Assembly (NCBI RefSeq): GCF_003628145.1
Contig: NZ_RBZV01000014.1
Span: 1 to 64,000, forward strand
Source: Trinickia fusca
GTDB lineage: Bacteria; Pseudomonadota; Gammaproteobacteria; Burkholderiales; Burkholderiaceae
Reading direction: 5' to 3'
DNA: 64,000 nt
Shown here: in pieces, positions 1 to 64,000 of the stretch
How positions within the stretch are numbered: the stretch's first letter is position 1
How the letters are laid out: each line of letters opens with the position of its first letter
Notes under the pieces: generated by a model
What the model was told of the DNA's origin: nothing
The model's database searches: none
Seen by the model: the letters and a program-made list of their open reading frames with translations, nothing else
Position numbers and translations under genes: made by a program

Positions 1-330
1 CATGACGTCCATCGGATGGGCCGAGGCCGGGACCCACTCGAGCGCGGCCTTCACGTTCGCGGGCAGGCCGCGCAGCGCCTTGAGCTTGGCCTTGTAGGCG
101 GTGAGCTCGGTGGCGGTGGGCAGCTTCTCGTGCACGAGCAGATACGCGATCTCCTCGAACTGGCAGCTGGTGGCCACATCGAGGATGTCGTAGCCTCGGT
201 AGTGCAGGTCGTTGCCGGTGCGCCCGACCGTGCACAGCGCGGTGTTGCCGGCGGTCACGCCTGAAAGTGCGACCGACTTCTTGGGTTTGAAGCCCGAGGG
301 GTTCGCCGCGACGTTGTCGGCTTCGCTCAT
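1..330 (-). CDS. prpC: 2-methylcitrate synthase PrpC, N-terminal part (cut by window edge)
   Basis: The reverse strand reads ATG at 330 and stays open for 110 codons to the window edge, so the C-terminal two thirds are missing. The product begins MSEADNVAANPSG and continues with VALSGVTAGNTALCTVG, LHYRGYDILDVA, FEEIAYLLVHEKLP and the start of the SAHPMDVM helix, all typical of the N-terminal domain of type II citrate/2-methylcitrate synthases. PrpC condenses propionyl-CoA with oxaloacetate in the cytoplasmic methylcitrate cycle. A GGAGGAAACGATC ribosome-binding site precedes the ATG. The catalytic His/Asp residues lie outside the window. Citrate synthase GltA is the alternative, but the short N-terminus and wording favour PrpC. 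Confidence 0.88.
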   Translation of the reverse strand, partial: MSEADNVAANPSGFKPKKSVALSGVTAGNTALCTVGRTGNDLHYRGYDILDVATSCQFEEIAYLLVHEKLPTATELTAYKAKLKALRGLPANVKAALEWVPASAHPMDVM

Positions 331-623
331 GATCGTTTCCTCCGGAGGCGTACAGGTATTGTTATGCGCGACAGAGGTTATGCGTTGGCCGCGCCTCGCT
401 CAATGTCAAAAACGGTCAATCTACCTGACGATATTTACCATTCGCAAGCCGGCGTGACGGGCCAATTCGCTCGGCATAACGAGGCAGGCACGATGTTTGC
501 TTATGCATGGCCCGCGCGTGGGCCGCGCTGTCTCGTCTGAAAGTCTGCCAATCGGCGGGAAGCGGTGGTCCGAATGGCTAGTATCGTTGCGCTCACAACA
601 ACATGTTATGGAGGAATTTTTCT
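331..623. other. Divergent intergenic region between prpC and hns
   Basis: About 290 bp with no convincing gene. It must hold the promoter of hns, and either the prpC promoter or the end of a preceding prp gene spacer. It is less GC-rich around 395-450 and 590-625. I could not assign specific promoter boxes. Confidence 0.5.
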
Positions 624-908
624 GTGGCGACCTACAAGGAATTACTCGCTCGAAAACAAGAATTGGACGCCGAAATCGAAAATGCCCGGCGCGCCGAAGC
701 CCAAGAGGCGCTCGACAACGTGCGGGACACCATTGCAGCGTTCGGATTCACGCCCGACCAAGTCTTCGGCGCACGCCGCAAGTCGAAAGCGTTGGGTAAC
801 GCGCCGCGCTTTCGACATCCCGACACGGGCGAGACTTGGGGCGGACGCGGTCCTCGGCCGCGCTGGCTGAAAGGCAAGGATCCCGAGCAGTTCCGCGTGT
901 CCGAATAG
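624..908 (+). CDS. hns: H-NS family nucleoid-associated protein
   Basis: A 94-residue protein starting at GTG (624), read as MATYKELLARKQELD, with a GGAGGA ribosome-binding site at 610-615; an in-frame ATG at 603 lacks such a site. The N-terminal half is a charged helix (ELLARKQELDAEIENARRA) for dimerisation. The C-terminal half has the H-NS DNA-binding signature: YRHPDTGETW-GRGPRPRWL in family consensus, seen here as FRHPDTGETW, GGRGPRPRWLKG. It would act as a nucleoid-bound silencer of AT-rich DNA. It is shorter than E. coli H-NS (137 aa), as is common for BpH3/HvrA-type proteins in Burkholderia. A strong GC hairpin lies 12 nt after the stop. Confidence 0.9.
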   Translation: MATYKELLARKQELDAEIENARRAEAQEALDNVRDTIAAFGFTPDQVFGARRKSKALGNAPRFRHPDTGETWGGRGPRPRWLKGKDPEQFRVSE

Positions 909-920
909 CCGTTCAGCCCT

Positions 921-941
921 GCCGGGCTTGGCAAGCCCGGC
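921..941 (+). terminator. GC-rich hairpin after hns
   Basis: Perfect 9-bp stem GCCGGGCTT / AAGCCCGGC with a GGC loop, 12 nt downstream of the hns stop codon. No clean T-run follows (next bases GCCTTCATG), so it is either a weak intrinsic terminator or a 3'-end-stabilising hairpin. Confidence 0.6.
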
Positions 942-1022
942 GCCTTCATGGGCTCGCTTTCCCTCCCTTCGTTTCAGGCCTTCCCGCAGCCTTTGCCGCT
1001 GCGGATGGCTCCCTTCTTAGCA

Positions 1023-1310
1023 AGGGCCTGTTCACGCTAATAACAGGCTTGCGAACGCGCCTTGCCGGTCGTAGTGCAAGGAGGGAGGAGCGCCGTTTGG
1101 CCGAGCCAAACAAGCGACGACCGACGCCGCAATACGGCCGGCAAGGCACGTTCCCCAAATTATCAATATCCTTCCACGGGCTGGCCGCCAGAAGGGCCGA
1201 TCGCCGCGTCATGCTCCTCGTGAATACGTCCAGTATTCCCTTCGTCGCAATCCTTGCGCTCGGCCCTTCTGGCGGCCAGCGCAAGCCTGTTATTAGCGTG
1301 AACAGGCCCT
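1023..1310. repeat. 288-bp nested inverted-repeat element (31-bp perfect terminal repeats)
   Basis: The ends, 1023-1053 and 1280-1310, are perfect 31/31 inverted repeats, and each end also contains its own hairpin (GCCTGTT/AACAGGC). Inside are two arms. Arm A pairs 1059-1077 with 1129-1147 (17/19) and caps on GTTTGGC/GCCAAAC (1095-1111). Arm B pairs 1180-1200 with 1260-1280 (21/21) and caps on GAATAC/GTATTC (1222-1238). No plausible reading frame occupies it. The form fits a structured palindromic repeat (MITE/REP-like) or a structured RNA lying in the hns-rstA intergenic region. No clear target-site duplication is visible. Confidence 0.75.
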
Positions 1311-1420
1311 AGTGCGTGACGCGCGGAGAAAGGGCGGTAAAATCGCTGCGTTTTGTACGCACTTTTCCAATTTTTTCCACCTTCGTTCCCCAAATTTACC
1401 TAGCCTCAAGCTGCGCAGCC

Positions 1421-2131
1421 ATGTCTCAAAGGATTTTGCTTGTCGAGGACGACCATCGACTATCCGCCCTCGTCGCAGGCTATCTGCGCAAGAACGGCTA
1501 TGACGTCGACGTCGTGCTCGACGGCGAGGCGGCCGTGTCCGCCATCGTGGAAGGCCAGCCCGATCTGGTGATTCTCGATATCAATCTGCCCGGCAAGGAC
1601 GGCTTTCAGATCTGCCGCGAAGCGCGCGAGAAGTTCGACGGCATCATCGTGATGGTTACCGCGCGCGACGACCAATTCGACGAAGTACTCGGTCTCGAAT
1701 TCGGCGCCGACGATTACGTACACAAACCGGTCGAGCCACGTGTGCTGCTCGCGCGCGTGAAGGCGCAGCTGCGCCGTATGCCGGCCCGCACGGCCGCCGA
1801 GCCTCAGACGGAGCCCGAAAGCTATCAATTCGGCAAGTTCGTCATCAATCGCACCACGCGCTCCGTCACGCTGCCCGACGGCAGCGTTCCCGAACTGACG
1901 TCGGCCGAGTTCGATCTGCTCTGGGCGCTGGTGCGCCAAGCGGGCGAGGTGGCGAGCCGCGACGATCTGCTGCGCGAGCTGCGCGGCATCGGCTTCGATG
2001 GGCTCGACCGTACGGTCGACGGCTGCATCTCGAAGCTGCGCCGCAAGCTCAACGACGATGCCACGAACCCGCAGCGCATCAAGACGGTACGCGGCAAGGG
2101 CTACCAATTCAGCAAGCTCGCCTGGGAATGA
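1421..2131 (+). CDS. rstA: OmpR-family response regulator, RstA-like
   Basis: 236 residues beginning MSQRILLVEDDHRLSAL. Receiver domain (about 1-120) has the acidic pair EDD, phospho-acceptor Asp in ILDINLPGKDGF, Thr in VTARDD and Lys in VHKPVEP. The winged-helix DNA-binding domain (about 135-236) ends RTVDGCISKLRRKL, KTVRGKGYQF and LAWE, closely following E. coli RstA (which also ends AWE and has the LRG-x-DGLDR-VD stretch). A longer open frame starts at 1316, but the ATG at 1421 gives the usual receiver N-terminus. The partner kinase follows after 57 bp. I infer a cytoplasmic transcription factor phosphorylated by the RstB-like kinase. Confidence 0.92.
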   Translation: MSQRILLVEDDHRLSALVAGYLRKNGYDVDVVLDGEAAVSAIVEGQPDLVILDINLPGKDGFQICREAREKFDGIIVMVTARDDQFDEVLGLEFGADDYVHKPVEPRVLLARVKAQLRRMPARTAAEPQTEPESYQFGKFVINRTTRSVTLPDGSVPELTSAEFDLLWALVRQAGEVASRDDLLRELRGIGFDGLDRTVDGCISKLRRKLNDDATNPQRIKTVRGKGYQFSKLAWE

Positions 2132-2188
2132 CGGCGGCCTGCCGGCCGTCCCGGTTCCGCCATCACGTTAATTTTTCTTGACGAAGAC

Positions 2189-3310
2189 ATGACGCAAGCC
2201 GGCACTCAACTGTCCGCGTACCGTTACTCCAAATGGCGCTGGCTGCGCTTTCGACGCTCATGGACCGACACGCGCGCCGACCGCGTCCCGAGCTGGTCGA
2301 AGCTCTATCTGCGGGCCTACGTGCATCTGCTCGCGCTCGTGCTGGTAGTGCTCGCCGTCGTGCTGGCGGCGCTCGCGAAGACACTGACGCCGGCTGTCGT
2401 CTGGCACGGTCTGCACGCGCTGCCGGGCGGCGTGGTGCCGCTCGTGCTGATCGCGTGCCTCGTTCCCGCGTTCGCGACGTATCAGTGGATCCGGCCGATC
2501 TGGCTCGACCTCGTGATGGTGCGCGAGCGCGCGATCGACTTCACGGGCGGTCGCTTCAACACGCGAGCGCGCGAATCGCATAGCGTGTTCATCGGGCCGC
2601 TCGCGCGGACGCTCAACGCGCTGGCCGAGCGCATGGAGCGGCTCATCGCCGCTCAGCGCGACCTGACCAACGGGATTTCGCACGAACTGCGTACACCGCT
2701 TGCACGCACGCGTTTCGCGCTCGAGATCCTGCGCGAGCCTGGCTCGGCGCAGGAGTATGACAGTGCGATCGCCAGCATCGAGCAGGACGTGACGGAGCTC
2801 GACGAGCTCATCGACATGAGCCTGACCTATGCACGGCTCGAGTACAGCTCACTGCAATCGAACCTGGAGCCGACGCCGCTCGTGGCATGGCTCGAAGCGC
2901 AGGTGCGTGACTCAGCCGTGCTGTACGCCGATAAGCAGGTCACGCTCGACATCGATGCGGCGCGCACGACGCGCGCACGGATGGACAAGCGCCTGATGTC
3001 GTACGCGCTGCGTAATCTGTTGCGCAATGCGGGCAAGTACGCGCGCTCGCATATCGTCGTGGCGCTCACGGTGCGGCACGGCAATGTCGAACTCGCCGTC
3101 GAAGACGACGGCCCTGGCGTGCCGGCCGCCGAGCGCGAACACATCTTCGAGGCATTCGTGCGGCTCGATCGCAACACCGGTGGCTACGGCCTGGGCCTCG
3201 CGATCACTCGGCAGGTGCTGCGGGCGCACAACGGCCGCATCGCCGTGACCGAGCCTGCCGCGCTCGGGGGCGCGCGCTTCGAGATCAGCTGGCCCGCGGA
3301 CAACAGATAA
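2189..3310 (+). CDS. rstB: Sensor histidine kinase, RstB-like
   Basis: 373 residues. Two membrane segments lie at about 40-63 and 81-99, separated by only some 16-20 residues, so there is almost no periplasmic sensor domain, unlike E. coli RstB, which has roughly 100 residues there. A HAMP-like linker follows. The H-box NGISHELRTPLARTRF places the phosphorylated His near residue 165. The ATPase has NLLRNAGKYA (N box), VEDDGPGVP (G1) and GGYGLGLAITRQV (G2). It is probably cotranscribed with rstA. It most likely senses a membrane or cytoplasmic cue, or an accessory protein. Confidence 0.9.
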   Translation: MTQAGTQLSAYRYSKWRWLRFRRSWTDTRADRVPSWSKLYLRAYVHLLALVLVVLAVVLAALAKTLTPAVVWHGLHALPGGVVPLVLIACLVPAFATYQWIRPIWLDLVMVRERAIDFTGGRFNTRARESHSVFIGPLARTLNALAERMERLIAAQRDLTNGISHELRTPLARTRFALEILREPGSAQEYDSAIASIEQDVTELDELIDMSLTYARLEYSSLQSNLEPTPLVAWLEAQVRDSAVLYADKQVTLDIDAARTTRARMDKRLMSYALRNLLRNAGKYARSHIVVALTVRHGNVELAVEDDGPGVPAAEREHIFEAFVRLDRNTGGYGLGLAITRQVLRAHNGRIAVTEPAALGGARFEISWPADNR

Positions 3311-3351
3311 CGCCGCCTTTTGCCGCCGTGCGGCCCGTCACGCTTGCCATG

Positions 3352-4410
3352 CTATTTGACGCCCGGCAGAAACGTTTCGAGCTTCTCGAGCAGGGTGGCA
3401 CGCACGAACGGTTTGACCATGAAGTCGACCGCACCGGCTTTCAGCGTCTCCAGGACGATTGCGCGCTGGCTATGGCCCGTGACGATGATGACGGGCACAT
3501 GGGCGAACGCTTGCACCGACTTGAGGCGTCGCGTGAGCTCGACGCCGTTGAGGTCGGGCAGGTCGACATCCATCAGCACGAGATCGGGCCGCACCTTCCA
3601 AAGCAGGCTCAAGGCTTGAATGCCGCTCGCCGCGCAGGTCAGGTCGATGTTCGTACCGGACAGCAGTTGGCCTAGCAACGTGCGCTGAAAGGCCTCGTCG
3701 TCGACGGCCAGCACGCGCGGCCGGACGAGCGTCGCCAACTCGCGCATCGTGCGGGCGGCCTGCAACTGAGCACCCAGCGCGCTCGCTAGTGTCTGCGCGG
3801 CGCGGCATAACGCATCGACCGATTCGCCGAGCCCCGAAAAGTGATGCATGAACTCGCTGCCGGCCGCTTGCTCCGCCGCGCTTGCGGCAGCGCTCGTGTT
3901 GTCGACTTCGGTCGCGAAGCGGCGCGCGAACTCGGCCAGGTTCGGCTCGAGGCTTGCGATGTAACGCGCATGCGCAGCCAGTTGCCCCGGGGTCACGGCC
4001 TCAAGCGTGGCGTTTTCGAGGGCCTGCAGCGCATGATGCACGGCCATCGTGAGGCGCGGGCCGTCGTTCGTCGAGGGCCAGAACAAGACGTAATCGTCGA
4101 AGTCCCCCTTCCGGCAGAGATCACAGACGCGCCACAGATCATGGCTGCTAGTGAGCACGATCGTGCGATGCGGCACTGCATGCACGAGCTTGCTCGTGTG
4201 GTAGAGCCCCATGTAATAGCGCTGTGCGGCGTCGAGCCGGCCGAAGCTCAAAATGACGACCGACGGCAGATGTTGGTCGAAGTCGCCGGCGGCCTGCTCG
4301 GGCCGCGTCGACACATGAAGCACGCGGAATTCCTCCGCGAGCAGGCGCGCGACGAAACGGGCGTTGGCGTCCGAGTCGGCTGCGATCAGGATCGAAGGAT
4401 CGTCTTTCAA
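3352..4410 (-). CDS. Two-receiver response regulator (N-terminal receiver degenerate)
   Basis: 352 residues, no DNA-binding or enzymatic output domain. Residues about 5-125 fold-match a receiver, but the phospho-Asp strand reads SVVILSFGRLD with Ser/Phe where Asp is expected, so it is probably not phosphorylated. A helical linker (130-230) follows. The C-terminal receiver (about 233-350) is complete: VDDE acidic pair, LMDVDLPDLNG, IIVTGH and MVKPF. It is read after the hybrid kinase on the same strand, 57 bp downstream, so it probably completes that phosphorelay (Hpt to receiver). Output would be by protein-protein contact. Targets are unknown. Confidence 0.8.
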   Translation of the reverse strand: MKDDPSILIAADSDANARFVARLLAEEFRVLHVSTRPEQAAGDFDQHLPSVVILSFGRLDAAQRYYMGLYHTSKLVHAVPHRTIVLTSSHDLWRVCDLCRKGDFDDYVLFWPSTNDGPRLTMAVHHALQALENATLEAVTPGQLAAHARYIASLEPNLAEFARRFATEVDNTSAAASAAEQAAGSEFMHHFSGLGESVDALCRAAQTLASALGAQLQAARTMRELATLVRPRVLAVDDEAFQRTLLGQLLSGTNIDLTCAASGIQALSLLWKVRPDLVLMDVDLPDLNGVELTRRLKSVQAFAHVPVIIVTGHSQRAIVLETLKAGAVDFMVKPFVRATLLEKLETFLPGVK

Positions 4411-4467
4411 CGGAATCTTCCTGTGGCGTAGGGAGGCGCAGAGGCTGACCGCGTCATCGCAACGACC

Positions 4468-7581
<3,114 letters not shown>

Positions 7582-7959
7582 GTCGAGACTCGAGTCGCGT
7601 CGAGAAATCGGCCAAGCAGCGCGTCGCACGCGATATGGCGATATCGCGTTATCCGCACGGTATGCCCTGGATGACGGCATCCTCGTGCGGAATCTTCATA
7701 CATATTTTACTGATCTGTTTTCAGAAGCTTTGATTTTTATCAAGGACTGAAGTGGCTTGGCTGGAGCGGCCGGAGCGGAGATGGGCGAATTCGCTTTTAG
7801 GGGCGAATCAGTCGCTTATTGACTGACGGGCGGTTAATACGACCGAAACCGCAACGGAGGTTAATCGCAAATTACTTATTTAAATTTGCGAATCGACTTG
7901 ATATGGAACGCGCAGCGCCGTTCGAACGGCGCTGCAGCGCGTATAGAGTCAATTCACGC
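7582..7959. other. Intergenic region with an AT-rich inverted repeat (7865-7891)
   Basis: Carries the promoter of the hybrid kinase (AT-rich at 7690-7745) and the 3' end of the patatin transcript. A perfect 9-bp inverted repeat, TCGCAAATT at 7865-7873 and AATTTGCGA at 7883-7891 around an ACTTATTTA spacer, stands out. It could be an operator or a terminator stem. No gene seen. Confidence 0.5.
7912..7935 (-). terminator. 24-bp perfect palindrome after the patatin gene
   Basis: GCAGCGCCGTTC followed by its exact reverse complement, starting 24 nt beyond the stop codon of the leftward patatin gene. It forms a very stable hairpin, though without a proper U-run. A transcription end or mRNA-stabilising hairpin is likely. 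Confidence 0.55.
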
Positions 7960-10242
7960 TCAGTACGTATGTCCGAGCTGGAAGTAGATGTTGCGCCGCC
8001 CGCCCGGCGCGAACGCGACGCCGACATACATCGGGCCGAACGAGCTCGTCACGCTCGAGAAGAACGTAATGCTGCGTTTGAGCCGGCCGCTGCCAAAGTG
8101 GTCGCCTTGTTGCCAGACGTTGCCGGCTTCGGCACTCACACCGGCGTAAAGGGCTTGCAGCGGCGCCGTCTGAAAATGCATGAGCTCGTTCAGATAGGTC
8201 ACCTGCGCGTACAGCAGCGAATTGCCCGAGAGCTGATCGGCCGCGTAGGCCGACAAGTGCTGGAATCCGCCGAGCGTAAAGCCGAGCGGGTTCACGGGAT
8301 TTTGCCCGCCGAGGTCCCCACCGGCTTCGATGCTGGCATTCAGGCTATGGCGTCCGAGGCTGACTGCCCCGATCATCTTGCCGTAGAGCTCCGTGAAATT
8401 GTTGGCTTGCCCGAAGATCGAGCGTTCCGCCCGCACTTCGGTGAAGTAGCCGGTGCGCGGAAACAGCGGGTCGTCGAGCTGGTCGATCACGAGCTTGGCA
8501 CGCGCCGTAACCTGCCGTCCGTAGATGTCCGGGAACAGCAGGCTGCCATCGTCGTACATCAGGTTGTAGACGGCTGACCCGTAAGTGTGGGCATAGGCGA
8601 GCCCGATACGGAAATCGCCGAGGCTTGCGAGCGGCAAACCGAAATCGAGGCCGACACGCTCGGTCTGCAGATGGTATTGCGTGACGCGCAGGCCGGTATC
8701 GTCATCGTAGATGCTCGCGAAGCGGCGCTGGAATTCGGCGTACGGCGCAATGTAGTAACCGAGCGAATTCGACAACGGCTGGCGCAGCTCGGTGTGGAAC
8801 GCCAACAGATCGCTGCCGAGCGTGCCGTCGGCGCGCAGCTCGAGCCCCGACTCGGTGAGCCATGGCCGGCGATAGCCGATGTTGAAGCGAAAGCCGCCTT
8901 CGTCCTGCGAGCTGCTCGACATGCCGAGGCCGAAGAGCAGGAAGTTCGGGCCCCACGATTTTTCGTGCGCATCGATCACGAGGCGGTGTTCGTCGCCGTC
9001 GTTGACCATCTGCTGGGACACGCTTTCGAACTCGCCCGATGTCGCGAGTGCTTGCACGTCGTCATTGACGGCATGCGGGTCGTATACCTCGCCCGGGTGG
9101 ACGTGCAGATAGCGGCGCAGACGCTCGGGCGGCACCTCGCCGTGCGTATGGATATCGATCTTCGTGATGCGCACGGGCGATTCGCCCGGGCGCTCATGCG
9201 CCTGGCGATAGGCTGCATACTGTTCGGGCGTCAAGGCGAAACGCTGCAATTTCGGCAATGCGGCGCGCGCGGCGGCCGCACCAGCGGCGATCGCATCGTT
9301 GGCATTCGCGAAATCGGTAAAGCTGAGGTTGCCGAGCTCAGGCTCGATCAGCACGTCGTTCGCACCGAGCCGTGCGCGCTGGCGCTTCACGTTCTGGTGG
9401 ATCAGGATGCCGAGCATCTGCTGCATCACGTCGGCCGGCGACGACAGCGTGTCGAGCGGCCGCAGCGGCGAGCTGATGTTGACGACGATCAGCGCGTCGG
9501 CCCCCATGCTATGGGCCGCGTCGGTAGGCACATTGTTGACGAGGCCGCCGTCCACGAGCGTGATGCCGTCGACCTCGGCCGGCGCGAACAGCCCCGGCAT
9601 CGCCATGCTCGCGCGGATCGCCAGCGGCAGCGAGCCGTGCTGCAGCACGACTTCGTCCCCGGTGCTCAGGTTCGTCGCGATGGCCCGGTAGGGGATCGGC
9701 AGCAGGTCGAACGGCGCGTCGGCAGGCAGCCCTGCAGTCCATTCCTGAAGCAGCGCCTGTAACCGGTTGCCTTGCACGAGCCCCGCGGGCAGCTTGACGC
9801 CGCTTGGGCCGAAGCCGAGGCCACCGACGTAAAGCCGTGAATCTTCGCGTTGCGACTGCGGCAGATCGGAGCGTTTCTCGACGTCGAACGCGATATCGGT
9901 CAGGTTCACGTGCGCGAGGCGCGTCTGCATCTGCTCGGCGCCCATGCCGCTCGCGTACAGGCCGCCGACCACGGCACCCATGCTCGTGCCCGCGATGCAG
10001 TCGATGGGAATCCGGTTGTCCTCGAGCACCTTGAGCACGCCGAGGTGGGCGTAGCCGCGTGCGCCGCCGCCCGAGAGCACGAGTCCGATCGCCGGGCGCG
10101 ATGCGTCGCCGAGGTGCGCACGGCAGACCGGGACACCCTCGGCCTGCGCGGTCGCCGCGCCGAATGGGAAAAGCGCGATGGCCGTGAGGGACACGGACAC
10201 GGTCGACTTCCATCGGACGCAGAACGGCAACGGACGCTTCAT
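7960..10242 (-). CDS. Patatin-like phospholipase with POTRA and outer-membrane beta-barrel (PlpD-type, type Vd secretion)
   Basis: 760 residues from ATG 10242, chosen because it gives a signal peptide (MKRPLPFCVR to about Ala35); an upstream ATG at 10311 does not. The patatin domain (about 50-330) has the oxyanion motif SGGGARG (57-63), the nucleophile elbow GTSMG (Ser87) and the dyad Asp in DGGLVNN (Asp231). A POTRA-like region (about 370-450, VRITKIDIHTHGEVP) and a 16-strand-type barrel follow, ending in Tyr (FQLGHTY). This is the domain order of P. aeruginosa PlpD and F. nucleatum FplA: a lipid hydrolase carried to the cell surface by its own barrel. It is a stand-alone gene. Confidence 0.9.
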   Translation of the reverse strand: MKRPLPFCVRWKSTVSVSLTAIALFPFGAATAQAEGVPVCRAHLGDASRPAIGLVLSGGGARGYAHLGVLKVLEDNRIPIDCIAGTSMGAVVGGLYASGMGAEQMQTRLAHVNLTDIAFDVEKRSDLPQSQREDSRLYVGGLGFGPSGVKLPAGLVQGNRLQALLQEWTAGLPADAPFDLLPIPYRAIATNLSTGDEVVLQHGSLPLAIRASMAMPGLFAPAEVDGITLVDGGLVNNVPTDAAHSMGADALIVVNISSPLRPLDTLSSPADVMQQMLGILIHQNVKRQRARLGANDVLIEPELGNLSFTDFANANDAIAAGAAAARAALPKLQRFALTPEQYAAYRQAHERPGESPVRITKIDIHTHGEVPPERLRRYLHVHPGEVYDPHAVNDDVQALATSGEFESVSQQMVNDGDEHRLVIDAHEKSWGPNFLLFGLGMSSSSQDEGGFRFNIGYRRPWLTESGLELRADGTLGSDLLAFHTELRQPLSNSLGYYIAPYAEFQRRFASIYDDDTGLRVTQYHLQTERVGLDFGLPLASLGDFRIGLAYAHTYGSAVYNLMYDDGSLLFPDIYGRQVTARAKLVIDQLDDPLFPRTGYFTEVRAERSIFGQANNFTELYGKMIGAVSLGRHSLNASIEAGGDLGGQNPVNPLGFTLGGFQHLSAYAADQLSGNSLLYAQVTYLNELMHFQTAPLQALYAGVSAEAGNVWQQGDHFGSGRLKRSITFFSSVTSSFGPMYVGVAFAPGGRRNIYFQLGHTY

Positions 10243-10411
10243 GCTGATTGGGAAAAAAATACGGCATCTTACACAGGCGCAGCCATTTCTGTAATGAGCC
10301 GTTACATGCATGGGTAAATTTCTCCCACGGATTCGTTGCTTTTAAACACATGCGTAATTTATCCCTCCCTAAAATCGCAGGTTCAACTCCCTTGTAGACG
10401 AGGCTGATCCG

Positions 10412-12796
10412 ATGTCGACCGAAGCGCGTTTCGCGCAAGCCAAGGCGTTTCACCTGGCAGGTGCCTTTGCAGCCGCTCGACCGCTGTATGAAGCGATCCT
10501 CGCCGATGAACCGGCGAACGATGACGTGATGTTCCGACTCGGCATCCTGGCTTGGCAGACAGGGGATGGCGAGATGGCGCTCGCCTGGGTGCGTGGTGCG
10601 CTCGAGCGACGCCCGCGCGAGGCTCGCTACCGTCTCGGCGAAGGACAGGTTCTCGTGGCGTTGCAGCGCCTGGACGAGGCCGCAGCCGCTTATCGGCAAG
10701 TCCTGGCCGACGATGCGCGCTCGTGCGACGCTTGGTTCGCGCTTGGCTGTGCGTTGCAGGCGAAAGGCGATTGGCCGGCCGCGATCGACGCCTATTCGTC
10801 GCTGCTCGCGATCGAGCCCGCGCATGCGGATGCCCTGAACAACCTCGGCAACTGTTTGTACCGGTGTGGCGAGGCGCAAGCGGCCGAGGCTGCGTATCGG
10901 CGCGCACTGGCCGTGCAGCCGGCCTATGCGAGTGCGCTGGCGAATCTGGCGACGTTGCTACAGGCGCGCGGCGCCGTCGACGAAGCCGTGACGTTGCTGC
11001 ACGAGGCGATTCGCGCCGAGCCGCACACGGCCACGCACCACGCCAACCTGGGGACGGCGCTGGCGGAGCGGCGGCACTATGCCGAAGCGGCTGAAGCACT
11101 TGAGCGTGCGCTCGCGCTCGATGCGTGCTGCCCGCAGGCGGCTTACAACCTCGGTGCCGTTCGGGAGGCTCAAGGGAGATATCCGGAAGCGGCTGCGCAC
11201 TATGAAGCCGCGGTTGCGCTGAACCCCGGCCACGCCGACGCTTACAACAACCTCGGCAACGTGCGCAAAGCGCTTGGCGAATTCGCCGCCGCCGCCCAGG
11301 CATTCGATGCGGCGCTGCGCCTGCGTCCGGGCTTTGTCGCGGCGCGAAACAACGCAGGCAACCTGGCGCGCACGCTGGGGCGTATGGACGAAGCCGAAGC
11401 GCATTACCGTGCAGCGCTCGACGGCGATGCATCGAGCGCTACCCATCGATCGGCGACTTACAACAACCTCGGCAACGTGCTCAAGGACACGGGCGAACTG
11501 GACGAAGCCGTGCAGTGCTATCGCGATGCTCTGCAATGCGATCCCGGCAATATCGTCTCGCATAGCAATCTCGCCTATGCGCTCACGTTCCAGACCGAAG
11601 ACGCCGGTGCCATCCTCGCCGAATGCCGTCGTTTAGCCGAGCGCCACGAGGCGCCGTTCGCGGGCAGTGCGCGTGTCTACGCGAACACGCGCGAGCCCGA
11701 CCGGCGTTTGCGGATCGGCTACGTGTCGGCGGACTTTCGCGACCATTGCCAGTCGCTGTTCACGGTGCCGTTGCTGTCGCATCACGATCGCACGCGCCAT
11801 GAGATCGTTTGCTATTCGAGCGTTGCGCGTCCCGATGGGCTGACGCAGCGCATTCAGGGATACGCCGACTTGTGGCGTGATGTGCGGGAGTTCGACGACG
11901 ATGCGCTCGCGCAGGCCATTCGCGACGACGCCATCGACGTGCTCGTCGATCTGACGATGCACATGGCCGACGGCCGGCCGCTGCTGTACGCGCGCCGGCC
12001 GGCACCTGTGCAGGTCGCGTGGCTCGCGTATCCGGGCACGACCGGCAGCCAGGCGATCGGCTATCGGCTCACGGATCCGTGGCTCGATCCATTAGGCCAA
12101 GCCGATGTCGACGCGTGCTACAGCGAGCGTTCGATTCGCCTGCCCGACGCCTTCTGGTGCTACGACCCGCTTGCCGACGTGCACGCTGTCGGTGCGCCGC
12201 CGGCGGTCAGGAATGGGTACCTGACATTCGGCTGCCTGAACAATGCCTGCAAGCTGACGGATCGCACGCTTCGGATGTGGGCACCTGTGTTCGCGCGACT
12301 GCCCAGCGCCAGGCTGATGCTGATGGCCGCGCCCGGTGCGGCGCGCGATCGGCTCTCGGCGCGGCTGCGCGCCCACGGGATCGACGATGCGCGTGTGGAC
12401 TTCGTCGCGTTCCGACCGCGTGCGGCCTACTTGCAGACCTATCACGCAATCGACGTCGCGCTCGACACGCTGCCGTACAACGGCCATACGACGAGTCTCG
12501 ATGCGCTATGGATGGGCGTGCCGGTCGTTACGCGCGTCGGCCCAACGGTAGTGGGGCGCGGCGGGCTCAGTCAGCTCGCGAATCTGGGCTTGACTGACCT
12601 CGTCGCGCATACGGACGACGATTTCGTCCGCCTCGCCGTCGAACTTGCGGGCGATCTGCCGCGGCTCGCAGCGTTGCGCGCGGGGCTGCGCGCGCGCATG
12701 CAGGCATCGCCGTTGATGGATGGTGCCCGCTTTGCCCGCAACATCGAGCACGCTTATCGCGAGATGTGGCGGGCGTGGTGCGGGCAGGGCGTTTAG
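10412..12796 (+). CDS. TPR-repeat O-linked N-acetylglucosamine transferase-like protein (GT41/SPINDLY type)
   Basis: 794 residues. Residues about 1-400 are some ten tetratricopeptide repeats (recurrent NNLGNxxxxxGxxxEA blocks such as AYNNLGNVRKALGEFAAA). Residues about 430-790 are a GT41 catalytic region with IGYVSADFRDH, LVDLTMHMADGRPLL, QVAWLAYPGTTGS, YRLTDPWLDP, TFGCLNNACKLTD and DTLPYNGHTTSLDALWMGVPVV. Such enzymes move GlcNAc (or other sugars) from a UDP-sugar to Ser/Thr of proteins in the cytoplasm. Bacterial targets are mostly unknown; some homologues glycosylate flagellin or adhesins, but no such gene is adjacent here. Donor and target cannot be read from sequence. Confidence 0.88.
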   Translation: MSTEARFAQAKAFHLAGAFAAARPLYEAILADEPANDDVMFRLGILAWQTGDGEMALAWVRGALERRPREARYRLGEGQVLVALQRLDEAAAAYRQVLADDARSCDAWFALGCALQAKGDWPAAIDAYSSLLAIEPAHADALNNLGNCLYRCGEAQAAEAAYRRALAVQPAYASALANLATLLQARGAVDEAVTLLHEAIRAEPHTATHHANLGTALAERRHYAEAAEALERALALDACCPQAAYNLGAVREAQGRYPEAAAHYEAAVALNPGHADAYNNLGNVRKALGEFAAAAQAFDAALRLRPGFVAARNNAGNLARTLGRMDEAEAHYRAALDGDASSATHRSATYNNLGNVLKDTGELDEAVQCYRDALQCDPGNIVSHSNLAYALTFQTEDAGAILAECRRLAERHEAPFAGSARVYANTREPDRRLRIGYVSADFRDHCQSLFTVPLLSHHDRTRHEIVCYSSVARPDGLTQRIQGYADLWRDVREFDDDALAQAIRDDAIDVLVDLTMHMADGRPLLYARRPAPVQVAWLAYPGTTGSQAIGYRLTDPWLDPLGQADVDACYSERSIRLPDAFWCYDPLADVHAVGAPPAVRNGYLTFGCLNNACKLTDRTLRMWAPVFARLPSARLMLMAAPGAARDRLSARLRAHGIDDARVDFVAFRPRAAYLQTYHAIDVALDTLPYNGHTTSLDALWMGVPVVTRVGPTVVGRGGLSQLANLGLTDLVAHTDDDFVRLAVELAGDLPRLAALRAGLRARMQASPLMDGARFARNIEHAYREMWRAWCGQGV

Positions 12797-12902
12797 CGTT
12801 CCGGGCCGGTGGGGGGGGCTGACGGTAGCAAACGCTCGAAGAGGTTCGCGCGGCGCTCGGCATGTTTTCGTTTGCTTCGTCATTGCCGGGCCGCGCGACC
12901 GA

Positions 12903-13715
12903 TCACTCGTAAACCTTCACGCCTTGCGACTGGGCCGGGGCGGTGCCGCCCGGCTGATCAAGCGGTTCGGTGCCGCTGCCGCCCACGCCGCCGCCGAATT
13001 GCTGGGTCAGCTGCGACACGACCTCCTGAGCCAACGATTGCGAGACCTGCTGCATCACACGGGCCTTGTTGGGCGTGAGCCGGGCGCCGGAGCTCCAGAT
13101 CTTGTTGTCGTTGCCGTCCCCGACCGCGGAGAACGCCGCCTTGACTTCGTACGTATGCGTATTGATCAGGCTGAACTCGGCGCCAAGCGACAGACTGTAC
13201 AAAATCGTCGTCGTGTTCGTATTGTCCACGGGCTGTGTATCGTTGCGCCATTCGACGCTGTCGACCACGCCGAACAGCACGTAGTCGGCGCCCGGGTAAT
13301 ACCCTTTCTTGATCTGGGCGATGACGTCGAAGATCTGCTCGCCGCCTTCCGGATTCACGTATGGCCGGGCTTGCGTGACGCGGAAGGCGCGCGTGGAAAT
13401 CAAAGCGCCTTTGATATCGCCCGTGAATTTGCGCAACTGACCGTATTCGATCATTTCATAGGTGCCGGCTGCCTTGACGTATGCCGCTTCCTGGTCGTTC
13501 GAATAGCGACCGGACGCCGAGGCCGAAAAGCCCGACTCGCGTTCGTTCGAGGAAGCGCGTTCGGAGCTTTTCGCGTAGCCCGCCTCATAGTAAAACGACT
13601 GTCGAACCGTATCTTTGTAGGTCAAATCCGCGACTGCGATTTTGACCTGCGCATGTGCGCCGGCCGCCAGCAGGCAGCCGGCGAGCGTCGCAAAGAGTTT
13701 GTTTTTGATAGACAT
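12903..13715 (-). CDS. CsgG/LpoB-like periplasmic protein, last gene of an envelope operon
   Basis: 270 residues with a Sec signal peptide (MSIKNKLFATLAGCLLAAGAHA). It has no lipobox, so the mature protein is soluble or secreted. The body carries CsgG-like wording: VKIAVADLTYKDT near the mature start, GADYVLFGVVDSVEW, and a C-terminal amphipathic QVSQSLAQEVVSQLTQQF helix, then a Gly/Pro-rich tail. It lies 23 bp after the LpoB gene and in the same orientation as LpoB, YcfL and a COG3014 lipoprotein. I infer a periplasmic partner of that outer-membrane lipoprotein complex; no enzyme function is suggested. Confidence 0.65.
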   Translation of the reverse strand: MSIKNKLFATLAGCLLAAGAHAQVKIAVADLTYKDTVRQSFYYEAGYAKSSERASSNERESGFSASASGRYSNDQEAAYVKAAGTYEMIEYGQLRKFTGDIKGALISTRAFRVTQARPYVNPEGGEQIFDVIAQIKKGYYPGADYVLFGVVDSVEWRNDTQPVDNTNTTTILYSLSLGAEFSLINTHTYEVKAAFSAVGDGNDNKIWSSGARLTPNKARVMQQVSQSLAQEVVSQLTQQFGGGVGGSGTEPLDQPGGTAPAQSQGVKVYE

Positions 13716-13738
13716 GAAGTTATCGAGCTAAAAAGCGA

Positions 13739-14356
13739 TCAACGCTGGGAAGTCTTGCGGATTTCCTTTTCGTCCGCCCACTCCATCAGGCCCGTTTCGT
13801 TGTTGATCAGATTCAAGTCGAACACGTAGTAGACGTCCTTGACGTTGCTCGAACGCTTCACGATCGACGAAATGCTGCCTTCGAGGCGATACTTGGCCCC
13901 TTCCATTTTCCCGATCTTCGCGGAGCCGTTGCTGCGATAAAGGCCCGACTGACTCTGACGCTTCAACTCGTCGACCTGAGATTGCATTTCCGTCGTCGAA
14001 ACGGCAAAGCGAACGGAGCCGCTCTTGAGCAGCTCGGTACGAATCTTTTCCGTGATCACGCGCGTATCGATGTACTCGGACGTCTTGTTCTTCACCTCGG
14101 CGAGCGTGACCACCGGCGGCTTCCCGGCTTGGGCGATGACGCGCGACTGCAGCAGCGAGCGCGACATGGCTTCGGCAATCGATTGCAGATCCGTGGAGCC
14201 GAATTCGTTGGTCACCGTTTCAACGGCTTGCGCGTCGCCATATTGCACATTGCCGCTGCCGCCCACGAGCGGACCGTTGACGGAACAACCGACGAGCGCG
14301 GCCGCGCTCGAAATGATGGCGCTCGATTGCAGAATTCGTTTGAACATCGTTTGCAT
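13739..14356 (-). CDS. lpoB: Penicillin-binding-protein activator LpoB family lipoprotein
   Basis: 205 residues from ATG 14356 (MQTMFKRILQ), which has AGGA nine bases upstream; ATG 14362 is too close to that site. The lipoprotein signal ends ALVGC, so Cys is lipidated and, with Ser at +2, goes to the outer membrane. The conserved core reads PPVVTLAEVKNKTSEYIDTR, EKIRTELLKSGSVRF, AKYRLEGSISSI and YVFDLNLINNETGLMEWADEKEIRK, which follows LpoB. In E. coli LpoB reaches through the periplasm to stimulate PBP1b. The long Pro-rich linker of E. coli LpoB is missing here, which raises doubt about an identical role. Confidence 0.82.
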   Translation of the reverse strand: MQTMFKRILQSSAIISSAAALVGCSVNGPLVGGSGNVQYGDAQAVETVTNEFGSTDLQSIAEAMSRSLLQSRVIAQAGKPPVVTLAEVKNKTSEYIDTRVITEKIRTELLKSGSVRFAVSTTEMQSQVDELKRQSQSGLYRSNGSAKIGKMEGAKYRLEGSISSIVKRSSNVKDVYYVFDLNLINNETGLMEWADEKEIRKTSQR

Positions 14357-14427
14357 GATCATTATTCCTGTAAAGCTATGAATCTATAAATGAACGTAAA
14401 GCGCTGCGCCCTCGGCGGCGCCGAACT

Positions 14428-14847
14428 TCAATGTGCGGTCTGCACAGACGCGGACGGCGTATACACGGTGTTATGCGGGCTATGAACTTCGATATAGAAG
14501 TCGGTCGCTTGCGGAGTCGGGGCGATTCCCTGAATGCTCAGTTGCTGCCGGCCATGGATGGTGACCGGCTTCCAGGCTTCATCGCTGCTTGCCGAGAAGC
14601 CGTCGGCGTCGAGCCACTTGATCCGGTATTCGAATTGGTCGTCGCTGTTGCTGCTATTCGTGAAGTTGGCCTCCAGAAACAACAAGTTGCCGCGCCGCGC
14701 CGCGCGCAAACCCGTGACCTGGATGTTGTCCATTTGGCCAAGCTGATGCACCTTCGATGCGATCGTTTCCGCTAGAGCGGCCGGTGTCGCCGTGTACAGG
14801 CAGGCCATGGCCAACAAGGCCATGCAAAATCGGAAAACCAGTTTCAT
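14428..14847 (-). CDS. ycfL: YcfL family periplasmic protein (DUF1425)
   Basis: 139 residues, ATG 14847 with AAGGAG five bases upstream. A signal peptide (MKLVFRFCMALLAMACLYTA...ALA) is followed by a small beta domain: IQVTGLRAARRGNLLFLEANFTN, YRIKWLDADGF and WKPVTIHGRQQLSIQGIAP, ending with FYIEVHSPHNT. These are DUF1425/YcfL features. In enterobacteria ycfL sits beside lpoB, as it does here, so the linkage itself supports the call. A larger open frame that runs on to 15231 is only an overlap with the upstream gene. Confidence 0.8.
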   Translation of the reverse strand: MKLVFRFCMALLAMACLYTATPAALAETIASKVHQLGQMDNIQVTGLRAARRGNLLFLEANFTNSSNSDDQFEYRIKWLDADGFSASSDEAWKPVTIHGRQQLSIQGIAPTPQATDFYIEVHSPHNTVYTPSASVQTAH

Positions 14848-14909
14848 AAGGCTCCTTGACACGTTGAAAAAGCGCTTGGGCAGGTCGTGCCCAAGCGCAC
14901 GAAATTGAC

Positions 14910-16427
14910 TTACTCGGCGACCGTAGCGCTCGGCACGTGCTGCCGGGCGACCTTGCGGGTGTGCGCTTTCCGCGGGGCCGCTGTTGCGGTATCGGGGGGC
15001 GAGGCCGGCAAGGTGGGCGACGCTGCGCCGGCTTGCGACGTATCGCTCGGTGCCACCGAGGCGAGGGCTTGGAGGAAGGGGCCGATCGGCCGCAAGACCG
15101 CCAGGGCGTGAGTGCCTTCGATGTCGAGCGTGGCGCTCAAACGACCTTGCGGCGTGTCGATCGACAACGTCTGCTGTCCGCTCGGGACGCTCACACGCGC
15201 CAGCGAGATATAGGCGGGCAGGGTGCGCCATTCGCGTGTGTCGGCGCGCGAGGTCAGCGCCGATGCCACACCGACGGCAAGACTCAGCAATTTGCCCGTG
15301 TCGTTGTCTTTGCTCGAGAGCGCGGTTTGCGCGGCGGCCGATACCGCCATGCGCACGGCGCTGCGCGCGATGAGGGTCGGCATATCGTCGCGCAAGGCGC
15401 GGCGTGCCATGGCGTCGAGATTGGTGGCTACGACGGTCGGCACTTGCTGGGTGCCGATCAAGATGCTGCTCGGCGCGTAATTGGACGGATCGGGGCGGAT
15501 CACCGGGTATGACGCAGTCAGCAATTTGGGGCTATTGCCGATCATGATCGGCAGCGTCAAATCCACGGAGTCGCGCGCGGGGATCCAGCCCGTTTCGACG
15601 ATCACCAGCAGATCGGTCTTCCCGTTTGCCGGCCGCGATTTGCCGAGATTCGCGAGGCTATCTTTCAGCATCGGCACGTCGGGGCGCAGCTTGATCGCCT
15701 GTTGATAGCCTGCCGCGGCCAGACTTTGCTCGTTCAGCGCTTCGAACAGGAAACCCGCCAGATAGTGCGATGCGGCGCTCTGATACGAATTGCGCAAGTT
15801 GTTCACTTCCGGGTCTTTGAAGATTGCTACCGGATAGCCTTTGATATCTTCGACTTGCGAGACGGAGTCTTTGACGTCGTGCTTTTGCGCTTCGTCCTTG
15901 AGCGCGTCCACCTGCTTGGAGCGCAGATCAGCGATGAAGGTCTCGCGCTCATACATTTTGCGGATCTCGATGCGCGCCTGATCCCACTTGCCGGCGATCA
16001 TGTCGTTCTCGGCCAGCATCGTGTTGAGCATTACTTTTTCGTAATCTTGGCCTTCGTAGCGGGCGAAATCGTCGCTCAGCAACCACGCGCCCACGTCGCC
16101 GGCCGTTTTTGACAGCTTGCCGCGGGCATCGTCTTCCCAGCCGCGAATCCGCGAGTCGGCGACACGCCATGATTCGCTGCTGGCATCGACACCGCTCGTG
16201 CGCGTCCGCATCAGCTCGCCGCGCTCGAAGTAGTACAGCAGGTCGCGATCGTCTGGCTTGTCGCCCTCGTAAAGATGCTCATGGCTCGCGATGGCGGCGT
16301 CGATCGAGCCGGTGCGCATGATGTCGGTGGTCGTGCTCATTTTCTGCGAATAGCTCGCACAACCACTCATCAACGAAATCAAACAGCCCGCGATCACAGC
16401 GGGTCCAATCTTATAGTGCCGAAGCAT
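14910..16427 (-). CDS. COG3014 family outer-membrane lipoprotein
   Basis: 505 residues. Lipobox LMSGC after a 22-residue signal (MLRHYKIGPAVIAGCLISL). The first half is helical and TPR-like (YYFERGELMRTRT; YEKVMLNTMLAENDMIAGKWDQARIEIRKMYER; ASHYLAGFLFEALNEQSLAAAGYQQAIKL). The second half is beta-rich (DLLVIVETGWIPARDSVDLTLPI). COG3014 proteins typically travel with YcfL and LpoB genes, exactly as here, and this is the promoter-proximal gene of the four-gene leftward operon. Molecular role is unknown; the company suggests cell-wall or outer-membrane maintenance. The last about 45 residues are a low-complexity Ala/Pro/Thr tail ending in basic clusters. Confidence 0.75.
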   Translation of the reverse strand: MLRHYKIGPAVIAGCLISLMSGCASYSQKMSTTTDIMRTGSIDAAIASHEHLYEGDKPDDRDLLYYFERGELMRTRTSGVDASSESWRVADSRIRGWEDDARGKLSKTAGDVGAWLLSDDFARYEGQDYEKVMLNTMLAENDMIAGKWDQARIEIRKMYERETFIADLRSKQVDALKDEAQKHDVKDSVSQVEDIKGYPVAIFKDPEVNNLRNSYQSAASHYLAGFLFEALNEQSLAAAGYQQAIKLRPDVPMLKDSLANLGKSRPANGKTDLLVIVETGWIPARDSVDLTLPIMIGNSPKLLTASYPVIRPDPSNYAPSSILIGTQQVPTVVATNLDAMARRALRDDMPTLIARSAVRMAVSAAAQTALSSKDNDTGKLLSLAVGVASALTSRADTREWRTLPAYISLARVSVPSGQQTLSIDTPQGRLSATLDIEGTHALAVLRPIGPFLQALASVAPSDTSQAGAASPTLPASPPDTATAAPRKAHTRKVARQHVPSATVAE

Positions 16428-16696
16428 GATGCTTTAACCCCGATGCATGTCATGCAGTGACAGTCCGTAGCGGCGCATGGCGCTACCGGGTCACTAGTAA
16501 TTGATGGTCTTGTTTTTGGTTTACTGCTTTTGCTAATTTTGAGTGCGGGCGACACGCGCGCAGCGGATCTCGGATGTTGGCGTAATTTGTCCCGTAATGA
16601 GCGTGGAAAGGCGCTCACATTAGCATGCGCGTGAGTAATTTGGTACCCGACCCCCGTTAGGGCCGGCGTTCCCTGGGGGCGCAGCGCGCGGCTGGC

Positions 16697-17401
16697 TTAT
16701 TGGTCAAGCGGGTCTGTGACGGTTTCGAGGCGATAGCCGTGACCGTAGACGGGTGTCAGCCGCATGCCGTTCTCGGGGCGCAGCTGCAGCTTCGTGCGCA
16801 CACGCGACATATGCGTGTCCAGCGTGCGCGAGATGGCGCTCGGCGCCTGCCCCCAGATCGTGCCGCCGATGTGCTCGCGCGACAGCACGCGTCCGACGTA
16901 CTGAAACATCAGCAGCACGAGATCGAATTCGCGTCCGGTCAGATCGATCTGTACGTCTCGGAGATAGCACGTGCGGTTCGTGGCGTCGATCCGGTAGGGG
17001 CCGACTTCAATCGTCTGCTGCTCTTGTGCGGAGCCTATGTTGGCGCGGCGGGCGAGGGCGTCGATACGCGCGAGCAACTCCGCCTGGCGGATCGGTTTGA
17101 TCATGTAGTCGTCGGCGCCTGCGGTCAGTGCGGCAACGATATCGGATTCGAGCGAGCGGCTCGTCATGAAGATGATCGGCACGCGCTCGGTGAGATTCGC
17201 GCGCGCCCAAATCGTCACCTGGTGGCCCGTGACGCCGGGCACTTGCCAATCGAGCAACAGCATGTCGAAATTTTCGCGCTTCAATTCGCGGATCAAATGA
17301 CTGCCGTCCATAAACGTATGACACTCATGCCCGGCCTCCGCGAGGATCGTGCGGATGCGTTCGACATGGGGGCCATCATCTTCCAGATAAGCGATCTTCA
17401 C
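16697..17401 (-). CDS. OmpR-family response regulator (orphan)
   Basis: 234 residues from a GTG at 17401 (read MKIAYLEDDGPHVERIR), with GGGAG nine bases upstream; the open frame extends to 17467 without a ribosome-binding site. Receiver: LEDD pair, LLLDWQVPGVTGH (phospho-Asp), FMTSRS, MIKPIRQ. The effector wing is standard: LTGREFDLVLLMFQYVGRVLSREHIGGTIWG, TLDTHMSRVRTKL, PVYGHGYRLE. No kinase is adjacent. The gene is divergent from the exopolysaccharide locus starting at 17902, and the two share a 500-bp intergenic region, so regulation of that locus is a reasonable but unproven idea. Confidence 0.85.
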   Translation of the reverse strand: MKIAYLEDDGPHVERIRTILAEAGHECHTFMDGSHLIRELKRENFDMLLLDWQVPGVTGHQVTIWARANLTERVPIIFMTSRSLESDIVAALTAGADDYMIKPIRQAELLARIDALARRANIGSAQEQQTIEVGPYRIDATNRTCYLRDVQIDLTGREFDLVLLMFQYVGRVLSREHIGGTIWGQAPSAISRTLDTHMSRVRTKLQLRPENGMRLTPVYGHGYRLETVTDPLDQ

Positions 17402-17901
17402 TTCATGTTCTCCCAGGCATGCTCGCCCAACCCGCTGCTGCCGATCGCACGGCAGCTGGTGTAGCAAGTTTAGGCGACCGGGATTCTACTCTGCGACGCA
17501 AAGCACTGTGTCTAGGCGCGCAATTCGAACGGGTGTCGAAAGCATCACGACACGATACAATTGCCGCCTGTCTGGGCCCCCCAGGCCGACAGCGAAGCTG
17601 TGGCGCAAAATCGTCGTCGAATTGATACGGCCGGCAACGGCAATTGCGACTGATTACAGGCAGAAAACGTTTGCGTTATACATCATGATGAATTTGCTTT
17701 TCCAGCGTCACTTCATTTTCATCGATTGTGGTAGAAGATCGTAATTCGACTTTCCAACACGCCGGTAACAGTTGTTTTGATTGCGACATCTCGAAAATTG
17801 GCACGATTGCGTTCGGATGAAGTTTTGTGTGACGCACGCCTTGCAGAGTGCGCGCTTCGATAAATAAGAATGAGCGGGAAATCGTGGGTGCTGGACGGAA
17901 G
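17402..17901. other. Divergent control region upstream of the exopolysaccharide locus
   Basis: 500 bp without a credible gene. GC drops in 17640-17760 and 17800-17890, as expected for promoters. A GC-rich inverted block, CTGGGCCCCCCAG at 17572-17584, could form a small hairpin. I could not place sigma-70 boxes with confidence. Confidence 0.5.
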
Positions 17902-18576
17902 ATGAATGAAGTGTATCGAGGTGCGGCGGGCCTGCAACAGCTTGGCTGGTTCGCGCAAGTCAAGCAGTGCGTGAGCTGGTTGCGCGGAAATCTGCTTGGC
18001 AGCGAGCGCGACCGATTGCTCGATCGCATTCGCTATCTGGAATCCGAGGTGTCGCGTTGGTCGAAGCTCGCGATTACCGATGAGCTCACGGGCGCGTTCA
18101 ATCGTCGGCATATCGACGACGTGTTCAAGGAACACCTTTTGCTGCAACGCTGCAGCGAATCGCTCGCCTTCTGTCTGTTTGACGTCGACAATTTCAAGGC
18201 CTACAACGATTCGTACGGACATGGTGCCGGCGACGAAGCGTTGCGGCTCGTCGCGCAGACGGTGCGCAGCAAGTTGCGTCACGCGTGCGACAGCCTGTTC
18301 CGCCTCGGCGGCGATGAGTTCTGCATCCTGCTGTGCGCGCCGTCGCCGACGGAAGCCTTGCATGTGGTCGAGCGTCTTCGGCTGGCGGTGCGCGAGCTCG
18401 CCTTGCCGCATCCGTTTGACCGCAACCAGGTGCTGACGGCGAGTTTCGGGCTGGTCTGGCGTTGCGACCGCAGTCCGCTGAGGCTCGTGCCGCGCGAACT
18501 CTATCTGAATGCCGACCGGATGCTGTACGACGCCAAGCGCGCGGGCCGCGATCAGGTCAAGCTGGCCGTGCTGTAA
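17902..18576 (+). CDS. Diguanylate cyclase (GGDEF), first gene of the exopolysaccharide locus
   Basis: 224 residues from ATG 17902 (MNEVYRGAAG); ATG 17848 is possible but weaker. A short N-terminal region ends in a coiled coil (ERDRLLDRIRYLESEVSRWSKL) that leads into DELTGAFNRRHID. The active site is RLGGDEFCILL (GGDEF at about 136-140), with the metal-binding FDVDNFKAYND. It makes c-di-GMP from two GTP in the cytoplasm. Five residues before GGDEF the I-site RxxD reads HACD, so Arg is missing and product inhibition is probably lost. It lies 42 bp before wecB and upstream of nfrB, whose MshEN domains are the likely local c-di-GMP target. Confidence 0.9.
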   Translation: MNEVYRGAAGLQQLGWFAQVKQCVSWLRGNLLGSERDRLLDRIRYLESEVSRWSKLAITDELTGAFNRRHIDDVFKEHLLLQRCSESLAFCLFDVDNFKAYNDSYGHGAGDEALRLVAQTVRSKLRHACDSLFRLGGDEFCILLCAPSPTEALHVVERLRLAVRELALPHPFDRNQVLTASFGLVWRCDRSPLRLVPRELYLNADRMLYDAKRAGRDQVKLAVL

Positions 18577-18618
18577 CACGGCGTTCGACGTAAGAACAAA
18601 AAATAGACGGGGTGATGA

Positions 18619-19797
18619 ATGACGTTGAGGATCATGTCGGTGTTCGGCACGCGGCCGGAGGCCATCAAGATGGCGCCGGTCGTCAAGCAGCTCGAAGCGG
18701 CGCCGGGAATCGAGTCGATCGTATGCGTGAGCGGTCAGCATCGCTCGATGCTCACGCAGGTACTGGATCTGTTCGGTATCGATCCGCACCACGATCTCGA
18801 CTTGATGACGAACGACCAAACGCTGAACGGCTTCTCGTCGCGGCTGTTCGCCGCGCTCGACGACGTGCTGGCGCGCGAGCAGCCCGACCGCGTGCTCGTG
18901 CACGGCGATACCACGACGGCTTCGATGGCCGCGCTGGCCGCCTTTCACCGCCGTATCCCGGTCGGCCACGTCGAAGCGGGGCTGCGCACGGGCGACTTGA
19001 GCCGGCCGTGGCCTGAGGAAATGAATCGGCGCGTCGTCGATGTCGTCAGCGATTTGCTGTTTGCGCCGACGGCCAGCGCGAAAGCCAATCTGCTGGCGGA
19101 GTCGCTGCAAGGGCGCGCGATCGTGACCGGCAACACCGTCATCGACGCGCTGTACTTGATCACCGACCGTATCGATCGCGATCCCCTGCTCCGCGCCGAA
19201 CTCGATCGTGCGCTGCCGTTTCTCGACGACGTCAAGCCGCTCTTGCTGGTGACCGGTCATCGGCGCGAGAGCTTCGGCGCCGGATTTGCCGCGATCTGCG
19301 AGGCGCTGGCCGAGATCGCGCGTACCGAAGCGGTCCAGATCGTCTACCCGGTGCATCTGAATCCGAATGTGCGTGGCCCTGTCCACGGGGTGCTCGGCGG
19401 GGTACCCGACGTTCACTTGATCGAGCCGCTCGACTATCTTGGATTCGTGCGGCTCATGCAACGCGCGGCCATTGTGCTGACCGATTCGGGCGGTGTGCAG
19501 GAGGAGGCGCCGGCGCTCGGCAAGCCGGTGCTGGTGATGCGCGAGGTGACCGAGCGGCCCGAGGCGCTGGCCGCAGGCGGCGTCAAGCTCGTCGGCACGC
19601 GGCGCGAATCGCTGGTCGGGGCGACGCGCGAGCTGCTCGAGCACATTCGTGCCGGTGGGGCTACGGCTGGGCGCATGTCGCCATACGGCGATGGGCTCGC
19701 GTCGGCGCGCATCGTCGCAGCCGTCGCCGGGCAGCCGTTCGCCGAATTCGAGCCGGGCGCCGTGGTGCGTGCCGCCAGCGCGGGGCAGCCGACTTAG
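18619..19797 (+). CDS. wecB: UDP-N-acetylglucosamine 2-epimerase (non-hydrolysing)
   Basis: 392 residues, the usual length. Diagnostic stretches are [18 protein letters not shown] at the start, [93 protein letters not shown], and [22 protein letters not shown]. It interconverts UDP-GlcNAc and UDP-ManNAc in the cytoplasm. No wecC (UDP-ManNAc dehydrogenase) or other antigen genes are nearby; the neighbours are NfrB/NfrA-type. In the E. coli NGR pathway WecB also feeds NfrB, so UDP-ManNAc is the likely donor for this locus. Confidence 0.95.
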   Translation: [392 protein letters not shown]

Positions 19798-19945
19798 CGA
19801 CGCGCCTCGCTTACCTGTCGCGGGCCGGCCGTTTGGCTCGCGATACGCCCCGCTCGAGCAGGGCGCTCCCGGCGCCGCATGACAGTCCGCTGTCGGCACG
19901 ACTTTTGCCCATTTCGATTCAGTTTCCGACAAGAGAAAACTCTCT

Positions 19946-22159
19946 GTGACTCACGACACTTTTCTGCACCGCCGCGCGCGCATCCGTTTCGCGACACTGG
20001 CGCTGGCCACCGCGCTGCTTTCGACCGGTGCCGCCGCATGGGCCGCCCCGAGCGGCATTGCCGCCGCTTTGGCTCAGCTCGGCGAAGGCCGCACCGTCGC
20101 GCGCACCGTCTCGTTTGCGGACCTCGGCATTCGTGAGCCGCTCGTGATGCCGGCGCCCGACACACGCCAGGAGCTTTATCTGCCTGTGCCCGTCGGGGTG
20201 CCGCTCACCGATGCGACACTGCAAGTCGACGGCGGCTATCTGCACGCGGACGGCGGACGCACCTCGATGCTGCTGTCGCTCGACGGCTCGCCGGTGCTGG
20301 CACGCAGCTTTCCGCAGCAGCAGGGCGATGCCGGCGTGAGCATCGGTGTGGATGGTGCGCCGCGCGACAGCGGGTTCGTGCGCGTGGGGCTGCAATGGTC
20401 GTCGGTGATCGATGAACGGATCTGTACGGATCAGACCGCGATTGGCAACGTGCTGCGTGTCGCGCCGACCTCCCGTCTGACATATCGCTTCGATCCGGCC
20501 GCGATTCGCGACCTTCGCACGGCGTGGAGCGCGCTGCCGATCGCGCCTGTCGTCGCGCTGTCGGGGCGCCATGTCGGTGCCGGCGCTTACGACGCCGGCT
20601 GGCGCGTGGCGACGCAGCTCGAGCGCGAAAACCGCAAGCCCGTGACACGTACATGGCCGGCGGCCGGCGACACGGTCGATCTGTCGGGCGTGGATGTGCC
20701 CGCCGCGTTGCGTGCGGTGCCCGCATTCGCTTCGCTGACGGCCGGGGGCGCCCACAAGCTCAACGATGCGGCCGAGGTTGGGGCACTGATCGTGCTCGCG
20801 CCACGTACGGCATTTGCACCCGACATCGTCATTGCCGACGACGCGCTGCGCCGCGACACGAACGCCGCGCTCGACGCGCTGCGCGCGCAGATCGCCTCTG
20901 CATCGCCCGATGGGGCCGCCGCGTTCGACGCCTGGCGTGCCCGTTCGCTTGCGGCGCTGGTGCAGCCGCTCGCAGCCGGGGAAGTGCGCCTCGCACGCCT
21001 GAACGGTCAGACGGCGATCGTCGTCGGCGACGAGGTTGGCGTGGCCGCGCTCGCGCGTGCATGGCGGCCCATCGACGTGGCCGACCGCATCGTCGTGCAT
21101 CGACTCGATGCGACGCCCTATGCGCACGCGGACAGCATCGCACTTGCGGCGCTAGGCGGCGAGCCGCGCACGCTCGACGTGCTGGGCCGCGCGAGTTGGG
21201 ACGCGAGTTTCGATCTCGGTGCTGTGGGCGGCGACGGCAAGCTGCCCGCCACAGTCCTGCTCGACGTATCCTCCGCGCCGACACCGCAAGCGCAGGGCGA
21301 GATCGCCTCGGTCTATTTCAACGACGTGCTGATCGCATCTGAGCTGCTGCATCAGGACGGCAAACCGCAACGCATTACCGCTCACGTGCCGCGCTACGCG
21401 CTCGCGCCGACGAACCTGCTGCGCGTCGTATTCCAGCGCCGCCCCGACGGCGGCTGCCAGGCGCGTCCGCAAGGCTACCCGGTGGCCGTGCTGCCGACGA
21501 GCCGGCTGCTGCTCGAAACCGCGGGCGACAGCGACGATTTCACGGGCATGGTCGCGCGCTTCGCGTCGGCCGCGAACGTGATCGTGCCCGCGGCCTATCT
21601 CGACGATGCGACGGCGACGCTGCCGCGCCTCGCGGCGCTGGCACATGTAGCAGGCGTCGCACCGACCAGTGCGACGCTGACGGTGGCGGGTGCTGCGCCC
21701 GTCGTGCCGAAGGGGCCGTTCCTGGCCGCCGACGTCCTGCTCAACAACGAAAAGGGCCGCGCGCAACTGTCGAACGACCGCATGACGCTGACCGACCAGT
21801 CGAATCGCGTATTCGCCGATGTGTCGGGCTTGAGCCGGCTCGCTGTCATCGAGGTGGCCGAGGCGGGCGGCACGAAGGGCGTCGCCTATCGCACGCTGGG
21901 TGGCGAAGCCCCGCACTTGCCCGCGACGCTGCGGCTGTCGCGGGGCGACATCGCGCTCGTCTCCGACAGCAGCACGGCGACCGTCTTCGATTCGCGTCAT
22001 CCCGGCCAGGTCGTGACCGACGACGATGCCGGCATCGACCGGATCGGGCGTTGGCTGCCGTGGCTCATCGCGGCCGTGCTCATTGCGCTGCTGATCGCGT
22101 TGATACTGGGCGCCGGCGTGGCACGACGCCGTCATCAGGATCGACAGGACGAGTCGTGA
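19946..22159 (+). CDS. BcsB-like periplasmic exopolysaccharide protein
   Basis: 737 residues starting at GTG 19946. A signal sequence (ATLALATALLSTGAAAWA) is followed by a long periplasmic part with BcsB-like alternation of carbohydrate-binding-type and flavodoxin-like domains (FVRVGLQWSSVIDERICTDQ; SPVVA-type loop IAPVVALSGRH; VSSAPTPQAQGEIASVYFNDVLIASELL). It closes with one C-terminal membrane helix (about 708-728, WLIAAVLIALLIALILGAGV) and a basic tail. BcsB-type subunits clamp a synthase and guide the nascent glycan through the periplasm. The stop overlaps the nfrB start (GTGA). It occupies the place of ybcH in the E. coli nfr cluster but is a different protein family. Confidence 0.78.
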   Translation: MTHDTFLHRRARIRFATLALATALLSTGAAAWAAPSGIAAALAQLGEGRTVARTVSFADLGIREPLVMPAPDTRQELYLPVPVGVPLTDATLQVDGGYLHADGGRTSMLLSLDGSPVLARSFPQQQGDAGVSIGVDGAPRDSGFVRVGLQWSSVIDERICTDQTAIGNVLRVAPTSRLTYRFDPAAIRDLRTAWSALPIAPVVALSGRHVGAGAYDAGWRVATQLERENRKPVTRTWPAAGDTVDLSGVDVPAALRAVPAFASLTAGGAHKLNDAAEVGALIVLAPRTAFAPDIVIADDALRRDTNAALDALRAQIASASPDGAAAFDAWRARSLAALVQPLAAGEVRLARLNGQTAIVVGDEVGVAALARAWRPIDVADRIVVHRLDATPYAHADSIALAALGGEPRTLDVLGRASWDASFDLGAVGGDGKLPATVLLDVSSAPTPQAQGEIASVYFNDVLIASELLHQDGKPQRITAHVPRYALAPTNLLRVVFQRRPDGGCQARPQGYPVAVLPTSRLLLETAGDSDDFTGMVARFASAANVIVPAAYLDDATATLPRLAALAHVAGVAPTSATLTVAGAAPVVPKGPFLAADVLLNNEKGRAQLSNDRMTLTDQSNRVFADVSGLSRLAVIEVAEAGGTKGVAYRTLGGEAPHLPATLRLSRGDIALVSDSSTATVFDSRHPGQVVTDDDAGIDRIGRWLPWLIAAVLIALLIALILGAGVARRRHQDRQDES

Positions 22160-24339
22160 ACTGGACGACTTTCGAGTGGTACGCCAAGTACGCCGTCGTT
22201 CACTACTACGGCGTACTGGAGATCGTCGCAGCGATCGTGGCGTGCATCATCCTGGCATCGAGCCTCGACGATCTGTTCATCGACTTGTGGTTCTGGGTGC
22301 GCGAGACCTATCGCCATTTCACGGTCAAGCGTCAGCACAAGTCGCTCACGAGCGAGCAGTTGTACGCACGCGACGAGCAGCCGATCGCGATCATGGTGCC
22401 GGCCTGGCACGAGTACGACGTGATCGCCGCGATGATCCAGGACATGGTGCGCGTGCTCGATTACCGCAACTACGTCGTGTTCGTCGGCACCTACCCGAAC
22501 GACACGCAGACGATCACCGAAGTCGAGCGCATGCGTCGCCGCTATCGGCAGTTGAAGCGCGTGGAGGTGCCGCACGACGGGCCCACATGCAAGGCCGACT
22601 GCCTCAATTGGGTGATCCAGGCGATCTTCAAGCACGAGCGCGAAGCGGGGTTCGAATTTGCCGGCGTCGTGCTGCATGACAGCGAGGACGTATTGCATCC
22701 GGCCGAGCTCAAGTTCTTCAACTATCTGTTGCCACGCAAGGACATGATCCAGCTGCCCGTCACGTCGCTCGAGCGTCATTGGTTCGAACTCGTCGCGGGG
22801 ACGTACATGGACGAATTCGCCGAGTGGCATGCGAAGGATCTCGTCGTGCGCGAGAGCCTGGCCGGCGCGGTGCCATCGGCCGGTGTCGGCACGTGTTTTT
22901 CGCGTCGTGCGCTGTTGGAATTGATGGCTCAGACCGACAATCAGCCGTTCAACACCGAAAGCCTGACCGAGGATTACGACGTCGGCGCGCGGCTGGCCAA
23001 GCTCGGCATGCAGTCGATCTTCGCGCGCTTTCCGGTGCAGTTCTCGACGCACCGCAAGTCGTGGTTCGGACTCGGGCCCATGCGCGAGTTCACGCTGAAT
23101 ATGCCGCTGTGCGTGCGCGAGTTCTTCCCCGACACGTTTCGCACGGCCTATCGGCAGCGCGCCCGCTGGACGCTCGGCATCGGCCTGCAAGGCTGGCGCC
23201 AGACGGGCTGGACCGGTTCGCTCGCCAATCGCTATCTGCTGGCGAGGGACCGCAAGGGCATCATCACGGCGTTCGTCGGCATCCTTGCTTATGTGCTCGT
23301 CGCGCAGTTCCTGTTGTATGCGCTGGCCGACGTGCTGGGCTGGCTGCCGCGGCTCGTCGTCTCGTCGCTGGCCGACGCCCCATGGCTGCGCACGCTACTA
23401 TGGCTCAACGGAGGCGCGTTCTTGCTGCGCATCGTGCAGCGCGTCTATTTCGTCACGCGACTGTACGGCTGGGAGCACGGCGTGTTGTCGGTCCCGCGCA
23501 TGGTGATCGGCAACTTCCTCAACTTCATGGCCGTGGCACGCGCATGGCGGCTGTTCATCGTGCATCTCGTGACGGGCAAACGGCTCGCCTGGGACAAGAC
23601 GATGCACGATTTCCCGTCGGCCGACGGCTTGGCCGACCGACGCCAGCGGCTCGGCGAACTGCTCGTGTCGTGGCAGGCCATCGATGCATCGCAGCTCGAG
23701 CACGCGCTCGGCGAGGAGCATGCGCGCGAAGCGCCGCTCGGGCGGGTACTGATGGCCAAGGGCTGGCTCGACGAAGAGACGCTGGCCGAAGCGATTGCGT
23801 TCCAGTCCGATCTCGAACGCGGCACGTTCGATGACGAGGCGCTCGAGTGCCATGCCGCGCGCTTGCCGCTCGAGATGATCGTGCGCCATCGCGTGCTGCC
23901 GCAAGGCGACGACGCGGCCGGGCAAGCGCTCCTGCTGACGGCGAGTCCGCTCGGCGAAGCGACGCTCGAAGAGCTCGAGGCGCAGCTGGGCCAAGGCATC
24001 GTGCAGCGGATCGTGCGCGAGAGCGAGATCGCTGCGGGGCTGCGGCACCTGCGCGGCGTGACCGCGACCGTTGCCGCGGCGGATCGTGATCCGGCCGGGC
24101 CGGGCTCGGCCGCAACCGACGGTGGCAACACGCGCGGCGTCCCGCTGATCGGCGATTTGCTCATCGAGCACGGCTACGTCAAGCGCCAGGCCTTCGATGC
24201 GGCGCTGGCCGGCTACCGGCCCGACTTGCACGGCCGGATCGGCGATTACATGGTCGCGCGCGGCGTGATCTCGAGCGAGGCGTTGGAGGCGGTGATCGTC
24301 GAACAACGCAAGCTCGCCGGCGAGCAGGAGGCCGCATGA
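22156..24339 (+). CDS. nfrB: NfrB-like GT2 polysaccharide synthase with C-terminal MshEN c-di-GMP-binding domains
   Basis: 727 residues from GTG 22156, overlapping the previous stop by four bases. An N-terminal membrane helix (IVAAIVACIILASSL) precedes the GT-A domain: MVPAWHEYDVI, VGTYPNDTQT, HDSEDVLHP (DxD-like, near 174-177), TEDYDVGARL (near 270) and the processive-synthase QRARW (333-337). More membrane helices follow (FVGILAYVLVAQFLLYAL). Two MshEN domains lie at about 495-560 (RLGELLVSWQAI ... LGRVLMAKGWL) and 661-725 (IGDLLIEHGYV ... IGDYMVARGVI), the long Leu/Gly repeat that binds c-di-GMP. Known E. coli NfrB makes the N4 receptor glycan under c-di-GMP control; I infer the same chemistry here. 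Confidence 0.92.
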   Translation: MNWTTFEWYAKYAVVHYYGVLEIVAAIVACIILASSLDDLFIDLWFWVRETYRHFTVKRQHKSLTSEQLYARDEQPIAIMVPAWHEYDVIAAMIQDMVRVLDYRNYVVFVGTYPNDTQTITEVERMRRRYRQLKRVEVPHDGPTCKADCLNWVIQAIFKHEREAGFEFAGVVLHDSEDVLHPAELKFFNYLLPRKDMIQLPVTSLERHWFELVAGTYMDEFAEWHAKDLVVRESLAGAVPSAGVGTCFSRRALLELMAQTDNQPFNTESLTEDYDVGARLAKLGMQSIFARFPVQFSTHRKSWFGLGPMREFTLNMPLCVREFFPDTFRTAYRQRARWTLGIGLQGWRQTGWTGSLANRYLLARDRKGIITAFVGILAYVLVAQFLLYALADVLGWLPRLVVSSLADAPWLRTLLWLNGGAFLLRIVQRVYFVTRLYGWEHGVLSVPRMVIGNFLNFMAVARAWRLFIVHLVTGKRLAWDKTMHDFPSADGLADRRQRLGELLVSWQAIDASQLEHALGEEHAREAPLGRVLMAKGWLDEETLAEAIAFQSDLERGTFDDEALECHAARLPLEMIVRHRVLPQGDDAAGQALLLTASPLGEATLEELEAQLGQGIVQRIVRESEIAAGLRHLRGVTATVAAADRDPAGPGSAATDGGNTRGVPLIGDLLIEHGYVKRQAFDAALAGYRPDLHGRIGDYMVARGVISSEALEAVIVEQRKLAGEQEAA

Positions 24340-26918
24340 CGGACGCTCGTTCGATCGCGCGTCACACGATGACGCGCAAGTGGCGTGCGTGTGTGCTGGC
24401 CTGCGCAATCGGTTCGATGGGCGCGGGCTGGGCCGGCTACGCGACGGCAGAGGTGGCCCGGTTGGACCGGCCGTTCAAGCTCGACGCCGCGACATTCGCG
24501 CATGCTGAGCCGTTGCCGCTCGCCGGCGCCGCCTATCGCGTCGCACAGCAAGCCTACGCGGCCTATGACCGGCACGACTACCCGAAGGCCATCACGTTTG
24601 CACGCGAAGCGATCCGGCAGCGCCCCGACGTGCCCGCGCTGCGCGTGCTGCTGGCCAACGCGCTGGCCGCGCGCCGACAGTACGCGCAGGCAAGCCGTTC
24701 GCTCGGCGCGGCGATTCACGTGCTGGGTCCGCGCCGGACACTCGTGGCGCGGCGTGCGCAGATCGACGCGCTCGCGCAATCGGTCGCGCAGGTCGCGCGT
24801 GATCGCCGTGCTGCGGCAGCCGACGGCGACGCTTTGACGGGGGACGCTTTCACGGCCGCGCAAAACGCTTACCGCGCGTATGCGGACAAGCGCTTTGCCG
24901 ACACCGTGCGCTACAGCGAGCAGGCAATCGCGCTGCGCCCCGACGTGTTACGTCTGCGACTGTTGCTCGTCGATGCGGCCAGCGCGGCCGGTCAGGATAC
25001 GCGGGCATGGCAGGCCGACCTCGATGCCGTCGCGCGCTTCGGCGACAGCGAGCCGCTGCGGCTGCGACGTGTGTTCATCGGCAACGGGCTCGCGCCGCAG
25101 GCTGCGCGGGCGGGGTTGTCCGCGCGCGAGGCCGGCGATCTGCCGGGCGCGGTCGCACACTTGCACGATGCCATCGCCTACGCGCCGGACAACATCGACT
25201 ACCGCGTCGCGCTGTTCGATGCATTGCTCGCGTCTAACGACCTGGCGGGTGTCGAAGCGGCAGCCGGTGAGGCGATCGCGTATGACAGCACCGAGATCAT
25301 GCCGTTCGTGTTCCAGGCTTACGCGCAGGCTGCGCAAGGGCGCTTCGATGCGGCCGATGCCGCCCTCGATCGCGCCTTGCATGACGACGACGCGACGCGC
25401 GAAGATCTGCGCATCGCGGCGGCGATCGCGGCCGATATCTGGATCGAAGAGGGGCGTGGCGAACGCGTGAAGCGCGCGCTGGGTTCGCTCGCCTCGCTCG
25501 GCGACGACACCACCGATGCGCTGATCACGCAACGCCTTTACTCAGCCCAAGCACGGATGCGAGCCATCACCGCTAGCCAGGCAAGTGCGCCAGGCGCATC
25601 GCCCGATGATGGACGGTCCCGCGAGCAGCATATCGGGCAGCATGCACGGCCCATCGTCGATTGCATCACGGACGAGTTCGGCGCGAGCTGCGAGGTGTCC
25701 CCTGCCGATGCCGGCTTTGCGTCGGCCCGTGCCGCCGCGCGCGCCGCGGAGCGGGGGAACAAGGAGGCCGCCGTACGCCTGGCGCGTGAGGCCGTCGCAT
25801 TGGCGCCCGACCAAGCCCAGCATCGCGTCGAGCTCATCAACGTGCTCGACAACGCGGGCGCATCGAGCGAAGCGCAGGACGAGGCGCGCGCCGTCGTGCG
25901 GGACGGCTTGCTGGCCGCCTTGCCGCCGATGCAGGCGGCCTACATCGCCCAGCAAGCCGGTGCGAGCGACGTGGCGCTGCGCGAATTCAAGCGCGCCGAT
26001 GCGAGTGGCAAGTTGACGGCTGGCGTGCTCGCCGATGCGGGTTTTGCGGCAACCGCCGCGCACAGCGATGCCGATGCGGTGCGCTACTTCGAACGCGCGC
26101 TCGACGCGAGCTCGGCATCCACGCGCCGCACCGACGCAAGCCTCACCCCGCAACAGCTCGACGACATCCGGGGCGCCCACTCAGAAGCGACGCGCAAGTG
26201 GGGCTTCGAGGCTTCGCTCGACTATCGCGGCGCCGGGATGCAACCGGGCTTCGGCTCGACGCCGTCGCCAGGGATTGCAAATAATTGGCAGGCCGGCCTC
26301 GAAGCGTACTGGCGTCCGTTCGGCAGCCTCGGCGAGCGCATGTTCGAGCTCTACGCGCGCGGCTACGAAAGCTTTGGCGTGAAGGACAGTGGCGCCAGTG
26401 GTGCGAACTCGATCGAGGCGGCGCTCGGGGCGCGCGCAAAGCCGTTCGCGAAGCTCGACGCCATCGTCGCGTTCGAGCATATTTTCGCGCTCGGTTCGCG
26501 GGCGCAAAGCGACTGGCTCGCACGACTGGCCTATTCGGGCGGCATCGGCACCGAGCGCCGCACCGACGTGCCGGCCTGGTGGACCACGGAGGTCTACGCC
26601 GAAACGGGGCATTACCTCCAGCGCGGCTCGACGTACGCGACGGCGAACGTCAAGGCGGGCCGCACTTACCGGATGGACCGCGTAAGCCCGCGCTGGACCG
26701 TCTTCCCGTACGCCGTGGCTGGTGCCGACTATGACTCGAGTATCAATGGCAGTGTGCCGGTCGGCGCGGGCATCGGCGTGTCCACACGCTACGCGTTCCG
26801 CGACAGCCCATACGACACGCTGCGCTCGTATGTCGATCTGTCGCTGCAGTACCGGCTCAAAGTTGCTGGCGACGATCGCGCCCGCGGCGTGTTTTTCGAT
26901 GCAGTGTTTTCTTACTGA
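24336..26918 (+). CDS. nfrA: NfrA-like TPR/outer-membrane polysaccharide export protein
   Basis: 860 residues, ATGA overlap with nfrB. A signal peptide is seen near 20-39 (VCVLACAIG...AGYATA). The middle is a chain of TPR-like repeats (AYAAYDRHDYPKAITFAREAIRQRPD; AYRAYADKRFADTVRYSEQAIALRPD). The C-terminal about 240 residues match the NfrA C-terminal domain (FEASLDYRGAGMQPG, AGLEAYWRPFG, TEVYAETGHYLQ, TVFPYAVAGADYD) and end in aromatic Tyr (FFDAVFSY), as outer-membrane beta proteins do. In E. coli NfrA is the phage N4 outer-membrane receptor that holds the NGR glycan. Here it would export or anchor the polymer, and could serve as a phage receptor. Confidence 0.88.
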   Translation: MTDARSIARHTMTRKWRACVLACAIGSMGAGWAGYATAEVARLDRPFKLDAATFAHAEPLPLAGAAYRVAQQAYAAYDRHDYPKAITFAREAIRQRPDVPALRVLLANALAARRQYAQASRSLGAAIHVLGPRRTLVARRAQIDALAQSVAQVARDRRAAAADGDALTGDAFTAAQNAYRAYADKRFADTVRYSEQAIALRPDVLRLRLLLVDAASAAGQDTRAWQADLDAVARFGDSEPLRLRRVFIGNGLAPQAARAGLSAREAGDLPGAVAHLHDAIAYAPDNIDYRVALFDALLASNDLAGVEAAAGEAIAYDSTEIMPFVFQAYAQAAQGRFDAADAALDRALHDDDATREDLRIAAAIAADIWIEEGRGERVKRALGSLASLGDDTTDALITQRLYSAQARMRAITASQASAPGASPDDGRSREQHIGQHARPIVDCITDEFGASCEVSPADAGFASARAAARAAERGNKEAAVRLAREAVALAPDQAQHRVELINVLDNAGASSEAQDEARAVVRDGLLAALPPMQAAYIAQQAGASDVALREFKRADASGKLTAGVLADAGFAATAAHSDADAVRYFERALDASSASTRRTDASLTPQQLDDIRGAHSEATRKWGFEASLDYRGAGMQPGFGSTPSPGIANNWQAGLEAYWRPFGSLGERMFELYARGYESFGVKDSGASGANSIEAALGARAKPFAKLDAIVAFEHIFALGSRAQSDWLARLAYSGGIGTERRTDVPAWWTTEVYAETGHYLQRGSTYATANVKAGRTYRMDRVSPRWTVFPYAVAGADYDSSINGSVPVGAGIGVSTRYAFRDSPYDTLRSYVDLSLQYRLKVAGDDRARGVFFDAVFSY

Positions 26919-26926
26919 CAAGAGAG

Positions 26927-27670
26927 ATGAAGCAGATCAAATCGACTTGGAGTGTGATGGCGGCCGCTGCGCTGGCGGCAAGCTCGATGGCGGCGGTACC
27001 GGCGAGCGCGCTCGCCGCCGCGCAGGACGTGGCGAGCCTGTATGGCCCGCAGCCGCCTGCCGATGCCACCTACCTGCGCGTGGTCAACCTGTCGACGGCC
27101 CAGGCGCGCGTGGCGTTGCCGGGCAGCGTGCCGGCAGGCCCGCTCGCGCCGGGTGCCGCGACGCACATGAGCGTCGTGAAGGCGGGCACGCCGCTGCGTG
27201 TGGCCGTCGACGGGAAGGATCTGGCGTTCGTGCCCGGTGGCGATGGCGCAGCCAATGCCACGGTAGCGGGCGCGGGCACGGCCGGCATGGCGATCACGGT
27301 TGCGCTGACACGTGAGGCCGACGGGGAATGGCACGCAACGCGTGTACTGGCGCCGTACGCACAAGCCGACGGCATGCGCGCAACGCTGCGCGTGGCCAAT
27401 TTCGTGGCGGGCTGCGACGCAAAGGTCGTGGTCGACGGGAGCGGTGCGGCCGTGTTCTCGAACGTCGCCAGTGCGCATGAAGCGACTCGCACGATCAATC
27501 CCGTCGCCGCGAAGCTCGCCGCCGTTTGCGGCAAGGACACGTCGGCGACATTCACGCTGCCTGCGCTGGCGGCCGGCGACAGCTACAGCCTGTTCGTATC
27601 GGGCACGGTGGCCAAGCCGGTGCTGACGGGGGCGCCCGACACGCTGGCCTGGCCGGCCCGTACAAACTGA
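26927..27670 (+). CDS. AlgF-like periplasmic acylation adaptor
   Basis: 247 residues, eight bases after nfrA, with a signal peptide (MAAAALAASSMAAVPASALA). The mature start AAQDVASLYGPQPPADATYLRVVNLS follows alginate protein AlgF (ALYGP-xAP-GS-x-VRVxNA). Two beta-sandwich-like halves are predicted, with paired Cys (VAGCDAK and AAVCGKD) that may form a disulfide. AlgF is needed for O-acetylation of alginate, bridging AlgJ and AlgX; it has no known catalytic residues. Its presence here, before two SGNH proteins and an MBOAT, marks the start of the polymer-modification module. Confidence 0.75.
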   Translation: MKQIKSTWSVMAAAALAASSMAAVPASALAAAQDVASLYGPQPPADATYLRVVNLSTAQARVALPGSVPAGPLAPGAATHMSVVKAGTPLRVAVDGKDLAFVPGGDGAANATVAGAGTAGMAITVALTREADGEWHATRVLAPYAQADGMRATLRVANFVAGCDAKVVVDGSGAAVFSNVASAHEATRTINPVAAKLAAVCGKDTSATFTLPALAAGDSYSLFVSGTVAKPVLTGAPDTLAWPARTN

Positions 27671-27736
27671 CTGGACCCGCCGGCCCCCAAGGCCGGAACA
27701 CGGCGCGCCGAATTCCTCGGGGAGGCGCGCTAGTCG

Positions 27737-28810
27737 ATGACTCAAACAAAAACGACAACAATGACCAACTCGTTTCTTACGCAGACCTGTATCGATGCAG
27801 CTTCGCCTGACACCAAGCGGCGGCGATTCCTTATGGCACTGGCCGCCATCCCGCTGGCGGGCGCGATCTCGTTGCCGCGCACCGCGCGTGCGGCAGCAGC
27901 CGGTGCCGTACCGAAGACCGCTGGCGCCACGGCCCTTATCGAGGGCCGCGATCGGTGGCTGTTTCCCGGTTGGGAAAGCCTCACGGAGGACAGCACCGCG
28001 GCCTGTCTGAACGTCGTCGATCTGATCGGGCGCGTGGCCAACAAGATGGCGGCCCGCTCGATTCATTGCGCAGTCGTCATCGCGCCGCTGAAAGCCCGCG
28101 CGTGCGCCGACAAGCTGGCCGAAGGCACCACGCTCTCCACGGCCGTGGCGGGTCGCTATAGCGCGCTCGTTGCCCGTGCCAAGGCGATCGGGCTCGACCT
28201 CGTCGACGGCGAAGCGGCGCTTGCCCGCGTCGATACGCAGGAAGACGCCACCTACATCCGCGCCGACTACCACTGGTCGGCACACACGGCCGAAGCCCAG
28301 GCCGACGCCACGGCGGAACGGCTCATCGCGAGCGGTGCGTTGCATGGCGAGAAGGGCGGTGCAACGAAGCTCGGCGATTGGACCGAAGAGCGCAATTACG
28401 GCGATCTGGCCGAACTGCTGCCACCCGAGCGCAAGCGCGTGATCGGCAAGGACCGCTTCATCGTCCGGCAGACCGACTCCGACGGCGATGCGCTGACGGC
28501 GGCGACGCCCGTCGTGCAGGTCGTCGGCAATAGCATGGTGCAGCCGTATCTGGGTTTTCCGCAGAAGCTCTCGAACGCGCTCGAGCGCCCCGTCGGGCTC
28601 AAGTGGACGTTCGGCGACGTCGGCCCGTGGAAGACACTGCTCGATTACCTCGAGTCGCCCGCGTTCAAGGCCACGCCGCCGCAGGCGATCGTCTGGCAGT
28701 TCAACGAAGGGCAGATGATGTCGGGCCCCGGCGCGGTCGGCCAATGGGATGTCGCTTCCGTGATGGCCGACGACGCTTGGCTCGCGCGCGTGACGAAGGC
28801 GCTCGGCTGA
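27737..28810 (+). CDS. AlgJ/AlgX-like SGNH acyltransferase (Tat-type signal)
   Basis: 357 residues; GGAGG eleven bases before ATG 27737 (ATG 27761 is an alternative). The N-terminus has twin arginines before a hydrophobic stretch (KRRRFLMALAAIPLAGA), suggesting Tat export. AlgJ/AlgX features: IEGRDRWLFPGWESL near the mature start, ADYHWSAHTAEAQ (Asp about 176, His about 178) and the nucleophile strand VQVVGNSMVQPY (Ser about 266). In alginate and cellulose systems these enzymes move acetyl groups onto the polymer in the periplasm. Here the acyl group may be an amino acid, given the DltA/DltC genes downstream. The stop overlaps the next start (ATGA). Confidence 0.8.
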   Translation: MTQTKTTTMTNSFLTQTCIDAASPDTKRRRFLMALAAIPLAGAISLPRTARAAAAGAVPKTAGATALIEGRDRWLFPGWESLTEDSTAACLNVVDLIGRVANKMAARSIHCAVVIAPLKARACADKLAEGTTLSTAVAGRYSALVARAKAIGLDLVDGEAALARVDTQEDATYIRADYHWSAHTAEAQADATAERLIASGALHGEKGGATKLGDWTEERNYGDLAELLPPERKRVIGKDRFIVRQTDSDGDALTAATPVVQVVGNSMVQPYLGFPQKLSNALERPVGLKWTFGDVGPWKTLLDYLESPAFKATPPQAIVWQFNEGQMMSGPGAVGQWDVASVMADDAWLARVTKALG

Positions 28811-30066
28811 TGAACACGCGTGTCGAATCGGTTGCCGCGGCCAGCGAGCCAGCGGCACGAGCGGTGCGTCCGCCCGGCGACGGCGAAGGGCCGGCGCTCG
28901 ACCGCGCGCATCGATGCATGGCGGCTATTGCAACAGCGCTGCTGGCGGCCGGGTTCGTGCTGGCAGTTACGTCGCTTATCGGGCGCTCGAACGGGAACGG
29001 CCTCGGGGTGCGTGCCGGGCTCGCCTCGCCCAGTGCGAACAGGGTGAGCGGTGCGAATGATACGAACCAGGGGAGCCTCGGTCAGCGTATCGATCGCGCC
29101 ATCGATGTGCCTTATGCGCCGCTCGTGCGGCGTGCAAAGGCTGCGCTGCGCTACCGCGTGTTCGGCGACTTGGGCGCGCAGGTTCGGGAAGGCTGCCCGG
29201 GTTGGTTGTTCTACGAGGACGGGCTGCATCCTGCGCAATCCACGAGTGCCGTCGACGCGGCGATGACGGCGCGTATCGCCACGCTCGAGCGCTACGCCAC
29301 GGCGCTGCGCCGCGACGGCATCGCGCTCGTCGTCGTCACCGTCCCCGACAAGGCGCGCATCGAAACCGATGCCCTGTGCGGGTTGCACCAAGACGCTGGC
29401 ATGACGCAGCGTCTCATCCAATGGCAGCGCGCGCTCGCGCAAGCGGGCGTCGTGCACGTCGATCTCGTTCAGACGTTGCGTGCCGCACGGCCGGCGTTCT
29501 ATCGCACCGACGTGCACTGGAACGCACGCGGCGCGCAAGCGGCGGCGCAGGCGGTCGGCGCCACCGTGTTGCCGCTCATGGGTGGGCGTGGCGCGCTGAG
29601 CTTCGCGACCGAGCGTGCCAGTGCGCCGGCGCCGCGCGTCGGCGATCTGTTGAAGCTCGCCGGCCTGGACGAAGTGCCCGACGGCTGGCGGCCGGCACCC
29701 GATGTCGACGTTTCCGAAACGCTGCGCGCGCAACACACAGGCGGCTTGCTCGACGATGCGCCGCCAGCCGAGGTGCTGCTGGCGGGCAGTTCGTTCTCGC
29801 GCCGCAGCGCGTTCGCCGAGCGGCTTGGGCAAACGCTGGGCCGCGACGTATGGAACGTGAGCGTCGACGACGGCCGTTTCGACCGTGCGCTGGCGGCCGT
29901 GTGGGCACGCCGCGCGAGTTGGCCCGCGAGCGTACGCGTCGTGATCTGGGAGATGTCGGAGGACGCGCTATCCGAAGCTCAGGCTCCCGCGCAAACGCCG
30001 CCCGCGGCACAGACCGAGGGCAAGGGTAGGGGTGACCAAGGGGGCGGACACAGCCATGCTGTTTAA
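28810..30066 (+). CDS. Second AlgJ-like SGNH acyltransferase, membrane-anchored
   Basis: 418 residues from ATG 28810. About 35 cytoplasmic residues precede one membrane helix (AAIATALLAAGFVLAVTSLIG), so unlike its neighbour it is an inner-membrane-anchored periplasmic enzyme, the topology of AlgJ and DltD. Motifs: CPGWLFYEDGLHP, VVVTVPDKARIETDALC, TDVHWNARGAQ (Asp about 234, His about 236) and LLAGSSFSRRS (Ser about 327). Two non-identical SGNH proteins in one locus suggests a relay, with one receiving acyl groups from the MBOAT protein and the other loading the glycan, as proposed for AlgJ and AlgX. It overlaps the MBOAT start. Confidence 0.8.
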   Translation: MNTRVESVAAASEPAARAVRPPGDGEGPALDRAHRCMAAIATALLAAGFVLAVTSLIGRSNGNGLGVRAGLASPSANRVSGANDTNQGSLGQRIDRAIDVPYAPLVRRAKAALRYRVFGDLGAQVREGCPGWLFYEDGLHPAQSTSAVDAAMTARIATLERYATALRRDGIALVVVTVPDKARIETDALCGLHQDAGMTQRLIQWQRALAQAGVVHVDLVQTLRAARPAFYRTDVHWNARGAQAAAQAVGATVLPLMGGRGALSFATERASAPAPRVGDLLKLAGLDEVPDGWRPAPDVDVSETLRAQHTGGLLDDAPPAEVLLAGSSFSRRSAFAERLGQTLGRDVWNVSVDDGRFDRALAAVWARRASWPASVRVVIWEMSEDALSEAQAPAQTPPAAQTEGKGRGDQGGGHSHAV

Positions 30067-31687
30067 CTCGTTTATTTTCCTGACGTTGTTTCTGCCCGTT
30101 GCGCTGGTGGGCTACTACGCGCTCGGTGCGCGTTCGCCGCGCCTGGCGGCCACCTGGCTGTGCGTCGCGTCGGTCGTTTTCTATGGCGCGTGGAATCCGT
30201 CGTTCGTCGTGCTGCTCGCACTGTCGATTGCGTTCAACTACGCGATGAGCCGCGCGATCATGGCCTGCGCGCCGCGCTCCCGGGGCCGCCGCGCGTGGCT
30301 CACCGTCGCGATCGCCATCGATATCGGCGTACTCGTGCGCTACAAGTACCTCGCGACGATGGCTGCCGCGTTGCTGCCGCTTGCGGGCTCGACGCCGCCG
30401 ACATGGCTCGTGCACAGCATGGAGACGGTCGCTTTGCCGCTCGGCGTCTCGTTCTTCACATTCACGCAGATCGGCTATCTGCTCGACTGCCACGCCGGCA
30501 TCGTCAAGCAGCGCGACTTGCTCGGCTTCGTGCAGTTCGTCACGTTCTTCCCGCATCTGATCGCGGGACCGATCCTGCATCACAAGGAGATGATGAGCCA
30601 GTTCGCGCAGCCGCAGACGTATCGCTTGCGCGCCGAGAATCTGTCGATCGGCATGACGGTGTTCGCGATCGGTCTCGCGAAGAAATGCCTGTTCGCCGAC
30701 GCGATCGCGCCGTATGCCGATGCGGGCTTCGCGGCGCCGGACGGCTTGCAGACCCTCGCGGCATGGGGGACGTGTCTGGCCTATGCGCTGCAGCTCTATT
30801 TCGATTTCTCGGGCTACTCGGACATGGCCGTCGGCCTCGCGAAGATGTTTGGCGTGCGCTTCCCGCTGAACTTCAATTCGCCGTTCAAGGCAGCCAGCAT
30901 CATCGACTTCTGGCAGCGCTGGCACATGACGCTCACCCGTTATCTGAGCGCCTATCTGTACTACCCGCTCGCGATGCGGATCAACCGTCGGCGGGCCGCA
31001 CGAGGCAAGTCGACGGGCCGTCTGGCGCAGCACTCGGCGGGCGGCTTCGCCATGACCGTGATGCTGCCTACGTTCTACACGATGGGGCTCGCCGGCATTT
31101 GGCATGGCGCCGGCTTGCAGTACCTGATCTACGGCTTGTTGCATGCAGCGTATCTGAGCATCAACCATGCGTGGCGCGCCTGGCGCGGCGACGGGCCATC
31201 CAAGCCCGGTGCGAAGCAGGCGCCGGCCACACCGATCGCGCGAGCCGGTGCGCGTCTGCGTCACGTGTCGAGCGTGCTGCTGACGTTCCTCGCAGCCCTC
31301 GTCGCCTTCGTGTTCTTCCGCGCGCATGGCGTGGCCGATGCGCTCGCGATGCTGCAAGGCATGGCCGGCATGCGCGGCATCGAGGCCCTGCCGTGGCCAT
31401 CGCGCGCCGATGCGCACATCGACATGCTCGAGTGGCTGCGCCTTGCGGTGGGCCGCTCGATGCCGGCGCTCAGCATCGCCGCGCTGCTCGCTGTCGCCTG
31501 GTTCGCCCCGAACTCGCACCAGCTGATGGGCCGCTTCTCGCCCGCGCTCGAACGTGCCGCGCTGGACGCCCCCGCCGTGCTGGCCTGGCGGCCGTCATGG
31601 CGCTGGAGCGTGGCGACGCTCGGCTTGCTGCTGCTGTGTGCGGCCGAGCTGCACGGCGAAGTGCGGTTTCTCTATTTTCAGTTTTGA
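30056..31687 (+). CDS. MBOAT-family membrane O-acyltransferase (AlgI/DltB type)
   Basis: 543 residues from ATG 30056, giving the classic AlgI start MLFNSFIFLTLFLPV; an in-frame GTG at 30032 is possible. About eleven membrane helices. Family signatures: WNPSFVVLLALSIAFNYAMSR, LPLGVSFFTFTQIGYLLDCH, FPHLIAGPILHHKEMM, YFDFSGYSDMAVGLAKMFG, FPLNFNSPFKA, DFWQRWHMTLTRYLSAYLYYPL and the catalytic-His segment LAGIWHGAGLQYLIYG (His near 348). MBOAT proteins pass an acyl group from a cytoplasmic carrier across the membrane to an extracytoplasmic acceptor. With the ACP and ligase genes immediately downstream, the carrier is likely aminoacyl-ACP (DltB-like use) rather than acetyl-CoA. Confidence 0.9.
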   Translation: MLFNSFIFLTLFLPVALVGYYALGARSPRLAATWLCVASVVFYGAWNPSFVVLLALSIAFNYAMSRAIMACAPRSRGRRAWLTVAIAIDIGVLVRYKYLATMAAALLPLAGSTPPTWLVHSMETVALPLGVSFFTFTQIGYLLDCHAGIVKQRDLLGFVQFVTFFPHLIAGPILHHKEMMSQFAQPQTYRLRAENLSIGMTVFAIGLAKKCLFADAIAPYADAGFAAPDGLQTLAAWGTCLAYALQLYFDFSGYSDMAVGLAKMFGVRFPLNFNSPFKAASIIDFWQRWHMTLTRYLSAYLYYPLAMRINRRRAARGKSTGRLAQHSAGGFAMTVMLPTFYTMGLAGIWHGAGLQYLIYGLLHAAYLSINHAWRAWRGDGPSKPGAKQAPATPIARAGARLRHVSSVLLTFLAALVAFVFFRAHGVADALAMLQGMAGMRGIEALPWPSRADAHIDMLEWLRLAVGRSMPALSIAALLAVAWFAPNSHQLMGRFSPALERAALDAPAVLAWRPSWRWSVATLGLLLLCAAELHGEVRFLYFQF

Positions 31688-31702
31688 CTAGGAGCTTGCC
31701 AA

Positions 31703-31939
31703 GTGACTTCCCCCACCCAGTTGTTCGATGACGTGAAGGAGCTCGTCGAATCGGTCGTCATGCGTGCCGTCGACGGCGATACGCTGCTCATCGAGGATGG
31801 CCTCGTCGATTCCGTGCTGGCCGTCGAAATCGTGCTGCGCGCGGAGATGCTGTTCGGTGTATCCGTGCCGCCGACCGAGATCGCCGAGCACTTGCACAGC
31901 GTCGATGCGCTGACCGCGTATATCGCGGCCAATCGATAG
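31703..31939 (+). CDS. dltC: DltC-like acyl/aminoacyl carrier protein
   Basis: 78 residues, the size of DltC, starting at GTG 31703 behind TAGGAG. Four-helix carrier with the phosphopantetheine site IEDGLVDSVLAVEIVL (Ser37 in DSV; DltC has DSF, ordinary ACPs DSL). The helix 3 region reads VSVPPTEIAEHLHSVDALTAYI. It would carry a thioester-linked amino acid made by the adjacent ligase and present it to the MBOAT protein. Gene order MBOAT-carrier-ligase with 9-15 bp gaps supports this rather than a role in fatty-acid or polyketide synthesis. Confidence 0.85.
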   Translation: MTSPTQLFDDVKELVESVVMRAVDGDTLLIEDGLVDSVLAVEIVLRAEMLFGVSVPPTEIAEHLHSVDALTAYIAANR

Positions 31940-31948
31940 GCGGCTCGC

Positions 31949-33454
31949 ATGCGCTTCGATCTGATGACGAGCCGCTTCGTCGAGCAAACGATCCGCCCTG
32001 ACGCGCCCGCCGTGGTCGGCGCCGACCGCGCGTTGAGTTGGCGCGAGTTGGAAGCCGAGGCGGCCGCTTGGTGCGACCTCGCGCAAGCGGCTGGCTTCGC
32101 GGCCGATCTTCCCGTCATCGTGCGGGGCCATAAGGAAGCCAGCTTCTTCGTGGCGATGGCCGGCGCGTTGATGCTCGGCGCCCCGTTCGTGCCGCTCGAC
32201 ACGATCTACCCCGATGCGCGCATGCAGGCGATCGCGCGGACCTTGGAGGCGCGTGTGTACTTCGATGCGCGCACGGGCAGCTTCGAGCCGGTGCCGCAGG
32301 CCGATATCCCCGACACGGGCACGCAAGCTACGCCGGCGCGTGCATTGCGCGAAACGGGGCTCGCCTACGTCCTGTTCACGTCGGGCACGACCGGCGAACC
32401 CAAGGGCGTGCAGATCGGCCGCGAGAGCGTGCAGGCGCTCGTCGAATGGATGGAGGCCGACTTCGCGCTCGGCGCGGCGCCCGTGTTCCTCAATCAGGCA
32501 CCGTTCAGTTTCGATCTGGCGATGTACGAAGTGTTCGGCTCGCTCGCGCTCGGTGGGACCGCCGTACTCAGTTCGCGCGCGGCCAGTGTGCCGGGGCCGG
32601 ACTTCGTCGAACGGCTCGCGACGCAGGGTGTCGACACGTGGGTGTCGACGCCGTCGTTCGCGCAGCAGCACTTGCTCGACCCGCGTTTCGCACAGACGTC
32701 GCTGCCATCGATGAAGACCTTTCTGTTCTGCGGCGAGGCACTGCCTGTCGCGCTCGCACGGCGCCTTCGCGAGCGCTTTCCGGCCGCGCGCATCGTCAAC
32801 ACGTACGGTCCGACCGAAGCGACGGTCGCGACGACTTGGATCGTCGTCGATGACGCAGTGTTGGCGGCGCACCCCGAACGCTTGCCGATCGGGCGTGCCA
32901 AGCGCGGCGCCGAGGTGTTCGTCGACGAGGGCGAGCTGTGCGTGGCAGGCGCACACGTGATGCGCGGGTATCTGAACCGCAGCGATCTCAACGCGACACG
33001 GCTTTTCAACCGCGACGGCTTGCGCGGCTTTCGGACGGGCGACGTCGGCAGCATCGACCCCGATGGCCTGTTGTTTTGCCACGGACGCATCGACGACCAG
33101 ATCAAGGTCGGCGGCTATCGGATCGAGCTCGCGGAGATCGATTCGGCACTGGCCGTGCTGCCCGGCGGACCGCGCGCGGCGGCTGTCGCGCTGCGCCGGC
33201 CAGACGGCTCGGTCGCCCGCATCGTCGCCTTCGTCGAAACGGGGGCTGACGATGCACGGCCGGGGCAACTGCCGGTGCCGTCCGACTGGAAGCAGCAGCT
33301 TGCCGGCCGACTGCCGTCGTACATGATTCCGTCGGAGCTGATCGCTTGCCGACGACTGCCGGTATCGATCAACTTCAAAGTCGATCGAGCACGGCTTGCA
33401 GAGGATTATCGCCATGCCCATTTCGATTCGCGCGGCAGCAAGCCGGGCCGCTGA
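31949..33454 (+). CDS. dltA: DltA-like D-alanine--carrier protein ligase (adenylation enzyme)
   Basis: 501 residues, close to DltA (about 504). Adenylate-forming motifs: YVLFTSGTTGEPKGV (140-154), NTYGPTEATVA (284-294), YRTGD-type FRTGDVG (361-367), GRIDDQIKVGGYRIE (379-393) and C-terminal Lys in NFKVDRARL. DltA-specific wording is strong: VFLNQAPFSFDLAMYEVFG, DTWVSTPSFAQQHLLDP and TFLFCGEALPV. Cys261 in FCGE corresponds, as I recall, to the Bacillus cereus DltA Cys that favours D- over L-alanine. It activates the amino acid with ATP and loads the carrier encoded just upstream. No alanine racemase is in the window. It overlaps the next gene. Confidence 0.88.
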   Translation: MRFDLMTSRFVEQTIRPDAPAVVGADRALSWRELEAEAAAWCDLAQAAGFAADLPVIVRGHKEASFFVAMAGALMLGAPFVPLDTIYPDARMQAIARTLEARVYFDARTGSFEPVPQADIPDTGTQATPARALRETGLAYVLFTSGTTGEPKGVQIGRESVQALVEWMEADFALGAAPVFLNQAPFSFDLAMYEVFGSLALGGTAVLSSRAASVPGPDFVERLATQGVDTWVSTPSFAQQHLLDPRFAQTSLPSMKTFLFCGEALPVALARRLRERFPAARIVNTYGPTEATVATTWIVVDDAVLAAHPERLPIGRAKRGAEVFVDEGELCVAGAHVMRGYLNRSDLNATRLFNRDGLRGFRTGDVGSIDPDGLLFCHGRIDDQIKVGGYRIELAEIDSALAVLPGGPRAAAVALRRPDGSVARIVAFVETGADDARPGQLPVPSDWKQQLAGRLPSYMIPSELIACRRLPVSINFKVDRARLAEDYRHAHFDSRGSKPGR

Positions 33455-34340
33455 CGCATGGCGTCGCGCGACGCCGTGCCGTTTGCCTCGAGCGCTCGGG
33501 CGTATGCTCGGGGTGGCCGCATGCGTGTGCGCGGCCACCGGCTGTGCGAGCTCGCAAGCGGGCATGCCGGCATCGCTGGCGCAAGGGATCGTCTGGCAGC
33601 CCGACGAAGACCACATGAATACGCGCGGGGAGTGGGACAAGCTCGGCGTGCGCGATCTGCTCGTGCAATGGACGGCTGTCGACGGCGAATCGATGGTGCG
33701 CGGCGCCGGCTTGCCGACCTCGGCAGGCGTGCCCGACTGGGTGCGCATCGCACGCGAGCCGTGGGCGCGCAACGTCATCGTGGGCCTGGCCGGTCGCTTC
33801 GACGAAACCGAGGCACGCGCGCAGGCCGCCCAACTCGTCGAGCAATCGAAGCGGCTCATCGCGGCACGCCCACCGGTGCACATCGACGGCTGGTATTTCC
33901 CTGTCGAAGTCGATCCGACCTGGAAGGACGCCGCCTCGCTGGCGCCATTGCTGGAGAAGTTGCCGCGGCCGCTCTGGATCAGCGTCTACGACAACTCGAA
34001 CATCGGCGGCGCCGCGCTCGCAGCGTGGCTCGACAGCTGGCTACCGCGCGATGTCGGCGTCTTCTTTCAGGACGGCTGTGGTGACTACGCACGCAGCGCG
34101 CCCGTAGCGCGCGCCTATGCCGACGAGTTGGCGGCCCGGCTCGGCAAGCGCCGCGTGCGCATCATCGCCGAAGCGTTTCGCGGCTTGCCTGGCGGGGGAT
34201 ATCGTTCCGCCGAGGCGGATGAACTGGCGCCGCAGCTCGCGCAATATCGCGGCTATCCGACGTATCTCTTCGACGGGCCGCATTATGTGCCGCCGTCGCT
34301 CGTGCGTGCGCTGCTAGCCCGCGAGGCAGCGCAAAAGTGA
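33414..34340 (+). CDS. DUF4434-like (glycoside-hydrolase-fold) lipoprotein
   Basis: 308 residues from ATG 33414, chosen for AGAGGA seven bases upstream; the start lies inside the end of the ligase gene. A lipoprotein signal (MLGVAACVCAATGC) anchors it to a membrane, probably the outer one (Ala-Ser follow Cys). The rest resembles a TIM-barrel-like domain: GIVWQPDEDH, DLLVQWTAVDG, IVGLAGRFDE, HIDGWYFPVEVDPTWKD, LWISVYDNS, VGVFFQDGCGDYA, RIIAEAFRGLPGG. DUF4434 proteins of this pattern are predicted glycosidases of exopolysaccharide loci. It may trim or release the polymer. No catalytic pair can be proven by eye. Confidence 0.65.
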   Translation: MPISIRAAASRAADAWRRATPCRLPRALGRMLGVAACVCAATGCASSQAGMPASLAQGIVWQPDEDHMNTRGEWDKLGVRDLLVQWTAVDGESMVRGAGLPTSAGVPDWVRIAREPWARNVIVGLAGRFDETEARAQAAQLVEQSKRLIAARPPVHIDGWYFPVEVDPTWKDAASLAPLLEKLPRPLWISVYDNSNIGGAALAAWLDSWLPRDVGVFFQDGCGDYARSAPVARAYADELAARLGKRRVRIIAEAFRGLPGGGYRSAEADELAPQLAQYRGYPTYLFDGPHYVPPSLVRALLAREAAQK

Positions 34341-34526
34341 AAGTCGAATTGGCATTGCGCATGATCGAGCGGGCAATGGCCCGACGTGCCACTATGCGTG
34401 AGATCCGCTTTGTGCGGCGATTCCCGGCGTTCGCGGCCAATCGCTCGATACCCACTATGTGAGCCATTGGGCATAACGAACAACCGAGCGCCGTTTCGAA
34501 CATTTAGCGCATTGATAACTACAGAT

Positions 34527-34553
34527 GACCCGAGTAACATCCGGGTCGTTTTT
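34527..34553 (+). terminator. Rho-independent terminator downstream of the exopolysaccharide locus
   Basis: Stem GACCCG / CGGGTC with a nine-base loop (AGTAACATC), followed directly by GTTTTTC. It lies 187 nt after the last gene of the locus and 15 nt before the FecR-protein start, so it could also act as an attenuator for the latter. Confidence 0.65.
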
Positions 34554-34567
34554 CTCAGAGTGCAGAT

Positions 34568-36019
34568 ATGGCCGTGAGTCATTGTCCGGCAACACCAGGG
34601 GCGTTGCATGACGCGACATGCAATGGGGTTCGCCCGCGTCGTATGGCGGCCGCTGCCGCGACGGCGCTCGCGTGCCTGATCGGCATCGGCGCGGCGCCGC
34701 TCGCGCAAGCGCGCAGTCCGGGGCTCCATCCGGAGACGGTGCCTTACGTTACGCAGCCCGGCGACACACTGTATGACGTGGCCCAGCGCTATCTCGGCGA
34801 CATGCGACATTGGCGGGTGCTGGCGCGTTTGAATCGCGTCAGCGCGCCGCGCCAACTGCGGCCCGGTACATCGCTGCGGTTGCCTGTCGCACTGCTGCGC
34901 CGCGAAGCGCTGACCGCACGCATCGTCGCGATGAGCGGGCAGGTTGCGCGCCTGTTCGGTAACACGCCGCCGGTACCCGTCGTCGACGGCGCTTCGTTCA
35001 CCGAAGGCGATCGCGTCAGTACGGGCGCCGACGGATTCGCGACATTCGAGCTCGTCGATGGCACGCACGTGAGCCTGCCGCCGAACAGCACGCTCCAATT
35101 CGGCCGCCTCCAGCGCACCGTTCTGACCGAACGCACCGAGCGCATCTTCAACCTGCAGCGCGGCGAAGTCGACAGCGAAGTCACGCATGCCAAGCATCCC
35201 GGCGATCGCTTCGAGATTCATGCGCCGTCGATCGTCGCCGGTGTGCGCGGGACGCATTTCCGGGTCAACTACGATGCGTCGGCGACGCAAGTCGAAGTGC
35301 TCGACGGCACGGTTGCCGTGGATGCGACTCACGGTGCGGCAGGGCACCAGCGCGCCGGAGGCGGCGCAGCGGACCCTGACGAAGCCGCCTCACAACTGGT
35401 GCCCGCGCGCTATGGCAGCGTCACGCGCGCATCGGGCGGCGTCGGTGCCCCGGTGCCGCTGCTCACACCGCCCGAGCTCGTCGAGCCCGCCAAAGTGCAA
35501 GGCGCTGCACAAGTGGCGTTCGATCTCACACCGTTGCCCGGGGCGAGGCGCTACCGCGTCCAGATTGCGCGCGATGCAGATCTGCTCGATCTGATTCGCG
35601 AAGTGCGTGTCGATGCCCCGCATGCCACGTTCGACGGGATACCCGACGGCACGTACTTCGTGCGCATGTCGGCGATCGATGCCGACGGCCTCGAAGGTTT
35701 GCCGCACGTCTATGCATTCGAACGCCGGCAAAGCAGCCTGATGGCTACCGCGAGCCAGGTCGCGGGCACGCGCGACTACGAATTCCGCTGGCTGGCGAAC
35801 CGCGCGGGCGTGACGACGACGCACTATCGCTTCGTGCTCTCGCGTCATGCCGATTTGCGCGAGCCCGTCGTCGATACGGTCGACTTGTCGTCAAGCCGTA
35901 TCGTCGTCGCCAATCTGAAGGCCGGCACGTACTACTGGACCGTGGTCGCCGAGCAGTTCGAAAACGGCCGGTTCTACGAGACGACGAGCCCCGTGCGCTC
36001 GTTCACGCTCGCGCACTGA
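34568..36019 (+). CDS. LysM/FecR-domain periplasmic protein
   Basis: 483 residues. Signal region near 25-50 (AATALACLIGIGAAPLAQA). A LysM motif (VPYVTQPGDTLYDVAQRYLGDMRHWRVLARLN, about 58-90) would bind peptidoglycan or glycan. The FecR domain (about 120-260) has GDRVSTGADGFATFELVDGTHVSLPPNSTL and IVAGVRGTHFRVNYD. Two fibronectin-III-like beta domains close the protein (FDLTPLPGARRYRVQIARD; YEFRWLANRAGVTTTHYRFVLSR). FecR-LysM proteins commonly sit next to CHASE2 kinases or cyclases, as here, eleven bp upstream. I infer a cell-wall-bound sensor partner for that kinase. Confidence 0.85.
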   Translation: MAVSHCPATPGALHDATCNGVRPRRMAAAAATALACLIGIGAAPLAQARSPGLHPETVPYVTQPGDTLYDVAQRYLGDMRHWRVLARLNRVSAPRQLRPGTSLRLPVALLRREALTARIVAMSGQVARLFGNTPPVPVVDGASFTEGDRVSTGADGFATFELVDGTHVSLPPNSTLQFGRLQRTVLTERTERIFNLQRGEVDSEVTHAKHPGDRFEIHAPSIVAGVRGTHFRVNYDASATQVEVLDGTVAVDATHGAAGHQRAGGGAADPDEAASQLVPARYGSVTRASGGVGAPVPLLTPPELVEPAKVQGAAQVAFDLTPLPGARRYRVQIARDADLLDLIREVRVDAPHATFDGIPDGTYFVRMSAIDADGLEGLPHVYAFERRQSSLMATASQVAGTRDYEFRWLANRAGVTTTHYRFVLSRHADLREPVVDTVDLSSSRIVVANLKAGTYYWTVVAEQFENGRFYETTSPVRSFTLAH

Positions 36020-36029
36020 GCCTACTGAC

Positions 36030-38462
36030 ATGGACCGCGACGACTCGCATACGCCGCTGCTCGCGCGAATCCGAGCCCGTTTTCGTTTCGGCCGGCCCGT
36101 CGAGCGTCGCTTCATCGTCGAATGGCTCGCCATCGGCTGCCTCGGTGTGGTCGTCGTTTTCTTCGGCTCGATCGGCCATGCGACGCTCGCCGTCGATCGG
36201 CACGTCTACGACCGACTGCTCGTGCTGCGTTCGCGGCCGCTCGTACCCGACATCGCGATCGTCGAGATCGACGACGCCACGGTCAGCGCGCTCGGGCGCT
36301 GGCCGTGGCGGCGCAAGATGCAGGCGAGCATGCTCGAGACCGTCGCGCGCGCCCAGCCCGCCGCCATCGTCTACGACGTGCTGTTTACCGAGCCGGCAGA
36401 CGATGACGACGTACTGGCCGATGCGATACGCGCAGTGCCGACGTATCTGCCGCTGTTGCTGTCGCCGCGCGAGCCGGGCCGCTACCGGGTGGCCATGATG
36501 CCCGTCGCGCCGCTCGCCGGTGCGGCGGCAGGCGTCGGTCACATCAATCTCGAGGCGGATCCCGACGGGATCGTGCGCAGCGTCGCGCTTGCCGAGGGCG
36601 ATGAGCAAGGGACGTGGCCCGATCTCGTCGTGCCCGTGTTTCGCGCGATCCGCGATGGCTCGCTGCCGCTCGCCGATGGTCGCTACGCGCGATATCGAGG
36701 CGCCGATCCCGCACTGACCGGCGCGGACGACGAGCGCATTCTGATTCCGTTCAGCCGGCAGTCGAATGCGTATCCGCGCATCTCGTTCATCAAGATGCTC
36801 AACGGCGAGATCTCGCCCGATCTGCTGCGCGGCAAGATCGTGTTGGTCGGCGTGACGGCCTCGGGCCTGTACGACCATCTTGCGACGCCCGTGTCGGGCG
36901 AGACCGGGCCGTTCTCCGATGTGCAGATGCATGCGAACGTGCTCGACGCACTGCTGTCAGGGCAGGCGATCCGGCAGATCGATCCGCATTGGGTGTTCGC
37001 GCTGTCGCTGGCGCCGCTCATGTGCCTGCTGGCGGGCTTTTTCGTGCTCTCGCCGTGGCGCTCGCTGCTGCTGACCGGTGTGCTCGGCGCGGCCGTCACG
37101 GCAGGCAGTGCCGTGCTGCTCGACGACGCCGGCATGTGGTTGTCGCCGGTGCCTGCGCTGGTCGCATTGATCGTGATCTATCCGTTGTGGAGCTGGCGCC
37201 GCCTCGAAATGACGATGTCGCGGCTGCGGCGCGAGCTGCGGCGCTTGCGTGACGAGCCGTCCTTGCTGCCTGAGACACCGGTGCCGGCCCCCGAGCGCGA
37301 GTTCGGCGGCGACGTGCTCGAGCGCCATATTGCGTTGATGGCGCAGGCGGCCGAGCGTGTGCAGGACATGAAGCGCTTCGTATGGGACAGCCTGAACAGC
37401 GTGCCTGAGCCGATTCTGGTCACCGATCAGTTCGGCGCGATCCTGATCGCGAACCACGCGGGGCATGCGCATTTCGCGCGCTTGGGTCGCGCGGCGCCGG
37501 AAGGCCGCACGCTCGTCGAAGCGCTGGGCGACCTCGCGTTCATGAAGACGATCGACGCCGACTCCGAGCTCGATACCCACATGCGCTCGCAATGGCCCGC
37601 CATTCTCGACCCGACGCTCGGCGAGCGCGTGAACATCCTCAAGAAGGGCGTCGAAGTCCGCGATCTCGACGAGCGCGACTATCTGCTGCGTTACGCGCGC
37701 TGCCGCAATGCACTAGGCGATGAGACCGGCTGGATCGCAGGCCTCGTCGACGTCACGGCGCTGCATGCGGCGGAGCGCCATCGCGAGGATGCGTTGCGGC
37801 TGCTGTCGCACGACATGCGCTCGCCGCAGGCATCGATCCTCGCGCTCGTCGATCTGGAGCGCGGCCGCACCGACTCCGAACGCACGCGCGGGCTGCTCGA
37901 GCGCGTCGAGCGCTATGCGCAGCGCACGCTCGAGCTGGCCGACGATTTCGTGCAGCTTGCGCGCGCCGAGTCGCAGGCTTACGTGCTCGAGCCCGTGAAT
38001 TTCACTGAGCTGCTGATCGACGCGAGCGATGAAGTGTGGCCGCAGGCGCGCGCCAAGCACATCCGCATCGATACGCGTTTCGACGGCGACGAGCATTGGA
38101 TCTGCGTCGATCGCTCGTTGATGACGCGTGTGTTGACGAACATCCTCAGCAATGCGGTCAAATACAGCCCGTCCGATACGCAGGTGACGATCACGGCGGG
38201 CGCAACGGCGCCGCAGCTCGTGCAATGCACGATTCGCGACGAGGGCTATGGCATTCCCGAGGAAGCGAAAACGCATCTGTTCGAGCGCTTCCGGCGCTTT
38301 CGCGCACCGGGGCAGCCACCGACCAAGGGCGTCGGGCTGGGTATGGCATTCGTGAAGACCGTGGTGACGCGACACGGCGGCCAGGTGAGCGTCGACAGCG
38401 CGCCGGGCAGCGGCACGACGCTGACGGTGTCGTTGCCGGCGTTCGAAGGGCCGCTCGAGTGA
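36030..38462 (+). CDS. CHASE2-domain sensor histidine kinase
   Basis: 810 residues. Membrane helix near 32-55, then a periplasmic CHASE2 domain (about 60-325: AVDRHVYDRLLVLRSRP, IAIVEIDDATVSALGRWPWRR, GKIVLVGVTASGLYDHLATPVSG), followed by three membrane helices (WVFALSLAPLMCLLAGFFVL onward). In the cytoplasm there is a coiled-coil linker, a PAS-like domain (ILVTDQFGAILIANHAGHAHF), HisKA (LLSHDMRSPQASILALVD) and an ATPase with ILSNAVKYSP, DEGYGIPEEA and GVGLGMAFVKTVV. CHASE2 receptors sense unknown extracellular cues. No response regulator follows directly; the nearest uncoupled regulator is the orphan at 16.7 kb. Confidence 0.92.
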   Translation: MDRDDSHTPLLARIRARFRFGRPVERRFIVEWLAIGCLGVVVVFFGSIGHATLAVDRHVYDRLLVLRSRPLVPDIAIVEIDDATVSALGRWPWRRKMQASMLETVARAQPAAIVYDVLFTEPADDDDVLADAIRAVPTYLPLLLSPREPGRYRVAMMPVAPLAGAAAGVGHINLEADPDGIVRSVALAEGDEQGTWPDLVVPVFRAIRDGSLPLADGRYARYRGADPALTGADDERILIPFSRQSNAYPRISFIKMLNGEISPDLLRGKIVLVGVTASGLYDHLATPVSGETGPFSDVQMHANVLDALLSGQAIRQIDPHWVFALSLAPLMCLLAGFFVLSPWRSLLLTGVLGAAVTAGSAVLLDDAGMWLSPVPALVALIVIYPLWSWRRLEMTMSRLRRELRRLRDEPSLLPETPVPAPEREFGGDVLERHIALMAQAAERVQDMKRFVWDSLNSVPEPILVTDQFGAILIANHAGHAHFARLGRAAPEGRTLVEALGDLAFMKTIDADSELDTHMRSQWPAILDPTLGERVNILKKGVEVRDLDERDYLLRYARCRNALGDETGWIAGLVDVTALHAAERHREDALRLLSHDMRSPQASILALVDLERGRTDSERTRGLLERVERYAQRTLELADDFVQLARAESQAYVLEPVNFTELLIDASDEVWPQARAKHIRIDTRFDGDEHWICVDRSLMTRVLTNILSNAVKYSPSDTQVTITAGATAPQLVQCTIRDEGYGIPEEAKTHLFERFRRFRAPGQPPTKGVGLGMAFVKTVVTRHGGQVSVDSAPGSGTTLTVSLPAFEGPLE

Positions 38463-38533
38463 ACGGCGCGACGGTGACTGCCATGGTGCGACGCCGACAT
38501 GAAACGGATCAACGGAAAATGATGGGGACATTG

Positions 38534-39151
38534 ATGAGATCGACGTGGCTGTGGGCCACGCTTGGTGTGGCGATGCTGAGTGCTTGCGCGGGCGTCACGA
38601 CGGGCGTGCGCGCCACGCCGGGCGCAGACCTTGCTCCTGGCGAGCACACCTATGCGCTGGCACCGGCACCGCTACCGGATGCCGACGGCCGTACGGCACA
38701 CTATGCCGTGTTCGTGACGCAGGCGCTTGCGCGCCGGGGCTTTGCGACGGCGCCCGCGCAGACTGCGCATTACCGCGTCTCGCTCGCCTACGACACGCAT
38801 GCGGCGGCCGTGCACGTGACGCACATCGATTGCGCAGCGAGCGGCGCGACATGCGATGCAGGGGATAAGGACGAAGACGTCGATGCACCTGCCGCCTGGT
38901 TCGGCTCGCGTGCGTACGTTCACTCGCTGACGTTGCGTTTCTTCGATCGGGCCAGCGGTCGCGAAGTCTACAAGGTTCGCGCGGCGAAGCGCGATGGCGA
39001 CGCCGAGCTGGATCGCGCGATGCCTTATCTCGTCGAAAGCGCGCTGGCGCGCGTGCCGTTTATGGGCGAGCGCGATTGGGAAGTGAAGCTGCGTGGAGGG
39101 GAAGAGGGGGCGACGCCAAGCATCGCGGTCGTCGCGCCCGCGCGCGAGTAA
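38534..39151 (+). CDS. DUF4136-like small lipoprotein
   Basis: 205 residues from ATG 38534, preceded by GGGGA; ATG 38519 is an alternative. MRSTWLWATLGVAMLSAC is a perfect lipoprotein signal. The mature part begins with AGVTTGVRATPGADLAPGEHTYAL and contains VFVTQALARRGFATAPAQTAHYRVSLAYDT, in the style of DUF4136 proteins (beta strand, helix, then 'AxYxV'). Third gene of the FecR-CHASE2 set, 71 bp after the kinase. Function unknown. Confidence 0.65.
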   Translation: MRSTWLWATLGVAMLSACAGVTTGVRATPGADLAPGEHTYALAPAPLPDADGRTAHYAVFVTQALARRGFATAPAQTAHYRVSLAYDTHAAAVHVTHIDCAASGATCDAGDKDEDVDAPAAWFGSRAYVHSLTLRFFDRASGREVYKVRAAKRDGDAELDRAMPYLVESALARVPFMGERDWEVKLRGGEEGATPSIAVVAPARE

Positions 39152-39266
39152 GCGTGGATCGCGCGGCCGGGCAGGCGCGTGGGCTGTCAGTTCAGCGGCG
39201 CAGCAGCGCCGGCCCGGTCGCCGAAGCCGATTACGTCTTGCGACGCACGGCCTCGGCCATCAAGCA

Positions 39267-40358
39267 TTAAGCGCGGCGCGCCTGATCTGCTTGCTCGATC
39301 TTCTCGCGTGCCCAGTCGACCGCAGCGCGAGCCGGGGCGATGCCCGTTGCCGCGACGCGTTCGGCCAGGGTGAAGAGCCGCCCGCGGATCTTGGCGACTT
39401 CAGCCATGACGGCAGCTTCCTCGCCGTCGCCGAGGTACTCGCGCGCGCAGCTGATGATGCCGCCCGCGTTGATGAGGAAGTCGGGCGCGTAGAAGACGCC
39501 GCGGTGGTGCAGCGTGTCGCCTTCGGCGAGCGTGGCGAGCTGATTGTTGGCGCCGCCTGCGATGACCTTGAAGTGGCAGTTGGCAGCAACCTCGGCCGTG
39601 ATGACGGCACCGAGCGCGCAAGGAGCGAACACGTCGGCTTGCACGTTGACGATCTCGGCCACGTCGACCGACTTCGCGCCGAAGCGTTCACAGGCCGAAG
39701 CGACCTTGGCCGCGTCGATGTCGGACACGATCAGTTGAGCGCCTGCTTGCGCGAGCCGCTCGCACAGATCCCAGCCGACCGAGCCGAGGCCTTGGATGGC
39801 GACGCTGACGCCCTTGAGGCTGCCGCGATCCATTGTGTGTTGCACGGCGGCTTCGATGCCGACGAACACGCCGTAAGCCGTCTTCGGCGAGGGATTACCG
39901 CCGAAGCGCCCGTCGCGCGGCATGCCGCTGACGTAGCGCGTCTGCGTCAATGCTGCCCGCATGTCGCCGACGGTCGTGCCGACGTCTTCAGCGGTGAGAT
40001 ATTGGCCTCCGAGCGATTCGACGACGCGCCCGAACGCCTGAAACAGACGCGTGCGGTCGATTTCGCCGGGCTGGCGCAGCACGACGGCCTTGCCGCCGCC
40101 GAACGGCAGGTCGGCCAGCGCGTTCTTGTAGGACATGCCTTGCGAGAGGCGCAGCGCGTCGACGAGTGCGTCGGTGTCTTTCGCATAGGACCAGTAGCGG
40201 CAGCCGCCGAACGCGGGGCCGAGTGCCGTGCTGTGGACAGCGATGATCGTTTGCAGACCCGACTGCGGGTCGGTGGCGAGCACGATGCGCTCGTGGGCGG
40301 GACCTTCGCCGGTGCCGAACAGGCCGCCGGAGGCTTGCAGATCGATAGAGTGGGACAA
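39267..40358 (-). CDS. Leu/Phe/Val-type amino-acid dehydrogenase
   Basis: 363 residues if translation begins at TTG 40358 (GGAGA eight bases upstream), matching the about 364-residue leucine dehydrogenases; the only upstream ATG (40430) adds residues with no homology feel. Conserved parts: GGCRYWSYA, DALRLSQGMSYKNALADLPFGGGKAVVL (catalytic Lys in GGGK and ALAD loop), YLTAEDVGTTVGDM, TAYGVFVGIEAAV, the NAD-binding Rossmann loop VAIQGLGSVGWDLCERL, VSDID and GGANNQLA. It deaminates a branched-chain or aromatic amino acid to the 2-oxo acid with NAD. It is a single gene, divergent from the next. Confidence 0.88.
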   Translation of the reverse strand: MSHSIDLQASGGLFGTGEGPAHERIVLATDPQSGLQTIIAVHSTALGPAFGGCRYWSYAKDTDALVDALRLSQGMSYKNALADLPFGGGKAVVLRQPGEIDRTRLFQAFGRVVESLGGQYLTAEDVGTTVGDMRAALTQTRYVSGMPRDGRFGGNPSPKTAYGVFVGIEAAVQHTMDRGSLKGVSVAIQGLGSVGWDLCERLAQAGAQLIVSDIDAAKVASACERFGAKSVDVAEIVNVQADVFAPCALGAVITAEVAANCHFKVIAGGANNQLATLAEGDTLHHRGVFYAPDFLINAGGIISCAREYLGDGEEAAVMAEVAKIRGRLFTLAERVAATGIAPARAAVDWAREKIEQADQARRA

Positions 40359-40745
40359 AACGTCTTCTCCGTTGGGTAAGAAGCAGGAGCGGGTAACTCC
40401 GTCTTCGCCTCGTGCCGGCTTGGATCGCAAGCCAGCACACTGATGTGGCCCCCAGGCGTTTGGCGCCTGCGGCCACCGGCGGCACGCGGTGCTCAGGTGA
40501 GTCCGTCTGCCGTCGGAAACGACTGATTTTCACGCATCTGTCGCAAAAATCCGGCGCGAGTGTAGCTCAATTGGGTCAGCGAGCGGTATCGGGGCTGACA
40601 CGCGGTGCGTTCGCGCGCGGCCTCGCGCGCGCCGCTATCAGATTTGGCAGGTTCGCGGCGGATTTTCGGCTGTTAGATTCGCTGGCGAACACCACGCTCG
40701 CCACCCACGTGTGGCGCAAAAAAAAACGGGAAACGGATCGCATCG
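40359..40745. other. Divergent intergenic region
   Basis: 387 bp between the dehydrogenase and the SurA-N-like gene; no gene seen. It contains a short tRNA D-arm lookalike at 40553-40586, discussed under rejected items, and an A-run just before 40733. Confidence 0.45.
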
Positions 40746-41330
40746 ATGAAATACGTCACCGGGATAGTGACGGGGATCTTGTGCGCATTGATCGCCACGG
40801 CGTCAATCGGGGTTGCGCCTGCGCACGACGTTGGGGGGACGATTGCGCCTGACGCCGGCGCGAATGTCGTCGCGAGCGTCAACGGCGTGGCCATCACGAC
40901 GGCAGCGCTCGAGAAGGCCGTCAGCGCCTCGGGGCGCCGCGACAGCCTCGCGCTGCGGCACGAACTCAAGCAAAAGCTCATCGCGCGGGAACTGCTACGC
41001 CAGGCTGCTACGAAAGCGCTACGTGTCAGCGTGCCGGGCACCGACAGCGCTGTGCCGAATCCCGATCTGAAGCCCTGCTCGGCGCATGAAATCGGTTCCT
41101 ATTTGCGCGAGGTCGTGCATCCCGCAGCCGTTACCGAGGCCGACATCCGGCTGCGCTATGCGCAGTTGCTGCGCGAACGCGCTGCCGCCACCGCCAGGCC
41201 AGCCGCCACGCTGCCCGGTCTTCCCGCGCTCGAAGGCCGGCTCCGCGAACGGCTCGAGGCCGAGCGCTTCGACCAGGCCGTTCGCCAACTCGCCGAACGA
41301 TTGATGAACGAAGCGCAGATCGACGAATGA
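40746..41330 (+). CDS. SurA N-terminal-like periplasmic protein
   Basis: 194 residues. N-terminal signal or anchor (VTGIVTGILCALIATASIG). The body NVVASVNGVAITTAALEKAVSASG ... ALRHELKQKLIARELLRQAA ... VTEADIRLRYAQLL follows the helical chaperone domain found at the start of SurA/PpiD/PrsA proteins, but there is no parvulin isomerase domain after it. It may be a small periplasmic chaperone. It stands alone between the dehydrogenase and a diguanylate cyclase, so context adds nothing. Confidence 0.6.
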   Translation: MKYVTGIVTGILCALIATASIGVAPAHDVGGTIAPDAGANVVASVNGVAITTAALEKAVSASGRRDSLALRHELKQKLIARELLRQAATKALRVSVPGTDSAVPNPDLKPCSAHEIGSYLREVVHPAAVTEADIRLRYAQLLRERAAATARPAATLPGLPALEGRLRERLEAERFDQAVRQLAERLMNEAQIDE

Positions 41331-41473
41331 ACTGCGCGCATCGCGCGCACTTCCCACACTATCGAAGGGGCGCCATTCTTCCGTAGAATGGCACGTGCAT
41401 GCACGCGCGCGCCGTGTCGCCCGCGCAGCCATCGCACTGTCGATGCCGATCGATCCCAACGTGAGATGCGGAC

Positions 41474-42886
41474 ATGAACGTAACGAATATGACTGAGCTT
41501 GCGGAGCCGCCGAGCATCGTCCGTCGCGTAACAGGGTGGTACGCAAACTTGCTCCTGGTGGCGTTCGCGCTACTACCGGCCGGCCTCATCGCTTATCTGT
41601 ACTTTCTTCAGGATCCGCACCTGCTCTACGAGAGCCACGCGTTTCACGAGATCGCGATCGCGTCGGCCACGCTCGAAGGGCTTTTTGTCAGCTACGTGAC
41701 ATGGCAGTGCTATCGGCTCTCGGGCGAGCCGATCCTGCGCTGGCTCACGCTGGGCTTTACGGGCTTTGTCGTCATCTATGCGCTGCATGGCGCGTTCACG
41801 CCGCTTGCCCATCACCATATGTGGCTGTTCCTGTTGTACGGGCCGGCGTCGCGGTTCGTCATGTCGATCCTGCTGTTCGTCGGGCTGCTCTCATATGGGG
41901 CGCCGTCCGATCTGCCAGCACGACGCGTCGATCCGTTTTTCTGGATCATGTGGCTCGTGGCGTTCGCCGTGATCGACATGCTGGTCGCCGTGCTGGCCAA
42001 TTCACCGTTCGCCGGTGCATTGTTCGTGCGGCTCACGCTCGAAGGCGGGGCGATGCTCATCTCGTTGGTGAACGTCGCTTGCATGCTTGCACGGCGCATC
42101 CGGTCCCCGCTGATGCAGATTTTCGGCATCTCGGTGACGGCGTTCGCGCTGTCTTCGCTGGCGTTCATTTTCGGCAAGCCTTGGAATCACATGTGGTGGC
42201 TGGCGCACGCGATCTTCGCCGGTGGCTTCTTCCTGCTCAGCTACGGCATCGTGCAGGCGTTCCGCACGACACGCTCGTTCTCGACGATCTACAGCCAGGA
42301 AGAGTTGATGGCACGGCTGCGCGAGGAGATGGCGCGGACCGAAAGCGCACTGCTGGAGCTCCAGCGCAGCAACCAGAAACTCGAACACATGGCCTCGATC
42401 GATCCGATGACGGGGGCCATGAATCGGCGCACGTTCATGGATCGCGTCGAAGTCGAGGTCGGGCGCGCGAAGCGCGGTGGGGCGCCGTTCTCGCTGCTGG
42501 CGCTCGACATCGATAACTTCAAGCGGATCAATGAACGGTTTGGGCATCAAGCCGGTGATCGGGTGCTCAAGGGCATCGTCGAGACAAGCCTCGAGGCGAT
42601 TCGGCCGCACGACGGCATGGGTATCGCGCGCGTGGGCGGCGAGGAGTTTGCGTTGCTGCTGCCGCAGTCTGCGCTCGATGTCGCGTTGATGAATGGGGAG
42701 CGTATTCGGACTGCGATTCAGGCTATGCGCTTCGAGGGTGGGGCTGATCGGTTTTCGGTCACGGTCAGTATCGGCATCGCTCAGTATGGCCAGGATGGGA
42801 CGACTAGCGATGCGATTCTGCGGGCGGCTGACGAGCGGCTTTTTCGCGCCAAGAGTCATGGGCGCAATTGTGTGATCGCTGTTTGA
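41474..42886 (+). CDS. Membrane diguanylate cyclase (eight-helix sensor, GGEEF)
   Basis: 470 residues. Residues about 15-275 form eight hydrophobic helices (for example LLLVAFALLPAGLIAYLYFL and WLAHAIFAGGFFLLSYGIV), a MASE-like sensor. A coiled coil (LREEMARTESALLELQRSNQKLEHM) leads into SIDPMTGAMNRRTF and the GGDEF domain with ALDIDNFKRINERFGHQAGD and VGGEEFALLLPQ. The RxxD motif (RPHD) is present but seven instead of five residues precede GGEEF, so feedback inhibition is uncertain. A second c-di-GMP source in this window, not linked to the polysaccharide operon. Confidence 0.9.
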   Translation: MNVTNMTELAEPPSIVRRVTGWYANLLLVAFALLPAGLIAYLYFLQDPHLLYESHAFHEIAIASATLEGLFVSYVTWQCYRLSGEPILRWLTLGFTGFVVIYALHGAFTPLAHHHMWLFLLYGPASRFVMSILLFVGLLSYGAPSDLPARRVDPFFWIMWLVAFAVIDMLVAVLANSPFAGALFVRLTLEGGAMLISLVNVACMLARRIRSPLMQIFGISVTAFALSSLAFIFGKPWNHMWWLAHAIFAGGFFLLSYGIVQAFRTTRSFSTIYSQEELMARLREEMARTESALLELQRSNQKLEHMASIDPMTGAMNRRTFMDRVEVEVGRAKRGGAPFSLLALDIDNFKRINERFGHQAGDRVLKGIVETSLEAIRPHDGMGIARVGGEEFALLLPQSALDVALMNGERIRTAIQAMRFEGGADRFSVTVSIGIAQYGQDGTTSDAILRAADERLFRAKSHGRNCVIAV

Positions 42887-42943
42887 CTGTCCGTTTAGCC
42901 GCCGTTTAACGAAGCGTTGCGGTCGAGGCGTCGCCTGTGAGCG

Positions 42944-44509
42944 TCACTGCATGCGGGCCTCGATGCGCGACGCCTGCGGGGCAGGCTCAGCGTCCGCCTC
43001 GATTGGCGCATGGTCGGGCGTTCGGCCAAGAAAGCCGAACACGGTCGCAGCCGACAACACCGTGACACAGGCGAGCGCACGCAGCAGCACGCGGAATGCC
43101 TCTCCGTAACCCGCCACGAGACTCGCGCGGTTTGCTTGAGGCAGATTCGACAGCGCGCCGGCCAGATCTCCCATCGCGAGCCGTCCCGCCGCTTCGCGCA
43201 GCACCGCACCCTGAGCGAAGCCATGCAGCTGCGCGGCAACGAGCCCTGCCAGTAACGCTGCGACGACCGCCAGCGCGACACCTTCACCGGCCACGCGCGT
43301 CGTGTTGAAGATGCCGGCCGCCATGCCCGCGCGTTCCTTCGGCACCACGCTGACGGCCAGTCCGTCCATCAGTCCCCACGGCAAGCCGATCCCGCAGCCG
43401 ATCGTCGCCATGGCCGCGTATAGCGCCGACGACGACTGTCCGGGCGCGCATTGCGCGAGCCACAACTGCCCAATCGCGCAGATCAACAAACCCGCCCCGG
43501 CGACGACGCCAGCCGACATCCGACGCGCCAGCCAACCTGCCACGAGCGGCACGACCAGCATCGGCGCTGACAGCGCGAACATCATCCGTCCAGCGGTCAC
43601 GGTATCGTGTCCTTCGATGCCGACGAAACGCACTGGCAGCAGCACAAGCAGCACGACATAGGAATAAGCCGGCGCCGCGGCAAGAAACTGCACGCCGACG
43701 AAACGCGCGTAACGAAACAGCGAAAGGTCGAGCATCGGCTGCCGCACGCGGCCCTCGACGATCACGAACGCTGCCGCGAAAACAGACGATGCGGCCAGCA
43801 GTGTGATGACGCGCGCGCTGTCCCAGCCATTCGATGGCGCATCGAGCACCGCGCACGTGAACAGCGCAAGGGCAGCCGTGAAGGTGGCGGCGCCGAGCCA
43901 GTCGAAGCCGAGCGCAGCCGGGTCACGCGTCTCACGCATATAGCGCGTGCCGGCCGACACGGCCAGCGTCGTCAGCACGGCCGTGCCGACGAATACCGAG
44001 CGCCAGCCGAAGTGCTCGATGAGCCATCCGGCCACTAGCGGGCCACAAGCGAGCCCGACGCCGAACGTCGTGCCGAGCAGACTGAACGCCCGCGTGCGCT
44101 CATGACCGTCGAACTCTTGCGCGAGCGCGGCAGCCCCGGCCGACAGCGCCGCGGCTCCGGCGATACCTTGAGCGGCACGCAGCCAGTCGAGCCAGACCAC
44201 GCTCGACGCGCGCGTGGCGCACAGCGAGGCCAGCGCGAACGCCAGCGTGCCGGCCAGAAAGACGCGTTTGCGTCCGCAGCGGTCCGCGAGCGCGCCAAAC
44301 GCCATCAGGCAACTGCCGAAGCCGAGCATGAACGCATTAGTGACCCAGACAAGTGCCAGCGGAGTGCCGCCGAGCGTGTGCTCGATGGCCTGCAAGGCGA
44401 GTGCCGGCGCAGTGAAGCTGAACGGCATCGCGAGGGCGGCCAGACAGACGGCACCGAGGATCGGCAGCTTTGCCGTCGTGCGGCGGGGAGAGGCCGCGAA
44501 TGAAGTCAT
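42944..44509 (-). CDS. MFS drug:H+ antiporter, DHA2 (14-helix) family
   Basis: 521 residues from ATG 44509 with GAGGAAA upstream. Fourteen hydrophobic segments. Signature A between helices 2 and 3 (GALADRCGRKRVFLAG) and the antiporter motif C (FGVGLACGPLVAGWLIEHFGWR) identify a QacA/EmrB-like exporter in the inner membrane. The gene is divergent from a LysR regulator over 154 bp, the usual layout for an inducible efflux pump. Substrate unknown; no partner periplasmic adaptor is present. Confidence 0.88.
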   Translation of the reverse strand: MTSFAASPRRTTAKLPILGAVCLAALAMPFSFTAPALALQAIEHTLGGTPLALVWVTNAFMLGFGSCLMAFGALADRCGRKRVFLAGTLAFALASLCATRASSVVWLDWLRAAQGIAGAAALSAGAAALAQEFDGHERTRAFSLLGTTFGVGLACGPLVAGWLIEHFGWRSVFVGTAVLTTLAVSAGTRYMRETRDPAALGFDWLGAATFTAALALFTCAVLDAPSNGWDSARVITLLAASSVFAAAFVIVEGRVRQPMLDLSLFRYARFVGVQFLAAAPAYSYVVLLVLLPVRFVGIEGHDTVTAGRMMFALSAPMLVVPLVAGWLARRMSAGVVAGAGLLICAIGQLWLAQCAPGQSSSALYAAMATIGCGIGLPWGLMDGLAVSVVPKERAGMAAGIFNTTRVAGEGVALAVVAALLAGLVAAQLHGFAQGAVLREAAGRLAMGDLAGALSNLPQANRASLVAGYGEAFRVLLRALACVTVLSAATVFGFLGRTPDHAPIEADAEPAPQASRIEARMQ

Positions 44510-44663
44510 CAATGGTTTCCTCAATGAAAATGACTCGATCGGATCCGTTCGAAAGGGCGATTGCGCAACGCAGGCGGATGATAAAGGCGCGCCAATCGTG
44601 TTTAAATGCGTCCTCATTCCGGTCTATGCGGACAATTCCGCTCGAATTCGAATCAGAGGCTGT

Positions 44664-45563
44664 GTGGATACGCTTGGGGGACTCGTCGCATTCGTTCGTG
44701 CCGCCGAAACGCGCAGTTTCGTCGCGGCGGCACGTGTGCTCGGCATATCGGCGTCGGCGGTGGGCAAAAGCGTGGCGCGGCTCGAGGCCCAGCTCGGCGT
44801 GCGGCTGTTCCATCGCAGCACGAGAAGCATCAGCCTGACCGAAGAGGGCGCCGCGTTCTTCGACCGCTGCCGTCATGCGCTCGAAGAACTCGAACTCGCG
44901 CAAAGCGAATTGTCGAAGGCGACACAAACGCCGCGAGGACGATTGCGCGTGAGCCTGCCGGCCGTCGGCTATCGCTTGATCATGCCGGTCGTGCCGCGCT
45001 TTCGGCAGATGTACCCCGACATCGAACTCGATCTCGACTTCAGCGATCGCCTCGTCGACGTGATCGATGAAGGCTTCGACGCCGTCATCCGCGGCGCCGA
45101 TCTCGCCGATTCACGCTTGATGTCCAGGGGGCTCGGGCCGTATCGGCTCATGCTCTGCGCGTCGCCCGAGTACCTGGCGCGCTACGGCGTGCCGCGCGAG
45201 CCTGCCGATCTCGCCACCCATCAACGGCTGCGTTTCAAGGTGCGTTCGACGGGCAAGCTGCAAGAGTGGCTGCTCGACGACGTGCCGGCGGTGCAGGGCA
45301 TGAGTTCGTCGCAGGAACTCGTCTTCAACAACCTGGAGGCCTTGCTGATGGGCGCGCTGCAAGGGCTCGGCATCGCCTATTTGCCCGACTTCGCGGCGCG
45401 CGAGCCACTGCGCGACGGCGGCTTGCAGCGCGTGCTCGAGCAATGTCGTACGCGCGAAGGCACGTTCTCGATCCTATGGCCGACGAGCCGGCACATGGTG
45501 CCGCGGCTCCGTGTGTTCGTGGATTTCCTGGCGGAGCATCTGTTCGACGACGAACGATCGTGA
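44664..45563 (+). CDS. LysR-family transcriptional regulator
   Basis: 299 residues from GTG 44664 (AGAGG four bases before); earlier in-frame starts would add non-homologous residues. Winged-helix domain: LVAFVRAAETRSFVAAARVLGISASAVGKSVARLEAQLGVRLFHRSTRSISLTEEG. The substrate-binding domain starts at RGRLRVSLPAVGYRLIMPVVPRF. Divergent from the MFS exporter, which it most likely controls. The spacer holds two short palindromes, TTGCGCAA and TCGAATTCGA, that might be LysR contacts. Confidence 0.9.
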   Translation: MDTLGGLVAFVRAAETRSFVAAARVLGISASAVGKSVARLEAQLGVRLFHRSTRSISLTEEGAAFFDRCRHALEELELAQSELSKATQTPRGRLRVSLPAVGYRLIMPVVPRFRQMYPDIELDLDFSDRLVDVIDEGFDAVIRGADLADSRLMSRGLGPYRLMLCASPEYLARYGVPREPADLATHQRLRFKVRSTGKLQEWLLDDVPAVQGMSSSQELVFNNLEALLMGALQGLGIAYLPDFAAREPLRDGGLQRVLEQCRTREGTFSILWPTSRHMVPRLRVFVDFLAEHLFDDERS

Positions 45564-45571
45564 CGATCGGG

Positions 45572-46258
45572 TCACCCGTTGTTCGAAGGCACTTCGCAGA
45601 GCAAGTGCCTCATCGTCACAATCGCATTCATCGCCGCGACGAGAGCGGTTGCCGGACTGGTCAGTGGCTTCGACGCGTGCGTGACCAACTGAGCGGCGCC
45701 GGCCATTGAGGCTTGTGCCAAGGCCACGACCGATGCGCCGTCGTGGTAGGCCTCGTCCGCCGCGGCCGCAATTGCAGCGAGATAAGCGGCCTGTTCTCCG
45801 CCCCTGAACAAGCGCCAGGCACCTTGTACCAGCCGAACCTCGACATCCGCTCCGGACCGCTTCGCCGCGTCCGCAAATACTCGCGTGGTCGGCCCTAACG
45901 TCGTCTCGACGGCACACAGCACGATCACTTTGCCGCCGATTCGCGTCGCCTCTTCGGCCAAGGCACTGTCCACTCTTATTACGGGGACAGTGGCCGTGGC
46001 CGAAGCGGCGGAGGAGATACAAGGCCCCAAGGTGGAGCACGTTAGAAGCACCGCATCCGCGCTGTGTGCAAGGTCCGACAGCGCGGCGCACGTTTGACGT
46101 TCTATGTCATGAGTAAGCCCATTGGCTTGTTCTGCGGCCATCAGGAGGTCCGCTCGTACTTCGTGATGGAGCGAGGCATTGGGCAAATTCATTTGCTGCG
46201 CCGCTGTGTTGAACACGTCGACATTGCTTTCTGCGGTATGTAAGCACGCGATGCGCAT
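45572..46258 (-). CDS. Asp/Glu/hydantoin racemase family protein
   Basis: 228 residues from ATG 46258 (GGAGA nine bases before; ATG 46294 rejected). It begins MRIACLHTAESNVDVF. The two Cys-centred active-site loops of the racemase fold are visible as VLLTCSTLGPC and VIVLCAVETTLGPT, with VPVIRVDSALAEEAT between. Enzymes of this fold racemise or isomerise acidic amino acids, hydantoins or maleate; substrate cannot be told. Convergent with the LysR gene, eight bases apart, with a CGATCG-TGA-CGATCG hairpin at their junction. Confidence 0.78.
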   Translation of the reverse strand: MRIACLHTAESNVDVFNTAAQQMNLPNASLHHEVRADLLMAAEQANGLTHDIERQTCAALSDLAHSADAVLLTCSTLGPCISSAASATATVPVIRVDSALAEEATRIGGKVIVLCAVETTLGPTTRVFADAAKRSGADVEVRLVQGAWRLFRGGEQAAYLAAIAAAADEAYHDGASVVALAQASMAGAAQLVTHASKPLTSPATALVAAMNAIVTMRHLLCEVPSNNG

Positions 46259-46376
46259 TGCGCTTCTCCGGGGAAGTGACGTAGTCCCACACAATCACTC
46301 GGCGAGACTACGGTGCCGGCGGTGTGAAAAGGGGCGTTCATCCGAGCCATCATAATGTCGATATGCAAAGACGCGG

Positions 46377-46393
46377 CTTAAGGCAGCGTTAAG
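46377..46393 (+). promoter_or_regulatory. PmrA/QseB-type direct-repeat operator
   Basis: CTTAAG, five bases (GCAGC), then GTTAAG: two half-sites in direct repeat with an 11-bp period, the arrangement bound by PmrA/QseB-class OmpR regulators. It lies 54 bp upstream of the regulator start, suggesting autoregulation. Confidence 0.65.
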
Positions 46394-46446
46394 CTATGGC
46401 AAGCGAAGCTGACGGGCTGGCGAGCGAGCAAAACGGAGGAACGAAC

Positions 46447-47109
46447 ATGCGTGTGCTGTTGGTCGAAGACGATCGGATGATTGCCGAGCCGGTGGTCGAT
46501 GCCATGCGACGCGAAGGCTATGCCGTCGATTGGGCGCAGGATGGCCGCAGTGCCGAGCTGTCGCTCGACAACGGCGTGTACGACCTCGTGCTGCTCGACC
46601 TCGGTTTGCCGAAAAAGGACGGTATCGATGTGCTGCACGCCTACCGCGAGGCGGGCGGTGAGGCGCCCGTGATCATTCTTACGGCACGCGACGCCGTCGA
46701 CGAGCGTATCCGCGGCCTCGATACGGGTGCCGACGATTACCTCGTCAAACCGTTCGACCTCGATGAGCTCGCCGCGCGAGTGCGCGCGCTGCTGCGCCGG
46801 CGAACGGGACAAAAGCAACCGGTGTACGCCCATGGCGGTCTGACACTCGATCCGGCCGCGCACGAAGTCACGAAAGACGGTGAGCCTGTCGTGCTCGTGC
46901 CACGCGAGTTCACGCTGCTGCGCGCGCTGATCGAAGCGCCGACGCGCGTGTTCACGAAGGCCGAGCTCGAAGAGAAGCTGTATGGATGGGGCGAGGAAGT
47001 CGGCAGTAACGCGCTCGAAGTCCACGTGCACAGCTTGCGGCGCAAGATCGGCGCGCAAGAGATCGTCACGGTCCGCGGTGTCGGCTATCGGCTGAGACGC
47101 ATCGAATGA
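46447..47109 (+). CDS. OmpR-family response regulator, QseB/PmrA-like
   Basis: 220 residues from ATG 46447, preceded by CGGAGGA. Receiver: VEDDRMIAE, VLLDLGLPKKDGIDVL (phospho-Asp), ILTARDAVDERIRGLDTGADDYLVKPFDLDEL. Winged helix: VVLVPREFTLLRALIEAP, SNALEVHVHSLRRKIG, VTVRGVGYRLRR. It fits the QseB/PmrA/TctD class. The ATG of its kinase overlaps its stop. The direct-repeat box upstream supports this class and autoregulation. Confidence 0.92.
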   Translation: MRVLLVEDDRMIAEPVVDAMRREGYAVDWAQDGRSAELSLDNGVYDLVLLDLGLPKKDGIDVLHAYREAGGEAPVIILTARDAVDERIRGLDTGADDYLVKPFDLDELAARVRALLRRRTGQKQPVYAHGGLTLDPAAHEVTKDGEPVVLVPREFTLLRALIEAPTRVFTKAELEEKLYGWGEEVGSNALEVHVHSLRRKIGAQEIVTVRGVGYRLRRIE

Positions 47110-48458
47110 GGTCGATCAAGCGCTGGCTGTTGGGCTGGCTCATCTGCGGGTTTGCCGTTGCCTCGGCCGTCGCCGGGTACGGCATCTACCACATGGCACG
47201 CGAAGAGGCGAGCGAACTGTTCGATTACGAGCTGCGCGCGGTGGCGCTCTCGCTGCCGGCAAACCTTTCCTCCGCGGCCGGCGCGCTTGCGACGAGCCCC
47301 GACTTCACCGACATCGGCGAAGACCTCATTGCCATCGAGATCTGGGACCAGGCCGGACAGCTCGTCTACCGCTCCGAACCGAACCCAATACTCGATCGTC
47401 TGCCAGCGGGCATTCGCACGATCGAGCGCCACGAGAAACATTGGCGCGTATTTGGCCTTCAACAATCGCAGCGGTTCATTCAGGTCGCGCAGCCCGTCTC
47501 GGTGCGCGAAGCGCTGGCAGCCAGGCTGGCGCTACGTACGCTGTGGCCGCTGGCATTGCTGCTGTCTGCGACGGTCGTGCTCGTGCTCGTCGTCGTCGCG
47601 CGGGCGCTTGCGCCGGTCGGCGGGTTGTCGCGCGCGTTGGCCACGCGGTCGCTCGATGCGCTCGAACCGCTGTGGTTCGACGGGGCGGTGCCGGTCGAGA
47701 TCCAGCCGCTCTTGCACGCGCTCAACGATTTGCTGGCGCGCCTGAACGCAGCGTCGCAAGCGCAACGCACGTTCGTGGCCGATGCCGCCCACGAGCTGCG
47801 CTCGCCGCTCGCGGCGCTGAAGCTGCAACTGCAAGCGGCCGAGCGCGACGGCTCGCTCAAAGGCGAAGGGCAAACGCTCGCACGCATCGAAGAGCGGCTC
47901 AACCGCATCATTCGCCTCGTGCAGCAGCTGCTTGCGCTGGCGCGCGAGGATGCGCAGTCGAGCGGAACGATGGAGAGCGTCAGCCTGCGGCGGCTCGCCG
48001 AGCAGACCGTCGGGGATTTTTCGTTGTTGGCCGAGGACAAGGAGATCGATCTCGGCCTCGAATGCGAGTCGCTGCTGCCTGAGGTGGACCTGTTCGAAGT
48101 GCGCGGCGAACCGCATGCACTGACGGTGCTGCTGAACAACCTCGTCGACAACGCGATTCGCTACACGCCGCGTGGGGGGCGTGTCGACGTGATTCTGCGG
48201 CGCGAGGCCGGCGCGATCGGCTTCGAGGTGCGCGACAACGGCCCGGGTATCCCCGATGACGAATTGGTACGGGTCTGTGATCGTTTCTATCGGGGCATGG
48301 AGACGCAAGGGCAGGGTAGCGGCCTGGGCCTGGCGATCGCCTCACGGATCGCGCAGCGGCATCGTGCGCGGCTCACATTGCGTAACCGCGGCGAGGGGCC
48401 AGGATTGTCGGTGACGGTAGCGGGGCTCGAGCCGAGGCCGACACCGGTGGCCCACTGA
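47106..48458 (+). CDS. Sensor histidine kinase, QseC/PmrB-like
   Basis: 450 residues, ATGA overlap with the regulator. Membrane helices at about 7-29 and 140-163 enclose a periplasmic domain of about 110 residues (FDYELRAVALSLPAN; IAIEIWDQAGQLVYRSEPN, typical of 2CSK-N). Cytoplasmic part: H-box FVADAAHELRSPLAALKLQL (His near 232), LNNLVDNAIRYTP, VRDNGPGIPDDEL, GSGLGLAIASRIA. It senses an envelope signal and phosphorylates the upstream regulator. Confidence 0.92.
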   Translation: MRSIKRWLLGWLICGFAVASAVAGYGIYHMAREEASELFDYELRAVALSLPANLSSAAGALATSPDFTDIGEDLIAIEIWDQAGQLVYRSEPNPILDRLPAGIRTIERHEKHWRVFGLQQSQRFIQVAQPVSVREALAARLALRTLWPLALLLSATVVLVLVVVARALAPVGGLSRALATRSLDALEPLWFDGAVPVEIQPLLHALNDLLARLNAASQAQRTFVADAAHELRSPLAALKLQLQAAERDGSLKGEGQTLARIEERLNRIIRLVQQLLALAREDAQSSGTMESVSLRRLAEQTVGDFSLLAEDKEIDLGLECESLLPEVDLFEVRGEPHALTVLLNNLVDNAIRYTPRGGRVDVILRREAGAIGFEVRDNGPGIPDDELVRVCDRFYRGMETQGQGSGLGLAIASRIAQRHRARLTLRNRGEGPGLSVTVAGLEPRPTPVAH

Positions 48459-48481
48459 TTACCGCATCTGCGATGCGGTAA
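48459..48481. terminator. Hairpin between convergent genes
   Basis: Perfect 10-bp inverted repeat TTACCGCATC / GATGCGGTAA with a TGC loop. It begins directly after the kinase stop, and its left arm is the stop codon of the leftward transporter gene. Probably a shared, U-poor transcription end. Confidence 0.6.
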
Positions 48482-49448
48482 CGGACTTGTGCTCCCCCCA
48501 CCTCGGAACAACGCGCACGTAGACCAACTCGCTTACCAGCTCGACAAGCGTCTGTGTCACGATGATCGCCGGCAACACCGGAACAGCACCTGGTACAGCA
48601 AAGGCGAGCGGTAACACCACGAGCGAGTTTCGAGTCGAAGCGCTGAATGCGACCGACCGCCCGGCCGGAGCATCGAGACGGAACAGCCGGGCGACCGACC
48701 AACCGATCAACGGGGCGAGAATGGCAAAGGCGACATAGATCGGCACGACCCGCCAGACCGAATTGATCGCCGGCGCAAGCCGGGGCGCCACCGACGCGAT
48801 GACCACGAACAGGACCACGGCTGTCGCCGGCACGGGCAATAGACCCAGCACGGCGGTTACCCGCGCACCGGCGCGGTGCCGCGCCGCCCAGAGTTGTACC
48901 ACGGCCGCAAGCGCGAGCGGAACGGCGATCAGCCACACGAAAGCATGAACGAACGGTCCGTGCTGGACCAACCCGACGGCACGCTCTCCGAGAAACAACT
49001 TGAGATAGGCCGGCAGCAAGAGCATTTGCAGGATCAGAAGGGGAGGCGTCGCCGCCAGCAACAGGCGGGCGTCGGCACGGCCGAGATGAGCGAAAGTCAC
49101 CACATAGTCGATGCACGGTGCGAGCAGAACCAGGAGCACGCCGAGCCGCACCATCGAATCAGCCGGCAGGAACTGGACGAGGCCCGCGACGAGAAGCGGC
49201 ACGACGACGAAGTTCGCCGCGAACAGGGCGGCAAGGAACCGGCCCCTTGAGAAGGCTTGCGCTAGATCCGCGAGCGGAACTTGCAGAAACGTTGCGAACA
49301 ACATGAGTGCAAGGGCTGGATTCACGCTGATTTCAAGCGCGGTCGTGCCGGGGATGAGCATCGCGGCAAAGGCCGCCGTTACGACGAAGCCGAAGTAGAT
49401 GCCGATTTGGCGACTCTCCAGTGACGCTCTCAGATTCTGGATACCCAC
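48459..49448 (-). CDS. Arsenite exporter ACR3 / bile acid:Na+ symporter (BASS) family membrane protein
   Basis: 329 residues with about ten hydrophobic helices (IYFGFVVTAAFAAMLIPG, LALMLFATFLQVPLADL, FVVVPLLVAGLVQFLP, LGVLLVLLAPCIDYVVTF, IYVAFAILAPLIGWSVARLF). The Cys in APCIDYVV matches the essential Cys of ACR3-type pumps, and AFSASTRNSLVVLPLAF is a BASS-family loop. Annotated relatives are called arsenic resistance protein, but no arsR or arsC is nearby, so an organic-anion role is equally possible. Confidence 0.75.
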   Translation of the reverse strand: MGIQNLRASLESRQIGIYFGFVVTAAFAAMLIPGTTALEISVNPALALMLFATFLQVPLADLAQAFSRGRFLAALFAANFVVVPLLVAGLVQFLPADSMVRLGVLLVLLAPCIDYVVTFAHLGRADARLLLAATPPLLILQMLLLPAYLKLFLGERAVGLVQHGPFVHAFVWLIAVPLALAAVVQLWAARHRAGARVTAVLGLLPVPATAVVLFVVIASVAPRLAPAINSVWRVVPIYVAFAILAPLIGWSVARLFRLDAPAGRSVAFSASTRNSLVVLPLAFAVPGAVPVLPAIIVTQTLVELVSELVYVRVVPRWGEHKSVTASQMR

Positions 49449-49572
49449 GTACGCCCCCCTCGATTTTCAATTGAACTTTCGTATCCCTAATTATCTAGAT
49501 GTTTGTCAAACCTGTCTTTTGACAAAGTAATTTCGGACAACGCCAAGTTTGGCTATGCGTCGGGTTTGGCTT

Positions 49573-49803
49573 ATGACGCCGCGATGCGGCATTTGGCGAT
49601 CCAACTCGTGGCGAGGACGAACGCCACGCGCAGAGATGCGCGTCTGCCGTTTCGCAGGCGAGATAGAGCGAGCGGAGGTGGAAAGTGTTCCGAAAAAAGC
49701 GGCCAACTGCCTCACGCGTCATGGTCTTACCCCCGATCGGATCAAAGCGCTGCTAGCTCGTCGATCGAGGCGATGCGCGCGATACCGAGCAACGGTATCG
49801 TCA
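49573..49803 (-). pseudogene. Collapsed relic of an isochorismatase-FUSC gene pair
   Basis: On the reverse strand this keeps, in order: the last about 16 codons of an isochorismatase-like gene (LGIARIASIDELAAL and stop), the same 16-base spacer-plus-ATG, the FUSC start (MTREAVGRFFRNTF), a middle piece (SLYLACETADAHLCAW) and a C-terminal piece in another frame (VAFVLATSWIAK). Each matches the intact genes at 53055-53110 and 52017-53036, with everything between lost. A relic of a duplicated operon after two or more internal deletions. Confidence 0.8.
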
Positions 49804-49815
49804 TTGATCATTTTG

Positions 49816-49829
49816 CTATATTAATATAG
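49816..49829. promoter_or_regulatory. 14-bp perfect palindrome, MarR-operator relic upstream of the peptidase gene
   Basis: CTATATTAATATAG is a perfect palindrome 22 bp before the peptidase start. It aligns with CTATATTAGCATAG at 54114-54127 upstream of the intact marR gene, in the same position relative to the collapsed copy. It may still bind MarR or serve as the peptidase promoter. Confidence 0.6.
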
Positions 49830-49851
49830 TTATATTTTTGAGTAAATGTGA

Positions 49852-51081
49852 ATGCTTTCGGTACGAAGATTGGTGCCCGGTATCGCCATGTGGTTAGCGG
49901 CGAGTGCGCATGCCGAATACACAGTGACGGTCGACCCCGAATCCCGCTTACCGCCGCGCTTCGAGCTGGAACTTCCGGCTCATCACGGTAACGTGGTGGA
50001 AACGCGTGCCGCGCAGTTCGGACTATCGTCACAGGTCAAGGCACCTCGCTGCGGTTCGCAGCAACTAGTGCTGGCGGAGCCGGGGCGCTGGACCATTCCG
50101 GCGGCGTGTCGCCGCGTCGAGTGGGAGGTGGACTTTGCCGCGCCACCCGTCGATGCGGCGGCGCAGCGTAGTGTGGCCTTTGCGCGCTGGTGGCTGATCA
50201 CCGATCAAACGGCTTTGCTGAGGATCGCCGGCGACGGCGCGGCATCGACGCTGACGATCAAGACGCCAGGGCAGCCCGATCGTGTCCGCTATGTGCCGTC
50301 GAGCGACGATGCCCCTGAATTCTATGCCCTTGGTGGAGTGCAGGAAACGACGCGCACCGTATGCGGTGTGCGAGTGCGCTATGCCGCAGATGACCTGGCG
50401 CGCGTCACGCAGCGCGGCTTGATCGATGCCCATGCCGAAGCGCTGGCTGTGCTGCATCGGCTCTTCCCTTCGTCCGCAACCGGGCCGTTCGCAGACGAAT
50501 TGGGCGTCGTGTTCGTCGGCAATGCCACCCAAGGCAATGGTGCCGGCGGCGCGCGCAGTCTGCTCGTCGACTACGCGCTCGGGACGAGCTCCGACACACC
50601 CGATACCTTTGAGCAAGACGTTTTTTTCCGAGCCATACTGGCGCATGAGCAGTTCCACCAGCTGGCAGCGCTGCACCATAGCGACGGCGGCAGCACATGG
50701 TTCGGCGAAGGGCTTGCGCACTACTACGGATTGAAAACCATGCAAAGAAGTCATGTGCGGGCTGACGACAAGGCCAAGATATGGAAGCTGTTCGTGGATC
50801 CTCAACGGCCGGTGACCGCCGGTCTCGTGGAGCTTATGCGGCGCTACGCTGGTGGGGACCAGTCGGTCTATCCGTTGTTCTACCAGCAAGGAGCAACGTT
50901 CTTCGCCGAGCTCGACCGCGCGCTGCAGGAGGTGAGTGGCGGCAAGAAGTCACTCGACGATTTCGTCCCCCGTTTGAGGTCCAACCCCGACGGTACGCTG
51001 CCGAACGATCTGCTTGTCGCATTGCGCGCAGTCGGCGGCAAGCGCATTGACGAGCTGGTGAGCCGTTATGTGGGTCACTAG
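49852..51081 (+). CDS. Secreted gluzincin-type metallopeptidase (M1/M61-like)
   Basis: 409 residues. Signal peptide near 1-21 (LVPGIAMWLAASAHA). An N-terminal beta-rich part (about 22-180) resembles the fold before M61/M1 catalytic domains. Zinc site: ILAHEQFHQLAAL gives HExxH with His265, Glu266 and His269; the third ligand is probably Glu286 in STWFGEGLAHYYG. This spacing (17) is that of gluzincins. The product would be a periplasmic or secreted peptidase; no substrate is apparent. Its promoter region is the relic with the MarR-type palindrome. Confidence 0.8.
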   Translation: MLSVRRLVPGIAMWLAASAHAEYTVTVDPESRLPPRFELELPAHHGNVVETRAAQFGLSSQVKAPRCGSQQLVLAEPGRWTIPAACRRVEWEVDFAAPPVDAAAQRSVAFARWWLITDQTALLRIAGDGAASTLTIKTPGQPDRVRYVPSSDDAPEFYALGGVQETTRTVCGVRVRYAADDLARVTQRGLIDAHAEALAVLHRLFPSSATGPFADELGVVFVGNATQGNGAGGARSLLVDYALGTSSDTPDTFEQDVFFRAILAHEQFHQLAALHHSDGGSTWFGEGLAHYYGLKTMQRSHVRADDKAKIWKLFVDPQRPVTAGLVELMRRYAGGDQSVYPLFYQQGATFFAELDRALQEVSGGKKSLDDFVPRLRSNPDGTLPNDLLVALRAVGGKRIDELVSRYVGH

Positions 51082-51128
51082 CCAAACCAGGTGTGACGTT
51101 CGTTCGACTTGTTTGTTTGGGTACGCAG

Positions 51129-51383
51129 ATGAAACACGCTAACGGAGCAGCCCTGGATCGACTGGAAGACCTGCTGTCGGCCATTCGAACGCTGCCTGAT
51201 TTGAAAGAGCGAACGCGCGGCGTTTTCTATCGGCGCTCGAAATCCTTTCTTCACTTTCACGACGACACGACAGGGCTCTTCGCAGATGTGCGCCGCGGCG
51301 GCGAGTTCGAACGGTTTCGGGTCACTTCGGCTGCTGAGCGCGCAGCGTTTCTCGAGGCCGTTCGTGCTGAGTTGATCGGTTGA
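51129..51383 (+). CDS. Small conserved-type hypothetical protein
   Basis: 84 residues from ATG 51129 (MKHANGAALDRLEDLLSAIRTLP); the frame opens at 51093. The content SKSFLHFHDDTTGLFADVRRGGEFERFRV looks like a compact alpha/beta protein that occurs with bacterial metabolic genes; I do not recognise a function. No good ribosome-binding site. Codon use matches neighbours, so I keep it as a real gene. Confidence 0.6.
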   Translation: MKHANGAALDRLEDLLSAIRTLPDLKERTRGVFYRRSKSFLHFHDDTTGLFADVRRGGEFERFRVTSAAERAAFLEAVRAELIG

Positions 51384-51438
51384 CTCGATGCTTGGTCTTA
51401 GCCCCAATAAGTGCTAATTGAGTGGACAGCAGCGGGCA

Positions 51439-52017
51439 TCACCGACGCCGCTTCTCCCACGTCTCACGCGAGAGCCGATACAGGACGTGTCTTGCCAACG
51501 GATGCGAGCCGGCCAGCGCGGGGTGATCGAAGTCCTCCTTCTTGCAATACCCCATGCCGAGCCGTTGCATGACTCGCTGCGAGCGATCGTTGACGGCGGC
51601 CGTAAAAGACACGATCTCTTCGAGCGCCAATTCGTCGAAGCCAAAGGCTAGTGCCGCCCTTGCAGCCTCGGTTGCGTAACCTTGCCCCCAGTATTGCGCG
51701 GCAAGACGCCAACCGACCTCGACACAAGGAGCGAAAGGCGCATCCCATTGTGGAATGGCAAGGCCCGTGAAGCCGATGAAGGTCGACGTGGCGCGCAGTT
51801 CGACAGCCCATAAGCCAAAGCCATGCTTTTCATGATGCGCACAGATGCGATCGACCAAGGCGTCGCTCTCGGCGCTGCTCAATGTGGCGGGGAAATACTC
51901 CATCACGCGCTTGTCCGCGTTCATTTCCCCAAACGGTAGCCTGTCCGCAGACACCCACGGCCTGAGGCGGAGACGTGCCGTCGGATTCGGCAGAGATCGA
52001 TTCGGCAGCACGTCCAT
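51439..52017 (-). CDS. GNAT acetyltransferase (RimJ/RimL type)
   Basis: 192 residues from ATG 52017, overlapping the FUSC stop (TGATG). RimJ/RimL-style start TARLRLRPWVSADRLPF, then GFGLWAVELRATSTFIGFTGL, VEVGWRLAAQYWGQGYATEAARAALAFGFDEL (acetyl-CoA loop) and AVNDRSQRVMQRLGM. Acetylates an amino group of a protein or small molecule with acetyl-CoA. Last gene of the MarR operon, so it could act on the compound handled by that operon. Confidence 0.85.
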   Translation of the reverse strand: MDVLPNRSLPNPTARLRLRPWVSADRLPFGEMNADKRVMEYFPATLSSAESDALVDRICAHHEKHGFGLWAVELRATSTFIGFTGLAIPQWDAPFAPCVEVGWRLAAQYWGQGYATEAARAALAFGFDELALEEIVSFTAAVNDRSQRVMQRLGMGYCKKEDFDHPALAGSHPLARHVLYRLSRETWEKRRR

Positions 52018-53036
52018 CAATTGTTCTCACCAACCCGGTACTTGGCGATCCAATTCGTGGCGACAACGAACGCCACGCCGATCAATCCGCCTAGCAGTAC
52101 GTTGACGACGCGTTCCGTCGCGACGATGGCCGATTGGTGCGCGAGCCATGACGCGCACGCGATGCAGGCGCAACGCGCGGCAAATCCCGGCAGGTATTGG
52201 CGGAACGCGACGAGGGTCAGGGTGGAGACCAATGCCAGCAATGCGTAGACGAGCGTGCCGTGCGGAAGCAGCAAGCCCAAGACGAGCCCTATTGCCACGC
52301 CGATGAAGGCGCCGAGCCCGCGGTCCCGTAGCTTCGAGCCAGCCATCGCGGCGTTGCCCGTGACGACGCTGGCTGCCGACCATATCACCCATTGTCCTTG
52401 CGCGAGTGCGCGCCATTCGACGAGCGCCGCAGCCGATGCGACAGCAAGCGTGACCGCGGCGATAGCGGTGGTCGCATCGGAGCGGCTCGCGCAAGGGCCT
52501 AGATCACGCGGCAGACGCCAACTCATGAGCGCCCGGACGCGTTGTGGGGCCGGCCGCGCAAGCGGGATGCCAGCACACGAGAGCGCAAGAGGCGGCAGTG
52601 CGGCCGCGCCGAGATAGGGAATCAACTGCCACACGCCGACGTGTGCATCACCCGTCTCGCAGGCAAGGTATAGCGAGGGAATGAAGACGAAGTTTCCGAG
52701 CGAGCGCAGGCGGGTGCCCGCGAGCGAGAGTGCGACGGCCACGGCTGCAAGCGCCGCACAGCCCGCCACGAATGCGGGCGGGGCGCTCTTCGCGAATGAC
52801 AGCAGCAAAAAGCCGGTGCCGATCGCAGCCGCTTGCGCAAGCACGCCGAGCGGGGCAAGGCCAACTTGCTCGATCCCGATGAGCAACGAGGTCGTCATCA
52901 GCGTGGCAAGCAGCCAGTCTGTATCGCGCGTCAAACCGTACAGCACGACGGGCGCAGTGCACACCGCCAGCGCACGCAGGAGCGAGCTGACATCGAAAGC
53001 ATTCCGAAGAAAGCAGACGGCCGCCGCGCGGGTCAT
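52017..53036 (-). CDS. FUSC (fusaric acid resistance)-family membrane protein
   Basis: 339 residues with about nine helices in two sets. The FUSC core reads WVIWSAASVVTGNAAMAGSKLRDRGLGAFIGVAIGLVLGLLLP, and the protein ends LLGGLIGVAFVVATNWIAKYRV. FUSC proteins are inner-membrane parts of aromatic-acid efflux systems; this one is half the length of the full AaeB/FusC form and has no adaptor or outer-membrane gene next to it. Second-last gene of the marR operon; a degraded second copy lies at 49.6 kb. Confidence 0.8.
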   Translation of the reverse strand: MTRAAAVCFLRNAFDVSSLLRALAVCTAPVVLYGLTRDTDWLLATLMTTSLLIGIEQVGLAPLGVLAQAAAIGTGFLLLSFAKSAPPAFVAGCAALAAVAVALSLAGTRLRSLGNFVFIPSLYLACETGDAHVGVWQLIPYLGAAALPPLALSCAGIPLARPAPQRVRALMSWRLPRDLGPCASRSDATTAIAAVTLAVASAAALVEWRALAQGQWVIWSAASVVTGNAAMAGSKLRDRGLGAFIGVAIGLVLGLLLPHGTLVYALLALVSTLTLVAFRQYLPGFAARCACIACASWLAHQSAIVATERVVNVLLGGLIGVAFVVATNWIAKYRVGENN

Positions 53037-53054
53037 GGTTTTACTCCGATCGGA

Positions 53055-53627
53055 TCAAAGCGCCGCGAGCTCGCCGATCGTCGCGATGCGTGCGATGCCG
53101 CGCAACGTGTCGATCGAACGCTGGTGTTCCTCTTCGCTGGAAGCGGCACACGCATCCTCGAGTACGACCACGGTGTAGTCACGATCATGCGCGTCGCGAG
53201 CTGCAGCTTGTACTGCCCAGGCGGTACTGACACCCGCGAGGATGACTCGCTCGATGCGGTTTGCACGCAGGAACGCTTCGAGGCGTGTCGCGTAAAAGGC
53301 GCTGACGCGCGGCTTGATGACGACAGCTTGCGCGGCGTGCGCATCGAGATCCGGATGGAATTCACCACCAGGTCCGCTGAGGTCCAGCACGCCGAACTCC
53401 TTCGCACGACTGAAGATAGGCGAATGCGCAGGCAAGTCGGCATAGCCGGGCTCGAAGCCAACTTTAACGAGAATGCGCAACCAGTCCTTTTCTTGTGCGA
53501 TCGACAACGCGTGGTTGAACTTGGCAATCACCCCTTTTTCTTCGGCATGCGCAGCCGAACGCGCAATCTTGCCGCTGGGATGCATGATGTCGACCATGTA
53601 GTCGAGTCCGATAAGCGCGGTTTTCAT
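53055..53627 (-). CDS. Isochorismatase-fold hydrolase lacking the catalytic Cys
   Basis: 190 residues (MKTALIGLDYMVDIMHP). Fold marks: Asp9, Lys in VVIKPRVSAFYAT, the cis-peptide strand VILAGVSTAWAVQAAARDAHDRDYTVVVLEDACA. In cysteine hydrolases the last motif is GxxTxxCVxxTAxDA; here Ala-Val replaces Cys-Val (STAWAV). So it is not a normal cysteine amidase. It may be an EntB-like non-Cys hydrolase or a binding protein. Four bp overlap with marR and 18 bp before the FUSC gene: one operon. Confidence 0.8.
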   Translation of the reverse strand: MKTALIGLDYMVDIMHPSGKIARSAAHAEEKGVIAKFNHALSIAQEKDWLRILVKVGFEPGYADLPAHSPIFSRAKEFGVLDLSGPGGEFHPDLDAHAAQAVVIKPRVSAFYATRLEAFLRANRIERVILAGVSTAWAVQAAARDAHDRDYTVVVLEDACAASSEEEHQRSIDTLRGIARIATIGELAAL

Positions 53628-54109
53628 CGTGAGGATCTCCTGGTGGATAGGGTTGAAGTGGACGCGGGCGCATCGGTGTATCGCGCCAGGCGTTCGAGCA
53701 ACGGGACAGCGGCAGCCAGGACCTCACGCTCTTCAGCGGTAAGGCAGGACTGCATGGCATGCGCGAGCCATTCCTCGCGTTTCGCTCGGTTCCCGTAAAG
53801 GATGCGCTTGCCTTTTTCCGTGAGGCGAACGCGAGTTTTGCGGCCGTCCTCGGGATCGGCGTGGCGTTTGATATAGCCCTGTTCCTCAAGCGTGCGCAGC
53901 AGGGCAGCAACGTTCGACGAGCGCATCCGCTCGGCCGCGGCGAGCTCGGAAGGGGTGACGTCTCCCCCGAGCTGGTCGATCGCGCCCAGCACCGTTAGCT
54001 GCGAGAACTGAACGGAGTCGACCTGCATCTCCCGTCGGAGCCGACGGGTTAGTGCGGAGACCTGCCCCCGAAGACGGGAGGCCAAATGGAATAGGGTATC
54101 GTGATCCAT
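53624..54109 (-). CDS. MarR-family transcriptional regulator
   Basis: 161 residues. Helix-wing-helix typical of MarR: QFSQLTVLGAIDQLGGDVTPSELAAAERMRSSNVAALLRTLEEQGYIKRHADPEDGRKTRVRLTEKG in consecutive segments, ending with a dimerisation helix. First gene of the leftward operon. The palindrome CTATATTAGCATAG lies 5 bp upstream of its start, suggesting autorepression relieved by an aromatic or phenolic ligand. Confidence 0.9.
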   Translation of the reverse strand: MDHDTLFHLASRLRGQVSALTRRLRREMQVDSVQFSQLTVLGAIDQLGGDVTPSELAAAERMRSSNVAALLRTLEEQGYIKRHADPEDGRKTRVRLTEKGKRILYGNRAKREEWLAHAMQSCLTAEEREVLAAAVPLLERLARYTDAPASTSTLSTRRSSR

Positions 54110-54113
54110 TTGC

Positions 54114-54127
54114 CTATATTAGCATAG
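54114..54127. promoter_or_regulatory. Candidate MarR operator
   Basis: CTATATTAGCATAG, palindromic in five of seven pairs, just upstream of marR, with TAGC repeats continuing to 54142. The same site appears as a perfect palindrome in the relic copy at 49816, so it has been kept while the genes decayed. Confidence 0.55.
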
Positions 54128-54151
54128 CTACATTTACATAGCAAAACTGAA

Positions 54152-54346
54152 GTGCACCGTAGATGGGCGCTAGGCATTGCGAACCCTGCGCTGGGGCTCG
54201 TGGCGGCTGCGTCTGGGCTCGTGGGGGTGTTTCTGGTCAGCGCGTTGGTCGTGCTCGGCGCGACGGTTGTCGCACTGCGGCTGCTCCGCGCGGCGGCGGC
54301 TCGATTGGCCTGCGATCCTCCGTGGCCGGCATTCAGGGATCGATGA
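54152..54346 (+). pseudogene. Possible tail of a membrane transporter gene
   Basis: A 64-codon open stretch whose centre, NPALGLVAAASGLVGVFLVSALVVLGATVVALRLL, is hydrophobic and reads like the last helix of an MFS-type transporter, with no upstream gene in frame. It may be a relic or chance in GC-rich DNA. Confidence 0.25.
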
Positions 54347-54491
54347 CGGCGGTCAAGTCCGCAATTTAATTTTCAATTGCAAATTCTGACTACGGGACCT
54401 CGCCGTTATTGAAACTACTATTTTTCGCAGGTTTACAGTTTTAATGTCAATTATCCTCCGAGAATCGCGGAGGGCGATGCCACAAATTCAC

Positions 54492-54519
54492 TTGACGCAC
54501 AATGAGTGACTGGTATTAT
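54492..54519 (+). promoter_or_regulatory. Sigma-70 promoter of the oxygenase operon
   Basis: TTGACG (54492-54497), 16 bp, TATTAT (54514-54519), with an extended -10 TGG just before. It is the best promoter match in the window. Transcription would start near 54526, leaving a leader of about 250 nt before the first gene. An AATTGCAATT palindrome at 54586 lies in that leader. No regulator gene is next to it. The rest of 54347-54778 shows no gene. Confidence 0.65.
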
Positions 54520-54778
54520 GGCGCGCGATGTAATAACAAAAATGCATTACCCGATGCTCCCATGAACGGCACATCGAATTCATCAAATTGCAATTCAAAC
54601 TGCCGGCAGTGAAATATCATGGGACTTCCTTGCGTGCATGATGGATTGATCGTTCCGTCTATTGCACCGCTGTAGCCGATCAGGCTTTCGTAGCTGCAAA
54701 ACAGTGATCCCGGATTTCGTCAGGCTTTCCGCGGCACGACATGGAGATGCGGACGTTCACCGGATTGAGGAGCTTTCG

Positions 54779-56023
54779 ATGTCTTCCACGCATTCCAATC
54801 TGCTGCCTGACGGGGTCACGCGGACACCGTTCTCGATCTATACCGACGAGGAGCTTTACCGCCGCGAGCTCGAACGATTCTTCTACGCCAAGCACTGGTG
54901 CTACATCGGGCTCGAAGCGGAGATTCCCAATCCCGGCGATTTTCGCCTGACCGAGATCGGTGAGCGTCAGGTCATCATGACGCGGACGGAGGATGGCAGC
55001 GTCAGCGTGGTCGAAAATGTCTGTTCCCACCGTGGCATGCGTTTTTGCCGCAAGAATACCGGCAATGCGACCGAGTTCCGCTGCCCATACCACCAGTGGA
55101 GCTACAGCCTGAAGGGTGATCTGCAAGGCGTGCCGTTTCTGCGCGGCATGAAGCAGGACGGCCGCGTCAACGGCGGGATGCCCGCCGATTTCCGACGCGA
55201 GGATCACGGCCTCGTCAAATTGAAAGTCGCGACGCGCGGTGGCGTCGTGTTCGCGAGCTTCGATCACGATGTCGAGCCCCTCGAAGACTTTCTCGGGCCC
55301 GAGATCCTCAAATACTTCGACCGCCTGTTTCATGGACCGAAACTCACGCTGCTCGGATACCAGCGTCAGCGCATTCCCGGCAACTGGAAGCTGATCCAGG
55401 AGAACATCAAGGACCCGTACCACGGCGGCCTGCTCCATACCTGGTTCGTCAATTTCGGGCTTTGGCGGGCGGACAACAAGTCCGAACTCATCATGGACAA
55501 GCATCATCGCCACGGCGCGATGGTGGGCAAGCGCAGCGAAGGCGGCAAAGGTCAAGCGACCGTCGGCATCACGAGCTTCAAGAACCAGATGGAGCTCAAC
55601 GACAACCGCCTGCTCGACGTCCAGGACGAGCCGTGGTGGGGCGAACCGACCGTCGTGATGCTGACGCTGATGCCGAGCGTGATCATTCAGCAGAACGTCA
55701 ATTCGCTCGTGACGCGGCGCATTCGCCCCGTGTCGCCCGGCGTGTTCGACTACGTCTGGACTTACTTCGGCCTAGAATCCGACGATGCCGCGATGACCGA
55801 GCGGCGCCTGCGTCAAGCGAATCTGATGGGGCCGGCGGGCTACGTATCGGCGGACGACGGCGAAGTCGTCGAGTGCGTGCAGGAGAGCTTTGCATCGAAC
55901 CCGTACGGCAAGACGCTGACCGAGTTGGGCGGACGCGAAATCGACCTGCACACCGACCACATCGTGAGCGAGACGCTCATGCGCGGGATGTACGACTACT
56001 GGCGCCGGGTGATGGAGGCTTGA
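54779..56023 (+). CDS. nagG: Rieske aromatic-ring hydroxylase, large subunit (NagG-like salicylate 5-hydroxylase type)
   Basis: 414 residues from ATG 54779 (GAGGAGC upstream). Rieske centre: VCSHRGMRFC (CxH) and CPYHQWSYSL (CxxH), residues about 80-105. The catalytic domain has NWKLIQENIKDPYHGGLLHTW with the mononuclear-iron His pair and bridging Asp (DPYH...H). Long stretches (ERFFYAKHWCYIGLEAEIPNPGDF; FASFDHDVEPLEDFLGP; SADDGEVVE) agree with NagG of Ralstonia U2 as I remember it. NagG-class enzymes hydroxylate salicylate to gentisate. Substrate here may be salicylate or an analogue such as anthranilate or 2-hydroxynicotinate. No ferredoxin reductase is in the window. Confidence 0.88.
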   Translation: MSSTHSNLLPDGVTRTPFSIYTDEELYRRELERFFYAKHWCYIGLEAEIPNPGDFRLTEIGERQVIMTRTEDGSVSVVENVCSHRGMRFCRKNTGNATEFRCPYHQWSYSLKGDLQGVPFLRGMKQDGRVNGGMPADFRREDHGLVKLKVATRGGVVFASFDHDVEPLEDFLGPEILKYFDRLFHGPKLTLLGYQRQRIPGNWKLIQENIKDPYHGGLLHTWFVNFGLWRADNKSELIMDKHHRHGAMVGKRSEGGKGQATVGITSFKNQMELNDNRLLDVQDEPWWGEPTVVMLTLMPSVIIQQNVNSLVTRRIRPVSPGVFDYVWTYFGLESDDAAMTERRLRQANLMGPAGYVSADDGEVVECVQESFASNPYGKTLTELGGREIDLHTDHIVSETLMRGMYDYWRRVMEA

Positions 56024-56025
56024 GC

Positions 56026-56499
56026 ATGATGGAAATCAACGACTATTACGCGCTCGTTCAGCTCTACGCGAACTACAGTTACGCGCTCGACTCGGGCGAG
56101 TGGGAGCGCTGGCCGGAGCTCTTCGTCGACGACTGCACCTACAAGATCATGCCGCGCGAGAATCACGAGCAGGGCCTGCCGCTCGCGCTGCTTCATCTCG
56201 AGAGCAAGGGGATGCTGAAGGACCGGGTCTACAGCGTCAAGGAGACGTTCTTCTTCGATCCGCATTACCAGCGGCACATCGTCGACAACCCGCTCGTGCG
56301 CAACACGAACGGCGACGTGTGGGAAGTGGAAGCCAATTATGTCGTGCTGAAGACGAAGAGCAATCAGTTGAGCGAGGTCTACAATACGGGGCGTTATTTC
56401 GATCGGATCCGCAAGACACCGCAAGGCTTGCGCTTCGAGTCGCGCATTTGCATGTTCGATAGCGAGCTGATTCCCAATTCCTTGATTTACCCCATATGA
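56026..56499 (+). CDS. nagH: Ring hydroxylase small (beta) subunit, NagH-like
   Basis: 157 residues, two bases after the large subunit. It follows the beta-subunit cone fold: YYALVQLYANYSYALDSGEWERWPELFVDDCTYKIMPRENHEQGLPL, SKGMLKDRVYSVKETFFFDPHYQRHIV, RNTNGDVWEVEANYVV, LIPNSLIYPI at the end. Structural subunit of the oxygenase hexamer. The end overlaps the ferredoxin start by four bases. Confidence 0.88.
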   Translation: MMEINDYYALVQLYANYSYALDSGEWERWPELFVDDCTYKIMPRENHEQGLPLALLHLESKGMLKDRVYSVKETFFFDPHYQRHIVDNPLVRNTNGDVWEVEANYVVLKTKSNQLSEVYNTGRYFDRIRKTPQGLRFESRICMFDSELIPNSLIYPI

Positions 56500-56843
56500 G
56501 CACGTTTCTCGACACCGTTTGGACGCGTATTGCGTCGCTCTCCGAGCTTCCGAGCAACGACGTCGTGGCGATTCAGGCGGGGGACAGGGACATCGCCGTC
56601 TATCGTCTCGACGACGGCGTGTTCGCGACGGACAACCTTTGCACACACGGTAACGCCCGGCTTTGCGACGGCTTTCTGCTGGACGACGAGATCGAGTGCC
56701 CGCTTCACCAAGGGCGCTTCGACATCCGTACCGGCAAGGCGCTCTGCGCTCCGCTCACGCGCGATCTGCGGGCCTATCCGGTCAAGGTGGACGGCGACGA
56801 GGTCTACGTGAACCTCGCCGACGCGCCACTGCCCTCTGCGTGA
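56496..56843 (+). CDS. Rieske [2Fe-2S] ferredoxin
   Basis: 115 residues. Cluster ligands CTHGNARLC (CxH) and CPLHQGRFD (CxxH) at about 50-72, as in NagAb/NdoA-type ferredoxins of ring hydroxylases. It passes electrons from a NAD(P)H reductase to the oxygenase. The reductase is not encoded nearby and must be shared or elsewhere. Confidence 0.9.
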   Translation: MSTFLDTVWTRIASLSELPSNDVVAIQAGDRDIAVYRLDDGVFATDNLCTHGNARLCDGFLLDDEIECPLHQGRFDIRTGKALCAPLTRDLRAYPVKVDGDEVYVNLADAPLPSA

Positions 56844-56924
56844 GCCGCGCGTTCATTCATGCGGTCGTTCAACTCCTCGGAAACATCGTAGTCAACCCTC
56901 CATCAGCAGGCGGTGTCACACATC

Positions 56925-58130
56925 ATGACCAATTTCTTGCGTACCTCGAAGGCAGCCGTGTTGCTGGCCGGTCTCGCACTTGCGTGCGGCGCATTCGCGC
57001 AAAGCACGATCAAGATCGGGGAAATCAACAGCTACAAGGCGCAGCCCGCGTTCCTCGAACCGTACAAGCAAGGCTGGCAGATGGCGCTCGACGACATCAA
57101 TGCGTCCGGCGGTGTGCTCGGCAAGAAGCTCGAAGTCGTGTCGCGCGACGACGGTGGCAATCCCAGCGACTCCGTACGCGTGGCCGAAGAGCTCGTGACG
57201 CGCGAGCGCGTCTCGCTGCTGTTCGGCAGCTTCCTTTCGAATACCGGGCTCGCGCTGACCGATTACGCCAAGCAGCGCAAGGTGTTCTTCCTGGCCGCCG
57301 AGCCGTTGACGGACAAGATCGTCTGGGAGGATGGCAACCGCTATACGTACCGTCTGCGCCCGTCTACTTACATGCTGGTCTCGATGCTCGTCAATGAAGC
57401 GGTCAAGCTGAAGAAGAAGCACTGGGCGATCGTGTACCCGAACTACGAATATGGACAGTCGTCGGCCGCGACGTTCAAGCGGCTCATGAAGGCGGCGCAA
57501 CCCGACGTGGAGTTCGTCACGGAGCAGGCGCCGCCGCTCGGCAAGATCGACGCGGGCGCGGTGACGCAGGCACTCGCCGATGCGAAGCCCGACGCGATCT
57601 TCAACGCGCTGTTCGCGACCGATCTCGTCAAGTTCGTGCGCGAGGGCAATACGCGGGGGCTCTTCGAAGGGCGTGAAGTCGTCTCGATGCTGACGGGCGA
57701 GCCCGAGTACCTGAACCCGCTGCAAGCCGAAGTACCCGCCAACTGGATCGTGACCGGCTACCCGTGGTATTCGGTGACGACGCCGGAGAACAAGAAGTTC
57801 GTCGACGAGTATCGCAAACGCTACGGCGACACGCCGCGTATGGGGTCCGTCGTCGGTTATTCGGCGATGATGTCGATCGCGACGGCCCTGAAGAAGGCCG
57901 GCAGCACGGACACGGACAAGGTGATCGCCGCGTTCAGCGACCTGTCCCTCGTCACGCCGATGGGATCGATCCGCTACCGGCCGCAGGATCATCAGTCGAC
58001 GATGGGCGCCTATGTCGGCCGCACGGGCGTCAAGGACGGCAAACCCGTGATGACGAGCTTTGCCTATGTCGACGGTGCTGCCGTGCAGCCGAGCGATGCC
58101 GAAGTCAAGAAGCTGCGCCATGCCGATTGA
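56925..58130 (+). CDS. Branched-chain-type ABC transporter substrate-binding protein
   Basis: 401 residues from ATG 56925 with a signal peptide (SKAAVLLAGLALACGAFAQ). Type I periplasmic-binding fold (IKIGEINSYKAQPAFLEPYKQGWQMALDDINASGGVLGKKLEVVSRD; FGSFLSNTGLALTDYA; WAIVYPNYEYGQS; MLTGEPEYLNPLQ). Relatives bind branched-chain amino acids, amides or aromatic acids. In this operon it probably captures the oxygenase substrate or a precursor. Confidence 0.88.
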   Translation: MTNFLRTSKAAVLLAGLALACGAFAQSTIKIGEINSYKAQPAFLEPYKQGWQMALDDINASGGVLGKKLEVVSRDDGGNPSDSVRVAEELVTRERVSLLFGSFLSNTGLALTDYAKQRKVFFLAAEPLTDKIVWEDGNRYTYRLRPSTYMLVSMLVNEAVKLKKKHWAIVYPNYEYGQSSAATFKRLMKAAQPDVEFVTEQAPPLGKIDAGAVTQALADAKPDAIFNALFATDLVKFVREGNTRGLFEGREVVSMLTGEPEYLNPLQAEVPANWIVTGYPWYSVTTPENKKFVDEYRKRYGDTPRMGSVVGYSAMMSIATALKKAGSTDTDKVIAAFSDLSLVTPMGSIRYRPQDHQSTMGAYVGRTGVKDGKPVMTSFAYVDGAAVQPSDAEVKKLRHAD

Positions 58131-58163
58131 GCGCGCCGCGCGCGTTTCGCGTGGAGGCTCGCC

Positions 58164-60083
58164 ATGAGCCTCTCGAGCCTGCTGCTGCAGCTGCTCAACG
58201 GGCTCGCCGACGCATCGACGCTGTTCCTGATGGCGGTCGGCCTCTCGCTCGTGTTCGGGGTGAGCCGCATCGTCAACTTCGCGCATGGCTCGTTCTATAT
58301 GCTGGGCCTCTACGTGGCCTACACGCTCGCGGGGCGGATCGGCGGTACGCTCGGGTTCTGGGCGTCCATGCTGCTGGCCGGCGTCGTAGCGGCGCTCGTT
58401 GCGGGCGTGTTCGAGATCGCCGTTCTGCGGCGCATCTATCGCGCGCCCGAGCTGTTCCAGTTCCTCGCGACGTTTGCACTCGTGCTGATCGTCAAGGACG
58501 CCGTGCTTTACGCATGGGGTCCCGAGGATCTGTTCGGCCCGCGTGCCCCCGGCCTGGGCGGCTCGATTCCATTGCTGGGTGGGCGCATCCCGCAATACGA
58601 CCTCGTACTGATCCTCATTGCTCCCGTCGTACTCGGTGCACTCTGGTGGGCCGTCAACAAAACGCGCGCCGGCATCCTCGTGCGAGCCGCCACGCATGAC
58701 CGCGAGATGGCCGGAGCGCTCGGCATCAATCAGGCATGGCTCTTCACGGGCGTGTTTGCCTTCGGCTGCTTTCTCGCGGGGCTCGCCGGCGCATTGCAGC
58801 TACCCCGCGCACCGGCGACGCTCGGTCTCGATCTCGAGACGATCGGCGATGCGTTCGTTGTCGTCGTCATGGGCGGGATCGGATCCATCGCCGGGACTTA
58901 TCTCGCCGCGCTGCTGATCGCCGAGCTGAAAGTCCTGTGCATCGGCATCGGTCATGTCGCGATAGCCGGCTTCGATTTGCCGCTCGCGAAGCTCACCCTG
59001 GTGCTGGAATTTCTGACGATGGCGTGCGTGCTGATTGCTCGGCCGACTGGGCTCCTCGGCAAAGGGCAGGTGCCCGCGCAGCGTGTTCCGGCGTCCGCCG
59101 AGCCGCTGGAGCCCTGGGGCACCAAGGCGCGCATGGCCGCGTTCGGCGCACTCGCGCTCCTGGCCTGCGCACCCGCCACGCAATCGGCTTATCCGTATGC
59201 GAGCGTGCTCCTCGTCGACATGATGGTGGCCGCGCTTTTCGCTGCGAGCCTGCATTTCATCTTGGGGCCGGGCAACATCCAGACGTTTGGCCATGCTGCG
59301 TACTTCGGGATCGGCGGCTACGGCGCCGCGCTGCTCGCGACACGGTTCAACTTGCCGATGGAGCTCGCACTCGTATCCGCGCCCGTGATCGGCGGCGTAT
59401 TCGCGCTGTTCTTCGGCTACTTTTGCGTGCGTCTGTCGGGCGCTTATCTGGCGATGCTCACGCTCGCGCTCGTACAGTTGATCTGGGCAGCCGTGTCTCA
59501 ATGGGACACATTGGGCGGCAGCAACGGCCTGATCGGCGTGTGGCCCGCGCCGTGGCTCGCGACGCCATCCGCCTATTACTGGCTTGCGTTAGCCGTCTGC
59601 GCGGCAGGCATCATCGTCCTGCGGCGCATGTTGTTCTCGCCGTTCGGGCTCGCCTTGCGCGCATGCCGTGATTCGGCGCTGCGCGCGGAAGCGCTCGGCA
59701 TCGACGTCGTGCGTGTCCGCTGGCTCGCATTCGGCGCAGCGGGCGCGTGGTGCGGGCTCGCCGGCGCGTTGTTCGTCTTTTCGAAGGGCGGGATTTCGCC
59801 GGAGGCGATCGGTGTCGGCAAATCGGTCGACGGCCTCGTCATGGTAATGCTCGGAGGCTTGCAGACGTTGATGGGGCCGGTCGCCGGCGCGGCGGTCTTC
59901 ACGTGGCTCTACGACACGGTCGCGCGCGCGGGCGGCTATTGGCACGCGCTGCTCGGCGCCATCATCCTGCTCATCGTGATCGTGTTTCCCGACGGCCTCG
60001 TCGGCACGGCCGGCAGGGTGCTCGGCCGGCTCCGCTCACGCTTCTTCGCAAGCGATGGCACGCCGGCTCGGGAGGCGCGATGA
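58164..60083 (+). CDS. Fused LivH-LivM ABC permease
   Basis: 639 residues, about twice a normal permease. Residues 1-300 are LivH-like (LLNGLADASTLFLMAVGLSLVFGVSRIVNFAHGSFYMLG; GINQAWLFTGVFAFGCFLAGLAGAL). Residues about 325-639 are LivM-like (HFILGPGNIQTFGHAAYFGIGGYGAALLA; LRACRDSALRAEALGIDVVRVRWLAFGAAGAWCGLAGALF; SVDGLVMVMLGGLQTLMGPVAGA). Together they form the whole membrane channel. The stop overlaps livG (ATGA). Confidence 0.9.
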   Translation: MSLSSLLLQLLNGLADASTLFLMAVGLSLVFGVSRIVNFAHGSFYMLGLYVAYTLAGRIGGTLGFWASMLLAGVVAALVAGVFEIAVLRRIYRAPELFQFLATFALVLIVKDAVLYAWGPEDLFGPRAPGLGGSIPLLGGRIPQYDLVLILIAPVVLGALWWAVNKTRAGILVRAATHDREMAGALGINQAWLFTGVFAFGCFLAGLAGALQLPRAPATLGLDLETIGDAFVVVVMGGIGSIAGTYLAALLIAELKVLCIGIGHVAIAGFDLPLAKLTLVLEFLTMACVLIARPTGLLGKGQVPAQRVPASAEPLEPWGTKARMAAFGALALLACAPATQSAYPYASVLLVDMMVAALFAASLHFILGPGNIQTFGHAAYFGIGGYGAALLATRFNLPMELALVSAPVIGGVFALFFGYFCVRLSGAYLAMLTLALVQLIWAAVSQWDTLGGSNGLIGVWPAPWLATPSAYYWLALAVCAAGIIVLRRMLFSPFGLALRACRDSALRAEALGIDVVRVRWLAFGAAGAWCGLAGALFVFSKGGISPEAIGVGKSVDGLVMVMLGGLQTLMGPVAGAAVFTWLYDTVARAGGYWHALLGAIILLIVIVFPDGLVGTAGRVLGRLRSRFFASDGTPAREAR

Positions 60084-60880
60084 GTCTCCTCTCGGTGAAA
60101 AACATCACGATGGCGTTCGGCAGTGTGACGGCCGTCGACGATGTCTCGTTCGAGCTGCACGCAGGACAGCTGCTCGCGCTGCTCGGACCGAACGGCGCGG
60201 GCAAGTCCACCTGTTTCAACGTCATCAACGGACAACTGCGCCCCGCGCGCGGTTCGGTCCGCTTCGATGGCCACGAGATCGCCGGCATACGGCCGCGCGA
60301 CATCTGGCGCCTGGGAGTCGGCCGCACGTTTCAGGTGTCCGCGACGTTCGGCTCTATGACCGTCCTCGAAAACGTGCAGATGGCGTTGCTCTCGTTCGGC
60401 AAGCGGTTGTTCCGCTTCTGGGCACCCGCGGCGGGCTTTTACCGACGCGAGGCGCTCGCGTTGCTCGAGCGTGTCGGCATGGCCGGCGAGGCAGGGCGGC
60501 TCTGCGGCACGCTCTCGTACGGCGACGTCAAGCGCGTCGAGCTTGCCATGGCGTTGGCAAACCGGCCGAAGCTGCTCTTGATGGACGAGCCGACGGCCGG
60601 CATGGCGCCGGCCGAGCGTCACGCGATGATGGCGATGACCAAGCGCTTGGTGCGCGAAGACGGGCTGGCGGTGCTGTTCACCGAGCACAGCATGGACATC
60701 GTGTTCGAGTTCGCCGATCGCATGATCGTGCTCGCGCGCGGCAAGCTGATCGCCGAGGGCGATAGCGCGACGATCCGCAACGATGAGGCCGTGCGGGCCG
60801 CGTATTTCGGTAGGCTTGCGCAGCCGTGCATGAGCGCGGGCACGGGCACGCCGAGCAACGTGCCGTTGGAGAGCTTATGA
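60080..60880 (+). CDS. livG: ABC transporter ATP-binding protein LivG-like
   Basis: 266 residues. Walker A GPNGAGKST, Walker B LLLMDEPTAGM, switch His in FTEHSMD; the signature is LSYGDVKR (LSGGQ variant usual for LivG). It has the LivG insert (FGKRLFRFWAPAAGFYRREALALL). The C-terminus ends in a 15-residue Ser/Thr/Pro-rich extension. Energises the fused permease. Confidence 0.9.
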   Translation: MSLLSVKNITMAFGSVTAVDDVSFELHAGQLLALLGPNGAGKSTCFNVINGQLRPARGSVRFDGHEIAGIRPRDIWRLGVGRTFQVSATFGSMTVLENVQMALLSFGKRLFRFWAPAAGFYRREALALLERVGMAGEAGRLCGTLSYGDVKRVELAMALANRPKLLLMDEPTAGMAPAERHAMMAMTKRLVREDGLAVLFTEHSMDIVFEFADRMIVLARGKLIAEGDSATIRNDEAVRAAYFGRLAQPCMSAGTGTPSNVPLESL

Positions 60881-60935
60881 AGTGCCAGGACGTCAGCGCT
60901 TGTGTTCGGGTTCGTGTCCGCAGAGGAGCGATCGC

Positions 60936-61649
60936 ATGAGCGAGACGCTGCTCGACGTCGCGAAGCTCGACGCCTTTTACGGCCGCGCACAGATTCTGTT
61001 CGGTATGAGCCTGACGGTCGCACGCGGCGAGGTGGTGGCGCTCATGGGGCGCAACGGCGCGGGCAAGTCGACGACGATGAAAGCGCTCATCGGTCTCGCG
61101 GACCGCTCGAGTGCGCACAGCCGTTTTCGCGGGCACGACATCGGGCGTCTCGATTCATACCGGATCGCGCGGCTCGGGCTTGGGTTCGTGCCCGAGGATC
61201 GACGGATTTTCACGGACCTGACCGTCGAGGAAAACCTCGAGGTCGGCCGTCAGCCGCCTCGCGATGGCCTGCGCCCCTGGACGCCCGCTCGGCTCTACGA
61301 ATTGTTTCCGAACCTCGGGGCCATGCGCAGCCGGCGCGGCTCAGAGATGAGCGGCGGGGAGCAGCAGATGCTGACGATCGCGCGCACGCTGATGGGCAAT
61401 CCCTATCTCGTGCTGCTCGACGAGCCGTCCGAGGGCGTGGCGCCGCTCATCGTCGAGCAACTCGCTCAGACGATCGTCGAGCTCAAGCGCGAAGGGCTCG
61501 CGATCCTCCTGTCCGAGCAAAACCTGCCGTTTGCCGCCGAAGTCAGCGACCGCGCATACGTGATGGACAGCGGACACATCCGTCATCACGCGTCGATGGC
61601 CGAGCTCGCCGCCGACACGAGCGTGCAGCGCACCTATCTGTCCATGTAG
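60936..61649 (+). CDS. livF: ABC transporter ATP-binding protein LivF-like
   Basis: 237 residues from ATG 60936 with AGAGGAG upstream. Walker A GRNGAGKST, signature MSGGEQQ, Walker B LVLLDEPSEG, LSEQNL. LivF-type second ATPase of the importer. It follows livG by 55 bp. Confidence 0.92.
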   Translation: MSETLLDVAKLDAFYGRAQILFGMSLTVARGEVVALMGRNGAGKSTTMKALIGLADRSSAHSRFRGHDIGRLDSYRIARLGLGFVPEDRRIFTDLTVEENLEVGRQPPRDGLRPWTPARLYELFPNLGAMRSRRGSEMSGGEQQMLTIARTLMGNPYLVLLDEPSEGVAPLIVEQLAQTIVELKREGLAILLSEQNLPFAAEVSDRAYVMDSGHIRHHASMAELAADTSVQRTYLSM

Positions 61650-61707
61650 CCACCGCGTCTGCCTCGTCGTCCCGATTCCTGGATCTTCGATGTCGAAAGG
61701 AGCACAC

Positions 61708-62442
61708 ATGCAGCGACGATTTTTCCTCCAAGCCGCGGGAATGGGCGGGCTCGCGATGCTCGCGCAGACCGTCACGCGGCCGGTGCTCGCGGGAGAGCAC
61801 CGGCCGATCAAGCCAGGCAGGGACAGCGTATTGATCGTGGTGGACGTGCAGAACTGCTTCACTGCGGGCGGCACGCTCGCGATCAAGGACGGCGAAGAGG
61901 TGGTGCCCATCATCAACCGCGTAGGCAAAGCGTTCGAGAACGTCGTGATGACGCAGGACTGGCATCCGCGCGGCCATGCTTCGTTCGCGTCGTCGCATCC
62001 GGGTAAGAAGCCTTTCGAAAGCGTGCAGCTCTCCTATGGCAAGCAGGTGCTGTGGCCGGACCATTGCATCCAGGGCACGACCGATGCGGCATTGCGCACT
62101 GACCTCGATCTCCCGCAGGCCGAACTCATCGTTCGCAAGGGCTACCACCGTGAAGTCGACAGTTACTCCGCTTTCATGGAAGCCGACCGCCGTACGTCGA
62201 CGGGGCTCGCGGCCTACCTGAACGTGCATGGCATTCGCGACGTGTTCGTCGTGGGCCTGGCGACCGACTTCTGCGTCGCGAACACGGCGATCGATGCGCG
62301 CGCGGCCGGCTTCGATGTCTATGTGATCGAGGATGCGACGCGTGCTGTCGATCTGAACGGCTCGCTCGCCCAAGCGTGGACCGATATGCGGAAAGCTGGC
62401 GTCAAGCGCATCCAATCGACCGATCTCGTGCTGCCGGCTTAG
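61708..62442 (+). CDS. pncA: Exported nicotinamidase-like cysteine amidohydrolase
   Basis: 244 residues from ATG 61708, chosen for AAAGGAG; an upstream in-frame ATG (61690) is weaker. It starts MQRRFFLQAAGMGGLAML with twin arginines before a hydrophobic stretch: a Tat or Sec signal, unusual for PncA. The enzyme part is complete: VVDVQNCF (Asp46), TQDWHPRGHASF (Asp84, His86), LWPDHCIQGT (His119), VRKGYHREVDSYSAF (Lys144) and GLATDFCVANTAIDA (Cys189). It hydrolyses nicotinamide or a similar aromatic amide. Export implies it works outside the cytoplasm, feeding the ABC or MFS importer of this operon. Confidence 0.88.
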   Translation: MQRRFFLQAAGMGGLAMLAQTVTRPVLAGEHRPIKPGRDSVLIVVDVQNCFTAGGTLAIKDGEEVVPIINRVGKAFENVVMTQDWHPRGHASFASSHPGKKPFESVQLSYGKQVLWPDHCIQGTTDAALRTDLDLPQAELIVRKGYHREVDSYSAFMEADRRTSTGLAAYLNVHGIRDVFVVGLATDFCVANTAIDARAAGFDVYVIEDATRAVDLNGSLAQAWTDMRKAGVKRIQSTDLVLPA

Positions 62443-62492
62443 GCAGAAATAAGTCGAAGTCTCGGCATGCGTGCCGAGCGACAGGGGAGAGC

Positions 62493-63797
62493 ATGAGACG
62501 GGCCATAGGAACGCTGCGCTGGCGAATCGTCGCCTTCTTGATCGCGCCGATGACGACCGTGATGACGCTCGACCGGGCGGCGATGAGCGTCGCCGCGCCC
62601 ATCGTGCAGAAGGAGCTCGGGCTCTCGCTCGTCGACATGTCCCTGATCCTGACGATCTACTTCTGGGCCTACGCTTTGGGACAAGTGCCGGCAGGCCGCG
62701 CAGCCGAACGGATCGGACCGCGCAAGGTGCTGTTCATCACGTCGGTCGCCTGGTCGGTCGTCATGGCCGCAACGCCGCTGCGCGCTTCCTTCGGTTGGCT
62801 GCTCGGGTGCCGCGCGCTGCTGGGCGCTGCGCAGTCGGCGGACTGGTCGAGCGGCGTCGTTGCGCTCAAGCGCTGGTTTCCGCGCCGCGAGCGTGCGACC
62901 AGCAATGGGCTGCTCCTGGCCGGCCTGTATCTTGGACCGATCGTCTCCGCGCCGCTGTCGGCGTGGATCATCGAGCGGGCCGGCTGGCGGGTACTGTTCG
63001 GCGTTTACAGCGGGATCGGGCTCTTGTTGGGGCTCGCGTGGTGGTATGGCTATCGTGACGAGCCGGAGCGTCATCCGCGGATCTCGCGTGCCGAGGCCGA
63101 GTACATTGCGGCAGGGCGCGAGCTGGGGCAGGTCACTCAGCGCGCGCAATGGATGAAGTTTTTTCGCGCGCCACGCTTCTGGGTATTCGGCATCCAGTAT
63201 TTCCTGCTCGTGCTGATTCAGAGCTTCTACACGACCTGGCTGCCGACGTACCTGATGAAAGCACGCGGGTTGTCGTTGCAGGCGATGGGCATCCAGGCAT
63301 CGTTGCCGTGGGTCGCCGTTGTCATAGCCGTCTATGTGGCGGGCGTCGTTTGCGATCGCATTCATCGACGGACCCGCTCGCTCTGGTTCGCGCGTGTGCC
63401 TGTGGCGATGGCCGGGTTCGTGCTCGGCGCGCTCGGCATGTTTGCCGCGGCGCGCGCGACATCCGCACCGGGCGCCGTTGCATGGTTGTGCCTGTCGTTC
63501 GCGGCCGTGGGCTTCGTCCAAGTGACGGTGTGGTCCACCGCGCAGGATCTCGGTGGTGAGCACGCGGGTGTCATGTCGGGCTGGACCAACCTGTGGGGGG
63601 CGGCAGCGAACGTTGCGGGGCCGGTGACGATGGCGCTCGCCGTACGGATGACGGGGGCTTGGTCGGCAGCGCTTGCGCTCAATGCGGTCGCAGCCGCTTG
63701 CGGGACGTTGCTGTGGTTGTTCCTGCGCCCGGATCGACCGCTCTTTCCGCCCGAGCCACAAGCCGTGGCGCCCGCGCTGGTGTCGACGCAGACCTGA
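62493..63797 (+). CDS. MFS transporter, anion:cation symporter (ACS/phthalate permease) family
   Basis: 434 residues from ATG 62493 with AGGGGAGA upstream. Twelve helices with ACS marks: MTLDRAAMSVAAPIVQKELGLS (helix 1 to loop), AYALGQVPAGRAAERIGPRKVL, FPRRERATSNGLLLAGLYLGPIVSAPLSAWI, LPTYLMKARGLSLQAMGI. Such carriers import carboxylic acids (phthalate, hydroxybenzoate, nicotinate). A likely importer of the acid made by the amidase or used by the oxygenase. Confidence 0.88.
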   Translation: MRRAIGTLRWRIVAFLIAPMTTVMTLDRAAMSVAAPIVQKELGLSLVDMSLILTIYFWAYALGQVPAGRAAERIGPRKVLFITSVAWSVVMAATPLRASFGWLLGCRALLGAAQSADWSSGVVALKRWFPRRERATSNGLLLAGLYLGPIVSAPLSAWIIERAGWRVLFGVYSGIGLLLGLAWWYGYRDEPERHPRISRAEAEYIAAGRELGQVTQRAQWMKFFRAPRFWVFGIQYFLLVLIQSFYTTWLPTYLMKARGLSLQAMGIQASLPWVAVVIAVYVAGVVCDRIHRRTRSLWFARVPVAMAGFVLGALGMFAAARATSAPGAVAWLCLSFAAVGFVQVTVWSTAQDLGGEHAGVMSGWTNLWGAAANVAGPVTMALAVRMTGAWSAALALNAVAAACGTLLWLFLRPDRPLFPPEPQAVAPALVSTQT

Positions 63798-63860
63798 GCC
63801 GTGCCGCGCGTGGGCCGAACCCATCCATTTCAACGTATCAGTTAGCTGGAGGAGAACACT

Positions 63861-64000
63861 ATGTACGATTCCTGGAGCATCGAACGAACGATCGACCTTT
63901 GGCTCGCCGAGGACATCGGGCACGGCGATCTGACCGCCCAATCGATGCTCGATCCCGATCAGACGGCCGAGTTTTATATGAATGCGCGCGAGGAGCTCGT
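63861..64000 (+). CDS. nadC: NadC-like nicotinate-nucleotide pyrophosphorylase, N-terminal part (cut by window edge)
   Basis: 46 codons visible behind GGAGGAGAACACT: IERTIDLWLAEDIGHGDLTAQSMLDPDQTAEFYMNAREE, the start of the quinolinate phosphoribosyltransferase domain (AEDxGxGDLT). NadC turns quinolinate and PRPP into nicotinate mononucleotide; ModD, a relative in molybdenum operons, begins similarly. Same strand as the oxygenase operon, 63 bp after the MFS gene. It is probably a second, pathway-specific copy. Confidence 0.8.
   Translation, partial: MYDSWSIERTIDLWLAEDIGHGDLTAQSMLDPDQTAEFYMNAREEL

Follow-up and report, generated by a model that had tools for sequence, protein, structure and literature searches.

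A probable c-di-GMP-controlled NfrB/NfrA exopolysaccharide locus in Trinickia fusca with a putative carrier-fed acylation module of alginate lineage

A cluster of twelve genes in a 64,000-nucleotide stretch of Trinickia fusca DNA (hereafter "the window") probably encodes a c-di-GMP-controlled NfrB/NfrA exopolysaccharide machine, whose polymer would be aminoacylated during export by an MBOAT fed from a carrier protein. The new element suggested by sequence comparison is an alginate-lineage MBOAT that appears to have been converted to a carrier-protein donor with an exchangeable donor module, either DltA-like (with two pocket types) or FkbH-like. We also lean, if only slightly, towards a broader proposal: a class of carrier-fed, alginate-lineage MBOATs with a fused shuttle tyrosine, marked by loss of the R-D/GGNR segment, in which interchangeable donors (FkbH for glyceryl; DltA-type ligases for D-alanine or, where the pocket is altered, for a different amino acid) place different, even cationic, groups on one Nfr polymer in sister species, the glyceryl form having come first.

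Reading frames and domain searches bear out the gene list of the original prediction, with all twelve genes at the predicted positions, in the predicted order and on the forward (+) strand. The tight packing that it had described also holds from the bcsB-like gene through the DUF4434 gene, where the largest gap is 66 bp. With manually chosen start codons, on which all gap and overlap figures rest, the upstream gaps are 42 bp (GGDEF gene to wecB) and 148 bp (wecB to bcsB). Downstream, bcsB and nfrB as well as nfrB and nfrA overlap by 4 bp, nfrA and algF are 8 bp apart, algF is followed after 66 bp by the first SGNH gene, the two SGNH genes overlap by 1 bp, the second SGNH gene and the MBOAT gene overlap by 11 bp, the carrier gene lies 15 bp behind the MBOAT gene and 9 bp before the ligase gene, and the ligase and DUF4434 genes overlap by 41 bp. 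Because the same set is present in other genomes, the grouping is more than chance. The host, a relative of Paraburkholderia, carries the locus as a single gene cluster.

The synthesis and export core corresponds to that of the E. coli N4 glycan receptor (NGR). The wecB gene (18619-19797; Pfam Epimerase_2, 7.7e-108) encodes a UDP-GlcNAc 2-epimerase that, as in the E. coli system, would supply UDP-ManNAc, and by this analogy the polymer sugar is probably ManNAc; a wecB match is present in all 25 NfrA loci (L030-L054). A BcsB-like gene for a putative periplasmic synthase partner (19946-22159) has a weak Pfam BcsB match (2e-5, 23.6 bits, cut-off 21) and recurs in 14 of the 25 NfrA loci, 12 with and two without acylation genes; a search of the PDB with its alignment profile gave no matches. 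NfrB (22156-24339, start codon GTG; NF012033, 1083 bits) is a GT2 polysaccharide synthase with the active-site motifs DSED, TED and QRARW and a C-terminal MshEN c-di-GMP domain (2.3e-9; motif model NF053729, 80.9 bits against a cut-off of 38). These c-di-GMP motifs are retained in the window and in the motif region of its relatives, in line with the predicted c-di-GMP switch, and binding to MshEN would turn on NfrB, which together with the BcsB-like partner would polymerise and extrude the chain. A type II NfrB free of c-di-GMP control was considered and ruled out, as the alignment shows the first MshEN motif pair retained and only a further C-terminal stretch absent. NfrA (24336-26918; NfrA_C, 7.9e-48; TPR_19) combines TPRs with an outer-membrane barrel and would export the polymer. 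At the far end lies a DUF4434/YbcH-like lipoprotein (33414-34340; PRK09936, 1.2e-12, under its cut-off), so that both WecB and the YbcH-type gene are linked to the core as in the NGR system. Its AlphaFold2 model (pLDDT 90.5) is a TIM barrel resembling glycoside hydrolases, with Foldseek matches to 4h41 (1.3e-6) and to the PgaB hydrolase domain 4p7q (8.6e-4); the alignment profile gave two PDB matches, both at chance level. DUF4434 ranks among the glycoside hydrolase barrels, and the protein may trim the polymer.

Behind nfrA, genes of alginate kind are joined to genes of Dlt kind. The AlgF-like periplasmic protein (26927-27670; AlgF, 5.5e-8, 32.9 bits, slightly below the gathering cut-off of 34.4) has a counterpart in all 12 acylated NfrA loci. 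Two SGNH acyltransferases follow, one AlgJ/AlgX-like with a twin-arginine-like signal (27737-28810; ALGX, 1e-52; AlgJ 4o8v, 4.4e-16) and one AlgJ-like with an N-terminal membrane anchor (28810-30066; ALGX, 4.1e-63; AlgJ 4o8v, 2.4e-18); the catalytic D-x-H and Ser of both are aligned in 13 of 13 sequences, and with the AlgF-like protein they would transfer the group from the shuttle to the polymer as an ester in the periplasm. The carrier protein (31703-31939; PP-binding, 9.5e-7; DltC model PRK05087, 9.7e-5, below the equivalog cut-off) has its phosphopantetheine Ser in the motif GLVDSV, and all 13 aligned carriers share this Ser. In L084 and L086 the carrier falls below the profile threshold and is visible by eye, that of L086 also with a Pfam match of 7.8e-6. 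The amino-acid:carrier ligase (31949-33454; PRK04813, 3.1e-112, below this and the other curated DltA cut-offs) has DltA (3e7w and 3fcc) as its best PDB matches and contains Asp189 and Cys262 of the D-alanine pocket. It thus resembles an aminoacyl ligase that has kept the greater part of that pocket, consistent with the predicted aminoacyl loading, and would adenylate an amino acid (D-alanine being the likeliest) and load it onto the carrier phosphopantetheine. The Asp is present in 13 of 13 aligned ligases and the Cys in nine of 13; in a wider set, 11 of 20 nfr ligases have Cys and nine have Gly, and because of the latter D-alanine is not to be assumed for all nfr ligases.

The MBOAT (30056-31687; PF03062, 5.9e-25) belongs to the AlgI lineage and carries a fused tyrosine shuttle, a C-terminal FLYFQF that is found in the window and in 12 of 12 loci. 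Within one frame-checked set, the motif was present in eight of eight nfr loci as opposed to none of 55 MBOATs from other ligase loci; the reading frame preceding dltB in L087, L104 and L186, three Gram-negative dlt loci, has YEYQQF or FQYQQF at its end. In the tree, the nfr-type MBOATs form one clade with those of L191 and L204 inside the AlgI radiation (support 97/99, 22 rows), the FkbH-linked rows branch first within it, and DltB is separate (100/100). This branch order suggests that a glyceryl-carrier form came first and that the aminoacyl form arose later by exchange of the loading enzyme. The AlphaFold2 model of the MBOAT is poor (mean pLDDT 54.3).

AlgI-lineage MBOATs are held to use acyl-CoA, whereas DltB takes its acyl group from a carrier. 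The nfr-type MBOAT has a remodelled cytosolic segment in which the Arg-Asp pair (R-D) and GGNR of AlgI are lost. We compared it with 42 outside MBOATs from 40 hand-picked neighbourhoods, 39 of which came from one list and one from a class-wide scan. Three of the 42 MBOATs belong to the single locus L233, and the segments of many had been seen beforehand; the glycine segment class was widened after inspection and the R-D class was left unchanged. Forty of the 42 retain the pair, and none of these has a detected carrier within neighbourhoods of 6-14 kb, some of them ended by contig ends, beyond which distant carriers would be missed. The two that lack the pair are L204 and L219. L204 has FkbH and a clear carrier, detected at E 6e-9 even by a profile built without it (Pfam 15.3 bits, cut-off 20.8); L219 has a doubtful candidate carrier 5 kb from the MBOAT (E 0.1, the chance level, with a profile that excludes it; Pfam E 0.11, 13.2 bits, cut-off 20.8; no PDB match). 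The association between loss of the pair and a carrier (Fisher 0.0012) counts both L204 and L219; if L204 alone is counted, one of two MBOATs without the pair has a carrier compared with none of the 40 that keep it. The comparison draws on few origins (both outside cases, one genome; the nfr cases, one clade). As the carrier-using DltB also retains the pair, the Arg-Asp pair alone is not a mark of CoA use. From motif, linkage and donor swapping taken together, we infer that the carrier and not acyl-CoA would supply the MBOAT, which would pass the group to its own FLYFQF tyrosine and across the membrane. Motif and linkage by themselves are no proof of carrier docking on the MBOAT.

The original prediction had treated the nfr and acylation genes as one unit and proposed their co-occurrence within one genome region as a check, and both fare well among the 249 family genomes: 79 have NfrB, 31 the nfr-type MBOAT and 30 both (Fisher 2.9e-16, with rows that are not independent). 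In 27 of the 31, from several genera, the MBOAT is on the nfrB contig and at most 12 kb from nfrB. In 25 of the 31 genomes, no more than 3 kb separate the MBOAT from a strong DltA match, with carrier presence checked in the fetched loci; in one genome, G606, DltA and MBOAT are on separate contigs. FkbH proteins transfer glyceryl groups to carriers, and in the remaining five genomes an FkbH-like protein and another carrier adjoin the MBOAT in place of the ligase. Loci L075 and L031, on contigs of the same length (211302), are probably from one genome and were counted once. The class-wide scan matched, besides the window's own genome, one of 369 genomes at 1e-150 (520 bits); this match (L214) was rejected as an nfr-type MBOAT because it is of ordinary AlgI type.

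Parts of this combination have been described. The E. coli nfr operon consists of nfrB, nfrA and ybcH with WecB supply and c-di-GMP control, according to the portions considered here of two 2021 papers (PMC8669469, PMC8669472); the present locus shares NfrB with its GT2-MshEN architecture, NfrA, the third gene YbcH, WecB and c-di-GMP, and differs in its BcsB-like, SGNH, MBOAT, carrier and ligase genes, which the E. coli operon lacks. The same portions report that Achromobacter xylosoxidans has homologues of BcsB and of O-acetyltransferases together with nfrA, nfrB and wecB (mBio 2021, PMC8669472), and that the nfr cluster of Simplicispira suum includes genes resembling alginate acetyltransferases (2021, PMC8669469). 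Both clusters are probably of the kind described here, which also occurs elsewhere in Achromobacter, at L082 and L085. The view that no described system combines these parts thus falls for nfr with O-acetyltransferase homologues and stands for the ligase and carrier: both accounts, in these portions, describe acetylation and leave the ligase, carrier and Dlt part unmentioned (PMC8669472, PMC8669469).

Nor is the locus the plain sum of an alginate and a Dlt module that had been envisaged. Like AlgIJFX, it has an AlgF-like protein, two SGNH proteins of AlgJ/AlgX type and an MBOAT of AlgI lineage to which the shuttle is fused; it differs from AlgIJFX in the lost R-D and GGNR segment and, by gene content, in having a carrier and ligase in the operon where alginate acetylation uses acetyl-CoA without a carrier. 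With dltXABCD and the Gram-negative dlt/dra systems it shares the DltA-like ligase, the carrier and the MBOAT-SGNH relay, but here the shuttle is fused to an AlgI-type MBOAT and the target polymer is not teichoic acid. No DltD-, DltB- or DltX-type gene is among the operon's identifiable genes: the MBOAT scores 183 bits against a cut-off of 375 with the DltB model TIGR04091, and both SGNH proteins match ALGX/AlgJ. Moreover, donor modules are exchanged on this MBOAT, FkbH standing in for DltA. A C-terminal FXYXXF tyrosine shuttle and an SGNH acceptor are also known from peptidoglycan O-acetylation by PatA/PatB, in which, unlike here, PatA uses acyl-CoA (PMC12148441, in part).

Three other readings have to be weighed. 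The MBOAT and SGNH proteins might use acetyl-CoA to acetylate the polymer, as happens with alginate, the ligase and carrier serving another purpose nearby; the alginate kind of the MBOAT, SGNH and AlgF-like proteins speaks for this, as does their naming as O-acetyltransferases in the portions considered of the 2021 papers, whose view it approximates (PMC8669472, PMC8669469). We regard it as unlikely, because every nfr locus fetched and examined that has the MBOAT and SGNH genes also has a carrier-loading module, FkbH and a carrier substitute where DltA is absent, and the nfr-type MBOAT lacks the cytosolic motif that almost all sampled MBOATs retain. Less probable still is an action of the acylation genes on another envelope target such as lipid A or another glycan, with proximity to nfr due to chance or co-regulation, since it leaves unexplained the close linkage to nfrB across several genera, the swapping of the donor module in place within the nfr cluster, and L046, in which a type II nfrA and acylation genes are accompanied by type I-like bcsB and nfrB.

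The reading closest to ours keeps carrier-fed acylation and assigns the window a cargo other than D-alanine, for instance glycine, L-alanine, D-serine or another small amino acid. A Met of the Bacillus D-alanine pocket is Tyr in the window ligase, and type II ligases show pocket variability. Against this, the ligase retains both the Asp that binds the amino group and the Cys that confers enantioselectivity, its pocket segments almost match those of the free-standing Achromobacter dlt ligases, which share the Tyr, and the Bordetella dra locus is said to incorporate D-alanine in the part of a review considered here. We see another cargo as a possibility, though a clearly less likely one than D-alanine.

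If the polymer is indeed aminoacylated from a carrier, the locus predicts a definite decoration, ester-linked D-alanine or, in the FkbH variant, glycerate, for a glycan (the phage N4 receptor in E. coli) whose structure a 2021 paper leaves open in its portions considered here (PMC8669469/PMC8669472). The carrier would also run counter to the view, expressed in part of an article, that MBOAT/SGNH pathways other than Dlt are without carrier protein (PMC12148441). Segment loss could serve as a sequence mark for locating other carrier-fed MBOATs, and the natural donor-module swaps on the same synthase offer a ready route to cargo determinants. Alanyl esters are positively charged, and the locus predicts a cationic exopolysaccharide under c-di-GMP control.

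The upstream neighbour of wecB encodes a diguanylate cyclase (17902-18576; Pfam GGDEF, 4.4e-34) with an intact GGDEF motif, which is a possible local source of c-di-GMP. It is not conserved at this place. In 37 related loci, 25 of which cover the stretch before wecB with flanks of little over 1-5 kb, tblastn at E<=1e-8 gave no close match and only two matches at all (31-32%), both in L050, and a conserved cyclase before wecB was rejected, none being found at that place in the acylated loci searched. Some loci may nevertheless have a cyclase of their own, as in L192 and L196, with a GGDEF gene (37%) on the far side of DUF4434.

All twelve genes of the original prediction are present on the plus strand from 17902 to 34340 in the order it described (GGDEF, wecB, BcsB-like, nfrB, nfrA, AlgF-like, two SGNH, MBOAT, carrier, DltA-like ligase, DUF4434), with intact reading frames throughout. 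From bcsB onward the intergenic gaps measure at most 66 bp; of the nine junctions, six have overlapping genes or a spacing of less than 9 bp. The carrier gene spans 31703–31939 and the ligase gene 31949–33454. In the 6.1 Mb Trinickia fusca genome, searched at E 1e-60, there is no second ligase of the window's type; two other ligase matches are adenylation stretches within frames longer than 3,500 residues. The genes flanking the locus, encoding an OmpR-type response regulator upstream (16697–17467, minus strand) and a FecR/LysM protein and a CHASE2 histidine kinase downstream (34568–38462), were not matched in the short flanks of the acylated loci that were searched. The same genome also carries a second, minimal nfr locus (L044, G000:C8:29500–49400) consisting of wecB, nfrB, nfrA and DUF4434, without the BcsB-like and acylation genes.

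The evidence on the acylated nfr locus consists of its genes, their linkage, sequence motifs and trees. Counting the window's own, nine of 200 genomes sampled from the order contain NfrA_C, as do 10 of the 11 genomes of the genus. The full acylation set is present in 12 of 25 fetched NfrA neighbourhoods (window itself not counted) and absent from 13. Eight of these 13 comprise wecB-nfrB-nfrA-DUF4434 alone, a form that is the second locus in eight of the 11 genus genomes; two have a BcsB-like gene in addition, and in three only wecB and nfrB were detected besides NfrA. The 13 loci are natural comparisons for the acylated ones. Exactly one acylated locus occurs in 10 of the 11 genus genomes (eight window-like, two of the second type).

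The expected co-occurrence of the nfr and acylation parts was borne out in 249 family genomes, in which NfrB was detected in 79 (E 1e-100), the nfr-type MBOAT in 31 (E 1e-180) and the nfr-type ligase in 27 (E 1e-120). NfrB accompanies the MBOAT in 30 of the 31 MBOAT-bearing genomes (Fisher 2.9e-16, a nominal value as the genomes are related). In 27 of the 31 the MBOAT lies within 12 kb of nfrB on the same contig, in three nfrB sits on a different contig, the assemblies being split into 140 to 720 contigs, and NfrB is missing from one genome (G666). At least eight of the 80 ligase loci listed show the combination, its named bearers among these matches including Pseudacidovorax, Achromobacter pestifer, Cupriavidus basilensis and Stenotrophomonas. 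Two acylated nfr loci are decaying: in L193 (G713:C108) the MBOAT frame is broken and the nfrB match is interrupted by an in-frame stop, and in L192 (G745:C70) carrier and ligase remain alongside fragments of the neighbouring genes.

The claim that no system combining these parts had been described holds, within the literature searched, for the donor and not for the acyltransferases. Clusters of nfr genes with O-acetyltransferase homologues (and BcsB) were noted in 2021 in Achromobacter xylosoxidans and Simplicispira suum, as the available text of the reports states (PMC8669469, PMC8669472). Neither a Dlt nor an FkbH donor for an nfr-type system was found among the papers listed in searches of mainly open-access literature.

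DltA is absent near five of the 31 family MBOATs, and at all five loci (L187–L191) an FkbH-like protein and a carrier adjoin the MBOAT. FkbH proteins load glyceryl groups onto carriers. The FkbH domain (TIGR01686, cut-off 147 bits) scores 314 bits in L187 and 327 bits in L191, and the three remaining proteins match that of L187 at more than 1,200 bits. The L187 carrier exceeds the Pfam cut-off, the L191 carrier falls slightly below it (16.7 versus 20.8 bits). The locus in G666 is not an nfr locus; the other four are. The nfr-type MBOAT is thus accompanied by a carrier with either loading enzyme, DltA or FkbH. We infer a contact between carrier and MBOAT, and likewise the direction of transfer.

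The MBOATs themselves carry a possible mark of this pairing. Between RWH and WHG, AlgI-type MBOATs read ...FLRDYLYIPLGGNR... and nfr-type MBOATs ...YLSAYLYYPLAMRINRRRAARG... The remodelled segment covers residues 290–345, approximately, of the window's MBOAT. In 40 neighbourhoods of other MBOATs, 40 of the 42 MBOATs keep the R-D pair of the AlgI cytosolic segment and have no detected carrier nearby. The two that have lost it, L204 and L219, belong to one genome. L204 has FkbH (TIGR01686, 299 bits) together with a carrier, which a profile built without it recovers at E 6e-9. At L219 (G143:C75) a fused-shuttle MBOAT clusters with an AMP-forming ligase, and a candidate about 5 kb away is carrier-like by eye, with E 0.11 for Pfam, E 0.1 for an independent profile and no PDB match; this is possibly another, unrelated carrier-fed acylation system. 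DltB, also a carrier user, keeps R-D but lacks the GGNR motif. In the tree, nfr-type, FkbH-linked and L204 MBOATs form a single clade within the AlgI radiation (97/99, 22 rows), with FkbH-linked rows as the first branches; DltB is separate (100/100) and L219 is placed elsewhere on a long branch. The association of R-D loss with a carrier thus has one sure and one possible origin.

The window's MBOAT ends in FLYFQF, as do those of 12 of 12 acylated NfrA loci and of all eight nfr loci among the ligase loci listed; the motif occurs in none of 55 MBOATs of the other ligase loci among these matches. According to the accessible part of one source, the C-terminal FXYXXF of PatA is an acyl-tyrosine shuttle, and in the Dlt pathway this motif is carried by a separate microprotein, DltX (PMC12148441). 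In the Gram-negative dlt loci L087, L104 and L186, a short DltB is preceded by a frame whose last residues are YEYQQF or FQYQQF; this frame has 42 residues in L087 and is listed as longer in L104 and L186. The carrier serine, which lies in GLVDSV in the window, and the D-x-H and serine of both SGNH proteins are conserved in 13 of 13 aligned rows.

The top PDB matches of the window-type ligase are DltA. Its Asp189, conserved in 13 of 13 aligned rows, and Cys262, present in nine of 13, correspond to Asp197 and Cys269 of B. cereus DltA, reported, in the text available, to bind the amino group and to select D- over L-alanine (PMC4176424, PMC8972799). In a wider set of 43 ligases, 11 of 20 nfr ligases have the Cys and nine a Gly. 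In the window's ligase a Tyr takes the place of a Met found in the Bacillus pocket. The pocket segments of the window's type are close to those of Achromobacter free-standing dlt ligases, and the Bordetella dra locus incorporates D-alanine, according to the accessible part of a review. Given the pocket residues and the likeness to the Achromobacter ligases, the window's cargo is likely D-alanine and that of the second type likely some other substrate. The second-type ligases, with a GAES pocket in which Gly replaces the Cys, are those of L045, L046, L052, L054 and L082–L086. In the free-standing dlt loci of Pectobacterium and Pluralibacter (L089, L090), the enantioselective Cys is Ile (FIGE), so these enterobacterial ligases may load something other than D-alanine.

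At Pseudacidovorax-type loci the MBOAT groups with the second type (99/99) and the ligase with the window's type (100/99), and carrier and ligase genes lie on the opposite strand; here the donor cassette has been exchanged. L046 combines window-like bcsB and nfrB with second-type nfrA and acylation genes, so the exporter NfrA appears to be associated with the acylation genes rather than with the synthase.

As for the polymer, NfrB of E. coli is a c-di-GMP-binding protein, and as the system needs WecB, its authors proposed a ManNAc polymer, as far as the text available goes (PMC8669469, PMC8669472); the sugar of the acylated locus is putative. The E. coli operon is nfrBA-ybcH (same sources), and the window's last gene likewise encodes a YbcH-like DUF4434 protein. 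Its predicted structure (pLDDT 90.5) is similar to 4h41, an alpha-L-fucosidase-like protein (E 1.3e-6, TM 0.60); its similarity to the hydrolase domain of PgaB (4p7q, E 8.6e-4, TM 0.47) is weaker. These matches suggest that the protein acts as a trimming glycosidase and not just as a scaffold. Both L192 and L196 have a GGDEF-domain gene past their DUF4434 end, on the strand opposite DUF4434, that matches the window's cyclase at 37%.
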